Part shown: piece after piece, positions 1 to 64,000 of the stretch
How the letters are laid out: each line of letters opens with the position of its first letter
Numbering within the stretch: the first letter of the stretch is position 1
Assembly: GCF_037893015.1 (NCBI RefSeq)
Contig: NC_133666.1
Coordinates: 624,911,852 to 624,975,851 of the forward strand
DNA length: 64,000 bases
Direction of reading: 5' to 3'
Source of the DNA: Macrotis lagotis
Taxonomy: Eukaryota > Chordata > Mammalia > Peramelemorphia > Peramelidae
Notes under the pieces: generated by a model
Told to the model about the DNA's origin: nothing
Database searches by the model: none
What the model saw: the letters and a program-made list of their open reading frames with translations, nothing else
Position numbers and translations under genes: made by a program

Positions 1-299
1 CCCTATCTCCCAAGATAGCCCATTCCTTTTCAGAATAGCTCTAACTACAGGGAAGATTTTCCTTACACTGAGTGAAAATCTGCTTCCTATCATGTATGTA
101 CCTTCCATTCTCTGATCCTAGTTCTATATGTTCATGGACATGTGGAGACCCCCAGAAGACCTCAGATACATAGATACACATTTGTGCACATGAATGGATA
201 AGCACTCTAACCAGGCTCAGAGGCACTTAGCTGGGGGAAGTGGGGGGCCAGGAGATTGATGCTCCCCTATTCTCAGTGCAATGTTCTTGGATATTGTAG
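1..299. other. RDH8 intron 1, 3' end; nothing else seen
   Basis: This stretch precedes the first RDH8 exon in the window. I searched for the missing first exon (a GCSSGIG-type cofactor motif) and did not find it. No repeat was recognised. An alternative AG at 274-275 has a better pyrimidine tract, but using it would insert several residues absent from human RDH8. Confidence 0.6.
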
Positions 300-3200
300 T
301 GATTGCCACCATGAGGGACCTGGGAAAGAAGGAGAAATTGGAGGCTGCAGCTGGTGAGGCTCTGGGCCGAACATTGACTGTGGCACAACTGGATGTCTGC
401 AATGAGGACTCTGTGTCTGCCTGCCTAAGCAACATTGAGGGCGGGTCTTTGGATGTGCTGGGTGAGACAGACTTTCTTCAGTTTTGCCTATCAAGACAAC
501 CAGTCCACCTCTAGTCCATGGGAAGGGGAGAGGTTAGGGGGTGGGGAACAGTGACTCTTACCTTTACCCTCTGTAGTGGAAAGATGGTTAGATCTGGATC
601 CTGAACCCTTGGCATATTCTGACTATTACTCATTACTTGTGTGATCTGGGGCAAGCCGTTTCTTCTCTTTTGGCCCCAGTTTCTCCTAGGTCAGGGATTT
701 TTTTTTCTTAATTCAGATTTATTTTATTTTCAGTTCTGAATTTGTTCCTTTCCACTTCCCCTGCCTGATGGGAAAGCAAGAAAAAACAAAACTCTTTATA
801 AATATGTATAGTCAAGCAAAACAAATGCCCATATTAGCCATATCCAAAAAAAGTGTGTATATATATATATATGTACTTCACTCTTTATTCTGAGTCTATC
901 ACCTTTCATTCGGTCATAGATAGTACGTTTTGTCATGCATCCTCTGGAATTTTGGCTGATTCATTGTGTTGTAGATCTAGGATTCTTTTTTTTTTAATTT
1001 TTTTTTAGGTTTTTTTTGCAAGGCAAATGGGGTTAAGTAGCTTGCCCAAGGCCACACAGCTAGGTAATTATTAAGTGTCTGAGGCCGGATTTGAACTCAG
1101 GGACTCCTGACTCCAGGGCTGGTGCTCTACCCACTGCACCTCCTAGCCATCCCCTCTGTATATTTTAGAAATGAGTCCTTTGTCATAAATACTAGTTGCA
1201 AAAATTGTTTCCCAATTTACTACATTTCTTTTCATCTTGGTTACTGTGGTTTTTGTCTGTACAAAAGCTTTTTTTCTTTCTAGGTTTTTTTTTTTTTGCA
1301 AGGTGATGGGGTTAAGTGGCTTGCCCAAGGCCACACAGCTAGGTAATTATTAAGTGTCTGAGACCAGATTTGAACCCAGGTACTCCTGACTCCAAGGCCG
1401 GTGCTTTATCCACTATGCCACCTAGCTGCCCCGATCTAGGATTCTTAATCTGAGATCCAAAGACACCTACTTCCAAGGAGGTTGGGCTGCGGATAGACTT
1501 CTGAGGGTTCGTGAACTTGGATAAGAAAAAAAATGACATCTTTATTTTGATATAATTGATTTTCTTTGTAAATTTTTGTATTTTATACATTTAAAAGCAT
1601 GATTTTAAAAGGAGTACATAGGCTTCACCAGACCAACATCAAAAAAAGCAAAGAAAGCCTGGTCTAGATTCTGAGGTCATCTATCCTACCATCTTAGAGT
1701 CATAGACTAGGAGTCAAAAGATCTGTGTTCTAGCCCCTGTTCTGCCACTGACAAGTTGTATGACCTTAGGCAAGTAACTTTCCTTCTTTTGGCCTTAGTT
1801 TCCTCTTCTGTAAAATGAGAGTGTTGGTCTAGTTGATCTGGGGTCTTTCCTCTGTCCTTATGACTCCTCCAAATATCAGGTCTAACTTAGTCCCTCTCAT
1901 TAGACTCAAGTCATCTGGGTCTCTTCTTCAGTTCCAGATTGGAATGAAGAGTATAGTAGGGGATGAAGCTGCCAGGGCTCAAATTCAGCCATCCTTAGTG
2001 TTGCACCTCCTTACTCTCTCCAGTGAACAATGCAGGTTTGGGACTTGTAGGGCCCCTGGAAGGCCTCAGTATGGTAGACATCAGGAAGGTCTTTGAAACC
2101 AACTTCTTTGGAGCAGTCCAACTGATCAAGGCTGTGTTACCCAGCATGAAGCAAAGACGTAAGGGCCACATTGTGGTGGTTAGCAGCGTCATGGGATTGC
2201 AGGGTAAGTAAGATCCCTTCCCCACCTCTGGGATCCTTCTGCTCCTGGGTAGGAAGATAACCTCACTCAGGTCCATCCACTCAGTATTCCTTTAACCAAA
2301 TTCTTATCCTTATCCTGAAAGGGAGGATCTGGTCTCACTCACACCTCCCCTACTCTATCTCTTCCTTCTATGAAATCCCATCCAAGAACCTCAGCTACTT
2401 AAGGGTTCCTAATTTTGAGATAAGAAATTGAAGTCCCCTCAGACACTCCCAGGGCAAGGGGGCAAGGTTGGGGTATAGGCTCACTTAGATACCCATAGAA
2501 CCTAAATCTAATCCCATTCTTACATGCCTACCTTTCCAGGTGTTATATTCAATGATGTTTACTCAGCCTCCAAGTTTGCAATGGAAGGGTTCTGTGAGAG
2601 TCTGGCTGTGCAGCTTCTGCAGTTTAATATCTTGTGAGATGGGGATGGAACTCAGGGTGGAATATACTGGGGATCTGAACTCTGAGTGGGAGACCTAAAG
2701 GGAAAGGGAAAGAAGATCTGTCCCTTGAAGAGGGGAGGAAAAGGGTGGGGGCAGTGGGGAAGGGGATCCTGAGGGGACAGTAGATGCTGAGATAAGAGGG
2801 AATAGAAAGGTTTAGGCTTTGGGGGCAGGAAATTGTTGCAAGAAAGAAGTCTAAGTTCTAAAAGGATATCCTGAGGGAGGAGTGGATCTTGAGCTCTGAG
2901 GGAAGAGAAGGCCTAGACTCTAAGGGGAGGGGGTATAAGGTGAAAAGAGTCTTTAAAAGTCTTTGAAGTAAAGGGTGATCCTAAACTATGATACCTTCCT
3001 GGGACCTCTGCTTCATTGAATTGTTAAACCCACAATGTAGCTCCTAAGATGAGTCCTGGGGGCAATCATTGGAGAAAGGTTTTAGGAGAGTCCAAAGAAG
3101 TCTTAGACCTTCATTCCTTCACAGTGTGTCCTTAGTGGAACCAGGGCCAGTGAACACAGATTTTGAGGCCAAGTTAATGGCACAAGTCTCCAAGAATGAT

Positions 3201-3750
3201 TTTCCTGGCACTGACTCTGACACCTTGAGATACTTCCTTGATGTTTACCTCCCAGCATCAAAGGAGATTTTCCAGACCCTGGGCCAGAGTCCCGAGGATG
3301 TTGTCCAGGTAAGGGGACAGCTCTCTCTCCCCACCCCACCCCCATTTCACCAATGAAGCTGAGGAGTCAAGCATGCCTTGGGAAGGGGATGGCCATTTTT
3401 TCACAATCTCCTCTGACGATATTAAGGCCCCTGATCTCCAATTCCCTTCTTTACTGTCCCTCATTCTTGCCTCTTTGGAAGTTCAGGAAGTCTGAGCCTA
3501 AGAGTTGGAATCTTATATTTTCTAGGTCATTGCCCAGGTGATTGGCTCAGCACAACCATCTCTTCGCTATCAGACCAATACCCTCTATACACCCCTGACT
3601 GCCCTGAAGTATGCTGACCCTTCTGGAGACCTTTCTGTTCACACCTTCTACCGCCTCCTCTTCCGCTGCCAACCCCTTTTCCAGTTTAGCCTTGGTTGTC
3701 TCCGCTGCCTCTTGGGGAACTGCCTCCGTCCCAAGGTTACACCCATGTGA
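300..3750 (+). CDS. RDH8: Retinol dehydrogenase 8, exons 2-6 (5' partial)
   Basis: Short-chain dehydrogenase/reductase that reduces all-trans-retinal to all-trans-retinol in photoreceptor outer segments (family knowledge). Exons read: 300-461, 2024-2203, 2540-2633, 3125-3308, 3526-3750. All junctions keep frame and the stop is TGA at 3748. About 281 of roughly 314 residues are present; the first exon, with the TGxxxGxG cofactor motif, lies left of the window. Visible motifs: [11 protein letters not shown] after beta-2, the NNAG motif at the start of exon 3, the active-site Ser region VVVSSVMG, the catalytic pair in YSASK (Tyr 2560-2562, Lys 2572-2574), and [10 protein letters not shown] after it. 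The C-terminus ends VTPM, which keeps the V-x-P-x ciliary sorting signature of RDH8. The exon 2 acceptor (AG at 298-299) has a poor pyrimidine tract, so that start is the least certain boundary. The assembled sequence is very close to human RDH8, and the orthology call is firm. Confidence 0.95.
585..700 (+). repeat. MIR fragment
   Basis: Core-like run with TGTGATCTGGGGCAAG followed by a CCCCAGTTTCTCC-type tail, in RDH8 intron 2. Diverged and partial. Confidence 0.5.
705..985 (-). repeat. L1 3' UTR fragment, antisense
   Basis: T-rich start, then sequence resembling the other reversed L1 3' tails in the window (L1 antisense at 4000 and 14225), including a short (TA)n at 857-872. It stops at the target-site copy at 974-987. 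Confidence 0.5.
986..1432 (-). repeat. Composite SINE / L1 / SINE insertion with target-site duplication
   Basis: Two antisense copies of the short marsupial SINE (about 1003-1153 and 1275-1432) bracket a reversed L1 ORF2 fragment (about 1154-1272). The whole block is flanked by the perfect 14-nt direct repeat GATCTAGGATTCTT at 974-987 and 1433-1446. It sits in RDH8 intron 2. Confidence 0.75.
1695..1822 (+). repeat. MIR
   Basis: Typical MIR order: TGCCACTGACAAGTTG, TATGACCTTAGGCAAGTAA, then CCTCTTCTGTAAAATGAGA. Located in RDH8 intron 2. Confidence 0.75.
2204..2539. other. RDH8 intron 3
   Basis: Unique-looking intron with donor GTAAGT and acceptor TTTCCAG. No repeat or RNA gene seen. Confidence 0.6.
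2634..3124. other. RDH8 intron 4, purine-rich
   Basis: The intron is strongly G/A-rich on the + strand (runs of GGGGAAAGGG type, about 2690-2960). Nothing else recognised. Confidence 0.6.
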
Positions 3751-3949
3751 GGGGATCGGAGGTATGTGGGAGGGATTCAGAGCTATATGAAGAAGGTATA
3801 AGGAAGATAATATACATGTGAAAAAGCCACATGTATTCAGAGATATTAGTGACTCCATAGTTAGACCCCCACCCTTTCAGTTTTTTCAAGAGATGAACCT
3901 CAAAATCTTGAATTCACAACCCCCCACCTGTAGTATTAGTTTCTTTACT

Positions 3950-4705
3950 ATGAACTTAATAATATTTTGCAAATGAATTTATATTTTACTTTATTGGTAT
4001 TTTATTTAAAATTTCATTTTTTCTTCAATTATATATAAAACAATTTTAACATTTATTTTTTTAAAAATTCTTTCCAAGTTCTTTCTCTTCCTTTTCTCCC
4101 CCATTGAGAAGGCAAATAATTTAAAATAGATTACACATGTACAGTTATGTAAAATACATTTCTATTTTAGTCCTGTTGTAAAGAAAACAGACAAAAAATG
4201 AAAAATAAAGTTTAAAAAATGATGCTTCAATTTTTATTCTGATTCCATCAGTTCTTTCTCTGGAGGTGGATAACATTTTTCATCATGAGTCTTTCAGAAC
4301 AGTCTCAGATCATCGTATTGCTGACAATAGCCAAGTCATTCATACTTGTTTGTATGATATTGCAGTTACTATGTACAGTATTCTCCTGGTTCTGCTCATT
4401 TCACTTTGCATCAGTTCATGTAAGCCTCTCCTGGTTTTTCTTAGAGCATTCTGCTTTTCATTTCCATCACAAACATATATCACAATTTGTTTAGCCATTC
4501 CTCAAATTCTTGGGTATCCCCTCAATTTCCAATTCTTTGCCATCACTAAAAGAGCTGCTTTAAACACATATGTACATATAGATCCTTTTTCTTTTTTCTT
4601 TTTCACCTCATTGGGATACAGACCAAGTAGTAGTATTTCCAAGTCAAAGGGTAATTTGTATTTTATTGATTATACCAGCATCTACAAACACTTGAATACA
4701 TGGTA
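3950..4705 (-). repeat. L1 3' end, antisense
   Basis: Reversed 3' UTR followed by the reversed C-terminal part of L1 ORF2. A recognisable phrase is the equivalent of GTTCTGCTCATTTCACTTTGCATCAG, then the region read in human L1 as IAALFTIAKTW. It lies just downstream of RDH8, and an AATAAA at 4204 inside it could serve as a poly(A) signal, which is not demonstrable here. Confidence 0.7.
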
Positions 4706-4724
4706 ATTGAAATCATTCATTTTG

Positions 4725-4882
4725 GGGAGCAGCTAAGTGGCACAGTGGATAGAGCACCAGCCCTGGAATCAGGAGGACCTGAGTTCAAATCAGACCTCAG
4801 ACAATTAATAATTGCCTAGCTGTATGATCTTGGGCAAGTCACTTTACCCTACTACCTTGCAAAAACTACAAAAAAAATTATT
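4725..4882 (+). repeat. Short marsupial tRNA-derived SINE
   Basis: Full-length sense copy, from GGGGAGCAGCTAAGTGGC through the box-B-like GTTCAAATCAG to CCTTGCAAAAAC. Confidence 0.85.
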
Positions 4883-5590
4883 CTTTTTACATTTCACCAA
4901 TACTATCTCTTATGATATAGTTGAAGGTCTTGTTAAAAGAAAATTATGATTTTATATTAACCACATGATATGTGGTTAATGTGAATTTAACAATGATAAT
5001 TTAGTTTCTAAAGACCCTTTTACAAGCACATTGAGAATCAGTGAGAATAAGGTAGCCAGAACAATCTACTAATCCTAACAGACCTGCATCCTTTCCCTGA
5101 CTTATACTTGCTTCTATTAAAGGAAGTGAATCAGTGTAACCTGTTCTGCCCTCAAGAAAACTAATGTTTCCCCAATTTAATCATTCCCATAGGACTTGAG
5201 GATGCTGTGTTATCCTACTTGGAGGGTCATGACTCCCAAAACTTGCTGTAATTGTTGTATTGTTCTGTACTGATGGGCTTGACCTGGGAAGATCACTAAA
5301 GCCCCCAAACTTATTGTTCCTCCTTGTCCCTTCCCACTTATGATTATGTATATAATCTTTTCTTCTACTACGGCCAGGTAGAGCTCCAATAAGGAGAAAT
5401 CCTGACTTGCAAATTTTAATCCTAACAGACCTGCATTCTTTCCCAGACCTATACTTGCTTATAGTAAATGAAGTGAATCAGTGTAACCTGTTCTGTGCAA
5501 ATTTGTTTCTTGCAAAGAAAGTAATTAGTTAAATTACTACTTGATTACTGGCAGTTTAGTGTCTGGCACAGTAAAAATTCTGTCTGATAC
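4883..5590. repeat. Region with an 85-bp direct repeat
   Basis: The segment at about 5070-5155 recurs at about 5416-5497 in the same orientation, both with CTAACAGACCTGCAT and GTGAATCAGTGTAACC. The repeat period is about 347 bp. Family unknown; possibly a decayed LTR pair or a local duplication. No gene seen. Confidence 0.5.
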
Positions 5591-5591
5591 T

Positions 5592-5893
5592 CCTATGTGG
5601 TACAGTGGATAGAGAGCACCAGCTCTGGAGTCAGGAGACCCTGAGTTCAAATTTGACCTCAGACATTTGACACTTAATAGCTGTGTGACCTTGGGCAAGT
5701 CACTTAACCCTGATTGCCTCACTTCCAGGATCATTTCCAGCCATCTTGATTCATATTTGGCCACTGAATCCAGGTGGTTCTGAAGAAGAAAGTGGGACTG
5801 GTGACTTAGCAGCCTCCCTCACTCAAATCCAATTCACTTGCTTATTATGGCATCACCTCCCTGATGTCATGATCTTCTTCAAATATGAAGGGC
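5592..5893 (+). repeat. Long tRNA-derived SINE (MAR-like)
   Basis: A tRNA-like head similar to the short SINE (GAGTTCAAATTTGACC) continues into a distinct body: CCAGGTGGTTCTGAAG, then ATGGCATCACCTCCCTGATG. The same body occurs in reverse at 30322-30630. Confidence 0.75.
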
Positions 5894-6609
5894 AAGGGGG
5901 CGGAGCCAAGATAGCAACAAGAACTGATCCTGTCTTAGGCGTTCTCTCATAAATCTTTGAAACTAAAGACTCTAACTAAATTTTTGAGAGACAGAACCCA
6001 ACAGAGGGACCCAGTGAGGCAATTCTTCTACTCAAGGTAACCTGGAAAAGAGCAGAAAGGCTCTGCTCTCCGGGGTCGGAGGGGTGGCCCTCCAGAGGGG
6101 TGGCCTGCTTCAGCCCCCCGAAGGCAGCCCCAGGGCGAGCAGCGGGGGGAGTTTCCTGACCTATGCCCCAGGGAGCACCGGGCACAAATTGGGCGAACAG
6201 AGGGGGACCTCTGCCAGAGTGAGCAGCCTAGCCCTCAGGACACACAGCAAGCAGCATGGCCACCTCAGCCCAGATCCAGGAAACAGAGAAGCAGGCAGAG
6301 CCCATAAGCAGGAGCCCCCAGGGCATGAGTGCTGAGCCTAGGGAGGGGAGTGAAGAGAGAGAGACTGCAGAGCTCTGTCCTCTGCCCGTGGAACAGGACT
6401 CTGGGGCTCTGACCACATTCAGATCCTGATCGCAGTCTAGGCCCCCCCTATAGAACAGCAGCCCCCCCCCCACCTCAGCCCCATGGCAGGGTGGGATGTA
6501 TATGGTCATTCACAGACCAGGAGGGAGGACAGAGCCTCATACACTGAGACCCTTGTGGGAGTGTCCCAAAAGCTCAGGAAGCACCCCAAAACAGGCTTAC
6601 TCTGGGAAA

Positions 6610-7890
6610 ATGAGCAAGCAGAGAAAAAAGAGGAACACCATTGAGAAATATTTTGCATATGAGCCCAAGAAGGATCAAAACACTCAGTCTGAAGATGAAG
6701 AAGCACAAGCTCCTGAACCTAAAGACTCCAAAAAAAAAAAAAAGAAATTGGTCTCAGGCTATGACAGAGCTCAAAAAAGACTTTGAAAATCAAATGAGGG
6801 AGTTAGAAGAAAAACTGGGAAAAGAAATGAGAGAGATGCAGGAAAAACATGAAAATGAAGTCAGCAGCTTAGTCAAGGAAATCCAAAAAAATGCTGAAGA
6901 AAATAGCATGCTAAGGGGTGGCTAGGTGGCGTAGTGGATAAAGCACCAGCCCTGGAGTCAGGAGTACCTGGGTTCAAATCTGAACTCAGACAAGTAATAA
7001 TTACCTAGCTGTGTGGCTTAGGGCAAGCCACTTAACCTCATTTGCCTTGCAAAAAAAAAAACCTAAAAAAAAAAGAAAATAGCATGCTAAAAACCAGCTT
7101 AGGTCAAATGGATAAAACAGTTCAAAAAGTTATTGTGGAGAAGAATGCCTTAAAAAGCAAAATTGGCCAGATGGAAAAGAGATAAGAAAACTCTCTGAGG
7201 AAAATAAATCCTTCAAACAAAGAATAGAACTCAGGGAGATTGGTGAATTTATGAGAAATCAGGACTCAATACTCCAAAACCAAAAAAAAAAAAAATGAAA
7301 AATTAGAAGAAAATGTGAAACATCTCATTGAAAAAATAACTGATATGGAAAACAGATTTAGGAAAGATAATTTAAAAATTATTGGAATACCTGAAAGTCA
7401 TGATCAGGAAAAGAGCCTTGACATCATTTTCAAAGAATTACTACAGGAAAATTGCCCTGATATCCTAGAAGCAGAGGGCAAAATAGAAAGGGAGAGAATC
7501 CACAGATTCCCCCCACCCACCCAAGAAAGAGATCCCAAAAAACCAACCCCCAGGAATATTATAGCCAAGTTCCAGAAGCCCCAAGTCAAAGAGAAAATAT
7601 TACAAGCAGCCAGAAGGACACAATTCAAGTATTATGGAGCTGCAGTCAGGATCACACAGGACTTAGCAGCAGCTACATTGGAAGCTCGTAGGGCTTGGAA
7701 TATAATAAACTGGAAGGCAAAAGAGCTTAGAATGCAACCAAGAATCAACTACCCAGCCAAACTGAATGTCCTCTTCCAGGGAAAAAGATGCACTTTCAAT
7801 GAACCAGGGGAATTTCAAATGTTCCTGTTAGAATGGCCAGAGCTGAACAGAAGGTTTGATCTTCAAATACAGGACTCAGGTGAAGCATAG
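6610..7890 (+). pseudogene. Broken L1-type ORF1 (RNA-binding protein)
   Basis: The start at 6610 opens MSKQRKKRNT and is followed by an acidic and lysine-rich stretch. A poly-A tract at about 6729-6742 shifts frame. A coiled-coil-like segment with repeated ELEEKLGKEM heptads follows (to 6914), is cut by a SINE, and the frame later meets a stop near 7183 and another A tract at about 7283. The longest intact piece, 7315-7890, carries the RRM and C-terminal domain (IIGIPES, RNIIAKFQKPQVKEKIL, NYPAKLNVLFQG). It is a decayed retrotransposon gene, not a host gene. Confidence 0.8.
6915..7072 (+). repeat. Short SINE inside HAL1-like ORF1, with 18-nt TSD
   Basis: Sense copy interrupting ORF1. The target site AAGAAAATAGCATGCTAA is duplicated perfectly at 6897-6914 and 7073-7090. 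Its insertion is later than the HAL1-like element. Confidence 0.9.
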
Positions 7891-8371
7891 AGATTGGAGG
7901 GGAAGGGGAAAATATGAGGGACTTAATGATGATGAACTGCATGTATTCCGGCATAGAAAAATGACACTGATAATACTCATATGAGAAGGAGTTTTTATAG
8001 TAGAAGCACAGGAGAAAGCTTAATTTGAAGATAAAATATGGTGTAAAAATGGAGTCAATAGAAAAAAAGGGAAATGTAATGGGAGAAAGAAAAAAGGAGA
8101 GGGGGAATAGGCCAATATATTTCATATTTTTCTTTATTACAATAAGCTATTGCAATGATATGGAAGCGGGGGAAGGCAAGGGGAATGAGGGAATCTTCCC
8201 TCTCATCAGAGGTGGCTAGGAGAGGAAACAGCATATATACTCAATGGGGTATAGGCATATGGAGTAAGAAGGAGAGGGGGGACAGGGGGAAGGGGGGTGA
8301 TGTGAGTGATGGAGGAGAGGATGGGCCATTAGGGGGAGAATGGTCAGATATAACACATTTTCTTTTTTACT

Positions 8372-8513
8372 TCTTGCAAGGGGCTGGGATTGGAAGGCCT
8401 GTCCGGGACCATAGGGCCAGGTGGATGCTGAGCCTAAGGGGTGGTATGGGGGCTCGGGGCCTCTTGGCCCCAGGGCCAGGGATCTGTCTGCTGTGCCACT
8501 CAGCTACCCTACA
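8372..8513 (-). repeat. Diverged antisense SINE in HAL1-like tail (A-to-G enriched)
   Basis: Recognisable by its TTGCAAGG start and by CTCTTGGCCCCAGGGCC toward the end. Compared with the other antisense copies many A positions read G on the + strand. The HAL1-like copy at 53 kb lacks this insertion. Confidence 0.5.
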
Positions 8514-8701
8514 GAAGAGTCAGAGTGAAAGGAGAGAGAAAATATAGTACATTGTAGCAGAGAAATAAGAAAGGAGGGAGTTGCAATCAGCAATGGCAAT
8601 GGTGGAAAAATATGGAAGTAACTTTTGTTATGGACCTATCATAAAGAATGTGATCCACCCACGACAGAGTTGTTGGTGTTGGACAAAGACTGAAGCACAC
8701 T

Positions 8702-8857
8702 TTTTATTATTATTTTGGGGGGAGTGCAGGGCAAATGGGGCTGGGTGGCCTTCCTGGGGCCACATAGCAGGGTGATCATTGGGTGTCTGAGGCCAGATTG
8801 GACCTGGGTGCTCCTGGCTCAAGGGCCAATGCTCTGTCCACCACCCAGGTGCCCCTA
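8702..8857 (-). repeat. Diverged antisense SINE in HAL1-like tail (A-to-G enriched)
   Basis: Full-length antisense copy. Standard copies have TAATTATTAAGTGTCTGAGG where this one has TGATCATTGGGTGTCTGAGG, and GGTACTCCTGACTCC where this one has GGTGCTCCTGGCTCA. Confidence 0.7.
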
Positions 8858-8874
8858 CTATTATTACTATTTTA

Positions 8875-9036
8875 TTTTATTTTGGGTGTTTTTTTTTCCT
8901 TTTTTTGTACAGGGCAGTGGGGTTGGGGTGGCTTGCAGGTCACATGGAGGGGTGATTGTTGGGTGTACGGGGCTGGATGTGGGCTCAGGTGCTCATGGCT
9001 CCAGGGCTGGTGCTCTGTCCATTACGCCACCTGGTC
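8875..9036 (-). repeat. Diverged antisense SINE in HAL1-like tail (A-to-G enriched)
   Basis: Second near-adjacent antisense copy. GGTTAAG reads GGTTGGG, TAATTATTAAG reads TGATTGTTGGG, and GACTCC reads GGCTCC. It ends with ACGCCACCTGGTC. Confidence 0.7.
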
Positions 9037-9436
9037 ATACCTACAACTATTACTATTATTTTTTTAATTTTAATTTTTTTCTCTCCCCTTTACTGCTCAA
9101 GTGGGTCTATATTTTGGGGGGAGGGGGTAGTTTGTTTACTCTTAAACAAGAATATTTTATTAATGTATAAAAAACATTATTTGTACAAAATGAGAATAAA
9201 TATTAAATATAAAAAAGGGCAAACAACAATAACTGTTGAATCTTCTTCCTTTATTTCTTTTTTCTTGATTGTTTTGAAGCTTCTGACCTAGCTCTTCCAA
9301 ATGAAATTTGTTACTTTTCAATTCAATAAACTTTTTTTAGTAATTTCACTAAGGTGACATTGAATACATAGATTAGTTAGGTAAAATTATCATTGAAAAA
9401 ATTTTAAATTATATTGTTTTTATGTACCCATGAACA

Positions 9437-9589
9437 ATTTTTTTTTTCATTTTTGCAAGGCAATGGGGTTAAGTAGCTTGCCCAAGGCCACACAGCTAGG
9501 TAATTATTAAGTGTCTGAGGCCATATTTGAACTCAGGTACTCCTGACTCCAGGGCTGGTGCTTAATCCATTGCACCACCTAGCCACTCC
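9437..9589 (-). repeat. Short SINE, antisense
   Basis: Complete antisense copy flanked by a short TGAACAAT duplication (9430 and about 9591). Confidence 0.85.
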
Positions 9590-11040
9590 TTGAACAATAA
9601 TTATTACTTCAATTATTTAGATCTAAGTTTATTTGCATAAAAAGTGTCTTATGCAAATGGTAATTCATATATATAGGAGACAAATTATGTATTCAGTGTA
9701 CTTTGCTTATCTAACGTTCTAAGTCATTCAATGAGATAGCTGGCATTTTTTGCAGCCTTCCTAAATTGGAAATCTGGCAGAAGAAATGAGTGAAGGCTTC
9801 AAACTTAGAACATTGTTCATCCAAGCTTATTTCTGTGTTTAGATTTCAACACAGCAATTGGAGAAAATCTTTAGATATGTGGTGGGAAAAGGCTTTAGGC
9901 ACTTCACACCTTAACCCAAACAATTGTGCTTTTGCAGAATAAATGTTCCAGGTGTTTTTGTGGGAAGATTTCTTTTGAAGAACTCATGTAAAAGGACTAA
10001 CCATCTGCCTTGTTCCTTTGATGTTGGCTCTGGAACTCTAACATTATCAGATCTAAGGGATATGATGGCTCCTCTGCACAGGAAGAATAGAGAATAATGT
10101 ACACAATCTATGCTTATGATTGCAGAGTTGAGCTTGAGTTTGCCAGCTCCTGTCCAACCTGCAAGCATTTCAGTGAATAGAGATTGCTGGCCTATCCTGT
10201 CTGCCTGCCTGGTTCTCTGCATAAGCAGTATCAGAATGACCTGGTTTCTCCTTACTCCCAGCTTCTGAGTCTCTTAGGAAGGGCCCGGATTTTATTTTAG
10301 CTAGAGCAGAAAGTTTGAAAATGTCTCAGCTCTTATCTCCTCAGGATCCTTATTTCCTTCCCAATTCAAGTGTCCTGAAAGCATAGCATCTTCCCATCAT
10401 AAAGTAAAACATTTATTGAATGTAAATAATTTTAAAAAAAAATACAACTCTTGAATGACTGGTGCTGCAAGCTAGGCCTATAATCTTAACTTCCTTGAGT
10501 TGTGTTGCTTCTGTTAAGATCTGAGCCCTTAGCTTTGCCTTTCTGGGGGAATATATACTCCCAAAGACTGGGTGAGGAGAAAGACTGTCAAGCAACCCTA
10601 TTATTTAAGAGACAAAGATAGGAAAATGGACCAATCTTACCATGTGTTGGATGATGAGTTCCACTCCTACAAAGATAGTGGTGGTCACCATGGAGTCTCT
10701 CTAAAGTCTCCAACATGTTTCTTTGTTGCTCAGGTCCCCGGAACTCACACTGCAATCTCACTGCCCACTCATGTTGCATCTTCTGATGTATTTTTCCAGG
10801 AATTTTGCCAGTAAATTTTCTCACATACATACACCCTACAAAATGACTTCCTCAGCATCAGCCTCCACCTGGCATCCTAGGAGCTGCGCTGCCCAGGTCA
10901 CCTCAAAGATTGCTTCACTCCACTCATCTCAGGTACAGGGTGTAGTATTTGCCCCAGGCGAAAAAATTCCTGGGGATGATTCTATCTAAAGTACAAGGGA
11001 TACAGCAGGCACAGCTTGATTTGGTTCAAGTACATAGCCA
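9590..11040. other. Unassigned intergenic sequence
   Basis: No recognised repeat, splice-linked coding exon or RNA gene. Frames on both strands contain only short open stretches without family resemblance. Probably unique intergenic DNA or very old repeats. Confidence 0.4.
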
Positions 11041-11044
11041 GGAG

Positions 11045-11310
11045 CTAGAGTGGCTAGAGCTCCAGACTTGAAGTTATAAAAGACCTGAGTCTGAGGAAAA
11101 AAAGATCTGAGTTTGAATCCTGATTCACTAGCTCTTTGATACTGAGAAAGCCACTTCATTTCTCTTGGCCTCAGTTTCCTCATCTGTAAAATGAGGATAA
11201 GTAATGGTGCCAACTTCTCAGGGTTTTGTGAGAATCAAATGAAATAACATGGAAAATATTTTGAAAATTTTATAGCACTATATAAATTCTAACTATTATT
11301 GTTATTATTA
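11045..11310 (+). repeat. MIR
   Basis: Near-complete MIR: GAGTTTGAATCCTGATTC, CTCAGTTTCCTCATCTGTAA, and a 3' end followed by a short (ATT)n run. Confidence 0.8.
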
Positions 11311-11938
11311 TTACACATTTTCAGTAGCTCCTGGGTCAAAAGTCTCACTGTATGGTCCATTCCTGGCCCTAGAAAAATCTGTCTCTGTTTCTTGGTCTCC
11401 TGAATACTTACCCTGACTGAGCTTTCTCTGTTCTAGACTACTCTCCCTCGACTAAGACTCAGTCTAATGTCCTTCCCTCTAATCCAAGTTTAATTTTCTC
11501 TTCCTCCCCCCTTCCCTGATGTTGTCTGCCTAGTGCCACCCTACCCTACTCCCAACCCTGGCTAAGGCAGATTCCATTTCCCCATCTCTTAATCCCTGGA
11601 TGGTAGGGTAAGCAAAGGCTCCCCACTTCCTTCCAAAGGCACACAGTTAAGGCACTTCACCCTCATGGGTTCTTGATTGGGACTTCTCATAGATAAGGGC
11701 TCAGGGTCAGGGCTATCCTCTTCCAGAAAAGGCTTGAATTCCTAGGGTGAAGAAGCATCTCCAGGGGACATAATCAGAGATGGGCATATCAGAGCCCACC
11801 ACCCTCAGCTCCCATTTCTCAGGCAGAGCCACAGCTAGAACCACTGCTGAGGTGTCTGCTGTAGCTGACTTATTCACCTTCCATGCCTAAGGAACCCTGA
11901 CCAGATTCACTCTCACTGAATGTTGCAGAAGCAAAGGA

Positions 11939-11940
<2 letters not shown>
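11311..11940. other. Unassigned intergenic sequence
   Basis: Pyrimidine-rich in part (about 11390-11560). No gene or repeat recognised. Confidence 0.4.
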
Positions 11941-11988
<48 letters not shown>

Positions 11989-12054
11989 ACACAGATATAT
12001 ATTCATATATACACACATTTACATATTTGTATACATACATTTGTGTATACACAC

Positions 12055-12085
<31 letters not shown>

Positions 12086-12087
12086 TC
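11941..12087. repeat. Microsatellite (TG)n ... (TA)n
   Basis: An uninterrupted (TG)n run from 11941 to about 11986, an imperfect ACACAT/ATATAC interval, then (AT)n to 12087. Confidence 0.95.
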
Positions 12088-12094
12088 TTTCAGA

Positions 12095-12345
12095 CAATAG
12101 TAATAGCTAATAACTCACATTGACATAGCAGTATGTGACCATACCCTAGGCTAAGTGCTTTACAATGTTCTCATTTGATCCTCAAAACAATCCTGGGAGA
12201 TAGCTGCTATTATTAATCCCCATTTAACAGATGAGCAAATGGGACCAACAGTATTTCAACAAATTTCCTAGCTAGTAAATAAGACTGAATTTGAATTAGG
12301 TTCTCCTGACTCCAGTCCAAGTGGTCTATTCTGCAACACCCAGCT
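12095..12345 (-). repeat. MIR, antisense
   Basis: Contains CATTTGATCCTCAAAACAAT, CCCATTTAACAGATGAG and a GACTCCAGTCCAAGTG terminal part typical of a reversed MIR. Confidence 0.7.
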
Positions 12346-12775
12346 GTCCAGAAGCCTATTGCCATAGTCCAGATGATGTGATAAGAGTCTAGGAAAGACA
12401 AAGTTGTCTTTCACAAAGTTGTGAGTGGAAATAAAGTAATATGCAAGAAATGTGAAGATAGAAAATGGCAGATGACAAATGCCAAAGGTTTAGCAATAGA
12501 CTGGATATGTGGGATGAATGAGGAAGGATGACCCGGAGGTTGGAAGCCTGGTGCCTGAGAGGATGTCAGCACTCTCAACAGCAATAGGGAAACTGGGAAA
12601 AAGAGGGTTTGGGATGAAAGTTAATAAGTTCTGTTTTAGATATGTTGAATTTGAGATGTCTATGGGAGATCCAGTTTGATATGTTGTCAAAAGGCAGTTG
12701 TGATGTGGTTCTGGAGCTCAGGAAAGCAATATCTGGGTCTGCATAGGACCTAGGAAGGACCTAGGACTTAGGAAG
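12346..12775 (+). repeat. Old interspersed repeat, family not named
   Basis: Shares phrases with the copies at 57540 and 60300: ATTGCCATAGTCCAGATGATG, GACTGGATATGTGGG, and TTTGAGATGTCTATGGGAG. This is one family of ancient mammalian repeats; I cannot give its name with certainty. A short GGACCTAGGAAGGACCTAG duplication ends it (about 12747-12781). Confidence 0.55.
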
Positions 12776-12784
12776 GACCTAGCT

Positions 12785-13018
12785 TATGCTGCTATTGCTG
12801 TCCAACTTTGGCCAGTTCTTTGTGACTCTATTTGGCAAAAACACTGGGACTAGTTATCTATTTCCTTCTCATTTTACAGATGAAGAACTGAGGCAAACAG
12901 AGTTACGTGACTTGCCCAGGGTCACATAGCTTAGTAAGTGTCAAAGGCTGGATTTGAACTCAGGAAGATGCATCTTCCTGATTTAAAGCCCAGTGCTCTA
13001 TCCACTATAGCACTGCTT
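12785..13018 (-). repeat. tRNA-derived SINE of MAR type, antisense
   Basis: Reversed body (TTGGCCAGTTCTTTGTGACTC, CATTTTACAGATGAAGAA) joined to the reversed tRNA-like head ending in CTATCCACTATAGCACTGC. Confidence 0.75.
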
Positions 13019-13485
13019 AATAAATAGGTTGGATTAGAATATTTTAAAGTCCCTTCTCATTCTAAATCCTGATTTCCTCAGATGAGGTGTAGCATGATAG
13101 AGGACCCCACCCTATATGGGTCTCCCTTAGAGGTGACAGGATTGGAAGAATCAGAGACACATATTCCATCACAGGCTATGCCTACTTCCCTATCACAGCC
13201 TCTACTTGCCTTTCTACAACGGCCTTTTTCTAGTTCCCCCATATATATATATAAACTCTTGGAGTTAGATGATGAGAAAAGGGATTTGGTTAAAGTCAAT
13301 GAGATGTGAGTTGTGCATATGACTGATGATAAGTATAAGTAAACTGTAGCTCAAATCCTATAGCTCAGAAAGGAGACAAGGCTTTGAGGATGAGGGCACT
13401 GGACTTTCCCAGAAGTGGGGGGGGGGGCGGGGAGAAGAGAGAAGGAAGGTATACAAACTGATATTGCTACTGGGAGAGGGTAATA
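13019..13485. other. Unassigned intergenic sequence with a G run
   Basis: No gene seen. A G tract lies at about 13418-13427 and a short (TA)n at about 13242-13252. Confidence 0.4.
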
Positions 13486-13489
13486 GAAA

Positions 13490-13680
13490 AACTTCTGTTT
13501 CTCCTGCCAGAGAAGTGATGGACCCAGGGTACAGAATGAGACGTATATTTTCAGATGTTTGTTTTCATATGTTTTTCAGAGACATATGTTTTCAGATATG
13601 GCCCATTTGGCAAATTGTGTAGTCTGACTACTCATTATTATTACAAGGATTTTTTCTTTTTTTTTTTAATGGGGGACAAA
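13490..13680 (+). repeat. L1 3' UTR fragment
   Basis: Sense fragment like that near 46960 (GGGTACAGAATGAGAC, then TTTCAGATATGGCCCATTTGG and a TTATTACAAGGATTTTTTC end). Confidence 0.55.
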
Positions 13681-13721
13681 GCTGTCAGCTACAAACTACA
13701 AGGCAGTTACAGGGCTGCTAC

Positions 13722-13985
13722 AGAGCTGCCAGGTGGTAGAGTGGATAGAGTGCCAGTCCTTGACTGGAGTCCAGAAGACTCATCTTCCTGAGTTCAAATT
13801 TGACCTCAGATACTTACTAGCTACGTGACCCCAGGCAAGTCACTTAACCCTGTTTGCCTCCATTTTTTCATCTGTAAAATAAACTGAAAAAGGAAATGGC
13901 AAACCATTTCAGAATCTTTGTCAAAAAAAATCAAAAAAAGGGGTCATGAAGAGTCAGATACGACAGAAAGGAATGAAAAACAGCA
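13722..13985 (+). repeat. tRNA-derived SINE of MAR type
   Basis: Full sense copy: GTGGATAGAGTGCCAGTC, GAGTTCAAATTTGACC, AGGAAATGGCAAACCATTTC and the terminal GGTCATGAAGAGTCAGATAC. Confidence 0.8.
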
Positions 13986-14031
13986 GAGGTATCAGGGAGA
14001 AGGGTGCTGACAAATACAGTGAGTTTTTTTC

Positions 14032-14184
14032 TTTTTTTTTTTTTTTTTGCAAGGCAAATGAGGTTAAGTGGCTTGCCCTAAGCCACACAGCTAGGTAATT
14101 ATTACTTGTCTGAGTTCAGATTTGAACCCAGGTACTCCTGACTCCAGGGCTGGTGCTTTATCCACTGCTCCACCTAGCTGCCCC
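14032..14184 (-). repeat. Short SINE, antisense, with TSD
   Basis: Flanked by ACAGTGAGTTTT on both sides (about 14018 and 14186). Confidence 0.88.
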
Positions 14185-14523
14185 AACAGTGAGTTTTCCA
14201 AAGAAACAAAAAGATAGAGGGTCATTGAAGCATTTTTATTTTTTAATTGATATTTTATTTTTCCAATTATATGTTATGAAAATTTTTCAACATTCATCCA
14301 CATGCATGTGCATTTTTTAAGTTACATAATTTCCTTCCACCTTCCCTTCCCACCCCCCTCTCCTCATTGAAGAACAGCCAGGTGAATATTGTTCATACAC
14401 ATTTGTGTTTAACATGCTTATAAATTAGTCATTTTCAGTATGCAGAATTAGGATTAAGGGAAAAGAAAGAAAACTATGAGATAGGAAAGAAATACATAAG
14501 AGAAAGTTTTTAAAAAGTGAATT

Positions 14524-14678
14524 TAGGGGACCCCCTAGGTGGCGCATTGGATAGAGCACCAGCCCTGGAGTCAGGAGGACCTGAGTTCAAATCCAGCCTC
14601 AGACACTTAATAATTACCTAGCTGTGTGACCTTGGGCAAGCCACTTAACCCCATTGCCTTGCAAAAGCCTAAAAAAAA
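14524..14678 (+). repeat. Short SINE nested in L1
   Basis: Sense copy bounded by AAAAGTGAATTTAG on both sides (left copy ending about 14527, right copy at about 14676-14690). Confidence 0.85.
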
Positions 14679-14850
14679 GTGAATTTAGTGTTCATTCAGA
14701 TTCTAAAGGGTTTTTGTTTTGATTTGATTTTCTTCCTGGTGGTCGGGGAAGCATTGTTCATAGCTGGTCTCCTAGGGTTGTCCTACCTCTCTGAACTGCT
14801 GAGAGGAGCTGCATCCAACAAAATTGATCAATTCACAATGCTGTTTCTTT

Positions 14851-14981
14851 TGTTTTCACAAGGCAATGGGGTTAAGTAACTTGCCCAAGATCACACAGCT
14901 AGGTAATTATCAAGTGTCTGAAGTTGGATTTGAACTCAGATCAGGGCCGGTGCTTTATCCTTGTGCCACCTAGTGGCCCCT
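14851..14981 (-). repeat. Short SINE nested in L1, antisense
   Basis: Reversed copy from CACAAGGCAATGGGG to GCCACCTAGTGGCCCC, with a small internal deletion around ACTCAGATCAGGGCC. Confidence 0.8.
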
Positions 14982-15141
14982 GTTGTTGTTAATGTGTACA
15001 ATGCTCTCTTGGTTCTGCTCCCTTTGCTTAACATCAGTTCTTGTAATTCATTCCATGCTTATTGAAGCATTTGAAAAAAAAAACATTGAGGAGAACAGAA
15101 GGAAGGCCAAAAGGAAACGAAGTCAATAGGACAGTTTTTTT

Positions 15142-16177
15142 AAAATTTATTTTTATTAAAGATGTTATTTGAGACTTACAACAATTTTCTCCCCAATCTT
15201 ACTCCCCCCCCCCCCCCCCCCCACGGAAAGCATTCTGTCAGTCTTTACTTTGTTTCCATGTTGTACCTTGATCCAAATTGGGTGTGATTCCTTAAAGAAG
15301 AGACAAGAAGTCTAAGAGGTAACAAGATCAGACAATAAGATATCTGGGGTTTTTTTCCTAAATTTAAAGGGAATAATCCTTGAACTTTGTTCAGACTCCA
15401 TGGCTCTTTATCTGGATACAGATGGCACTCTCCTTTGCAACAGCCGAAAATTGTTCCCAATTGTTTCACTGATGGAATGAACAAGTCCTTCAAGGTTGAT
15501 CATCACCCCCACATTGCTGTTAGGGTATACAGTGTTTTTCTGGTTCTGCTTATCTCACTCAGCATCAACTCATTCAAATCCCTCCAGGCTTCCCTGAAAT
15601 CCAGTCCCTCCTGGTTTCTGATAGAACAATAGTGTTCCATGACATGCACATACCACAGTTTGCTAAGCCATTCCCCAATCAAAGGACATTTACTGGATTT
15701 CCAGTCTTTGCCACCACAAACAGGACTGCTCTAAATATTTTTGTACAAGTAATGTTTTTACCCTTTTTCATCATCTCTTCAGGATATAGACCCAGTAGTG
15801 GTATTGCTGGGTCAAAGGGTATGCACGTTTTTGTTGCCCTTTGGGCATAGTTCCAAATAGCTCTCCAGAAGGGTTGGATGAGTTCACAGCTCCACCAACA
15901 GTGTAATAGTGTCCCAGGTTTCCCACATCCCTTCCAACAATGATCATTATCCTTCCTGGTCATACTGGCCAATCTGAGAGGTGTGAGGTAGTACCTCAGA
16001 GAAGCTTTAATTTGCATTTCTCTAATAATTAATGATTTAGAGCATTTTTTCATATGGCTATGGATTGCTTTGATCTCATCTGTAAATTGCCTTTGCATAT
16101 CCTTTGACCATTTGTCAATTGGGGAATGGCTTTTTGTTTTAAAAATATGACTCGGTTCTCTGTATATTTTAGAAATG
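15142..16177 (-). mobile_element. 5'-truncated L1, antisense, with long TSD
   Basis: Contains the reversed 3' UTR and the C-terminal part of ORF2. The target sequence AGTCAATAGGACAGTTTTTT occurs at 15121 and again at 16178, giving a target-site duplication of about 20 nt. A C run lies at about 15206-15223 near its 3' end. Confidence 0.85.
15679..16098 (-). pseudogene. L1 ORF2 C-terminal fragment
   Basis: The frame reads MQIKASLRYYLTPLRLASM and RKDNDHCWKGCGKPGTLLHC, then IPFDPAIPLLGLYPEE. These correspond to the C-terminal cysteine-containing region of L1 reverse-transcriptase proteins. Only the last ~140 residues remain, since the element is 5'-truncated. Not a host gene. Confidence 0.85.
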
Positions 16178-16198
16178 AGTCAATAGGACAGTTTTTTT

Positions 16199-16354
16199 AA
16201 AGTTTTTTTTTTTTTTTAGGTTTTTGCAAGGCAGTGGGGTTAAGTGACTTGCCCCAAGGCCACACAGCTAAGTAATTATTAAATGTCTGAGGTCAGGATT
16301 TGAGCTCCTGACTCCAGGGCCGGTGCTCTATCCACTGCACCACCTAGTCACCCC
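16199..16354 (-). repeat. Short SINE, antisense, at a reused target site
   Basis: Inserted directly after the right-hand L1 target duplication. Its own right flank repeats TCAATAGGACAGTTTT (16355-16370). Confidence 0.88.
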
Positions 16355-16502
16355 TCAATAGGACAGTTTTAAATGTTAATATTGAATTATATATATTTAA
16401 AAGGAAAAACAATTAGTACAAGAACTCACAGTTTCATGTGTACACTTCTTTCTCTTCTACTTTGTATGTAGAAATGTACATTTTATTTGGTATTTAAGTT
16501 TA

Positions 16503-16664
16503 GAATTTTTTTTTTTTTTTTAGATTTTTGCAAGGCAAACGGGGTTAAGTGGCTTGCCCAAGGCCACACAGCTAGGTAATTATTAAGTGTCTGAGACTGG
16601 ATTTGAACCCAGGTACTCCTGACTCCAAGGCCGGTGCTTTATCCACTACGCCACCTAGCCGCCC
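16503..16664 (-). repeat. Short SINE, antisense, with TSD
   Basis: Flanked by AAGTTTAGAATTTTT (about 16497 and 16665). Confidence 0.88.
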
Positions 16665-16824
16665 AAGTTTAGAATTTTTAAAAAAGAATTTTAAAAAAGA
16701 AAATAAAAACTATGGATTTCAAATATTGGGAGAAATGGGGTGATGAGTGCAGGTCTGAGGTAGAATGGCTAAAAAACTAAAACAGAAATTGATCTCCCAA
16801 AGTCTACAAAGATGGAGTTAAACA

Positions 16825-17000
16825 GTGCTGGGGTCATAGATTTAGAATTGGAGGGTACCCAACATCCTCATTTTACTGATGAAGAAACTAAGGATAAATG
16901 ACTCATGTAGGGTCACACAAATGGTATCTGAGAAAGGACAGAATCAGGTCTTCCTGACTTTAAAGTTAAGGCTCTCTTCACTCATTCTACTTAGCTTCCA
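16825..17000 (-). repeat. MIR, antisense
   Basis: CCTCATTTTACTGATGAAG, GGGTCACACAAATGG, and TCTTCCTGACTTTAAAG order. Diverged. Confidence 0.65.
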
Positions 17001-18480
17001 CAAGGTTCTGTGAAATCCAGGAAGCAGCAAGGAAACATGAAAAGGACTGTAATTTCCCAGGTATTAAGAAAGGGCAGAGAAAGAGGCAGAAAGGTGAATG
17101 TTGAAAACTATTTTTGAAGTGTATAGGACAGATGACCACCAATCCAATTAATTAAATGGAAGGCTTCTCAAGGTAGAAACAGAAAACAGATTTATTCCAT
17201 TTCTGCAGAAATAGGGCATCACTTCCACCAGCAAGTCTGGTAGAGTGAGGCAAAATGGAAGATGCAAGACAGAATTTTATACCCTGTAATAAACAAGTTT
17301 TGACTGCATTTCCTCATACCTCCATCCTGTCCCTCTCCATTGTCAGGAGTTCACAATCTTGTGATCCCCCCAGGGTCTTTCTGCCTAGGAAATCTTGTTA
17401 AGGCAAGACATACTTCTTTCTTGACAACCTGTCCTGTTTTTGTTTTTTTTTTTGCAAGACTAGGTAAAGTTATTTTTACAGGGGTCTGCTTCTGTGAAGA
17501 TAAGACCTTTAGACAATATCCTCGGGAAGGGGACAGTTTTACAATATTTCTTGAGACAGTTCAGAGGTCACTTTCCCAAGACCCTGAGAAGTCTTCACTC
17601 AGCAATTTCTTCCTCCCTCTCACAGTAATTGGAATAGTAAATAAATAATTTAAAATTTTTTCAAAAAGGAATGAAAGAGGCAGAAAGGGAAAGGAAAACA
17701 ATGACAAGCAAAAAAAAAAGGGACAGAGTAGTAAAGAGATACTCCTATACGGCTGTAGAAAAGGTGCTTCTGTTAGGTTTGAGAGATGAAACTGAACAGA
17801 TTGTAAAGTCTTTACCTTCTGCAACCTTCTGCACCCCCGGAAAATTGGTACAATTTGTATGCAAATAGGTTTAGGGTAACCACTACTGAACTGGTAGTCA
17901 GGAGGTTTTTGGTTTTAACTCTCATCTCTTCCCACTTTCTACCTGTGTGACCACAGGTAAGTTGATTTCATCTCTCTTAGCACCCTCGGGGTTGAATCAT
18001 GTATTCTTTGTGGTCCCTTAAATAATTCTAATTCCTACAATCCTCTCTCTTTTTCTTCTAGTGTGAGATCTTCCCTCTGATTCTCAGTTTTCCCATTCCT
18101 AAAATGTAGCAGTTCATTAAATATTTAAAGGCAATTCCAGTTCTTCAGTCCATGGTACTTGGAAATTCCTTGACCTTTACTCAGGACAGAGAAGGGATAG
18201 TGTGTTGTTAAAAATAATAGTTGCCTGTGCTGGACATTGTACATTGGTCTCTGAGTCTTGGCCACTAGAAAGGCCCTTCCCCTGGGATGGATAGAGGGAA
18301 TTTCCCCATGGGGGAAGGGAGTCACAATCAACTCTTTTCCAAACCCAAGAAAACCATTTTGGGACCAAGAATCAGCTGATAGGGGAGGATCTGTGAAGAG
18401 GACTGCTACTGGGGCTCGGACTGGAGGAGGCAGTCCACTATCCCACGGGGTTTATGGGAAACCTTCTCAGTTCAGTTGGT
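17001..18480. other. Unassigned sequence upstream of the C3-like gene
   Basis: No repeat recognised with confidence apart from a short T run with TGCAAGAC near 17440, which may be a SINE tail remnant. No coding exon supported. This interval should contain part of the promoter of the gene starting at 18583. Confidence 0.4.
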
Positions 18481-18582
18481 AATTAACTTGGTCTACAGGT
18501 AGAGCCAAAACAAATAACCAGAGAGCAGAGGCCCCAGAGATACCAGCCCACTTCTTCCAAAATCACCTCACCAGCCTCCATC
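18481..18582 (+). promoter_or_regulatory. Proximal promoter / 5' UTR of C3-like gene (tentative)
   Basis: The 100 bases before the start codon contain GGTAATTAAC at about 18479-18488, which includes an ATTAAC half-site like that of the liver factor HNF1. There is no clear TATA box at a fixed distance and the transcription start is not visible. The assignment rests only on position and this half-site. Confidence 0.25.
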
Positions 18583-21500
18583 ATGGAGGCCCCCAGGATC
18601 CTGGGCTTGTCTCAAATGCTTCTCTTTCTAGGTCTCCCTCTTGCCCACTGTGGTTCTCTGTGAGTAAGGGAGGGGACGGGATGTGTCTCCTATTTATTTC
18701 ATTGTGTGTTCCTCTGGTCACATTTGTCTTTCTTTCTGTCAACATGTCTCCAAGTTCTTCAGAGTCCTCTCTTTGTGATTGATTCCTTCTATATATCAGT
18801 GTATTCCCACCACCCACCATGTTTATTTCCCTTTGCATACCCCTCAGTTGTGTCTTCTTCATGTGTGGGTGGGATCCTACATTTTCTGAGGACCCTTCCA
18901 GCTCTGAAATTGTATGGCTTCCATTTGGGTTTTCTTTGAAGGCTTTCTTCTTTAGGTCTAGCTGTGAAAGTCTCCTTAGCATCCTCGAATATAATCCCAA
19001 GTGTTTTTCTCTCTGCAAGACTCCATGTGATTCTCTTGGCCTTTTCTACTCTGTATATTCATGGATATCCTTTTGTCATACTCCTCTCAGTTTGTTGCCC
19101 TCTGTATGTTTCCTGGTACAGGTACCTGGTGACCCCTCGAGTTCTATGGGTGGGGGGCCCAGAGAATATCATGCTCCAGGTGCATCAGGATCCTGAACAG
19201 CCCCTGGTCGAGCCCCTTGAAATACAGCTCACCATTTGGGACTTTCCCTTAGAAAGGAAGTTGTTATATGACAAACAACTCACACTCTCCCCAGACAAGA
19301 ACTATATGGCCTTGACTCCTGTGATGGTATGTGGTGTATTGTGGTATGGTGTAGTTTGGCATGTTGGGTTGGGTTTGGTAGAGATTCCAAGACAGATCCT
19401 TTTTTGCTGCAGTTAACCTTGGAATTTCAAGTCTCAAGATTAAAGGTGGTTTTTGTCAAACCTTAAGAGGAACTTCCTGAGAGTGAGGTTTGAACTAAAG
19501 CCCATTCTAGGATGTCATAGAGTCTAGAGTCAAGGGACTGAACTATATGGTCTCTAATGTTCCAAATCTGTAAAGCTCTTTCCCCTTTTCAGAAGCCCTT
19601 TTCAGGATCCATCCTTGGCTTCCACTCCTCTGAGGGCTCCATATAGGTAGGGACTAAGTGGTTGAGGTTTTCTTATGTAGTCATTTAAATATCTCCCCCT
19701 ACATGTAAGCCACGTCCTGGGCACCCAAGAAATCACAAAGCTGTTGACTCAGTTCCTGTCCTCATGACACAGCATCAAAAGAGGCACATAAATGAACACC
19801 TATTCATGATTTTTACGTGGTTGGTGTATTGAAAAGGAGTTCACAAAGATCCCTATAAGTCCCTAATGAGAAAGTCATTACTAATCAAGGAGGGAAGCAG
19901 AGAATCAGGAAAAAGACTTCTTAGAGTTAGTATGGACTAAAGGATGGGTAGGAAGTCAAGGAGAAATAAGAATAAAAGCTAAAGTTTAGATAGAATTTAC
20001 TGTACTTGACAAGTATTATCTCATCTGATCCTCTCAGCAACCCTGAGAAGTAGGGTTTTTTTTAACATTTTACAGATGAGGAAACTGAGGCAAACAATAA
20101 TTATGTGATTTGCACAGGGTTACACATCTAGCAAGAATCCAAGATTGCATTAGTACTGAAGTCTTCATGACTTTGAGCCTAGTGCTCTAGCCAATGTGTC
20201 AGCCAGGAGAGGGAGAGTACTCTGGATAAAAGAAAAAGTCTGAGTAAAAGTGCAGAAGGGGGAAGCATATGATATATGAGATGGGGGTCTAAAGAGAGCT
20301 TTTTTGGCTTGAATGTGCCTAGAATGATGGAAGAAGAGTCATATGATCCATGGTTGGAAAGAGAGGAACAATTGACTAGACAGAGATGTCAAGGAGAGCT
20401 GGAACTTTGAGAGACAATAGGGAAATACTTAAGTAGGGGACTCTTATGACTATTTTTTTGCATAAAACTCAAGGAAATGTATGTGGTGATTTATAAAAAC
20501 ATAAAGTACAAAAACAAAGAATGTATAAACCAAAGAGATTGAAGTCTGAAAGAGAAATTAGACAGACCACATAGAGTTGCTCTCTGCGAGGGAGCTGCAT
20601 ATAGACCAAAGCACAGAATCCCAGATTTAGAGTTGGAAGAGACAGCAAAGGAAGCTTAAAGAAAGGTCATCTTTTAATCTCTTCATTAAAAAAAAATCCA
20701 TTTAACATTTGTTTCTACATTATTTACATTTCCTAATGTACTGGGGTGACAAAATGGGAAAAGTAGAAACATTTATGTGCAATGTTAAAAGAAGTGGAAT
20801 AGCAGGACTTGGTAACTGATTGGATCTTAAGAGTTGAGGGGGAAAAGAAGGGGGTCAGCTAAGTGGCACAGTGGATAGAGCACCAGCCCTGGAGTCAGGA
20901 GTACTTGAGTTCAAATCCAGCCTCAGACACTTAATAACTGCCTAGCTGTATGGCCTTGGACAAGCCACTTAACCCCATTGCCTTGCAAAAACTAAAGAGA
21001 GAGAGAGAGAGAGAGAAGAAGCCAAAGATAAGCCTAAACAGAACCAGAGAAGTCAATGGAAAGAGTAGGTTTGAAGGAAAGGTACTGAGTTTGATACATG
21101 TTTTTTTCCCCAGATCCCTGAAAGCATAGTCTTCCCTCCACGACCAGGGAAGCAGTATGTGGTCCTCAAAGTCTTCTCAAAGACCTTCTCTCTGAGTAAA
21201 ACAGTCTTGGTTGCTCCACATGCTGGCTATATCTTCATCCAGACGGATAAGACAATCTATACCCCTGAGCAGCTTGGTGGGTCCCACTTCCTGGGAGGGA
21301 CAGAGGAGAGAAGTCTGATTTCTAGCTTTTGGAATTCCCAGAGGGCTCCCCTTTCTTTCTCTCCATCACTCAAAATCTCTGGAATTCAGCTCCCTCTAAT
21401 TGTTTAAGGTCTTTGGGCTCTAGTTTTCAAACTTTAAGTTCTGTTTTCCTCACTGGCTAGGGTCTCTGGGCTCTGACTTCTACTGCCAAGATTTCTGGGT

Positions 21501-22762
21501 TCTGGCAATCAACCTATCTTTGTTTCTTTCCCAGTTCAATACAGGGTGTTTACAGTGAACCATGGATTAGACCCAGTGATGAAGCCATTCACCATCGACA
21601 TTAAGGTTGTTTCTTAAGGGTCATGACAACCAGGTCCTAGGTATCCCAACAGAACTAGGGAGACCCTGGGAAGTATGTCCTAGAAGTAGGGGAAGGGGTT
21701 TAACTTCGGTACTCCTGACTCTCCTCTTTTCCCCCTCCAGAACCCCCAAGGCATCTCTGTCATCAACCAGAATTTAGGGGAAGAGAGTGGTTTCTTTGTG
21801 GGTTCCTTCCGTCTCCCTGAATTGGTCAGGTATTCCCTTCTCTGCTCCCTTCCCCAAAAGTTTCTCCCTCTGATACCCCCCCATTTTCTCCTTCCTCCTG
21901 CTTTTCTTCTTCCTTCCCTTCTCTCCCTTCTTCCATCTGTGGAACCATGTTGGGGGAATGGAAGTCTGGAGGAGAGGTTGACTAACCACTGGGTCTTGAT
22001 TATGACCTTATTGCTTCAGTTTTGGAACCTGGACTATTGAGGCCCGATACCAAAGTGGGCCTCAGAAGCCATACACTGTGTCCTTTGATGTGAAGGAATA
22101 TGGTAAGCAACTGTGTATTGTGCTACCAACATTAGACATATGGTCCCAGGTTCTGGGGTACTGGGTTTCTGGACTGAGGCATTGGACTCTAGGCTCTAGG
22201 TTCTCTCCTTTGAAGCTCACCTCTTCATCAACTCCAAATTCTCTTCCTTCTTAGTGCTCCCATCCTTTGAAGTCCAGTTGGTCCCCCATAAGACCTTCCT
22301 CTACCTTAAGGACCCAACATTGGAAGTTGATATCAAGGCCAAGTGAGCATTGCTACCTCTCATATTCAAAGGGAGAGATGCCTTACATGGGTTAGCGAAG
22401 TACAATGAGTCAGAAAGGGGGATAGAGAGACACTGGGTATTCACCAACCTCTTCTGCAAAGAAAACCAGGAAGACCCTCAGACACTTGGCTTCTGAAGCA
22501 TAAGGGAAAAAGAGAGGTCCAAGATATTCTCTCCACACACCCTATGGCTAACCCAGAAAAACCACTGGACTAGAAAAGTGAGAACTAGGTCCTGGTAGCT
22601 CTGTGAGGTTGTGTGAGGGTACTTCAGAATCAATGAGACAGCCTTCTCTGGGTCTCTAGGTATGTGTTCAACAAGCTTGTCGATGGACATGCTCTGGCCA
22701 TTTTTGGGATAAAACTGGACTCTGGCTCAATCACCCTCCAGGACTCACTGCAGCGAGTGAAG
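18583..22762 (+). CDS. C3P1: C3-like exons 1-8: signal peptide and MG1-MG2 region
   Basis: Exons: 18583-18659, 19122-19326, 21114-21276, 21535-21605, 21741-21829, 22020-22102, 22255-22342, 22660-22762. These encode the start of the beta chain. Phrases that match human C3 closely are [13 protein letters not shown] (exon 3), [11 protein letters not shown] (exon 4), [15 protein letters not shown] (exons 6-7) and [12 protein letters not shown] (exon 8). The 71-nt exon 4 and the phase pattern equal those of C3. Exon 4 ends at GTTGTT, a weak donor. Confidence 0.9.
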
Positions 22763-25700
22763 GTCAGCATTGATCTCCCTCTACTCCCCACCCTCTTCTG
22801 AGGCTCCCATTTCCTTTCTCAATTTTTCTTCTCTTCTTTCTGAATCAGATCTCTGAAGGCGAGGGACATGTTTCCCTCAGCAAGGACATCCTGACTGCAC
22901 AGTTCCTGGACCTCAATGATCTTTTGGGGGCTTTCATTTTTGTTAATGTCACAGTATTCTCCTCTGGTTGGTGACCCTCTTACCTTTCTCCACTCCTCCT
23001 GGTTCTCCTAAACTTGATCAGAAGTAGGGGAGGAAAGAAAAGGAGGGGACTGAATTGGGCATAAAAAATAATTCAGTCTTCTAGGACCTCAGTTTCCTCA
23101 TCTGTAAAATGGATCAAATGAGATCAGATCAGATCAGAACTTCCCTGCTCTCCTTGGGTCTGCTCTCACCAAAGGTTTCTTTGTTTCATAGCTGGTGAAA
23201 TGGTCCAGGCTGAGAATTCAGCAGTGAAGATAGTCCAGAGTCCCTATAATATCAGATTCATCAGAACGCCCCATTATTTCAAGCCTGGAATGCCCTTCCA
23301 CTTTGGGGTGAGGAGCCACCAAAAGCTGCAGACTTCAAAGACACTTTCCCCACATTCTAGACTCCCTCCTCCCCATTCCTTAGACAGAAGTCTCACTCCT
23401 TTCTAGGATAGACACTTCCTCCCAATAAAGAGACTCTTTTCAGGACAAAGACTTTCCTCTCCCCAGTCTAGAGACTCTCCCCACTTCCCAGCAGAGATTA
23501 CTCCAGACACTACCTGATAGGACTGAGCAGTAATGTCTGCCCTTCCCCCACTCACCTTACTTACAGGTTTCAGTCACCAACCCTGATGGATCTCCAGCAT
23601 CTGGGGTCCATGTGCAATGTGAAGACATCAAGATCCAGACTTCAGACCAGGGGCTTGGTTACTCGACTCTTAACACTGCAATCAACTTGGAAAGACTGTC
23701 TATTCAAGTAAGGACATAGAGTCCAGTCCCCTGAGATTGAAGGTGGAGTGGAGAGCAGAAGGAAGCCCAGAGGGATCTCAAAATTGGGAAGGGATGGTTT
23801 TATTCCCATACCTAATCCCCACTTCTCCCCAGGTAAAGACAGAGAATGAGCAGCTGCAGCCCCAGGAACAGGCCTCTGCTGAATTGACAATCCAGGCCTA
23901 TAAAACTCAGGAAAACTCTGGAAATTTCCTACACATTGCAGTCAACACCCTGGAAACTGAGGTTGGAAAAAACCTTCAAATGAGCCTCAATACAAGGCAC
24001 AAGAATGAAAACATGAGAGACAGAATCACGTACTTCACCATCCTGGTGAGGAAGGGTGTGAGGGCAGAGGTTTCAGGCAGCCAGAGGGCCTTCCTCATCT
24101 TCCCTTATGCCCACTATGGGAAGTGTTCGGTCATTACTGCCTAACGATGAGGAGGGAGACCTCAGAGAGGGATTGCTCCCTTCCCCTCAGAGTTACTCCT
24201 CATTGTGATTTCCCCTCCTTTTCTCTTTGCTCAGTTGTTGAGTAAAGGGCAGATCACACATGCTCAGATTGAGCGCAAGACAAGAGGGAGCATTGTAACA
24301 TCTTCCATGATCCTCGTGAGCCCAGAACTACTGCCATCTTTCCGCATCCTGGCCTATTACATTCTTCCAGGCTCCACTCCAGAGCTCGTCGCTGATTCCA
24401 TCTGGATTGATGTGAAGGACAAATGCATGGGCTCTGTGAGTCTTAGCCTCCCTTCTTTCCTTCATACCTGTCCCCCAAGTCCAGTGGCTTTGGTACACTC
24501 TCTGTTCTTCCCCAAATGCTAATTGTATGGGCCAGGCTGGAGGTCAGAGATAGAAAAGATCAGTCTGAGTTGGAGTGACCAAGGTTTCTGGGAGGAAATG
24601 AGTCTGGGGCTAGACTTTGAAAGTGGAGCACTTTGAGAGATCAGAGGGGCAGAGGGTCAAGGGATAGATTATAGGAGCAGGGTCTCAGGGGGAGGATTGA
24701 GGTCTGGTGAGGATCTGGGCCCACCTGGTGCTAGGAAGAATAGGGAGGAGAGGAAAAAACAAATAGGTCCCTTACAGACCTAGGGAAGCATCTAGAGAAC
24801 TATATTTGCATACCCCTCTGTGCTTCAACTTCTCTTTACCTACCTATCCCCATTCAGCTTCAAATAGGCCTGAAGGATTCAGCTGATGATGGAGTATTGG
24901 AACCCAGTAGCCCGGTGAATCTACTGCTGACTGGTGATCCTAGTGCCCTGGTAGGTCTGGTTGCTGTGGACAAGGCTGTCTATGCCCTAAACAGCAAGCA
25001 CAAGCTTTCCCAGAAGAAGGTGAGATCATACAAGGAAGTCCGGATACCACTGCTACAGGACTTGGCCTGAGACAACCCATCTTATGGTCTTCTTTGGTGC
25101 TCCATAGATCTGGGATGTGGTGGAGACTCGAGACATCGGCTGCACTGCTGGAAGTGGAAGAGACAACCTGGGCGTTTTCACAGATGCTGGACTGGACCTG
25201 ATGACAAGCACTGGACTGAGCACAAGGGCTAGTGAAGGTAGGAGAGGGAGACTGCAAGAAGCAGTCAAAGGATGCCAAAGAGGTGGGAAAGTAGGCCCTC
25301 CACAGAGTCATATGATACTGTATAAAGAGCACTGGATTTAGAAACAAAGAATCTGGATTCAACTCTCTAGTCTTCTCTGGAGTTCTTGGGCAAGTCCTAT
25401 TCTCCAATCTGGGCCTTAGTTTCTTCAGCTATAAAAAAGGAAAATTGTGCTTGATTGTGCTAAAATTCTTCTGGTTCGAGATACCATGATTAATGGGGCA
25501 GCTAGATGGTACAGTAGATAGAGCACTGATCCTGGAATCTGGAGGACTTCAGTTCAAATCCGGTATCTGACTCTTAATAATTACCTAGCTGTGTGTGACC
25601 TTGGACAAGTCACTTGACCCCATTGCTTTGCGGAAAAAAAAGATACTGTAATTAGGAAGGTGGCTGTGAAGGAGACCACACGGAGGAAGTCTGGAAAAGA

Positions 25701-28700
25701 AACTAGAAAGAGAATTTTGCTACCAAAAGGGTCTTTGGGCATAATGGGGAGGGCAGGTAGGTTAGGGGCCAGTGAGATACACTGTCTTTGGATAGGAGGG
25801 CCAGGTTGAAAGGACCATAATCTTAGCGCACGATTCAGAGGATGTCCCTCCCCCTCTAGATTGGGCATGCCCTCAGAGTTCTTCCTCCTCTTCTCGCAAA
25901 CGCAGATCCCTGAAGATTCTGGAAAAGAAGAGACAAAAAGGTTAGAATCAGTCCTTTTTGGTGGCTGCTTCTTGAACCCATGAATCCCAAATCCTGGTAC
26001 CCCCAAAGGACTGAACCTATAATTTACAAACCCTGAATCCCTAAACCTTAAAGAATTATTTTGGAAAGGGTGAAGGTGAAGAATGGGGAAAGGAAAAGAT
26101 GAGCTTCTATGTTCTTGGCCTGTTTGGCCTCAGAATCATCCCTTCACTTCCCTTCCCTTCTCATGAAGTGAATGAATTCAAGATAGAATTGGAGCAACGC
26201 TGCTGTGAAGCTGGGTTTCGAGAGGGCCCCATTGGACTCTCATGTGAGGACAGAGTCAGCTGGGTACGCTATGGCCCAACTTGTAAGGCTGCCTTTCTCC
26301 AGTGCTGTCACCACAAGGCAACACTGGACCAGGAGGCCCAAGCAGAGAAACTTGTGCTGGGGACGGGTAAGGAGGAAGCCAAGAGGGAGGAAGAGGGCAA
26401 GCCAGGGGTCAGACAAAGTTCTTACAGGGACATCCCACACACATACCCCATAGTTGACGAAGACGATGATTTAGACATGGAGCTCTTCGATGACTTAGAT
26501 TTGCCAGTGCGTACAGTCTTCCCTGAGAGCTGGCTCTGGAGAAAGGTCACTTTGCCTAAGGACCCTGCCCGAGGTTCAAGGTAAGACCCAGGCTCCCCAG
26601 AGACCCTTCCCTTCAATGTCTTAGCATCCAAAGCAGATAGTGTGTATGAACTCAAAAGAACAATTATAAACACAAAACAGTGACTGTGCCAGAAAAACAA
26701 CGACAATGACCTTGATCCCAGGAAAATGATCCAAGCATAGTAACTGAAATATAAGGGTTAAGACTATGGGATTTGATTATGGGAGAGTGACCATAACCCT
26801 AGGATAGCAACTGCTGCCAGACCTCAACACCAAATCAGTAACTATGGTCTGTGAACAATTGACTGACCCTAGGACAGTGACTATGGTTCTAAAATGGAGA
26901 TATCCTCTTCCCCACCCCATCCTCTAGTCTTGCAGCAATGACCATCTCTGTAATCCTGCCCGATTCCATCACCACTTGGCAAATCATGGCCGTGAGTCTC
27001 CAGAAGGGCAAAGGTGAGTCCTCTCTTCCCTGCATCCTAAGGTCCAGGGATTGTCCAGTCCTAGGTTATGTGAGGTCTCAAGGTCCCCATAAGGGCAGTA
27101 CAAAAGCTACTGGTTCCCCAGTCCCAAATTCCCCACCCCCTCCACTTCAAAACTTATACACTTTCACTGTCTATCCTTGTTCAGGTATTTGTATCTCAGA
27201 GCCCCTAGAGATCATAGCCAGGAAGTCTTTTTTTGTGGACCTGAAGCTGCCCTTCTCTGTGGTCAGGAATGAGCAGGTCCAAATTCAAGCTGTGCTGCAC
27301 AACTACCTGAAAAGACCTGTCCGGGTAAGGGGTCAGAGGGACCTTTGCACCATAAGCGAGTCATGAGCAAGCTCTTAACGAACTTTGAGTGCACTTTAGG
27401 GAGCTTTGAGCCAACGGGGAAGGGATGTGTTTGTATGAGTGAGCCATGAATGAACCCTGTTTGATCTGTGAACAGTGGCTAAACTATGGGTTAGCTGTGA
27501 AATTGTTGTGACCTTCCTTTACCATAGGCATGCATCCTTAGGCACTGACCATCAGTAATCGGCCAGACATTTCTAAGACAAGCCCATGGGTTGTGTTTGG
27601 CCTAATCCCCAAAGGTGCAAGAGAATGTTGAGAAAGCTCCTGGCTCTCTGGGTTCATGAGAGAGCATTAACAACCAGGGCAAGGTAGAAAACTTGGTGAT
27701 GCAGTGGATTGGCAGTTCTTTATATCAATAAGGTCACAGCTAGGTTGCTCTTAGGTAAAACACTAGATCTGGATTCAGGAAGACCTGAATTTAAAACACA
27801 AACAAACTACAAAATCCTCTCTTTACCATTTAAGTGTCTTGATTATCTGGCCTCAATCTACCTTTCCAGGCTTATTCCACATTACTCCCTTCCATGGACT
27901 CTGATCCAGCCAAGCTGTCTTTTTTTATTCCTCAAACATAACAAACACTCCATCCGTCTCCTCTCTGCTTTGTACAGGCTGCCCTTCAAATCTGGAATGT
28001 ATTCCTTCCTCACCTCTGTCTTAGAATCCCTTAATTCAATTGTCATCTTTGACACCAGCCATTTCCTGATCCTCCTGGCTGCCAGTGCCTTCCTCTCACC
28101 CCAGCCCTTTGTAATTACTTTCTTCATATTATGCATATATTTATATGTGTAACTGTTGTTTCCTTTTATAGGATGAAAACTCCTTGAGGGTGGGAACTGT
28201 TTCATTTCCATTTTGTAACCCCAGCTCCTAAAAGTGCCTGGCACATGGCAAGCCCCTAATAAATGCTTATTGATGAATTGATTGATCTGTAAAATGAGTA
28301 GGTTGAATTTTCGGAAGTAACTTCCACCTCTAATATTCTATGAGCCTAGTTTTTTGCTATGTGGCTTTAATGTGGCTTGTCCCTCTCCCTCCCTAGTCCC
28401 TACTAGACTGAGGTGTGGGACAGGTTCCAGACTGTCCCTTATTCTCCAAAGGGTGGGGAGTGGAGCTATTAGGGGACCCCTCCTTGTGGTGACAGTCTCT
28501 ATCCTGATTCCCTTCCAATTCAGGTTTCTGTAAAATTTCCCTACAAGAAGGCACTGTGCAGTAAATCCAGTGAGATCCGACCCTTCTCACAGAAAGTCTT
28601 GGTGCCTCCAGCCTCCTCACAAGTGGTGCCGTTCACCGTGCTGCCTGTAGAATCAGGCAACATTGATGTGGAAGTCAGGGTACAGGGGAGCAGTGTCTGG

Positions 28701-30766
28701 GACCAAGTAAAGAAGACGCTCTTTGTCCGGGTAACAGAATCCCTCGAGGGCAAGTCCAGAAAGGAAGATGGGGTGGTGGGGAGATGCAGAGAAGCCCACT
28801 ACCTCAGGCAGCATTGCTGCTGGCCTCTCATATTTACTGTAGATGTTGTCTTAACTTTCTCCAAGTCCTTTCTTGCTTGGGTCACTTTGATAATGTTCAT
28901 GGGGAGATTTGCCGCGGACTATTAAACCTCACAAGATAAGCTCTATCAGAATAACTCCTATTTTCCCGTGTAGAGCACTTTGCTCTCAATATCCCCAGCA
29001 GGTAGAGTATATTAAAAAAAGCTCCATTGTACAAATCACCCCCTATATAAGCAGGATTAGATCCCTCAAGGCCAGTGGCCTTTCTAATATACTATATAGG
29101 ACAAATAACACCTCATAGAAGCAGAGGGAGTAGATGGCACCAGTCACTTGAATTGAGTCTGTGCCACTGATGGACACAGTTTTCCTGGCAGGAAAGATTG
29201 GGGCAGAAATTGTCAGGCTACGTTGGTTTATGCTGAGGAAGCAGTTATCGGAATAGATAAGCTTCTGTCCTATAATAAATTGGAGTAATGGTTGTTGCCT
29301 AGAATCTGCTTCCCGGGCTAGTCCTGATTCAGTGCTACCAGAAAAACAAAGACACAATAGATGTAGCCCGCTTCTCCCCCCTGAGTCTCACTACAGTGGG
29401 GAGATAGGGTGCATATCCCCATGAAGATAACTAAGAGTCATCTTGGGGAAGAGAGCCAGCTCATCAGGCTCCAGTTGGGGTGCCTTTGCCTGTGATGAGA
29501 GGACAGTAGGGGAAAGGGACTCAATGGCTGCCATGGGCAGAAAAGACCTTCCAAGAAGAGGCAAGTCTTGTGTCAACACCCAGGAAGGGGAGGGGATTAA
29601 AGGAAGCTTAGCCACAGCAAAGTTCTCATTTTCTATATTCATTATTATTTTTTTTACAAAAACCTTTCACATCATATTTCAAGAAGTAGTCTTATCTTTT
29701 TAAAGGATTAAAATTTTCCCCATGAGGTCTGGGATAATGGAGAAATCACTTGGTTTAGAGCCGAAAGACCCCTGAAAAGCCAGCTATGCTACTTTTTAAC
29801 TTTGCAGTCTTGTATAAGCATCGTAGGAGGTTATCACTAGTTGTCCTGACCTCTGTCTTGCCATTGGATTCTGATGACTCTGGAGGAGACAGTAAGGCTG
29901 ATGATTTCAGACAGCTCTGCCTCACTCAAATCCAAATCAGTTGTAAGTCAAGACATCACCCTCCTGATGTTTTTGGTCCTTCTTGAGAAAGAAAGATGAA
30001 TAATAAAATGGCCACATTTCAACTTAGAAGGAACCTTGGAGCACATTTAAGTGGGATCCCCATTTTACAGATAGGAGTTAACATGACTTAGTCAAGGGAG
30101 TACTTGAAGAGAGTCAGGAAGACTTGAGTTTGAATTGTATCTCAGAACTTAATGTTTTGTCCTTGATTGTTTTTTAAAGTTTTTTTGCAAGGCAATGGGG
30201 TTAAGTTGCTTGCCGAAGGCCACACAGCTAGGTCATTATTAAGTGTCTGAGGCCGGATTTGAACTCAGGTACTCCTGACTCCAGGGTCGGTGCTCTATCC
30301 ACTGTACCACCTAGCCACCCCTGTCCTTCATTTTTGAAGAAGACCATGACATCAGGGAGGTGCTGCCATGACAAGCATGTGAATGGGATTGGAGTGAAGG
30401 GTTGCTGTGCTGAATCATCAGCCTCATTCTCCTCCAGAATCATTTGGATCCAGTAGTCAGATATGAATCAGGACAACTGGAGATAGTCCTGGACGAAAGG
30501 CAATCAGGGTTAAGTGACTTGCCTAAGGTCACACAACTCATAAATGGCAAATGTCCAAGCCTGGATTCCAACTCCATCCTTCTGACTCCAAAGTCAGTGC
30601 TCTATCCACTGTACCACCCAGCCGCCCTTGTATGACCCTGGGCAAGTCACTTTACACATCTAAGTCTCAATTCCCTTATATGAAGATTATAATAGCACTT
30701 TCCTCCCAGAATTGCTGAGGATTTAAATGAGATATTATGTCAAACATGTTATGAGCACAATATCAA

Positions 30767-30800
<34 letters not shown>

Positions 30801-33800
30801 ATTATTATTATCATTAACACTGTCATCAGGAAAATGAGGCCTGTAGAGTCAGGCCTTAAATTACTTGCTCAAGATCACACAGGTAGTAAATGGCAGAGCT
30901 GAATTTGAACTCAGGTCATCTGACTCAATATTAAACAAATATTCCACTGTACCATGCTAGCTCTCTTTTGGGGGGGGGGGTTGCAAGGCAATAGGGTTAA
31001 GTGGCTTGCCCAAGGCCATGCAGCTAGGTAATTATTAAGTGTCTGAGACTGGATTTGAACCCAGGTATTCCTGACTCCAGGGCCAGTGCTCTATCTACTG
31101 TGCCACCTAGCCGCCCCATGCTAGCTCTCTTTGCCTCTCTGATCTTCACTTCCCCCAAATGTAAAAATGGGTAGGGGGATTGGACTAAATGACCTGTAAT
31201 TTACCTCTTACATTATGGAATTCTTTTGACTACAGGCAGAAGGACAGATAGAGAGATTATCTTACAGCCTACTGTTGGACCCTAAAGGTTTGTGAGAACA
31301 CCTGTCTTGGAGGTCTGGGAAAGCTCCAGGGAGAACACGGGTGTGAGGTGTGCCTGGAGGTCTGAAGGCCACCAGGTTGAAATACAGTGGGGTGGGGTGG
31401 GGCGAAGGATAACCAAAGGCCTTGACCATGAGACAATCTAGCCAGCCCACTAGGCTATGCCTTACCAGTTCCAAAGGCCTCTGTGGCAGCCTTACTTGTT
31501 TGCTTCCCTTGACCTGACCCTCACCTCATCTTGATGGGCTCCTGGAATAGGAGACCATGGAAAATTCATTTCTACCCAGGTGTCACCCAGGAGGAAACTG
31601 TGCCAAGAAGGAATTTTGAGAATATGGTTCCTGGCACAAATGCAGAAGTGTTTGTCAGTGTACAAGGTAATAAGAACAAGCCCATACTCATAGAAGCAGG
31701 ATTGCTGGGCTGCAGATGGGACCTATCTTTCCTTGCTAAATGTGGGAGGGGGGACAGCTAGGGAGTGCAGTGGATAGAGCCCTGGAGTCAGGAGTACCTG
31801 AGTTCAAATCCGGCCTTAGACGCTTAATAATTGCCTAGCTGTGTGACCTTGGGCAAGTCACTTAATCCCATTGCCTTAAATTTAAAAATAAATAAAAATA
31901 AATGCAAGGGGGTGGTACATACATAGACTCTCATGATGATGATGCATCATTCCTCTTTCTTTCAAGGAGACATTCTTGGTGAGCCAATCCTTGGAGCCCT
32001 AACACCTTCCGAATTGCACAAACTGTTGCAAGTGCCAACTGGCTGCCCAGAGCAGACCCTAAGTTCTTTGGCCCCTCTGGTCATCCTAACCCAATACCTG
32101 GATGCCACAGGACAGTGGGATAAAATTGGGGTGGAAAAAAGAAACCAGGTGATGGACAACATTGTGGCTGGTAAGTGTATGTGTGAAGGGGAAGTGACTA
32201 TTAGCTCCTCCCAACCTGGGTATGATTTTGCCTTGGTTCTACCCTATTCTAACCCATAAACATTAACTCCGAAGTCCCCACATTCCATCAGAATCCCTGC
32301 CTGCTCAAGTTTCCCAGGGCCTAGCATTTCCTCATTGACACATCTGCACCCAGACACTGACCCCTTCCCCAAGTTTCCTTTGGGTAATGTGAATCCTGAG
32401 ATTCTTAGACACTACTTATAGTACACCACTGACACCATTCCTCCAAGTAAGACCATGATACAGGTACTGAAGCTGCCCTGGCCCGCTCAGTTATACTCAG
32501 AGACCATGACCCTCCTAACTCTGAGGCTGATACCTCCTGAGATTTCACTGAGATCTGGGACCTGAGACTGACTTCACCATCTTCCTGCCAGGATATGCAA
32601 GAATGCTGACTCATCGGAATTCAGATGGCACCTTCCACATTCATCGTGAAAGCCCTGGGAGCACATGGTGAGGGAGCTGCTGTCACTAACCCCAGGCCAA
32701 GGCTCTCCCCCAGCCTTTCACACACACACATCCTTTTAGAATCAGTATATTATGGGTGATATCAATAACAGAAGACCCATCAACATACCCCACTAGTACC
32801 TATGATTGCTACTGCTATCACATTAGCATAAGAGCCCAAGTTTGGAAGTTGGGAGAGATATGGATTGTTGTGATAATTCTGTTGTGTTAACTCACTGTAT
32901 GAGACCTCAATTTCTCTATCTGTAAAATGAGGACAATAATATCTTCTCTGGCAAGCTCAGAGGGAGATAGAATAGGACAATTAGAAATATTTATTGACAT
33001 CCTGCTGGAAAATGCATACGCCTTGGGTAAAAGGATGAGTAGACCCAGACTCTGATCTCAGAGGTCAGAATTTAGGGAAGATGAATAGATAAAGTATTAG
33101 CATTTCTGAATGCCAAGCTTTATGCTCCTGTCTTCTAGGAGCTTATATTCTAATGAGGGAGACAATACATAATGCAAAATGGGAAGGATATTTTTACATT
33201 GCAACAATCAAGAAGGAATGGAAATGAGAGGGAGGGGAATTATGGAGGAGGTCCTTCTCCAAATGGTGACCTTGGGGAAGAGAGTCCCCAGTGGAGAAAG
33301 AAAGGCTCAAGGTAGAGGTTCTCCCTGTAGTAATCTCTAAACCTGGCTGTAAAGGTTCAGGGAAAGAAATCAGCCTAGACTGGAAGGGCTCCCTAGAGAA
33401 AGGCCCTACAGACCCAGAGAGAAAAGTGGAGGTCACCAGGGCCTGGGCAGCCAACTTTCTCTTCATCATCCCCATGCAGTCCAATGGAACAGAACCCCAC
33501 CCCATGACTGTCCTGCCTACTCCCCGGCCATGCCAACATTTGTACCTCCTCCACTCTGCAGGCTCACCAGTTATGTATTCAGGATCTTTGCTATGGCCTC
33601 CAAGTCAATGACCAAGAGTGGAATAGACTCAAACATTCTGTGCAGCAGTGCCAAATGGCTCATTACCCAGAGACAGAAAGAGGATGGGAGCTTCCAGGAA
33701 AAAGCCCCAGTGATTGTGAAGTCCATGCAGGCAAGCCTTTGGGCCCTGAGGACATAAAGGAGCAGGAGAGCAGTTAAAAGATAATGGTTTCTCTTGAGCC

Positions 33801-36128
33801 ATTGCCCACTGAGTCAGTGTCCTGCCCCCTGCCCCAGTCTTGGATATTAGTTGTGGGGACTGGTCTAGTTCAATTCAGTTCAATTGAATAAACATTTATT
33901 AAATGTTTTCTATATGAGAAGCACTGGGTTAAGAATTGGGGATATAAACAGATGCAAAAGACAATGCCTGACCTCAAGATGTTTGCAATCTAATGGGAGG
34001 GGACAGTACGCAAGCAAATATATACCAATCAAGCTATATACTGGATAAAAGGGAGAACTCAAGTCTGGGCTCAGGGAAGAGATGGGGGGCCTTCCATTGG
34101 GTACTGTGTGCCCAGCCATTCATGGAAGAGGGAGATCAAGAAAGAGGTCTCTGGGCCCTTGATTCTTGTGATTTGGTCAGGTAGTATAGCTGAGAAGATC
34201 CTTAGGGATCATCTAATCCAACTCCCTTATTTCCTTATATAAAGACACTCAGATTTGCCCAAGGACACACTTGGACTGAAAGAAAAGCAACCAAGATTCA
34301 AACCCAGGTTCTTTTGCGTGAAATTTAGCACTCAGGACTCAGATATGAGACACAGAATGACACCTGAGAGAAGACAACATAAGTCAGTGCAGAGAGTTTG
34401 GGGTTGAGAATTAAGAGTTCTGGGTTAGACTCTAGCTCTGCCACCAATTTGCTGTTTGATAATGAGCAAGTCACATCTCCTCTATGGACCTCACTTTCCC
34501 CATCTATAAAATGAGAACATTGTATTAGAGCATTAAGCTATTCTATGACTATGATTGTGAGACTTGAGAACTCAGATCAGGTGTATCTCAATCCCATGTC
34601 TTCAACCAGATCCTAACCTTGTAAAGGTGTATAGTCTTGGGTTTTTTCTTTCTACCCATTGCCGGACTTGACTTAGGGAGATCAAAGCCAACAATTTAAG
34701 AAGTCTTGAAAAAAGGAGGGGTCTCAAACTGAGCCTAATGGTTTCCAACTGTTCTGCTTTTTTCCACAGGGTGGTTACTGGGGTTCTGAGGCCAAAGTTT
34801 CAATGACAGCTTTAGTGCTGATTGCTCTGAAGGAAGGCCAGATTCTATGTACCTCTGATGAGCTGGTAGGAGGCACTGTTACTGGCATGGTGAAACACAA
34901 TGGGGCCTAGGGAAGAGATAAGAGTCTGTGGTCTTTTTGTGCCCTGGGTGGTGAGGTCCTATCACTGATGGGAGGCACCAAGACTGGCATTGATGGGAGG
35001 CACCAGGGCTGGCCCTGATGAGAAGTACCAGGGCTGGTCCTGATAGGTGGCACCAGGGCTGGGACTGGGTCCTGGTTTTGCAGGGCCAATGCCATGCCCT
35101 TCTGACCACTATGCCTCTCAGGATATGGGTTACAGTATCCAGAGGGCTAGCACTTTCCTTGAGCAGCAGCTGCCAAACCTGAAAACAGTGTTCAGTGTGG
35201 CCATCACCTCCTATGCCTTGGCCCTTGCAAACAGCCCCCGGGCTAATGACCATCTTGATGACTTTGCATCACCAGGTGAGTCTGAACATGCAAGCCTACC
35301 CTGTGGAATAACAGGGTTGCATGTCATCACTGACCTCTACCAAGATAATGTAATGTTCTAAGCGATTATTGGACAGCTTTGGGCAACTTCCCTTTTTTTT
35401 TCCTTATATCTACGTATATTTTGCAATTTTCATCCTTGAGAGCCTCCCATGTCTCTTGGGCTAATTCTCCTGAAAAATATTAGGCCAATTGGATTCTGCC
35501 TTTCCTTTCTCTGAATCTTCTCTGAACTCTCCAAATCCAGGGTGCATATCCTCCTATGCCTGGCTTTCCTTTCTTTCTTCTACTTTGTGATGGAGTAGTC
35601 AGTCCCCTGTCCTACCTCCTTTCCCCTCCTGTTCCCCAGGCTCCTATTTTTTCATTTAACAGCAACTCTCTCCATACTGGTCAGAATCAAGTATATAGAA
35701 GTAATTTCCTTGGTTACTACCTCCATCTCTCAGAGAAAGAAATTCTCATTAAGATTTTGCCCTGACCTATGACTTAATAGCATAATGGCATAATGGCATA
35801 ATGGAAAGAGCACTAGCCCTAAAGTCAGAGAGATCAGAATTCTAATCAGATCTCAGATATTTACTAACAGTGTGACCATGGGAAAGTCACTTAACTCTGT
35901 TTGCCTCAGTTTCCTCATCTGTAAAATGAGCTGGAGAAGGAAATGACAAACCACTCCAATATCTTTGTCAAGAGAACTCCAGAGGGGCAGCTAGGTGGCG
36001 TAGTGGATAAAGCACCGGCCTTGGAGTCAGGGGTACCTGGGTTCAAATCCGGTCTCAGACACTTAATAATTACCTAGCTGTGTGGTCTTGGGCAAGCTAC
36101 TTAACCCTGTTTGCCTTGCAAAAACCTT

Positions 36129-36172
<44 letters not shown>

Positions 36173-39100
36173 CCAGAGTCAGACACAATTGAAAAATGAC
36201 TGAATAACAAAAGGACAAATGTCTTAATTATCAAGAATGAGCAAATTTATAAAGTGTTTTCCTTTGGCAGAGAGAAGTTCAGAAGATGAACAGATAAAGT
36301 TCCCCCTATCACTGTAATATATGCTTCCCTGCTAAGTTTGTGATCTGTTTCCCAAAGTTATCTTCTATTTCCTTCTTCTATCCAAATGATCTGGAGAATA
36401 TTCCCTTGATAATTTCTTCTCATTCTCATCAATGGTGATCCAACTATTTTCCATCCCTCAGAAAGGATGGAGGCTCTTCAGGTGAGGTTCTATGGGCATC
36501 TGTTGGAAATCATTAGATTTAGAGCTGGAAAGGTAAATCACATACTCCAATCTTCTCATTTTATAGATGAGGAAACTAAGACAGAGAATTTTCCTTGGGT
36601 TTTGTACAGGGGATTCTGTTCAGGCACAGTTGTATTAGATGGCCTCTGAGGTCCTTCAGTTCTTTGATTCTGTGATACAATGTGACTTCAGGAAGAGCTT
36701 GGGAAGGCAAGAGGGACTCTTACTGATAATGAAACTGAGACCCAGAGTAGTCATAGAAAAGGAACATAGAACAGGAAAAATCCTTAGAGAACAGTGAGTC
36801 TAATTCTTTCATTTTATTTATAAGGAATCTAGTATCCAGGAAAGTGATGGGATCATAGATTTTGAGCTGGAAGGGACCTTATAGACCACTGTGGCCAAAT
36901 CCTTCATTTTGTAGATAAGGAAACTGAACCGACAGAATTCAAATTCCTTGTCCAGGGTCACAGAGATAACTAGCATCAGAAACAGGATTTGAATCCCTCA
37001 CCCATGGCCACAGACTGACTCTCCAGATGGTCCAAAGATCATACAGGCTATGTGGGTAACCAGTTACACCTCTTTCTTAGATAAGAGTCACTGGAGGGTA
37101 GAAAACGATAAGAAGTCATTGTATACTGTGGAGGCCACAGCATATGCTCTCCTGCAGAAGCTACACCTTAATCGACTTGAAGAGACACACAGCATCACCA
37201 AGTGGCTCATTGAGCAGCGAGAGCTTGGTGGTGGCTTCCAAAGTACCCAGGTGACTAAGGTGGAAGGTACCTACAAGGGCAACTAGCCTTAGCCACAAGA
37301 AATAATCAGCCCTCTCTTTTCTCCCACAGACCACAGTGGTGGCTCTTGAGGCACTCATCCGGTACCAACAGACCATCCCTGTGGGTGGCACCTCTGACAT
37401 CCTTGTCCAGATCACTGCCCCTAAGCGGTCTTTCTCTGTGCAGTGGAAACTTGATCAAACTAACACCTACCAACTCCGCTCTCACAAGGTATGGCCCAGA
37501 AAGCCTTGGGCTTCCTTGCCAGGTCCTTCCTATTCCTGAAGCCTGGATTCCTAGGCTCCTGCCCTAATGACTTCTGCCTTTTGAGTGGATAACATTGAGT
37601 ATGGAAACTATTGGGCTAGGTTGTTTCTAAGATTTCTACATAACTTTGACATTCTGCTAATTTGCTTTCAGTTCTCAGCCCAGGATGACCTAATCATCAA
37701 AGCTAGTGGCCCTGGGAAAGGCACCCTCTCTGTGAGTCTGAACTTTCTTCCCCAGGGTTCAAAGTTAAGATGTGGTATGGGAAGACAAGCTGAGAGGTTC
37801 CTGCTCCCCTGGAGTCTTCACATAGCTTCATGAGCTATCCCACCCTTCCTGGCCTGAGCCCCCAGACATCTGTCCCTTATCCTCAGCCTGGGATAAATCT
37901 CCTTCCCTCCTTAGACATCTGTCCCTTATCTTCAGCCTGTGATAAATCTCCTTCCCTAGTCCCTGAGAAGTGTTCTCTCAATTGTTTGGATACCTCAGTC
38001 TCTTCTAACATTTTCCCTCCTCGTAGCAATCTTACCCTGCCTTCAGGAGCTCCCTTCCCTCACCAATTAGCACATGAGTGGACAGGTGGGATCTGCCATT
38101 TTCATGGGGACATCTCTACTGCAACCCTAGAAATGAGAAATAGGAGTACCCTTCCACCACTACCCTTGTCCCACCCCAAAGAAAAGGCCCCTGCAATGGG
38201 AGAATTGACTACTGAACTGGATGCCCTGACCCCTCTAATTCTCCCCTCTCATCTTCTCATTGGCCAGATCCTAACCATTTACCACAAGCTGCCAGACAGC
38301 CAAAAAAACTCTTGCCACCCTTATCATCTGAATGTAACTCTACATCCTGATAGTAAGTCCTGACTCCCAACACTTCTAGGCCTTCCCAAAGGAAGGAGGC
38401 ATTTCCATGATCTTGATAAGCCTGACATCCTCTTCCATTCCATCCCTGAGGGAAGCAGTCACCCAATCTCTTTCTGGGAAAATGGCAACATATTTGAAGG
38501 TCTCCCCCACTGCTTTGCAGGAGTAAGCACACAAATATTCCTAAAATCTCAACTTTTCCCCAGATTTTCTTTTATGGGTGTTTCTACAGAGAGAAGAGAA
38601 GGAGAAACCTATCATCTGAAGATCAAGGCAAGGTACCCCCATCTCTGTATACCTTTGTGAGGTAGCATGATTTCCTATCCCTCCAAAAAAGAAAAATAAT
38701 CTATCCTGTCCCACCATAGTGCTCAAGTCCTTTGACAGTGAGACATTGACATTAAGACTGAACTCATTCATCCCCGGCTTCCCCTGTGGTGTCTAGTGAC
38801 CTGTTTGCATCAGGTCCTCAGACTTGGCAGGAATCCTTTCTGACATCAAGGCCTCATCCCCTTGAATACTCCCAAGCTACCCAAGTCCCCAGGTAGCACT
38901 CTACTTTCAGATACACAGGACCCCAAGAAGCCACAATGACTATCCTGGAGGTGTCGCTGTTGACTGGTTTTTATGCTGATGAGGGTGACCTAAAGCAGGT
39001 GATTCAGAGGAAGAAGGGTGGGGAGGGGAAAAATCCTTTATTAGAAAGACAACTACAGATGGTGACTAATCAGAAATTGGCCCCATTATTTCTTTACATT

Positions 39101-42100
39101 CTCCAGAAGGGTTTGTGCCTAAAGGTTTCCTCTCCTTGTACCTCCCAGCAGTTTCTGAGGAAGGAAACAATAAACCAAACATTATATAGTCCCAATTCTA
39201 CAGAAAAAGAAACTGAGACCTAGAGAGAAAGGGTGTAATTTGTCCAATGTCACATAGCAATTTAGTGGTAGAACTAAGATTATACCCTGAACTCCTATTC
39301 CTTGGACCCATTCCTCCTGAATAATAACACTTCCAAAGAGGGTATCTCTGCTAAGTTGCAGAGAATTGGACCTCAAGTTTCCCATTTGTCAAACAGTTTC
39401 CCAGACTGGTAATAGGAGTCTGATCTTGCTAGTGAATAGATATTTTGCTTTAATTCTGATGGGCATTGATGCCATCTCCATCAGGGTCTGGGCCTTGCCT
39501 AGAACCCCAAAATTACTGAGTCCCCCAAGCTTCTGAGTTCCCAGAATCTAAATCCTTGACATCTTCAATATCTACTAAATTGCCTAGTCCCTGAGTTTCC
39601 AACCTCCCAAATTTCTAATGTCTCAGAGGCCCTGAGTTCCTGACATCCCAAAGTCACTAGTGTTCCAGAGTCCCTGTCATGCCAAATTACCTATTGTCCC
39701 CAAATCATCAACATTCCAAATCTTTGATCCCCCCAAGTCCCCAAGTCTCTGAATTTCAATGTCTCAGAGACCCTGTCATCTTAGTCCCAATACCCCTGAA
39801 TCCTTGATGTTAACAAGTCCAAAATATCCCTATTCCTCTATTTCAGCTTACAAGCAGCATTGAGATGTACGCCTTCCAGTATGAGACCAAAACCAGCTCC
39901 AGTAATAGTTCTGTCATTCTCTACCTGGAAAAGGTGAGACCAAACAATACAGATCACCTGGGAACTAAGATTCAATCCAAATACAGGAATGTGGCCACTG
40001 GCATTCCCAAAGCATGTTGAGGGACCAATTCCCAAAATACAATGTTTTCTGAACCATACCCATTAAGGTACTCTTGACATGTCTAATACAGTACTCCCTC
40101 TGGTTTACATTCATTAACACACACGGGAAACCGATACTCATTTACCCAGTTTTCTCAGACTTATGTCCATTAACATATAGTTCCCTCTGGTTCATGACCA
40201 TAATAGGTGAAAGCAGCTGAATAACTTTTATTGTGTGTCCTTGACCTTTAATTAAGGGTCTACTTACTATATGCTAAGTACTAGGGATAGGAAGAAAGGC
40301 AAACAGCCCCTGCTTTTAAGGAGTTCACAGTATAATGGGGGGGGGGCACAACATTCAAAAAACTATGTTCAAACAAGATATATATCTATATATACAAGAT
40401 AAATTAGAGGTAATCTCAAATATCCCTCTTTCCTAAGCACCCATTGGTGAATGGGGAACTGAACATGCAACTCCCTCTGACCCATACCTGTTGGCACATA
40501 GATACATACTTTGTACTAACCCATAGCCATTGGCACATTGGAATAAGTGAGGGCAATGGTGATTTCTCTAGCTAAAACATCAGGAACCCCTTCAAATCAA
40601 GATACAGATTTATGGAGTCCACCCCTTCCCAGGTACAACCTCTCCCCTGAATGTTTCATGATTGTTATCTCTGGGTCCACAATAGTTCCCAATATCTCAT
40701 GTTCCTTGGTCAGTGCTCCCTGGCTAGCATCACTATGGTCAGGGTATCCAGAAGTAGAATCTTTTCTGATCAGCAATCCCTGCAATCAGAGTTCCTTATA
40801 GTCATTTTCTCCCATGGGGGAATGTCTGCCATGATCAGGAACCTATCTAACCCTTCTCCCAGCTCTCCAACCAAATGGACACTGTGCTTAGCTTCCGCAT
40901 TCATCGGCTACTTCAAACAGAGCTCTTGCAAGCTGCTTCTGTCACCATCATCAACTACTATGAGCCTGGTGAGTAGGGACCAAAATGAGCGGGATTGATT
41001 TCCAAGACCTGGAGGGAGGAAGAAAGGAGGTGAGTCAGACTTAGGAGATTGTAAAATCATCGAGAGCAAAGCTAAACAGGGAACATCCAAAGTGGGGCAG
41101 AGCCAAGGGAAACATGGGATAATCCCTTATCTCTCAGATATTATTTGAGTAGGACCTGGAACTCTAGGCAGTCCAGGTCAGAGTCACCATCTGCATCCAT
41201 GGGCATGAAGAGAAGGAATGCCTTAACTGAATGGATATCAAGGAATCACTCAAAGAGAAAACCCCCTTTGGAATGGGAAGGCTTGGAATACATACTGTAA
41301 GGGGTGGCAGACTGAGAAAATTGGCTATTGCCTGGCACTGGAAGCTGGCACAGGAAATCCAGGGCATTTGAGTTGTTCTCCAGGGTACCAGCATTCTGCC
41401 AGACCCACCTAAATCAGTCCAGGCCAGCTGAGTTCCTTGATTGTGGGAAGGCCACAAGACCCTGAAGGGTCCTTGGTTTTAAGTCCCCTTGTTTCTTCAC
41501 CAATCCATGGGGAATGGCAGGGGAGAGATGCAGTGCCTTCTACAATGTGCCAGGAGATTCTGTGCTGATGAGAAGACTCTGCCACAAAGATGTATGCCGG
41601 TGTGCTGAAGGTGAGCTGGGACTCTGGTCCATTGCGTAGCGGAGTTGTGCCCACCCTAAACAAATGGGAGGTCCCAGTAATGAATTGAGTTCTGTAGGGG
41701 CCTCTAGAGATGCAAGAAGTAACTTCAGGAGATGCTCTCTCACAGGCACAGTTTACTGCAAGGATACATGGCATTGGGAACAGAATAATACACTGTAACC
41801 TTTAAAGGGCTCTAGGAATCATAAGGCTGGGAAGACAGCTATTTGGAGACATCTGGGTTGCACAGTGGTTAGAGGGTTGAACATGGAGGCAGAAAGACCT
41901 GAGTTCAAATCAAGTCTCAGACACTGACTAGCTCTGTGACCCTGGACAAGTCACTCAACCTCTTCTTGCCTCAGTTTCCTCATTTATAAAATGAAGATAA
42001 TAATAATAATGACAACACCTACCTCCCAGGGTTGTTTTGAGAATAAAATGAGATATTTGTAAATTGTTTTCCAAGCCTTAAAGTACTATATGAAAGTTAT

Positions 42101-44307
42101 TATTATTGAAGAGACAAGAGAAGACACAAAGTGACAAAGTTTGGGAGATTTTTGATTTTCATTTTCATTTTTTTACTGCCAGCAGGGACTAAAAATAATT
42201 GGGGGGGAAGGTGTCTGAAAGATTTGATTGAAACTGACATTATCTACTTGTCCATCTATCATCTGTCTGTCTGCCTAACTCTGTCTTTCCATCTGTCTGT
42301 CTTTCCAATTTCTCAAATGCATCCAGAAAAGTGTCCCTCCCTAATCAGTAACCACAATGGCATCAACCAGAAGGAACTTCAGATCACAGCTTGTCAGCCA
42401 GGAGTTGACTTTGGTGAGTTCCAAAGCCCCTCCAATAGTTTACAGTGGGAGGAGAGATGGGCACCTTTGAAAGATAGGGTGAGGTGGAATTCAAAATCCC
42501 ATGAGGGTAAAGGTAGATAAGAGCTGGGAGTGAGTCCCTACACATTAGAGTTAGATGGCTTTATTTTTCCAATCAGTTTATAAGGTCCACTTGGAGGAAC
42601 TGGAGAAGCTTGACACCTATGTCTACTACACCATGAAAATCCTAGAAGTCATCAAAAGTGGTGAGTTCAGCAGTGTGTCCTATCTCACAGGTCTGGGAGA
42701 GTCAGAGGAAAGATTCAAGAGAAACATATTGGGTTCTCTGAAAGATCAGGAACAGAGATGAGATTGGCCCATTGGGAGGGAGAACTGTTTATCTCCAAAA
42801 GGCAAAAGATCCATGAGTCTCCTCAAAGAGACTTGTTTTTTATGTCACCCATATGCAAAGTGCCATCAGTCTCTCTTCATTTTAAGATCATGGAATACAG
42901 AGCCAGAAGGAACCTTACAGATTTTCTAGTCCAACTCCCTCATTTTAGTCTGTCAACAGGTGCCAGGGATACAAAAAAAAGGGGGAAATAAACATTCCTT
43001 ATTTTCATGGAACTCCCAGTCTCATGAGGGTTCTATGACCAAACAAGACATATGTCTCTATCCAAACAAGCCTTAGACGGGTTAAATTGGAGATAAATAT
43101 AAAGGAAAGGCACTAAGATTAAGGAAGACTAGACAAGGCGTCTTGCTGAAATGGAAGCTTAGCTGAGTTTGAAGGAAATCAGGAATGCTAAAGCAGAGAT
43201 GAAGAGGAAGAGAGTTCCAGGCATGGGGAGACCAGCAAGTGCAAACTCTGGGAGATGGAGTGTCTTGGGAAAGGAATGATCAAGAGAACAACAAGCAGAT
43301 TCCATGGATGGGGACAAGGATGAAAAATTCAAAAAATTAGGAAGGACTTTAAAAACTAAATTGAAGATTCTCTATTTTACTCAGGGGGCAATAAAGAACA
43401 CTGAAGTTTATTGAATTTTTACATTCAAAGACAAAGACTCAGAAAGGTTAGGAGACTTGTCCAATGATATTGCTGATGATCATATTTATGCTTTTCCCAC
43501 AGTCTAAACAGTCAGTAGGATTTCTAATCCCAGAGTTCTTGAGGGAACTTGGCATCGATGGTAGAGTCTCCTTCCTTAGCCTCTAATTCCAGTTCCTCTA
43601 ACTGCATTCTCCTTTCTCCAAAAGATTCATCCTCTTCTTCAACCCTCAATCTGATTGATGCTGACATTTACAAACTTCCTTTTAGAAGCAAAAGAACTTT
43701 CTTCATTTCTCTACCCTTTAGGCACAGATGTTGGAGTTCTCAACAAAAGCAAAAAATTTATCTCCCATGTAATGTGTTTCTATGCCCTTGAGCTGAAGGC
43801 TAATGAGACATATTTAATCATGGGCCAGTCATCAGATCTGTGGAAGATCAGAGATGAGTAAGTTCTAAGGATTGCCTTACTTGCTAGATATGGGGATTGA
43901 AGAGATCCCAGCCCAAAGCAGAGCTGGCTTACCTCTAATCTCAAGCCCCCCCCCCCCCATATGAAGAATTGTGTGAGCCAGGATGTTAAACATAGCTGGC
44001 ATTAAGGCGGGGGGAGGGGAATTAGACCATGATCTGACTCCCAACCTTCAAGCCAACAACTCAAACCTCAAATCTGCAAGATGTGAGTCTCTCCCATTGG
44101 ACAAGATAAAGAAGTCTTCCTTCTTCCCTCTCCCCACCCCAACAATCTATACCCCTTTCTTCTTGTTTTAACAGCTACAGCTATGCCTTAAGCATGGATA
44201 CCTTCATCATTAGGTGGCCACAAATGTCTGATGTTGCTTTTTTGGAATTTCGAAATGCATTGGAAAATTTTTCAGAATTTCTGAGTATTCATGGTTGTGA
44301 AAATTAG
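18583..44307 (+). CDS. C3P1: Complement C3-like protein, intact 41-exon gene (C3P1-like)
   Basis: Secreted thioester-family complement protein, closest to C3. The 41 exons assemble to 4965 nt, or 1654 residues, with every junction in frame and GT-AG introns throughout except one GC-AG. Human C3 also has 41 exons and 1663 residues. The start codon at 18583 has A at -3 and G at +4 and opens a signal peptide ([18 protein letters not shown], cleavage near residue 23). Domains in order: MG1-6 with linker, basic processing site at 666-669, anaphylatoxin domain 692-728, MG6/MG7, CUB, thioester domain around Cys1006, MG8, C345c/NTR to Cys1652. Inter-chain Cys553 and Cys820 are kept. Changed: GCPEQ for GCGEQ, Val1125 at the catalytic His, no Arg at the C3a-type cleavage point. 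The gene lies directly after RDH8 in the same orientation, the position of the human pseudogene C3P1. The symbol rests on that synteny and on the differences from C3. Stop TAG at 44305. Confidence 0.92.
19327..21113. repeat. C3-like intron 2 with MIR and SINE
   Basis: Contains an antisense MIR at about 19975-20210 (TACAGATGAGGAAACTGAGG) and a sense short SINE at 20853-20994 followed by a (GA)n run to about 21016. The rest is unassigned. Confidence 0.75.
22849..25940 (+). CDS. C3P1: C3-like exons 9-16: MG3-MG6 and beta/alpha processing site
   Basis: Exons: 22849-22966, 23192-23307, 23567-23707, 23833-24045, 24235-24435, 24858-25019, 25108-25237, 25860-25940. Matches to C3 include [43 protein letters not shown] and [11 protein letters not shown], where Cys553 is the inter-chain cysteine. 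Exon 15 encodes [12 protein letters not shown] and [12 protein letters not shown]. Exon 16 is serine-rich and carries the furin-type site RKRR (residues 666-669), equivalent to the RRRR of C3. N-glycosylation sequon NVT is at the end of exon 9. Confidence 0.9.
24436..24857. other. C3-like intron 13
   Basis: Unique-looking. G/A-rich middle part. Nothing recognised. Confidence 0.5.
25238..25859. repeat. C3-like intron 15 with MIR and SINE
   Basis: A MIR-like piece at about 25320-25440 (TTGGGCAAGTCCTATTCTCC) is followed by a diverged sense short SINE at 25496-25641. Confidence 0.7.
26169..26580 (+). CDS. C3P1: C3-like exons 17-18: anaphylatoxin domain
   Basis: Exon 17 (26169-26366) is 198 nt, exactly the length in human C3. 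It encodes the six-Cys anaphylatoxin fold: CC at 692-693, single Cys residues in SCED and TCKA, and the final CC of LQCCHHK. Exon 18 (26454-26580) begins [14 protein letters not shown] and contains the conserved FPESWLW. Where C3 reads LGLAR before the convertase cut, this protein reads LVLGT, so no arginine is available in the spliced form. The 87-nt intron between the two exons has no in-frame stop and could be retained, adding 29 residues. Confidence 0.85.
26581..26927. repeat. C3-like intron 18, degenerate tandem repeat
   Basis: A loose repeat around CCCTAGGACAGTGACTATGG recurs several times between about 26670 and 26895 (for example near 26795, 26840 and 26870). Confidence 0.45.
26928..31666 (+). 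CDS. C3P1: C3-like exons 19-23: MG7 and CUB start
   Basis: Exons: 26928-27013, 27185-27324, 28524-28730, 31236-31287, 31580-31666. Conserved phrases: [27 protein letters not shown] (Cys820, pairs with Cys553), [20 protein letters not shown]. Exon 20 (140 nt) and exon 23 (87 nt) have the C3 lengths. Exons 21 and 22 have weak donors (GTAACA and GTTTGT), and exon 22 is 15 nt shorter than its C3 counterpart, so these two ends are the least certain in the block. Confidence 0.85.
27800..28275 (+). repeat. L2 3' end
   Basis: In intron 20. Pyrimidine-rich body, then ACTCCTTGAGGGTGGGAAC and the L2 terminus AATAAATGCTTATTGATGAA. Confidence 0.8.
28731..30169. other. C3-like intron 21, first part, unassigned
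   Basis: No exon or named repeat recognised, apart from a piece near 29865-29985 (GATTCTGATGACTCTGGAGG then ACATCACCCTCCTGATG) resembling the body of the long SINE. Confidence 0.45.
30170..30321 (-). repeat. Short SINE, antisense
   Basis: Complete reversed copy in intron 21, adjoining the long SINE. A TGTCCTT flank occurs on both sides. Confidence 0.85.
30322..30630 (-). repeat. Long tRNA-derived SINE (MAR-like), antisense
   Basis: Reverse of the element at 5592: body TGACATCAGGGAGGTGCTGC, then the tRNA-like head ending CCACTGTACCACCCAGC. Confidence 0.8.
30631..30964. repeat. Two MIR pieces around an (ATT)n tract
   Basis: A sense MIR 3' part (ACCCTGGGCAAGTCACTTTA) leads to (ATT)n at 30768-30812, then a reversed MIR (TTGCTCAAGATCACACAGG). 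Confidence 0.7.
30965..31117 (-). repeat. Short SINE, antisense, with TSD
   Basis: Flanked by CATGCTAGCTCTCTTT (30953-30968 and 31118-31133), a perfect 16-nt duplication. Confidence 0.9.
31752..31896 (+). repeat. Short SINE in intron 23
   Basis: Sense copy with a small deletion at GGATAGAGCCCTGGAGTC, ending 70 bases before exon 24. Confidence 0.85.
31967..35275 (+). CDS. C3P1: C3-like exons 24-28: thioester domain, first half
   Basis: Exons: 31967-32170, 32592-32667, 33562-33730, 34770-34865, 35122-35275. Exon 24 (204 nt, as in C3) encodes [17 protein letters not shown]: Cys1006 (32044-32046), Pro1007 (32047-32049), Glu1008, Gln1009 (32053-32055). Exon 25 encodes the STWLTSYV junction with exon 26. 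At the position of C3 His1126 the codon is GTG, Val1125 (33716-33718, in APVIVKSMQ). Cysteines of ILCSSAKW and ILCTSDE match a disulfide pair of the C3 domain. Exon 26 ends at a GC donor (CAG|GCAAGC). Confidence 0.88.
32171..32591. other. C3-like intron 24
   Basis: No repeat recognised. Confidence 0.5.
32668..33561. repeat. C3-like intron 25 with a MIR piece
   Basis: MIR-like segment at about 32840-32945 (CAATTTCTCTATCTGTAAAA). The remainder is unassigned. Confidence 0.5.
33731..34769. repeat. C3-like intron 26 (GC-AG) with old repeats
   Basis: Starts GCAAGC. Contains an old repeat at about 33885-34120 (ATAAACATTTATTAAATG, TCTAATGGGAGGGGACAG), the same family as at 49970 and 57005, and a MIR at about 34420-34560. 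Confidence 0.6.
34967..35066. repeat. Minisatellite, four 25-bp units
   Basis: Units start at 34967, 34992, 35017 and 35042, each a variant of GATGGGAGGCACCAGGGCTG plus five bases. It lies in intron 27, 55 bases before exon 28. Confidence 0.9.
35276..37080. repeat. C3-like intron 28 with nested SINEs and MIRs
   Basis: A MAR-type SINE (about 35785-35984, continuing at 36172-36205) is interrupted by a short SINE (35985-36130) and a (GA)n run (36133-36170). Reversed MIR-like pieces lie at about 36500-36640 and 36850-37010 (GATAAGGAAACTGAACC). Confidence 0.75.
37081..40968 (+). CDS. C3P1: C3-like exons 29-36: thioester domain second half, CUB end, MG8
   Basis: Exons: 37081-37250, 37330-37488, 37672-37731, 38268-38352, 38590-38632, 38911-38998, 39847-39933, 40863-40968. 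Matching phrases are [58 protein letters not shown] and [10 protein letters not shown]. Exons 30 (159 nt), 31 (60), 34 (88) and 36 (106) keep C3 lengths. The short exon 33 (43 nt) is the hardest to see: it reads [14 protein letters not shown] and joins to RYTGPQE, in frame on both sides. Exon 35 contains an NSS sequon. Confidence 0.85.
37732..38267. repeat. C3-like intron 31 with a 49-bp tandem duplication
   Basis: AGACATCTGTCCCTTATC with following sequence occurs at 37864 and again at 37913, both ending CTCCTTCCCT. Confidence 0.85.
38999..39846. repeat. C3-like intron 34 with MIR and degenerate tandem repeat
   Basis: Reversed MIR-like piece at about 39190-39310. From about 39490 to 39835 a C/T-rich loose repeat recurs around CCCTGAGTTCCCAACATCCC. 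Confidence 0.5.
39934..40862. repeat. C3-like intron 35 with degenerate repeats
   Basis: Loose units around ACTCCCTCTGGTTCATGACC and CCATTGGCACATAG recur at 40060-40205 and 40465-40545. They are split by an old repeat at about 40245-40440 of the family seen at 49970, with a G run near 40338. Confidence 0.5.
41521..44307 (+). CDS. C3P1: C3-like exons 37-41: C345c/NTR domain and stop
   Basis: Exons: 41521-41610, 42327-42413, 42577-42660, 43722-43857, 44175-44307. The 90-nt exon 37 is easy to miss; it encodes [12 protein letters not shown] and [11 protein letters not shown], the cysteine-rich start of the NTR domain. It joins exon 38 (EKCPSLISN, then TACQPGVDF). Exons 39 (84 nt) and 40 (136 nt) match C3 lengths. 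The last exon ends LSIHGCEN; the final cysteine is kept, but the close CysCys pair that C3 has about 15-25 residues before it is absent. An NFS sequon is at ENFSEF. Confidence 0.9.
41855..42105 (+). repeat. MIR
   Basis: Near-complete sense MIR in intron 37 (GTGACCCTGGACAAGTCAC, TGCCTCAGTTTCCTCA, CTACCTCCCAGGGTTGT). Confidence 0.85.
42661..43721. repeat. C3-like intron 39 with an old repeat
   Basis: About 42950-43330 carries the family seen at 49970 and 57005 (GTTCCAGGCATGGGGAGAC, TGGAGTGTCTTGGG). The rest is unassigned. Confidence 0.55.
43858..44174. other. C3-like intron 40
   Basis: Contains a C run near 43947-43959. No other feature recognised. Confidence 0.5.
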
Positions 44308-44520
44308 CTGGGCAGGATCCAATGGTGCTCTCAGAGGAGTGATGAGAAATATTACTAATACCTCTTGTCTCTCAGCAGAGAGCTGGTAGACCAGAATGTG
44401 ACTTATAATTTCAGATATGGAATTGTATTCATGTTTTCCTTGATCTCATTTTTTATTTGTTCTCTTTGGGAACATGGAATCATTGGAAAGTGATGATGAT
44501 ATCTAAAAACAGAAAACCTC

Positions 44521-44526
44521 AATAAA
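44521..44526 (+). terminator. Poly(A) signal of the C3-like gene
   Basis: AATAAA 214 bases after the stop codon, in a non-repeat context, followed by a T/G-containing stretch (GTGGTGGTCAG) about 25 bases on. The best candidate for the 3' end of the transcript. Confidence 0.75.
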
Positions 44527-44929
44527 AACTTGAGAATTTAAAAAAACAAGTGGTGGTCAGCCTATTTCCTCCTAGTGACCAGGCCAGAAACCCATCACTT
44601 TTATTGGCCTGGGGTTCTGATCAGAAGGGATTCTCTGGCTTAAGTACCAGCATTCTCAGAGCTTTGGAACAAATTAGTTCCTAGATAAAGGACAGATTTA
44701 TCTCCCCCACAAGAAGACAAAGGTGAGGGTAAATTTCCCAGTAGGTTCCAGGTGCCTATAGAAGTCCAGGATGTGGACTCACATGTGATTCTCTGTGAAG
44801 GGTTAAGAACAGAAGAAAGCTCACCTCAACCTAAATATGACCAGAGACTGATCCACCCTTCTGACGCCAAAAAGAGGAATATAATGATCTGGCAGAATGT
44901 AACCCACAACTGAATAACAAAGCTATTCT
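44527..44929. other. Downstream flank of the C3-like gene
   Basis: No repeat or gene recognised. Confidence 0.4.
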
Positions 44930-46195
44930 GAGCAATATGAATATTTTTGTATATTTTATTTTTTATGAAAAAAATTCAATATTTTTCTATTTATATAGAT
45001 ATACATATGTATATATGTATATATGTGTATTATATATATTTATGCTACACAATTTTCTACCAGTCTCCTTTCCCCTCAATGGAAAATAGAACTGGTAAAA
45101 GTTGTACAAGTGCATTTATATTTAACATATTTACATATTAGTCATTTTATGAATGAGGAATTAGGACAAGGGAAAAGAAAGAAAACCATGAGATAGGGGA
45201 AAAAAACATAAGAGAAGTTTTTTAAAAGTAAACATAGTATCCATTCAGATTCTGTGATTTTTTTGTTTTTTTGTTTTCTTCTGGATGTGGATGGTGTTGT
45301 AGGATAAGAACTCTAGAGTCATAGATTCCAAATTTTGATATTTGGAGCATATCATCTCTTGACTAAATTTTGAACATAGCCAGTGTGATTTCTTAGCTTT
45401 TCTGAGCATACACCATCAAGGTGTAAGGGCAATCTGTCCCTGTAGAGACTAGAGTGGTTAGGCTCTCAAACACATGTGCCAGAGTCTCAGAAGAGACTTT
45501 TTGAATGATAGTGTACTACCTATCAGACAACTCAGATATTATGCTCCTCATCTGGATAATTTGTATAGCATCAGAATGATGTCCAGAAGGCTTAATGGAG
45601 CCCAAAATACAAGCTGATTTGTATATTTGTATAGCTTTCTTACTAATGCAGTGCCCCAAATGTCATATATTATACATACAGTGTCATATTTGCAAGAAAT
45701 CTCACCTAAAATTACAACTGTGAGTGTTTCATGTGGTCACTTCCTGTACTTCTATACTACATGTGAACCTGCAATTGGGTCCTCCCAGGCCTAGATCTTT
45801 GAACTGCTGAAAGAAGCTGCATTCATCATAACTGATCAACTCATAATGTTGTTGTTAATGTGTACAATGTTCTCTTGGTTCTGCTCTCTTCATTCAGTTT
45901 CAGTCTGTGTAATTCTTTCCATGTTTCTCTAAAGTCCAACCAGTCATGTTTTCTTATAGAACAATAGCTTTCTATAACATTCATATACCATACCATTCCC
46001 CAATTGATGAGCATCTCTTCAATTTCTAGCTCTTCACCACTACACTACAAAAAGAGCTGCTATATTTTTTAGCATGTGGGACTTTTTCCATTTTTTTGTG
46101 ATTTCTTTTGGATATAGTCTAGTATTGGTATTGCTGAGTCAAAGGGAATGATAAGTTTTACTGCTTTTAGGGCATAGTTCTGTAATATGAATTTT
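44930..46195 (-). repeat. L1 3' end, antisense, split by an LTR-like insertion
   Basis: Reversed 3' UTR (44930-45297) and reversed ORF2 C-terminal region (45774-46195), homologous to the reversed L1 at 14225-15062. The 476-bp segment between them is foreign to L1. Confidence 0.7.
45298..45773. repeat. LTR-like sequence, arm 1 of a large inverted repeat
   Basis: Begins TGTAGGATAAGAAC and ends GAACCTGCA, so it has TG...CA ends. It is the reverse complement of 47481-47871 along nearly all of that arm, with indels. It interrupts a reversed L1. No clear target-site duplication was found. Confidence 0.6.
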
Positions 46196-46274
46196 CAAAT
46201 AAAGTATAAAGGACCTCTGAAGGAAGATGCCCCTCCAGAGAAAGAACTTTTATATGGAAGTATTCATTGTATGT

Positions 46275-46278
<4 letters not shown>

Positions 46279-46341
<63 letters not shown>
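46279..46341. repeat. Palindromic microsatellite (CA)n(TG)n
   Basis: About 16 CA units run straight into about 14 TG units with the join ACACATGTGT near 46311. The two halves are reverse complements. Confidence 0.95.
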
Positions 46342-46344
<3 letters not shown>

Positions 46345-46399
46345 TGTTGGCCTTCTCTAGTATAGGATTGGGAGAGAGGGAGGGAGTCAGCTCAGATTT

Positions 46400-47118
46400 C
46401 AAAATGCAATGAAAGAAAAAAGAAAGAGAGAAAAAGAGTAAGGTAAAAGAATGTGCCTCATGGTTATCAAAGACAGAGAAAAGGGATCTATATATACAAA
46501 AATATTTATAGCAGTTCTTTTTTATGGTGGTAAAGAATAGCAAACTAAGAGATTGCCCTTCATTTGAGGAATGATTGAACAAATGATAGTACATGAATTA
46601 TTGCACCATAAGAAAAGACAAAAAGGATGATTTCCAAGATACTGGGAAGATTTATAAGAACTGATAAAGTGAGCAGAACTAAGAGAATTATTTATATAAT
46701 AAAAAGAGCATTGTGGGGGCAGCTAGGATAGAGCACTGGCCCTGGAGTCAGGAGGATCCTAGTTCAAATCTGACTTCAGACACTTAATACTTACCTAGCT
46801 GTGTAACCTTGGGCAAGTCACTTAACCCCATTGCCTTGCAAAAACAAACAAAAAAAGAGCATTGGAAGGAAAAACAACTTTGAAAGACTCAAGAACTCTA
46901 AACAATGCAATGACCAACCACACTTCCAAAGGAGAGATGAAGCATTAATCCATTTCCTGAGAAGGGTAATGGACTAAAGATACAGAATGAGACATACATT
47001 TTTGGACATGGCAATATAGGAATTTGTTTTGCTTAAATATGCCTATTTTTTGCAAGGATTTTTTTCTCTTCATTTTTTCAATTTTATTGGAGGAGGAATG
47101 AAAGTATAATGATAGGGG

Positions 47119-47150
<32 letters not shown>
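46400..47150 (+). repeat. L1 3' end with nested SINE
   Basis: Sense L1 ORF2 tail (TGGTGGTAAAGAATAGCAAA, GGAATGATTGAAC) and 3' UTR. A short SINE at 46716-46850 interrupts it, flanked by AAAAAGAGCATTG on both sides. A (GA)n run lies at 47122-47149. Confidence 0.75.
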
Positions 47151-47153
<3 letters not shown>

Positions 47154-47480
47154 GAAAGTAGGTCACTGAAACATTTTTTACTACACAGAAGAGAACAGAG
47201 GAAAACTCAATAAAACAGGAAAAGCTTTGAGAGATGCATGTTGAATTTATCATATACTAAAAGGAAAAGCAAGCTCTATATCATAGAAATTTACAGTTTT
47301 GTGTAAAATTTTTTATTGTAATATTTCATAAAAGTAGTCATATTATTTGTATTTGTTCATTTCTGAATAAAAACAAATAAAATAAGTCATGACTTGGCAG
47401 AAGCAGCAGTAGGACCCAGGCAGGGTCCCTGGTAATAGAATGATAGGGTAGAAAAATCAGTTTCAGGAAGAGACACCAGC

Positions 47481-47871
47481 TGCAGGTTCATATGTAGAAT
47501 AGCAATGCAGGAAGTAACCACATGGAACACTCACAGTTGTAATTTTAGGTGAGGTTTCTTGCAAATGTGACACTGTAGGTATAACATATGACTGTTGGAG
47601 CACTGCATTAGCCAGAAAGCTGTACAAACAATCCAAATCAGCTTGTATTTTGGTCTCCATTAAGCCTTCTGGACTGTTGTTATACAAATTATAGCCTAAC
47701 CACTCTAGTCTCTACAGGGACAGCCTACAAATGTATAGGCTGCCTTTACCTTCTACCTTGATAGTGTGTGCTCAAAGGAGCTAAGAAATCACACTGGCTT
47801 TGTTCAGAATTTAATCAAGATTGATGTGTTCCAAAATTGGGAATCTATAACTCTGGAGTTCTTATCCTACA
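47481..47871. repeat. LTR-like sequence, arm 2 of a large inverted repeat
   Basis: Begins TGCAGGTTCATATGTAG and ends CTTATCCTACA, the reverse of arm 1. Relative to arm 1 it lacks about 100 bases and has about 35 extra, so it is an independent copy or an old rearrangement. Confidence 0.6.
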
Positions 47872-48189
47872 ATTTGGAATCTCCCCTATCAGTCATTATC
47901 TTTACCAGGCTCTCAGCACCACATTCACAGGAAACAGGTAGGCACAGACTGTGTGACTTGAAATTTATTAAACATACCAAAAAAGAAAAGGAAATGAGGT
48001 TCCTTCCTACAAGGAATCATCCATCTCCAAATATATTCCCACCCATCTTCAGCTTGACTTCCCAATTATTTAAGATGAATAGTCATGGGGAGGGCAGTGG
48101 AGAATCCTGAATTCACTGCTACCACATAAGGATTTTGGAAAGGATGGCAATTCTTCCCGTACAATTAGAGAACCAAGATGCTGGTTTTT

Positions 48190-48450
48190 TTCCCCTAAGT
48201 CAATTATATGAATCCTGAAAGCAATTCTTCTTCTATAGGAAACTTTTCCCAATTCCTCTAAATTCTAGCACCTTCCCTTCATTGATCTTTCCCTCCTTGT
48301 GTTATATATAGTTTCTTTCTACATAGTTGTTTGCTTGTTGTCTTCCCATTGTATTGTAAGCTCCTTGAGAAGGACTATCTTTTGGCTTTCTTTGTATCTC
48401 CAACACTTAGTACAATGCCTAATACAAGACTTACTGACTGATCTTAACTC
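48190..48450 (+). repeat. L2 3' end
   Basis: TTGTAAGCTCCTTGAGAAGG then CCAACACTTAGTACAATG, the usual L2 terminal order. Confidence 0.65.
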
Positions 48451-48954
48451 CTACATTGTTTCTTGGAAAAAAGCAGTCAACTCAGAGGTGATTATGAGAA
48501 AACTGAAGACCTAGGCCAGGAGCACTTGGTCACATCTAACAATTCTCATTTGTGACCCAGGAAATTGATTGCTTCAGTGGTCTAATGAAGCAGATGAGGT
48601 GAAATTGGTGGATCTAATTAATTGGATGCCCCTGGATAATAGATGGGGAAAGTCAATATATTGCTTACTTATACGGGAGCCTGGACTGTAACAGGAGGCG
48701 TTATCTTTGTTCTTTCTCTTTTTGATGGCAATAGGCCTGACACTGATGGCTGAAGGCACAATTTTATATCTTTTCTTCCACTACTTTGTGTGGGATTAGA
48801 GTTCTCTCAAACTCTCCTGGATACATTAAGCTACTTTGAATTTACTGATAGTTACTCTCTTTATGTGTAGTCTATCTAAATTAATATACGTCCTTACATC
48901 CCCTGCATTGGACAATAAGCTACTTGAGAGACTGTTTCATTTATTATAATAAAT
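48451..48954. other. Unassigned intergenic sequence
   Basis: No gene or repeat recognised. Confidence 0.35.
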
Positions 48955-49155
48955 GTATAATATTTGTGTGTTGTTTCCAATTCTTTGTGATCCTATTTGA
49001 GGTTTCCTTGGCAGAGATACTGTAGTGGTTTGTCATTTCCTTCTCCAATCAGTTTATGGATGAGGAAACTGAGGCTAAGTGATTTGCCCATAGTTACACA
49101 GCTAGTTTTGTCTGAGATCAGATGAGTCTTCCTGATTTCACCACCTATAGTTGCC
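48955..49155 (-). repeat. MAR-type SINE, antisense
   Basis: GTGTTGTTTCCAATTCTTTG, TTTATGGATGAGGAAACTGAGG and a reversed head (GATGAGTCTTCCTGATTTC). Confidence 0.7.
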
Positions 49156-49965
49156 TGATTATTATATTATTTTATATTTATTATATTATAATAATCTATA
49201 TGATTTATTACACTCAATGGTTGGCATATAGTAGGTAAATAAGAAATTCTTATTAATTGAGCAATGGCTCCAGTGACCTAGGCATGTGCTGGACAATAGA
49301 ATTCATTTGTTTGAAAATTCTATACCTTTTTCTTTAACATAACATCTTCTGTTGATGCAGGGAGGGGGAGAGGGAGCAATGAGTCACTAATGGGCTGTTG
49401 AGTACCTACTAATTGGAATAGTCCATATTCCAGTGGAATTGTGTATTCCAGAATAAGGAATAATAATGGGTCACAGTGAGGGGGTGAGTTGTAGGAAGCC
49501 AAGGCAGCTAGATTATACCTGCCCACTCCTACTATAGCTGCTTTTACATAATGGAGACAATGCATGCAGCTTCTTGATTCGGTAACTCTTTGGGTAAACT
49601 ATATATGTATGCCATGTGCCTTTTTATGTTTCTTAAATTATTATTTACCTTTGATCTTAAGGGATGATGTTTTGGGAAGAAAGGGGAAGGTGGAGAGAAA
49701 ATCTTGCACATTTTATTAGGAAACTTGGAGAGTGTAGTCAAAGTAACTGTAGTAATTAATGTTTCAACATTTTTTTTAAAATATCTTCAACTCCCTTGGA
49801 TTAGAACAAAGGAAATGGGAGTTCATCCAGGGGAGGAAAAACCTTTCTCAAATAATGAAAATGAAAGGCAAAAAGTAGGCCCCTATTAAGAGGGAACAAC
49901 TCAGACTCTGGCCCCTCCTGGTGGCTATAACTTATATTGCAGTCTACTGCAAATTCTCATTCAAC
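49156..49965. other. Unassigned intergenic sequence
   Basis: AT-rich at its start. No gene or named repeat. Confidence 0.35.
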
Positions 49966-49969
49966 TAAG

Positions 49970-50410
49970 TCAATAAGCATTTATTAGACTCCGACCAGGG
50001 GTCAGTTCCTCTTCTAAGCACCGAGAATAAAAAGAAAGGAAAAAACAGATCCTGTCCTCAAGCAGCTCACAATCTAGATGACATACAAACATCAATGTAC
50101 TAATAAGTTAAATACAAGATAAAATAAAAATAATCAACAGAAGGAAGGTACTAGAATTAAGCAAGATTGGGAAAGACTGTTTGTAGAAGGTAGTCTTGAA
50201 AGAAGCCTGGAGAGGAAGATGAGAAGGGTGAGAGTTCCAGACATGATGGACAGTTATAGAAAATCTCCAGAGCCAAGAGAACAGCCAGTGGGGTGGCAGG
50301 GTAGGGAGGTTCAAATAAAGAGTAAGATCAGATTTGGGGGGTGGGGAGGTATTGGAGGCGTGAAAGACCAGGTTATGAGGGCTGAGTACCACCTGGTGTC
50401 TGACTCAAGT
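49970..50410 (+). repeat. Old interspersed repeat, family not named
   Basis: AAGCATTTATTAGACTCC, then CTCAAGCAGCTCACAATC and GAGAGTTCCAGACATGATG. The same family occurs at 33885, 42950, 57005 and 59400. Confidence 0.6.
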
Positions 50411-50669
50411 TGAATAAATAATTATTACAAAATCTTAGATTAGATTTTAAGCCATATGATAATTGTCTTCCTTAATAAACTGTAATAAACCAAATCTTTA
50501 CTGCCTCAAAAAAAAAAGCTATAACTATATTTTAAAAGATGGGAGATAACTAATTACCTGTCAGAGTAATTCAGGAGTTGTTTCTATTAAATACCTATGA
50601 AATAGGCATATAGGTAAATAGTCACACCACTAACTTATTTGTAAATTTAGGTTTATTGGTATGTTGTTT

Positions 50670-51090
50670 GTCTTTCATATTCAAAGAGGACTACAATGAC
50701 ATCAGGATATCAGGATCAATTGTGTGTGACTATTGCTGATCATAACAATACAGGCTTGGAAGGATCTATCACACATTGGACAGAAATAGTCTGTTTATCA
50801 TTTGAGAGATAGATTTCTTTAAATTTGGGCATCCCAGTGTTTCTTTTGAATCACTGCAATTCTGTTTCATTCATAGAGCACAGTACCTTCTTTTATATGG
50901 CCATGCCATGTTGGATGATCCTGTCCCATTGTCTCCCATATCCCACAATTGATACCAAAGTTCTTCAGAGAGATCTTGTGAGTGTCTTTGTATCATTTCT
51001 TCTGCCCACCATGTAAGTGCCTGTCTTGTATGAGTTCTCCATAAAATAGTCTTTTAGACAAATATATATTTAGCCAGTCCATTGTAGTTG
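50670..51090 (-). repeat. RTE-type 3' fragment (tentative)
   Basis: Similar to 59815-60075 (both have TCATAGAGCACA and a phrase like ATTGTTGATCAT/ACTGGCTGATCAG). It lies upstream of clear RTE sequence, and the assignment to that family is inference. Confidence 0.4.
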
Positions 51091-51099
51091 TGCTCTTTG

Positions 51100-51402
51100 C
51101 AGGAGAGTGACCTCACTGCAGAACCAGAAGAACATTATACACACCCACAATGTATGGTGATCAACTATGATGGACTTGTTCATCTCAGTAGTACAATAAT
51201 CAGACAATTCTAAAAGATTTGTGATGGAAAATACCTTCCATATCCAGAGAAGGAACTGTGGAGTTTAAATGCAGACCAAAGCTATCTTCAGTCTTTTGAT
51301 TCAATCTTTTCTTATGTATTATGTTTTTCTCTCTAATTTTTTCCCATTTCAATTTGATTCTTCTTTCACAACATCATTACTATGGATATATGTTTAACAT
51401 AG

Positions 51403-51450
<48 letters not shown>

Positions 51451-51600
51451 CCTATACTAGACTACTTTCTGTTAGGGGTTAAGGGAAGGGAATGGAGGGA
51501 AGGAGAAAAATTTGAAACTCTAACCCTTACAAAAAATGATTGTTGAAAACTATTGTTGCATGTAGTTAGAAAAATAAATAAATGTTTTTTAAAAAAGAAA
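51100..51600 (+). repeat. L1 3' end with (AT)n
   Basis: Sense ORF2 tail (AGAACCAGAAGAACATTATAC), 3' UTR with (AT)n at about 51407-51450, and a short A-rich end. Confidence 0.7.
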
Positions 51601-51604
51601 GAAG

Positions 51605-51770
51605 GGGGGCAGCTAGGTGGTGCAGTGGATAGAGCACCGGCCCTGGAGTCAGGAGTACCTGAGTTCAAATTCTGCCTCAGACACTTAATAATTACCTAGC
51701 TATGTGGCATTGGGCAAGCCACTTAGCCCTATTGCCTTGCAAAAACCTAAAAATAAATAAATAAATAAAG
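51605..51770 (+). repeat. Short SINE
   Basis: Full sense copy inserted at the L1 A tail. A partial second tail (CCCATTTGCCTTGCAAAAAC) at about 51800-51830 suggests another, deleted copy. Confidence 0.88.
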
Positions 51771-51879
51771 ATTTAAAAAAAAATTTTAAAAAAGACTTCA
51801 CCCCATTTGCCTTGCAAAAACTTAAAAAAAAAAAGAAAGGACCCCATTGTGTGGTACTTTATCTTACCAGATGATCTTT

Positions 51880-52860
51880 AGAATCTTCCTAAGACAATTC
51901 AAATGGAAATGATTCCGTTTCCTGGCATGACACTGGTATGCAATATAGCTTTTATAGGCATACAATAAGGTAAATAAAAAAACTGTAGTCCTTCAGTTTC
52001 ATAAGCAGCCTAATATCTCTTTTCTCACATATTTTTTGGAGCCTCCCAAATCCTGAACTAACTCTACCAATATGTACAACCTCATCATCTATGTGTACAT
52101 CCCTGGCAAATATACTGCCAAGATAAGTAAATTTATTTACAGCATTCAAAATTTCTCCATTTGCTATAACCAGTGGTTCCACATTTGGACTGTGCTGGTT
52201 GGTGGAGAACCTCTATTTTCTTGGTGTTAATTATTGAGTCAAAATTATAACTAGGGCCAAAGAATTGATCCATCATTTGTTAAATCTCAACTTCAAAGGC
52301 AGCATTGAGTGCACAATCCTAAGTGCAAACAAAAAGTTACACATCAACTCTCCCTCCGCTTTAGTCTTGGTTTATAGCCTTTTCAAATTAAAGAATTTAC
52401 CATTGGTGCAGTAGTTGACCTAGATACCATGTTCATTCTTATTGAAAGTGTCAGTCAATATTGTTGAAAATATTTTGCTGAAAAGAGGATAAAGTATATA
52501 ATCCTGCTTTACTCTATGGTGACTGGGAAAATGCAAGAGCATTATCCATTATTCAGAATCTGTGCAAGCAGGCCACTTTAAAATGAATGTACAATACTGA
52601 TAAACTTCTTTGGGCAGCCAAATTTTGTCATGATATGCCAAAGACCTTCACAGTTGGCAGTATCAAAGGTCTTGGGTAGTTCGACAAAGATCTCTGTTCT
52701 TTTCCTGGCATTTTTCCTAGGATTGTTGGACTATAAACACTATGTCAGTTCTTCCTGAAGCTACACTGGCTCTTAAGTAGATGACCATCTTCCAGGTGAA
52801 GTATCAGGTAATTAAGGGGGACTGGCAAGAATCTTGCTAGCAATGAAAAAAGAGAACCCC
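51880..52860 (-). mobile_element. RTE-type LINE fragment, antisense
   Basis: On the minus strand the frame includes KFTYLGSIFA and VSSGFGRLQK near 51952-52182, and further 5' a reverse-transcriptase stretch reading FDTANCEGLWHIM and KFGCPKKFIS. These match RTE reverse transcriptases. It is interrupted by stops and frameshifts. Confidence 0.75.
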
Positions 52861-53084
52861 CTGTGATTGTCACAGGACAAGCTATTTTCTCTTTTTTTTT
52901 TTCCTTCTAGTTCAGTGTTGATTTTGACCAAGTTTTATTTCTCAATTAGTCAAAACCAACACCAAACTAGAAGAAAGAAAAAAAAAAAGAGAGAATGTAT
53001 GAGGGAAGCAGCACAGTACAGTGGACAAAGCCTTGGCTCTGGAGTTGGAATTTCTGGATTCAAAGCCTGCTTATGAAGTTAATT

Positions 53085-54265
53085 ATACAGGATCTGGCAG
53101 CATCTACATTAAGGGCTTGTAGGGCTTGGAATATAATATTCCAGAAAGCAAAAGATCTTAGTTTACAATCAAGAACCAATTACCCAGCAAAACTGAACAT
53201 CCTCTTTCAGGGGAAAAGATGGACTTTCAATGAAACAGGGGACTTTCAAACTTTCCCATTGAAACAACCAGAGCTGAACAGAAAGTTTGATCTCCAAGTA
53301 CAGGACTTTGGTGATCCATAGAGGGAGTGGAAGAGAAGGACTAACTATGAGGAACTTAATGATATTGAACTGTTTGTATTCCTGTGTGGGAAGAAGATAT
53401 TGATAACTCATATGAACTTTCTCATTTATAAGAGCTGTTAGGAGCATATATAGAGAGGACATAGGAAGGAGCGGAATATAATGGTGTAATATAGTAAAAA
53501 GATGGAGTCAATGGGCGATAATGGAAAGTACTGGGAGAAAGGGAAAGAAGATGAAGAAGAAGCTAAGAAAATTCACATAAGAGTCAAGAAAAAGCTTTCT
53601 CAATGGAAGAGAAAGGGGGAAGGCAAGGGGGAATAAGTGAGCCTTCATTCTCATCAGAAATGGCTCAGAAAGGAAATAACATACACACTTAATAGGGTGA
53701 GGAAATCTATCTTAACCTAGAGAAAAATGAGAAGAAAGGGGGTTGGATAAGGGGGAATGGGAGGAGGGAAGGGGGAATAGGTGATAGAAGAGAGGGAAGA
53801 TCGAGGGAGAGAGCACTCAGATACAACACACTTTTGGACAGGGCCAGGATGAAAGGAGAGAGAGAGAATAGAATAAATGAGAGTGGGAAGAAATAGAGTA
53901 GAGGTACAGTTAGTAATAGCAAATGTGGGAAAAATATTGAAGCAACTTCTCTGGTGGAATTATGATAAAGAAAGCAACTCACCCCAGAAACAGAGCCATT
54001 GGAATCTGAACACAGACTGAAGTACCTTTTTTTCTCTCTATTCTTGAGGTTTCTCATCTTCTTAGGGGGGGAGGCGGGTTTATGTTTACTCTTATAACAT
54101 ATTCAATTTTGATCAATGTATAGCATGGAAACAATGTAAAGACTATCAGACAGCCTTGGCGGGGAGGGAAGGGGGAAATTGTAAAATTCAAAACCTTACA
54201 AAAAAATGATAGGTAGATACTACTATTTTATATAATTGGAAAACAAAATATTAATTAAAAAGAAA
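53085..54265 (+). mobile_element. HAL1-like element, 5'-truncated
   Basis: Starts within ORF1 (DLAASTLRACRAWNI, NYPAKLNILFQGKRW, ending in a stop at 53319-53321). It continues directly into the same G/A-rich tail as the element at 5894 (GAGGAACTTAATGATATTG, GGAGTCAATGG, GGGGGAAGGCAAGGGG). There is no ORF2. A MIR-like head lies just before it (about 52995-53080). Confidence 0.75.
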
Positions 54266-55000
54266 AAGAGTTCAAGTTAACTATCCCCAATGGAAAAACC
54301 AAATGGAAAAATGACTATTTTCAAAACTATAATAATAAAGATACAATTGGAACTATCCCTATGATTTCACTGGTAAATGCAACTCTCATATGATTAAGTC
54401 TGCTTATTCCCTCCTAATTCTGCCCATTAAGAATTTTTAAATTCATGTATAAATGATTCTCTTGAAGATTTTGTATTAGATGACAAAATAGGTGCACAGG
54501 GATAGTTATTAATGTTTCCTCAGTTGTCTTTTTTTAGGATTCAATATTTTTACATATTTTATCTCTTCCATTCATCCCACCTTGTATATCAATCCCTCAA
54601 TTATCTCTCAATTGTGTCACCTATAACAGGGATCTCCTTTTTATATACACTAAATCTAATCCTGCCTACACTTACACTCAACTGTCCCTCTTTATTCTAT
54701 TTAATATTATTTCTAACTTCTCCAAATGCATACCCAGAACTTTATGGTTAAGGTCTATGTAAGGAGTTCTACTGTCTGATGGAGAAAGCAATCTGTTACA
54801 GTGATTTTTGTAAACTTTTTCCATTTGTCTTCTCTCTATCATCTTCCTTCCCTTTTTTTCATTCTTGTGGGATACATTTTCTTTGTAAGATACTTTAGCA
54901 AGCTTTCTTTAAGTTGTTTTACTTTATGCTTCTTCTCACCTATGAAGTAATGATAAAATTATTAGCCTTAATAATAACTAACAACTTTATATAGCATTTT
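54266..55000. other. Unassigned AT-rich sequence
   Basis: No gene recognised. Pyrimidine-rich in parts; possibly old L1 fragments. Confidence 0.35.
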
Positions 55001-55260
55001 GACTTTTTGAATAAACCTTTACATACATTATTTCATTTGAGTTTCATGACAATATGGTATAGGGGCAGTATGTGCATTGGGAGTCAGAGGACCTAGTTCT
55101 TATTGTCTGTGTTCTTACCAACATTGGACAAGTCAATTAACATCATCAGGCATTGGATTCCTCCTTCCTTCTAAAATGAGGGCAGGCTAGATAGTCTCCA
55201 AGGTCCTTTCCAGATTTAAATCCATGATACTATGATTCTATGAACTCTGTGAGATGGATA
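55001..55260 (+). repeat. MIR
   Basis: Diverged sense MIR (GGGAGTCAGAGGACCTAG, then AGGTCCTTTCCAGATTTAAA). Confidence 0.55.
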
Positions 55261-55264
55261 AGGA

Positions 55265-55680
55265 AAATTGTTGCTATTCAGTCATTTCAGTTGTGTCTGA
55301 CTCTACATGGCTCCATTTGGAGTGTTTTTAGCAAAGATACTGGAGGAATTTGCCATTCCTTCTTTAGTTCATTTTATTTTATTTTATTTTTTTAGGTTTT
55401 TGCAAGGCAAATGGGGTTAAATGGTTTGTTAAATGCCTCATGGCTAGGTAATTATTAAGTGTCTGAGACCGGATTTGAACCCAGGTACTCCTGACTCCAA
55501 GGCCGGTGCTTTATCCACTACGCCACCTAGCCGCCCCTAGTTCATTTTACAGAAGAGGAAACTAATACAGCATTAAGTGACTTACTCAGGAAACACAGTT
55601 AGCAGGTATAGGTATCTGAAACCAGATTTGAACTCAGGAAGATGAGTCTTCCTGCCTCCAGGTTTGGTACTCTCCTCATC
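55265..55680 (-). repeat. MAR-type SINE, antisense, split by a short SINE
   Basis: The older SINE (TTGTGTCTGACTCTAC ... TTCATTTTACAGAAGAGG) is interrupted at 55385-55539 by an antisense short SINE. TAGTTCATTTTA is repeated on both sides. Confidence 0.85.
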
Positions 55681-56224
55681 CAGCTGATCCAAAGGAAAAA
55701 TTAATTGAAGTGATTTGTCCACTGTCACACACAGCTAGTAAGTACCAGAGGCAAGATTCAAACCTAGGTCTTCTGTTTCCAATACTCATATCTACTATGC
55801 CATCCTGGATCGCATATAAAAATACAGAGAAAAGGAAATCGATATGGAGAAAGACAGACATGGAGAAAGGCAGACATATGCAGACAGAGATATCCAGTTG
55901 GGTGGTTGACCAATAGAGTTGTTCCATCAGTTTGTATATATATATATAAATATATTTTCAAAATATACATGTTTCTATATATACACATTATTTACAACAT
56001 CTACATACATATCTGTATATATACTTTCATTATGCATTGACAATGAACTGACTCCAGAACTGTACAAGAGGAGACACAAGAGTTATCATACCTTCACAAA
56101 AAATTACCTGATGCTTTTAATGATCACAAGTTCCTCTCTAGAATGAAGCTTTATCTTTGTCCCAGTGCTATTCTTTTGGTGATACCTTATAACAACAAAG
56201 CAAGGAACACCAAGGTCTCTAGAG

Positions 56225-57000
56225 AATGAACGTTGAAAATCACTTGAAGGGCAATGCAAAGATTATAGTAGTTGGAGTGGGCTGAAGTATATAACCAGTG
56301 GAGAGTAGCATGAGAGAAGTACCAACCAAGAAACAGGTTCTGTGTGAAGGGAGCAGAATCAAGAGAACATTGTACTCATTAACAACACTGTGAGTTGAAC
56401 AGTCTTGATGGATTCAACTCTTCTCAGCAGTTCAGAGAGTTAGGACAACCCCAAAAGATGGACTATGGATAATACTATAACCATCCAGAGGAAAAAAAAA
56501 CAAAATAAAAAACCTTCAGAATCTGAGTGAACACTACATTCACTTTTTTTTTGTTTTTGTAGGTTTTTGCAAGGCAAATGGGGTTAAGTGGCTTGCCCAA
56601 GGCCACACAACTAGGTAATTATTAAGTGTCTGAGACCGGATTTGAATCCAGGTACTTCTGACTCCAGGTGCTTTATCCACTGCGCCACCTAGCTGCCCCA
56701 TACTACATTCACTTTTTAAAAATTTCTCTATGTATTTCTTTCCTACCTCATGATTTTCTTTCTTTCTTTTCCCTTAATCCTATTGCTCTTATAGAAAAAG
56801 ACTAATTTGTAAACACATTAAACATAAATGCGTATGTACAATATTCATTTGACTGTTGTCCACTGAGGGGAAAGGGATGGGAAGGGAGGGTGGAAGGAAA
56901 TTATGTAACTTAAAAATATTCATATGCATGAGGATGAATGTTGAAAAACTTTTATAACATGTAATCAGAAAAAACAAAATAAAATATCAGTTGAGGAAAA
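56225..57000 (+). repeat. L1 3' end with nested SINE
   Basis: Sense ORF2 tail and 3' UTR (GGGAGCAGAATCAAGAGAAC ... GGGTGGAAGGAAATTATG). An antisense short SINE at 56548-56700 is flanked by ACTACATTCACTTTT (56533-56547 and 56702-56716). Confidence 0.85.
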
Positions 57001-57004
57001 AAAC

Positions 57005-57640
57005 AGTCTCTATGCTAAGCTCTGGGAATACTCAAAAGAGGCGAAAGTCAGTCCCTGAACTCAAGGAGCTTAAACTATAATGGGTGAATCAACATGCAAA
57101 CAAATATATACAAACCAAGCTATATACAAAATAAATAGAAAATAATGAACAGAGAGAAAAACCTTAAAAGGGGTTGAGAAAGATTTCCATCAAAAGGAAT
57201 TTTTTTTCTGGGGACTTAAAGGAAAGCTAGGAGGATCAGTAGGTAGAGCAAAAGGGCAAAAACATTACAGACATGGAGGACAGTCAGAGAAAATGCCCTA
57301 GACCAAAAGATAGAATATCTTATTTGTGGAGGCCAGTGTCACTGGATCAGAGTATCTGTTGGGGCATAGAAAATAAGAAAAATAGAAAGGTAGGAAGGGG
57401 CAAGGTTATGAAGGATTTTTGAACGTCAGACAGTTTTGTATTTGATACTAGGGGCAATTTATTGAGTAGGAGGAGAAAGGAGAGCTGTGCTTGAACCTGC
57501 ACTTTAGGAAATTATCTAGTACCTGAATAGAGGATGGTTTAGAGTGGGGAGGTCCACCATCAGGCTATTGCAATAATCCAAGCATGAGGTGATAAAGGTT
57601 TATAGTAGAAGGGCTGCAATGACAGAGGAGGAAAAGGGGG
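57005..57640 (+). repeat. Old interspersed repeat, family not named
   Basis: Long copy of the family at 49970 (CTCAAGGAGCTTAAACTATA, GGCCAGTGTCACTGGATCAG, GGCTATTGCAATAATCCAAG). Confidence 0.65.
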
Positions 57641-57934
57641 CATATTTAGAAGATGGTGCAAAGGTGAAATGAATAAGTCTTGGCAAGAACTTAAATAGAG
57701 GAGTCTTGGAGGATGCCTACCTTGTGAGACTGAGGGACAGGGAGATCTGTGACTAAAAAGGATCTATGACAACAAAAGAAGGCTAGGAATGTGCTCCTAC
57801 AACTACTGGACATGCATGCTTCTTTGGTGTAATAGAAGCAGTATTTCCTAGGACACAGAAACATAGGCTGGCCCAATTTTTCTAAGACTTTATATCATCT
57901 TGGCTGGATTGGGTTTTTTTTTTAAAGTCATTGA

Positions 57935-58080
57935 AGGGGCAGCTAGGTGGCATAGTGGATAAAGCACCGGCCCTGGAGTCAGAAGTACCTGGGTTCAAAT
58001 CCGGTCTCAGACACTTAATAATTACCTAGCCATGAGGCATTTGACAAGCCCCATTTGCCTTTCAAAAAAACCTAAAAAAA
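57935..58080 (+). repeat. Short SINE
   Basis: Sense copy, slightly shortened before its A tail. Confidence 0.85.
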
Positions 58081-59390
58081 AATCCACCAGAAAAGAAAAA
58101 TTCATACTTAAGAAAATTAAACTTCCATCTCAAAAGGAAGGCTTGGTTCCTACAGGTCTTCCGGGACTTATGGGACTTGATCCACAGGAATTAAAGACTT
58201 AGGGTCAACTGGAAATCTCTTCTTTACCTTCAAATGAGAAACCAAATTGTCTTGGTTTAAACTCTTCATGATTTCCCCAATACAACATTGGGTTATCTAA
58301 TTAGAGTTTGGTCAAAATACCTAGGTGTCTCTTTCTACAAAGGGTTTACCAAAATTTCTCCAGGGGTCCCTCTACTATTGGTGGCCTTAAAGGTGCAAGA
58401 AAATTTCCACTGAGTGCCTATGCCAAAAGGTACCTGCAATTTCTCCAGTAGATCTCTGTCACTACAAGGGCATTCTGAATGGAATCCCAAACTCACCCAG
58501 TTAATAGGACAAGCAGGCTTAGTTTAAAAGAAAAAGTAAACACAGAACACATATAGGACAACCCCCCCAAAAATATTAAGCTCACGGATATGATTACTTG
58601 GGGTTTCCATGCTAATAAGCAAATCCTATCCTTGGACCTACAGAAAAGGACCTAACAATAAGGAAAGCAGCCTACGTATACTTGGATGCAAAAAAGGGAA
58701 AAAAAATGTATTTATAAACCATCTTAGTATAGACAATTATAGGCACTAGGGTTTTAGGAATGCAAAATCCATGCTGTTCTTCATGGCTGCAATGTGTGTC
58801 TAAGTGGTTGGGTGATCTTGAACAAAGGAATACTGTAAATCAATGGATGCATAAGCGCTGAGATAAAAGATCTCAGAAGTAGTGCTCTGACTTGTAAAGA
58901 GAACACATCAGAAAATTAAAATGTTAATGTTTCTCCAGTGGATCTCTGAAACTAGACTATGCAGTTCCAAAAGTCCAGGGAAAGACTCTCTCTCTGATAA
59001 GAACTTGCTAATGATAAAGGCTTCCAAATTGTCCTGGACAAGTCTGTTGTGTAATCATTCTCTGGAGACTCAGCCCACCAGTACAAGTAGGAATTGGAGA
59101 AGCTCCAGAGTAGGTTCTATATCCTGCTATGAATAAGTAAACCTTCTTTCATTTCCTGCTAAATGTTCCAGAGTGGTTTTTTTCATTCCATTCTCAAGCC
59201 TAGGCTAGTAGCATAACCTGGATTATTGTATAGGCATATACATAATATCAAGAAAACAAGGGAAACTCCCTCAGTGCATTGGGTTGACACCTGTGAAAGA
59301 TTTATGAAAGGCCAGGGTGAATAAAGAATAAGAAAGTGTGGCCAGGCTGCATTCTGTATCACTGGAAAGACTACATCACAAGGATGAGAT
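58081..59390. other. Unassigned intergenic sequence
   Basis: No gene recognised. The phrase CAGTGGATCTCTGAAACTA near 58940 resembles CAGTAGATCTCTGTCACTA near 58450, hinting at an internal duplication of an unknown repeat. Confidence 0.35.
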
Positions 59391-59394
59391 CATG

Positions 59395-59815
59395 GATTCA
59401 TCAAGCCTATGTACAAGACATTGGGCCAAATGCTGAGAAAGAATACTAAGACAAAAGGGAAATCCTACTCTAGAAGAATTTACATTCTACTAGAGATATC
59501 AGATGTATACCAATAAGTATAGTACAAAGAAGAGTGAGGAAGAAGAGACTCCTAACAACTAAGGGAGATCAAGGAAGGCTTCAGAGAGGAGATGGCACCT
59601 GAGATGTGTCTTGGGGGAAAACAAGGATCCTGAGATGTGGGTATAAAGATGGAAAGCACATTTGTCTCATTTGATTAGAATGTAGAGTTCATAAAGAGGA
59701 TCAGAAAAAATTGATGTAAAGTAAAACTGGAAATGTAGGGAAGAGCCAGATTGTGGAGAGACTTAAGTGCCAACCTAACAAGTTTATATCTTAATCCTAT
59801 AAGCAAAGGTTGGTT
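59395..59815 (+). repeat. Old interspersed repeat, family not named
   Basis: Phrases shared with 49970 and 57005 (GAAGGCTTCAGAGAGGAG, GGAAGAGCCAGATTGTGG). Confidence 0.5.
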
Positions 59816-60069
59816 GGTTGGTTCTTGTCCTTCAGTATCAAAGATGACCAAAATGACATTACTAAGTTTGAGATAAATTACAGTGTCCCCAACTGGCTGA
59901 TCAGACCCATATAAGCTCAGAATGCTCTACCACAGGTTGGGCACAAATAGTCTATGTGAACATCTGGGATGGGTATTATAAACCTACAGATAACAAGTTT
60001 CCTTTGAGCTGCTTCAATTCTGCCCTTCTCATAGAGCACAACACCCTTATTGATGAGGACACTCCATGT

Positions 60070-60188
60070 TGGGGCAGCTAGAGCACGCCCTGGAGTCAGG
60101 AGGACCTGAGTTCATATCTGGCTTCAGACACTGCTTACTTAGCTGTGGGACCTTGGGCAAGTCACTTAACCCCATTGCCTTGCAAAAG
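60070..60188 (+). repeat. Short SINE, internally deleted
   Basis: Sense copy missing part of the head (GGGGCAGCTAGAGCACGCCC). The tail is complete. Confidence 0.8.
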
Positions 60189-60214
60189 ATGAAAAAGAAA
60201 AAGGAAGCCATTGA

Positions 60215-61560
60215 GTCTGTGAGCAATAGGGAGCTGATAATGATATTTGAGCAGAAGAGTAACATGGCAGAATGTGGAAAATCAGTTGGAGAGAGGAGAG
60301 ACTGGAAGCAGGCAGATGAATTAGGAGATTATTGCAGTAGTCCAGGGTAGAAACCATAAAGGTCTGAAATCGAATGATGACTGTCTGAGTGAAGAAGAAT
60401 AGATGAACTTGAGAGAGATTGTGGAGGTAAATTAGACGAGACTTAGCAATTGATTGGATATGGAGCATGAGGGAAAGAGAAGAGTGAAAGATATTATAAA
60501 TCTGAATGATGGGGAGGGTAACAGAAAAGTTTGGAGGAAAATGTTTAGAGACAAAGAGGCAAAATAATCTATTTTGGACAAGTTAAATTGGAGATAGGTA
60601 TGGGATATCCAAGAGAAGCTATACAGCAGGCAACTGATGATGTATGTTTCAAGGTCTGGAGCAAGACAACGGGCATATACATATATATATATATATAAGA
60701 GTCATCTGTAGAAAGTGAATACTTGATTCCATGGAAAGCAATAAGATCTCCAAGAGAAAGAGTACAGGCACAAAAGAGAAGAGAATGTGCTACAGAGCCC
60801 TGGGGAAAACCCTTGGGTAAGGTGCAAAACATAAATGATAATCCAGCAAAGGAGCCTGAAGAAGAATGACCAGATAGCAGAAGGGAATCAAGAGAGAGTC
60901 ATGGCTCAAAATCCCAGAGAATATAGTGTCAGATGCTTCTGGGAAATTAAGAATGAGGACAGATAAAAAGGTCACTGGACCAAGCAGTTAAAGGAACACT
61001 GTTAACATAGGAAAGAGCATTCTGATGAGTGATAGGATCAGAAGTCTGATTGAAAGGGATCAGAAATGAGAGGAAGATGAAGTGGTTATTGTTTATTAGT
61101 TCTAGTGTGGCAATGAAAGAAAGAAGAGATATAGGACAATAGTTTAAGGAGAAGAAGGGGCTAAAGGATTTTTAAAGGAAGATGGGGTCCTGGCTTTATT
61201 TGTAGGGAGAGATACCTTCAAATAATTTAAAAGATAAGTGCCTGAAGGAGTCAGGAGAAGATGGGATCAAGAGCATAATAAGTAGAGGGATTGGCTTTGG
61301 CAAGGGTCACAATGTCCTCAAGAGATGTAAGCATAGGCTGGAGCTTTGATAGGCAAAGTGGAAAAGAAAAATAACCTTGTAACAAATGTCCTCTATTTTC
61401 AACATAAAGTAGTGGACAAAGCCATCCTTTGAGAAAGAAGGTGAAGGAGAAGGCAATGGAAGAGCTTGAAAGGGGATGAAAAAATTCGGAGGACCATAAG
61501 CTAGAAAGAACAAGTACTGACTCTTCCCATCCTGTAGGGGAAATAAACAGTTCATGTTAA
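60215..61560 (+). repeat. Old interspersed repeat, long copy, family not named
   Basis: Long stretch related to 12346-12775 (TTATTGCAGTAGTCCAGGG, GATTGGATATGGAGC, AAATTGGAGATAGG). It contains a short (TA)n near 60680. It may be the internal part of the family seen at 49970 and 57005. Confidence 0.55.
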
Positions 61561-61582
61561 AAAAAAAAAAAAAGGGCTAGTG

Positions 61583-61740
61583 GAGGTGGCTAGGTGGCAT
61601 AGTGGATAAAGCACCAGCCTTGGAATCAGGAGTACCTGGGTTCAGATCCGGTCTCAGACACTTAATAATTACCTAGCTGTGTGGCCTTGGGAAAGTCATT
61701 TAACCCCGTTTGCCTTGCAAAAACCTAAAAAAACAAAAAA
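61583..61740 (+). repeat. Short SINE
   Basis: Full sense copy placed after an A run at 61559-61573. Confidence 0.88.
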
Positions 61741-62430
61741 GCAACTTATTGTTTGGGGGAAAAGATAAACCCCCTTCCTTTACTAATTAATGGAAAAGTG
61801 ACGATGTCTCTTAATTGCCTTCCAAAAAATAGCACATGATCAAGCTTTTATTGCTATACTAGCACTTTAAGGTTTTCCTAAGATACTTGCCAAATGCACT
61901 GATCCAATATCCCAAATATAAAAGGTATGTAAAGGTCCATAAAATACATTTGCCCACTCACAGAGATAATCAGTACTTTCTGTACTTTCTAAGAGGTATG
62001 ACCAAAACAGCTACTTGGAGTCCTTTGTCTATGCTGGTGACCAGGTAGTGTTCCAAAGTTTGAGTTGTTCCAGTTCACTCACATCACACAGGTGTGAGAA
62101 ACGACCAGGTTCAGGCCTTGAATAATTAGCTCACTACCAAATGAATATGCTCAGTCCACACACAACCCCAGCCACCCCTCGTTGTTTTTTTCAAGGTTTT
62201 CTATATTGGGATATAAATGATTAGAAGAATTCAGAAATTGCTCTAACAACTCTAGCCCCGATTCCAGTCAAGATTTTAATCAGTTGGTTACACCAGTGTG
62301 ATCTCTAAGAATGAGTCATTCACATAGAGATTAAAGAATGTTTCCTGAATTAAAGTAAAAATGAAAGATCTAGTATTCAAACCCCATCATTCCTGGGTAA
62401 AGGACAACATCTTGGGTTAACCCATAAAGT
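61741..62430. other. Unassigned intergenic sequence
   Basis: No gene or named repeat recognised. Confidence 0.35.
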
Positions 62431-62439
62431 CACTAAAAA

Positions 62440-63145
62440 TAGCAGACAGAGGAATGGCTAAGCAAATTGTGGTATATGGATGAAATAGAATATTAGTATG
62501 TTTTGTGAAATGAAAAAAAAATCAGAGAAGAATGAGAAAGGCATAATAACTAATGCAAAGGGAAGTAAACAAACCAGAAAAACAATATGCACAGCTAGCA
62601 TATTGTAAATATAAATAAAGATTATGTAATGCTATGATGAAATACTGTCTCTTTCTCCCTTCTTTGCAGAGGTGGAGGGCTGTGGGGGTGAGATATTTCC
62701 ACAGATTGCTGTCTGGATTAGTTTTGCTGAACTTTTTTCTTTTTTATTCTTTGTTAAAAGGAATGATTGACTATAAAATGAGAACCAATAGACAAGACTG
62801 TGTGGGGAAGAAGGTGGGGGAGGGGAGAAATGTGAGAATATTTGTGAATATTATAATGCCTGTAAAGTTTTGCAAACTTTAAAATACTTTATTAATGCTA
62901 GTATAATTAATCAGGGCCATCCTTAGTTATAACTATACAGTATTCCCTTCATGTTTTTCATTGTTCTTTATATTTACATAGTTATAATCATTTCATATAT
63001 GTATATATATGTATATATATAAATATATATAAATATTTTAGGATATGCTTATTTCACTTTGCAGCAATTCATAGAAGCCCTCCTGATTTTCTAAATTCTT
63101 TATAGTTGTTGTTTGTTATAATTCAGTAAAATTCCAATATGTTCA
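62440..63145. repeat. Two L1 3' ends in opposite orientation
   Basis: A sense L1 tail (62440-62900: GGAATGGCTAAGCAAATTG ...) meets an antisense L1 tail (62905-63145) that contains a (TA)n-rich stretch near 62995-63035. Confidence 0.65.
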
Positions 63146-64000
63146 TTTGCCACAAAAAAAGGAATAACTGACTACATAGAGGAGGAAAGGATAAATTCAG
63201 ATAAAAAGATACGAAAAATGATATGAATAAAAATTGAAAATAAGAAAAAAATTGGGTTTGAGACAGAACTGACCTAAGGATTGGATGGTGAAAACTTCAA
63301 CTTTAATTTCTTTCTCTATAACTATCCATGATCCAGGTATCTTCTGACCTTATACATTGATGATCATGTAAAAAACAAAAAAACAAAGAGGGTAGTTATC
63401 TGCCATACTACTGAGGACCAAATTCCCCCCCCCCAATTTTTGCTTCTTGCTCTGAGCTTGTAATCAAGTCAATATTAACTTTGGACTATGAAGGGCATTG
63501 CAATCTACTGCCCTATTAATTCAGAATCCCTGTTATTCTATGTGATAGGCAACCTAGGCAGAAGCTCTCTTCCTGAATCGCCACCTTCTGGTACCTCATA
63601 GCCATTTTTTGTCGACCCTATTTCTTCCAAGTCTCTATCCCACTTACCCATCCTACCCTCTGGAATCCCTCCAGTGAAGAGTTATATCTATGAAGAACTT
63701 CATGAGGATTCAATAAAGGAAGGAAATGACTCCTAATGATCAGGAATTGCTTACTCCTTGGCCACATATGCTCCATCTCTGTGTTTGTGTGTGTATGTGT
63801 GTGTTTCTCTACCTTAATACTTTCAAGTTTGAGCCCACACACCTAGTATGACCAATAGGAAAATGTGCCTCCTTGTTTAGATAATTAGTTTGTTTGTTTT
63901 CCCTAACCATTCTTGCTATACTTGTCCAGTAAATGCCCTTTCTAAAAGCTAATTAGGGAATGATAATCAGTGCAGAAGTGTCTGGGTGGGGGTATGAGAA
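63146..64000. other. Unassigned sequence to the right edge
   Basis: Short (TG)n near 63785 and a C run near 63427. No coding exon seen. Confidence 0.35.

Follow-up and report, generated by a model that had tools for sequence, protein, structure and literature searches.

An intact C3P1-type gene beside RDH8 in the bilby encodes a member of a putatively ancient C3-like lineage with an altered thioester motif

Downstream of RDH8, the bilby (Macrotis lagotis) carries an intact gene for a protein of the C3/C4/C5 class that is distinct from C3, C4 and C5, and that falls into one clade with proteins of placentals, turtles and amphibians. Based on the gene model, phylogenetic analyses and site-by-site comparisons with C3, we propose, with a confidence that we put at about even for the explanation as a whole, that it represents an ancient C3 paralog which is constrained in therians, carries an amine-type thioester and is triggered by something other than the C3a cut.

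Gene structure and genomic neighbourhood

The window, i.e. the whole 64-kb stretch analysed here, corresponds to C9:624911852-624975851 of the 3.66-Gb bilby assembly. An ab initio splice search from the ATG recovered most exons of the C3P1-type gene and was followed by hand curation, yielding 41 coding exons of 4965 nt in total, equivalent to 1654 codons and a stop (Table 1). The joined exons are identical in every letter to the RefSeq protein 'venom factor-like [Macrotis lagotis]' (P0001, 1654 aa), and the exon number, codon number, coordinates and unbroken frame proposed in a first-pass annotation of the window were all correct. Exon phase is consistent throughout and the terminal stop is the only one. 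The introns are of GT-AG type in 39 of 40 cases and GC-AG in one (exon 26 donor, 33731), and the ATG is embedded in a strong start context, CATCATGG. The alternative frames of a 1659-aa version of the model contain 87 and 102 stops, and each of 300 random concatenations matched in length had at least 75 stops. The same annotation had likened the exon lengths to those of human C3, which holds for 16 of 39 exons when compared to presumed human lengths.

Two alternative splicing choices were considered and rejected. Exon 21 possesses two usable donors, a GT at 28731 as in RefSeq and a strong-looking GC at 28750 (AGG/gcaagt), both leaving the frame open with a matching exon 22 acceptor. The exon end at 28730 was adopted, as the residues added by the GC donor in the 1659-aa version are absent in P0001 and in seven orthologs. 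Similarly, reading through the in-frame, stop-free 87 nt that follow exon 17 extends the 1659-aa version to 1689 codons; this segment is spliced out in RefSeq, and the insert is found in no ortholog row shown.

Using the N-terminal SDR part of two fused gene models (P0059 and P0081) as query, tblastn detected RDH8 exons with 57-84% identity (E to 1e-26) upstream of the C3P1-type gene and on the same strand, which confirms the arrangement annotated previously. In these models, from Galemys and Ovis, an RDH8-type dehydrogenase, with Pfam adh_short present in both, is fused to the same C3-like protein, and the order RDH8 followed by the C3-like gene therefore extends to placentals. In human, C3P1, which carries the name 'complement component 3 precursor pseudogene', is located at the same place beside RDH8, in line with P0059 and P0081, and is annotated as a pseudogene; the bilby gene is intact and many other mammals have full-length copies.

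The liver-type HNF1 consensus matches the window at 15 places where 3.7 would be expected, one of them a weak site shortly upstream of the start codon. Thirteen of the other matches (e.g. at 1063, 14606, 31027 and 61661) are two mutually complementary sequences, GGTAATTATTAAG at seven sites and its complement CTTAATAATTACC at six, and the upstream site is not among them. These copies probably belong to a single SINE family inserted in both orientations.

Table 1 Features of the window and of the bilby C3P1-type gene.
Feature	Position in window	Strand	Remarks
RDH8 exons	299-460, 2023-2205, 2539-2634, 3126-3353, 3526-3702 (~299-3702)	+	tblastn
LINE-1 ORF1 fragment	7255-7890	+	Pfam Transposase_22 and/or Tnp_22_dsRBD
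HNF1-like site GTTGGTAATTAAC	18475..18487	+	~100 nt 5' of ATG, 2 mismatches, weak
C3P1-type gene, 41 coding exons	18583..44307	+	
Beta/alpha processing site RKRR, aa 666-669	25895..25906	+	
Exon 17, anaphylatoxin-type core	26169..26366	+	followed by the 87-nt in-frame intron 26367-26453
Thioester site Cys-Pro-Glu-Gln, aa 1006-1009	32044..32055	+	C3: Cys-Gly-Glu-Gln in 31/31 sampled rows
Val 1125, catalytic-His column	33716..33718	+	from alignment
Last exon	44175..44307	+	C345C end ...HGCEN, then stop
AATAAA polyadenylation signal	44521..44526	+	214 nt past stop
LINE-1 ORF1 fragment	52971-53321	+	Pfam Transposase_22 and/or Tnp_22_dsRBD

Orthologs in therians and relatives in turtles and amphibians

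Three protein searches, from which the best 120 of 575, of 2221 and of 1207 matches were taken, provided 235 proteins. Orthologs, represented by database predictions of which some are partial, were found in at least eight marsupial species, full-length in five (Macrotis, Petaurus, Sarcophilus, Dromiciops and Monodelphis) and partial in Trichosurus, Notamacropus and Vombatus. Placental orthologs are many among the matches listed, including macaque (full-length), bats, dog and elephant, and bear the RefSeq names 'complement C3-like' or 'complement C3'. In Eptesicus fuscus, two proteins share the name 'complement C3-like', of which P0188 is the true C3 and P0022 the C3P1 ortholog.

In a FastTree census of 229 rows together with human C3, C4 and C5, prepared with four snake venom factors removed, as well as two rows shorter than 1000 aa, 123 of the 229 best matches listed fall into one clade with the bilby protein (support 1.0). 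The clade consists of P0001-P0089 (89 rows), the placental rows P0092 and P0111 and otherwise amphibians (frogs, salamanders and caecilians) and turtles only. The gene had been annotated as an intact marsupial counterpart of C3P1, of which the place and the intactness stand, while the clade extends well beyond marsupials. Among the matches listed, the clade is without rows from birds, crocodiles, squamates or Xenopus, which suggests loss in these groups, and no mouse or rat names were seen.

Phylogeny and age of the split

For a more restricted set of 35 rows (15 C3P1-type, 11 tetrapod C3, 7 fish or shark C3, human C4 and C5), an IQ-TREE analysis under LG+C20 recovered amphibian, turtle and therian C3P1-type proteins as a single clade (100/100) in species-tree order, next to a second clade uniting shark, bony-fish and tetrapod C3 (98/97). 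The bilby protein groups with neither C4 nor C5, each represented by one human row. When the outgroups were removed, a single 100/100 branch separated the C3P1 clade from all C3 rows, and bony-vertebrate C3 was set apart from shark C3 (100/99). A FastTree of 65 rows is consistent with the same split. With regard to the tree check proposed earlier, in which placental orthologs stood in for translated human C3P1, the bilby protein is distinct from C3, C4 and C5 and is not the only C3 of the species.

In AU tests, for which the constrained clades were chosen with the first tree known, grouping C3P1 with tetrapod C3, i.e. a duplication of tetrapod age, was rejected (p 0.0048), and so was grouping therian C3P1 with mammal C3 as a recent copy (p 7e-29). 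Placing C3P1 with bony-vertebrate C3 and the sharks outside was 11 log units worse and not rejected (p 0.055). Judged from these trees, the split predates that between ray-finned and lobe-finned fish, and is perhaps older than jawed vertebrates. We note that three other tetrapod C3 rows (P0185, P0179 and P0160, from a salamander, a softshell turtle and one other) form a branch outside the main clade of tetrapod C3.

The bilby's own C3, C4 and C5

The bilby possesses a separate C3, which is split in the assembly (loci L003, L011, L012 and L045). The first ~19 exons, which extend as far as residue ~789 in bat C3, are located at C9:629908578-629923441 (+), 5 Mb from the C3P1-type gene, with one exon further on; the C3a part terminates in ...NLSRS, and a 100-N gap starts at 629924940, after these exons. 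The last exons map to C1 at 37.25 Mb (C1:37246781-37255281), and the middle ones, TED included, were not located. No C3 thioester exon was present among 22 TED matches in the bilby genome, and no additional C3 exon in a 160-kb stretch with the C1 piece, which covers ~142 kb upstream of it. A PF21406 search of the bilby genome gave no match anywhere and hence no information. The split probably reflects misassembly, with a true break of C3 being conceivable. C4 and C5 are located at C5:8.31 Mb and C1:332.3 Mb, respectively.

Domains and chemical sites

Eleven Pfam domains above cut-off were identified in the bilby protein, namely MG1-4, bait-region domain, ANATO, A2M, TED, CUB segment, receptor domain and NTR/C345C. 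MG domains, ANATO, CUB, TED, MG8 and C345C are hence combined in a single chain, as in the C3/C4/C5 class, and the N-terminus resembles a signal peptide as judged by eye. By kind, cobra venom factor gives the best PDB match (1233 bits), followed by human C3 (1193), C4 (642) and C5 (630). Compared to C3 orthologs, the protein differs in its place outside the C3 clade, in GCPEQ instead of GCGEQ, in Val instead of the catalytic His and in the terminus of exon 17, ...LVLGT instead of ...LGLAR, which leaves no C-terminal Arg.

These differences were followed through 65 aligned rows, including 32 of the C3P1 clade and 31 of C3. The thioester motif of the clade is CPEQ in 25 rows, CVEQ in four (all turtles), CAEQ in two and CSEQ in one, and never CGEQ. 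The census agrees: CPEQ 103, CVEQ 11, CAEQ 3, CSEQ 1 and not found 5 inside the clade (n=123), as opposed to CGEQ 103, CVEQ 2 and not found 1 outside it (n=106), so that CGEQ is absent from all 118 clade rows among the matches listed in which the motif was located. The two CVEQ rows outside the clade are turtle and lizard proteins (P0090 and P0172), and loss of the glycine therefore occurred repeatedly within the family. In 91 therian rows, the motif is CPEQ in 86 and CSEQ in one (gap in four), and the His column holds Met in 79 and Val in ten (gap in two).

The catalytic His is present in none of the 32 clade rows and in 24 of 31 C3 rows, the seven exceptions being three turtle and four shark or ray copies (3/18 tetrapod, 4/9 shark). 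At the C3a end, the clade has Thr in 17/17 therians, Lys in 4/4 turtles and, in amphibians, Arg in 10/11 and Lys in 1/11; C3 retains Arg in 28/31 rows, and lacks it in 3 of 18 tetrapod rows. Loss of the His or of the C3a-end Arg alone is thus not clade-defining, since some C3 rows lose them as well. Cysteines 1389, 1458, 1637 and 1646, which form two bridges in human C3, are gone in all 32 clade rows. Positions 1637 and 1646 are occupied in 31/31 C3 rows, and 1389 and 1458 are missing also in 3/4 bony-fish and 2/9 shark C3 rows. Of the 27 cysteine columns of C3, 23 are nearly invariant in the 91 therian rows where covered and the four are lost as a set, and the inter-chain cysteines 559 and 816 are retained in 32/32 clade rows. 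A basic cut of the R-x-x-R type is kept in the patterns shown for the clade, as is the acidic stretch past the C3a end in most rows shown. Immediately N-terminal to VFPESWLW, a P-V-R-T stretch is conserved with variants, and C3 also has an Arg there.

Sequence constraint

The bilby protein shares 78-84% identity with four marsupial orthologs of 1641-1656 aa, and 61.7% with the macaque ortholog as compared to 39.4% with human C3. In three placental pairs, for which the C3P1 set has macaque in place of human and grey whale in place of hippo, identities for C3P1 versus C3 are 79.5 vs 76.4, 80.8 vs 77.0 and 79.8 vs 79.7%. An unconstrained gene would not be expected to match the divergence of C3 in this way. 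Outside mammals, the C3P1-type gene diverges faster than C3, with 48.0 vs 63.0% between caecilian and salamander, 85.7 vs 91.2% between turtles (different turtle pairs) and 50.4 vs 58.7% between primate and turtle. These protein-level proxies suggest purifying selection in therians.

Discussion

We propose the following scheme for the bilby protein. The gene would be the ortholog of a C3 paralog, C3P1, that split from C3 before the divergence of ray-finned fish and tetrapods. Its product is likely secreted, probably from liver, and cut at RKRR into beta and alpha chains held by a bridge of the Cys559-Cys816 type; the motifs for these steps are in place. Cys-Pro-Glu-Gln most likely still forms the thioester, an outcome that we favour modestly over its failure, because the position after the Cys need not be Gly: a study of E. 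coli alpha-2-macroglobulin names CxEQ as the thioester motif conserved across most family members, with CLEQ as the version found in E. coli and Salmonella (PMC3328433, PMC4498604). The Pro within the motif might, on the other hand, block the bond.

Lacking the His, the thioester would react with amines directly, in the manner of C4A or alpha-2-macroglobulin, and would be slower and longer lived than that of C3. C4A and alpha-2-macroglobulin, which are without the His, react directly, mainly with amines, and have a longer life. The C3a-end Arg is lost in therians, whose C3P1 would therefore not be opened by the classical C3a cut nor release a C3a-type fragment. Instead, the protein may be triggered by a different protease, by a partner that binds it or by opening slowly on its own, with the P-V-R-T stretch as one candidate site. 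The protein could then serve as a covalent tag or a protease trap, possibly in the acute phase. The latter is hinted at by the Egyptian rousette, for which the accessible portion of PMC9958679 reports a liver transcript, labelled 'C3P1' there, at 31 tpm that rose 6-fold with Marburg virus and 1-fold with Ebola virus, and lists C3 among genes that were either downregulated or silent. As the same bat carries P0013, a full-length ortholog with CPEQ, the pseudogene label was probably inherited from the human annotation.

Other explanations for the altered sites were weighed. If the thioester were dead, the protein could act non-covalently like C5, e.g. as a platform on which complement proteases and regulators dock, or as a decoy for them. 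Gly and His are gone in all 32 clade rows and the C3a-end Arg in all 17 therian rows, and two disulphides are missing, all in favour of such a scaffold; we nevertheless find it unlikely, if worth keeping in mind, as the site retains its Cys, Glu and Gln in 87/87 covering therian rows and 32/32 clade rows, C5, by contrast, is without Cys and Gln, and bacterial CLEQ is functional as a thioester site in the parts of the literature cited above. Alternatively, the protein may resemble C3(H2O) or venom factor, with C345C binding factor B to generate a soluble, slowly regulated convertase. The retained C345C, with its Cys third from the end and an end length as in C3 (...GCxx), would fit, as would the acidic stretch, the RefSeq name and the top PDB score of cobra venom factor. 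The cysteines of the 1637-1646 disulphide of C345C are missing in all 32 clade rows, however, the last residue varies (N, S, T or Y) and 'venom factor-like' is probably a mere best-hit name, which makes a convertase former distinctly improbable.

That the bilby copy is a relic, intact by luck and with its expression gone, appears very improbable to us. Human C3P1 is called a pseudogene, also in what is available of PMC9958679, but the bilby gene combines a full frame across 41 exons and close identity to its marsupial orthologs with a strong ATG context and an AATAAA signal. We give hardly any credence to the bilby protein being the C3 of the species or a recent copy of it: the domain set is that of C3 and the bilby C3 is fragmented in the assembly, but the separate gene 5 Mb away has C3-like beta and C3a exons, and the trees, the AU test and the far higher identity to the macaque ortholog than to human C3 oppose this. 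The ancient, therian-constrained paralog with an amine-type thioester hence remains our preferred reading. The first-pass annotation had also suggested a functional fourth complement protein; an intact gene of the C3/C4/C5 class that is none of the three was indeed found, although with the thioester motif, the His and the C3a-end Arg changed.

Compared to known systems, C3 shares the domain plan, the beta/alpha cut and 23 of 27 cysteines with the bilby protein, at ~39% identity, but has GCGEQ, the catalytic His and the MG8 and C345C disulphides that the C3P1 clade lacks, as well as the C3a Arg that therian members lack. C4 of the C4A type has a non-His catalytic column and a similar ...SMQGG stretch in common with the C3P1-type protein, yet retains CGEQ and is placed outside in the tree. 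C4 also has an alpha/gamma cut. Cobra venom factor, the source of the RefSeq name, is a snake C3 derivative. Alpha-2-macroglobulins are not known to contain ANATO or C345C, both of which are present in the bilby protein; the CxEQ site is shared, including CLEQ in E. coli according to the sections available of the papers cited above.

A further parallel is C3.2. In the accessible text of PMC7768046 (2020), C3.1 and C3.2 are duplicates from the vertebrate root, with C3.2 surviving in ray-finned fish only and branching beside sharks, tetrapods and most teleost C3. C3.2 has Val for glycine (GCGEQN to GCVEQN), is expressed in sea bream liver, conserves its cysteines up to C345C in sea bream and keeps the MG8 bridge in gar; C3P1, if it is C3.2, would therefore have lost these later. 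As far as that text goes, C3.2 shares its Val with the turtle C3P1-type rows and branches where the best tree here puts the C3P1 clade, a tree against which the sharks-outside alternative was not rejected (p 0.055). Tetrapods are represented there by human, mouse, chicken, Anolis and Xenopus; among the matches listed, the C3P1 clade contains no row of these species. We consider it about as likely as not that C3P1 is the tetrapod C3.2, i.e. a fourth complement lineage from the jawed-vertebrate root or earlier with its own His-less CPEQ/CVEQ chemistry. On this reading, amphibians, turtles and many therians would have retained the gene, and human, mouse, birds, squamates and Xenopus would each have lost it independently. 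The lineage would then have been overlooked because the model tetrapods lack it, and the restriction to ray-finned fish would be wrong.

Though misleadingly named, the bilby protein already has a RefSeq entry, and C3-class TEPs are a known kind, while the variant and its taxonomic spread look new. In the open-licence PMC literature, as far as its texts were available, we found neither an intact C3P1 nor a C3 paralog common to amphibians, turtles and mammals as the subject of a paper. Human C3P1 is covered as a transcribed pseudogene in the available parts of PMC6914412 and PMC8705536, the former including its transcript measured in liver tissue, and it is by annotation that the gene counts as lost in humans.

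Vertebrate complement is taught with three C3-class proteins. A fourth, if true, that is old, full-length and constrained like C3 in mammals would have been overlooked in serum complement studies of livestock, bats, dogs and macaques, where it is usually filed as 'C3', and humans would differ from some animal models through the loss of C3P1. Such a protein could also explain why a 'C3P1 pseudogene' signal appears in infection data from bats. Moreover, the changed thioester, the missing His and the lost C3a Arg would represent a natural experiment on which parts of C3 serve which function.
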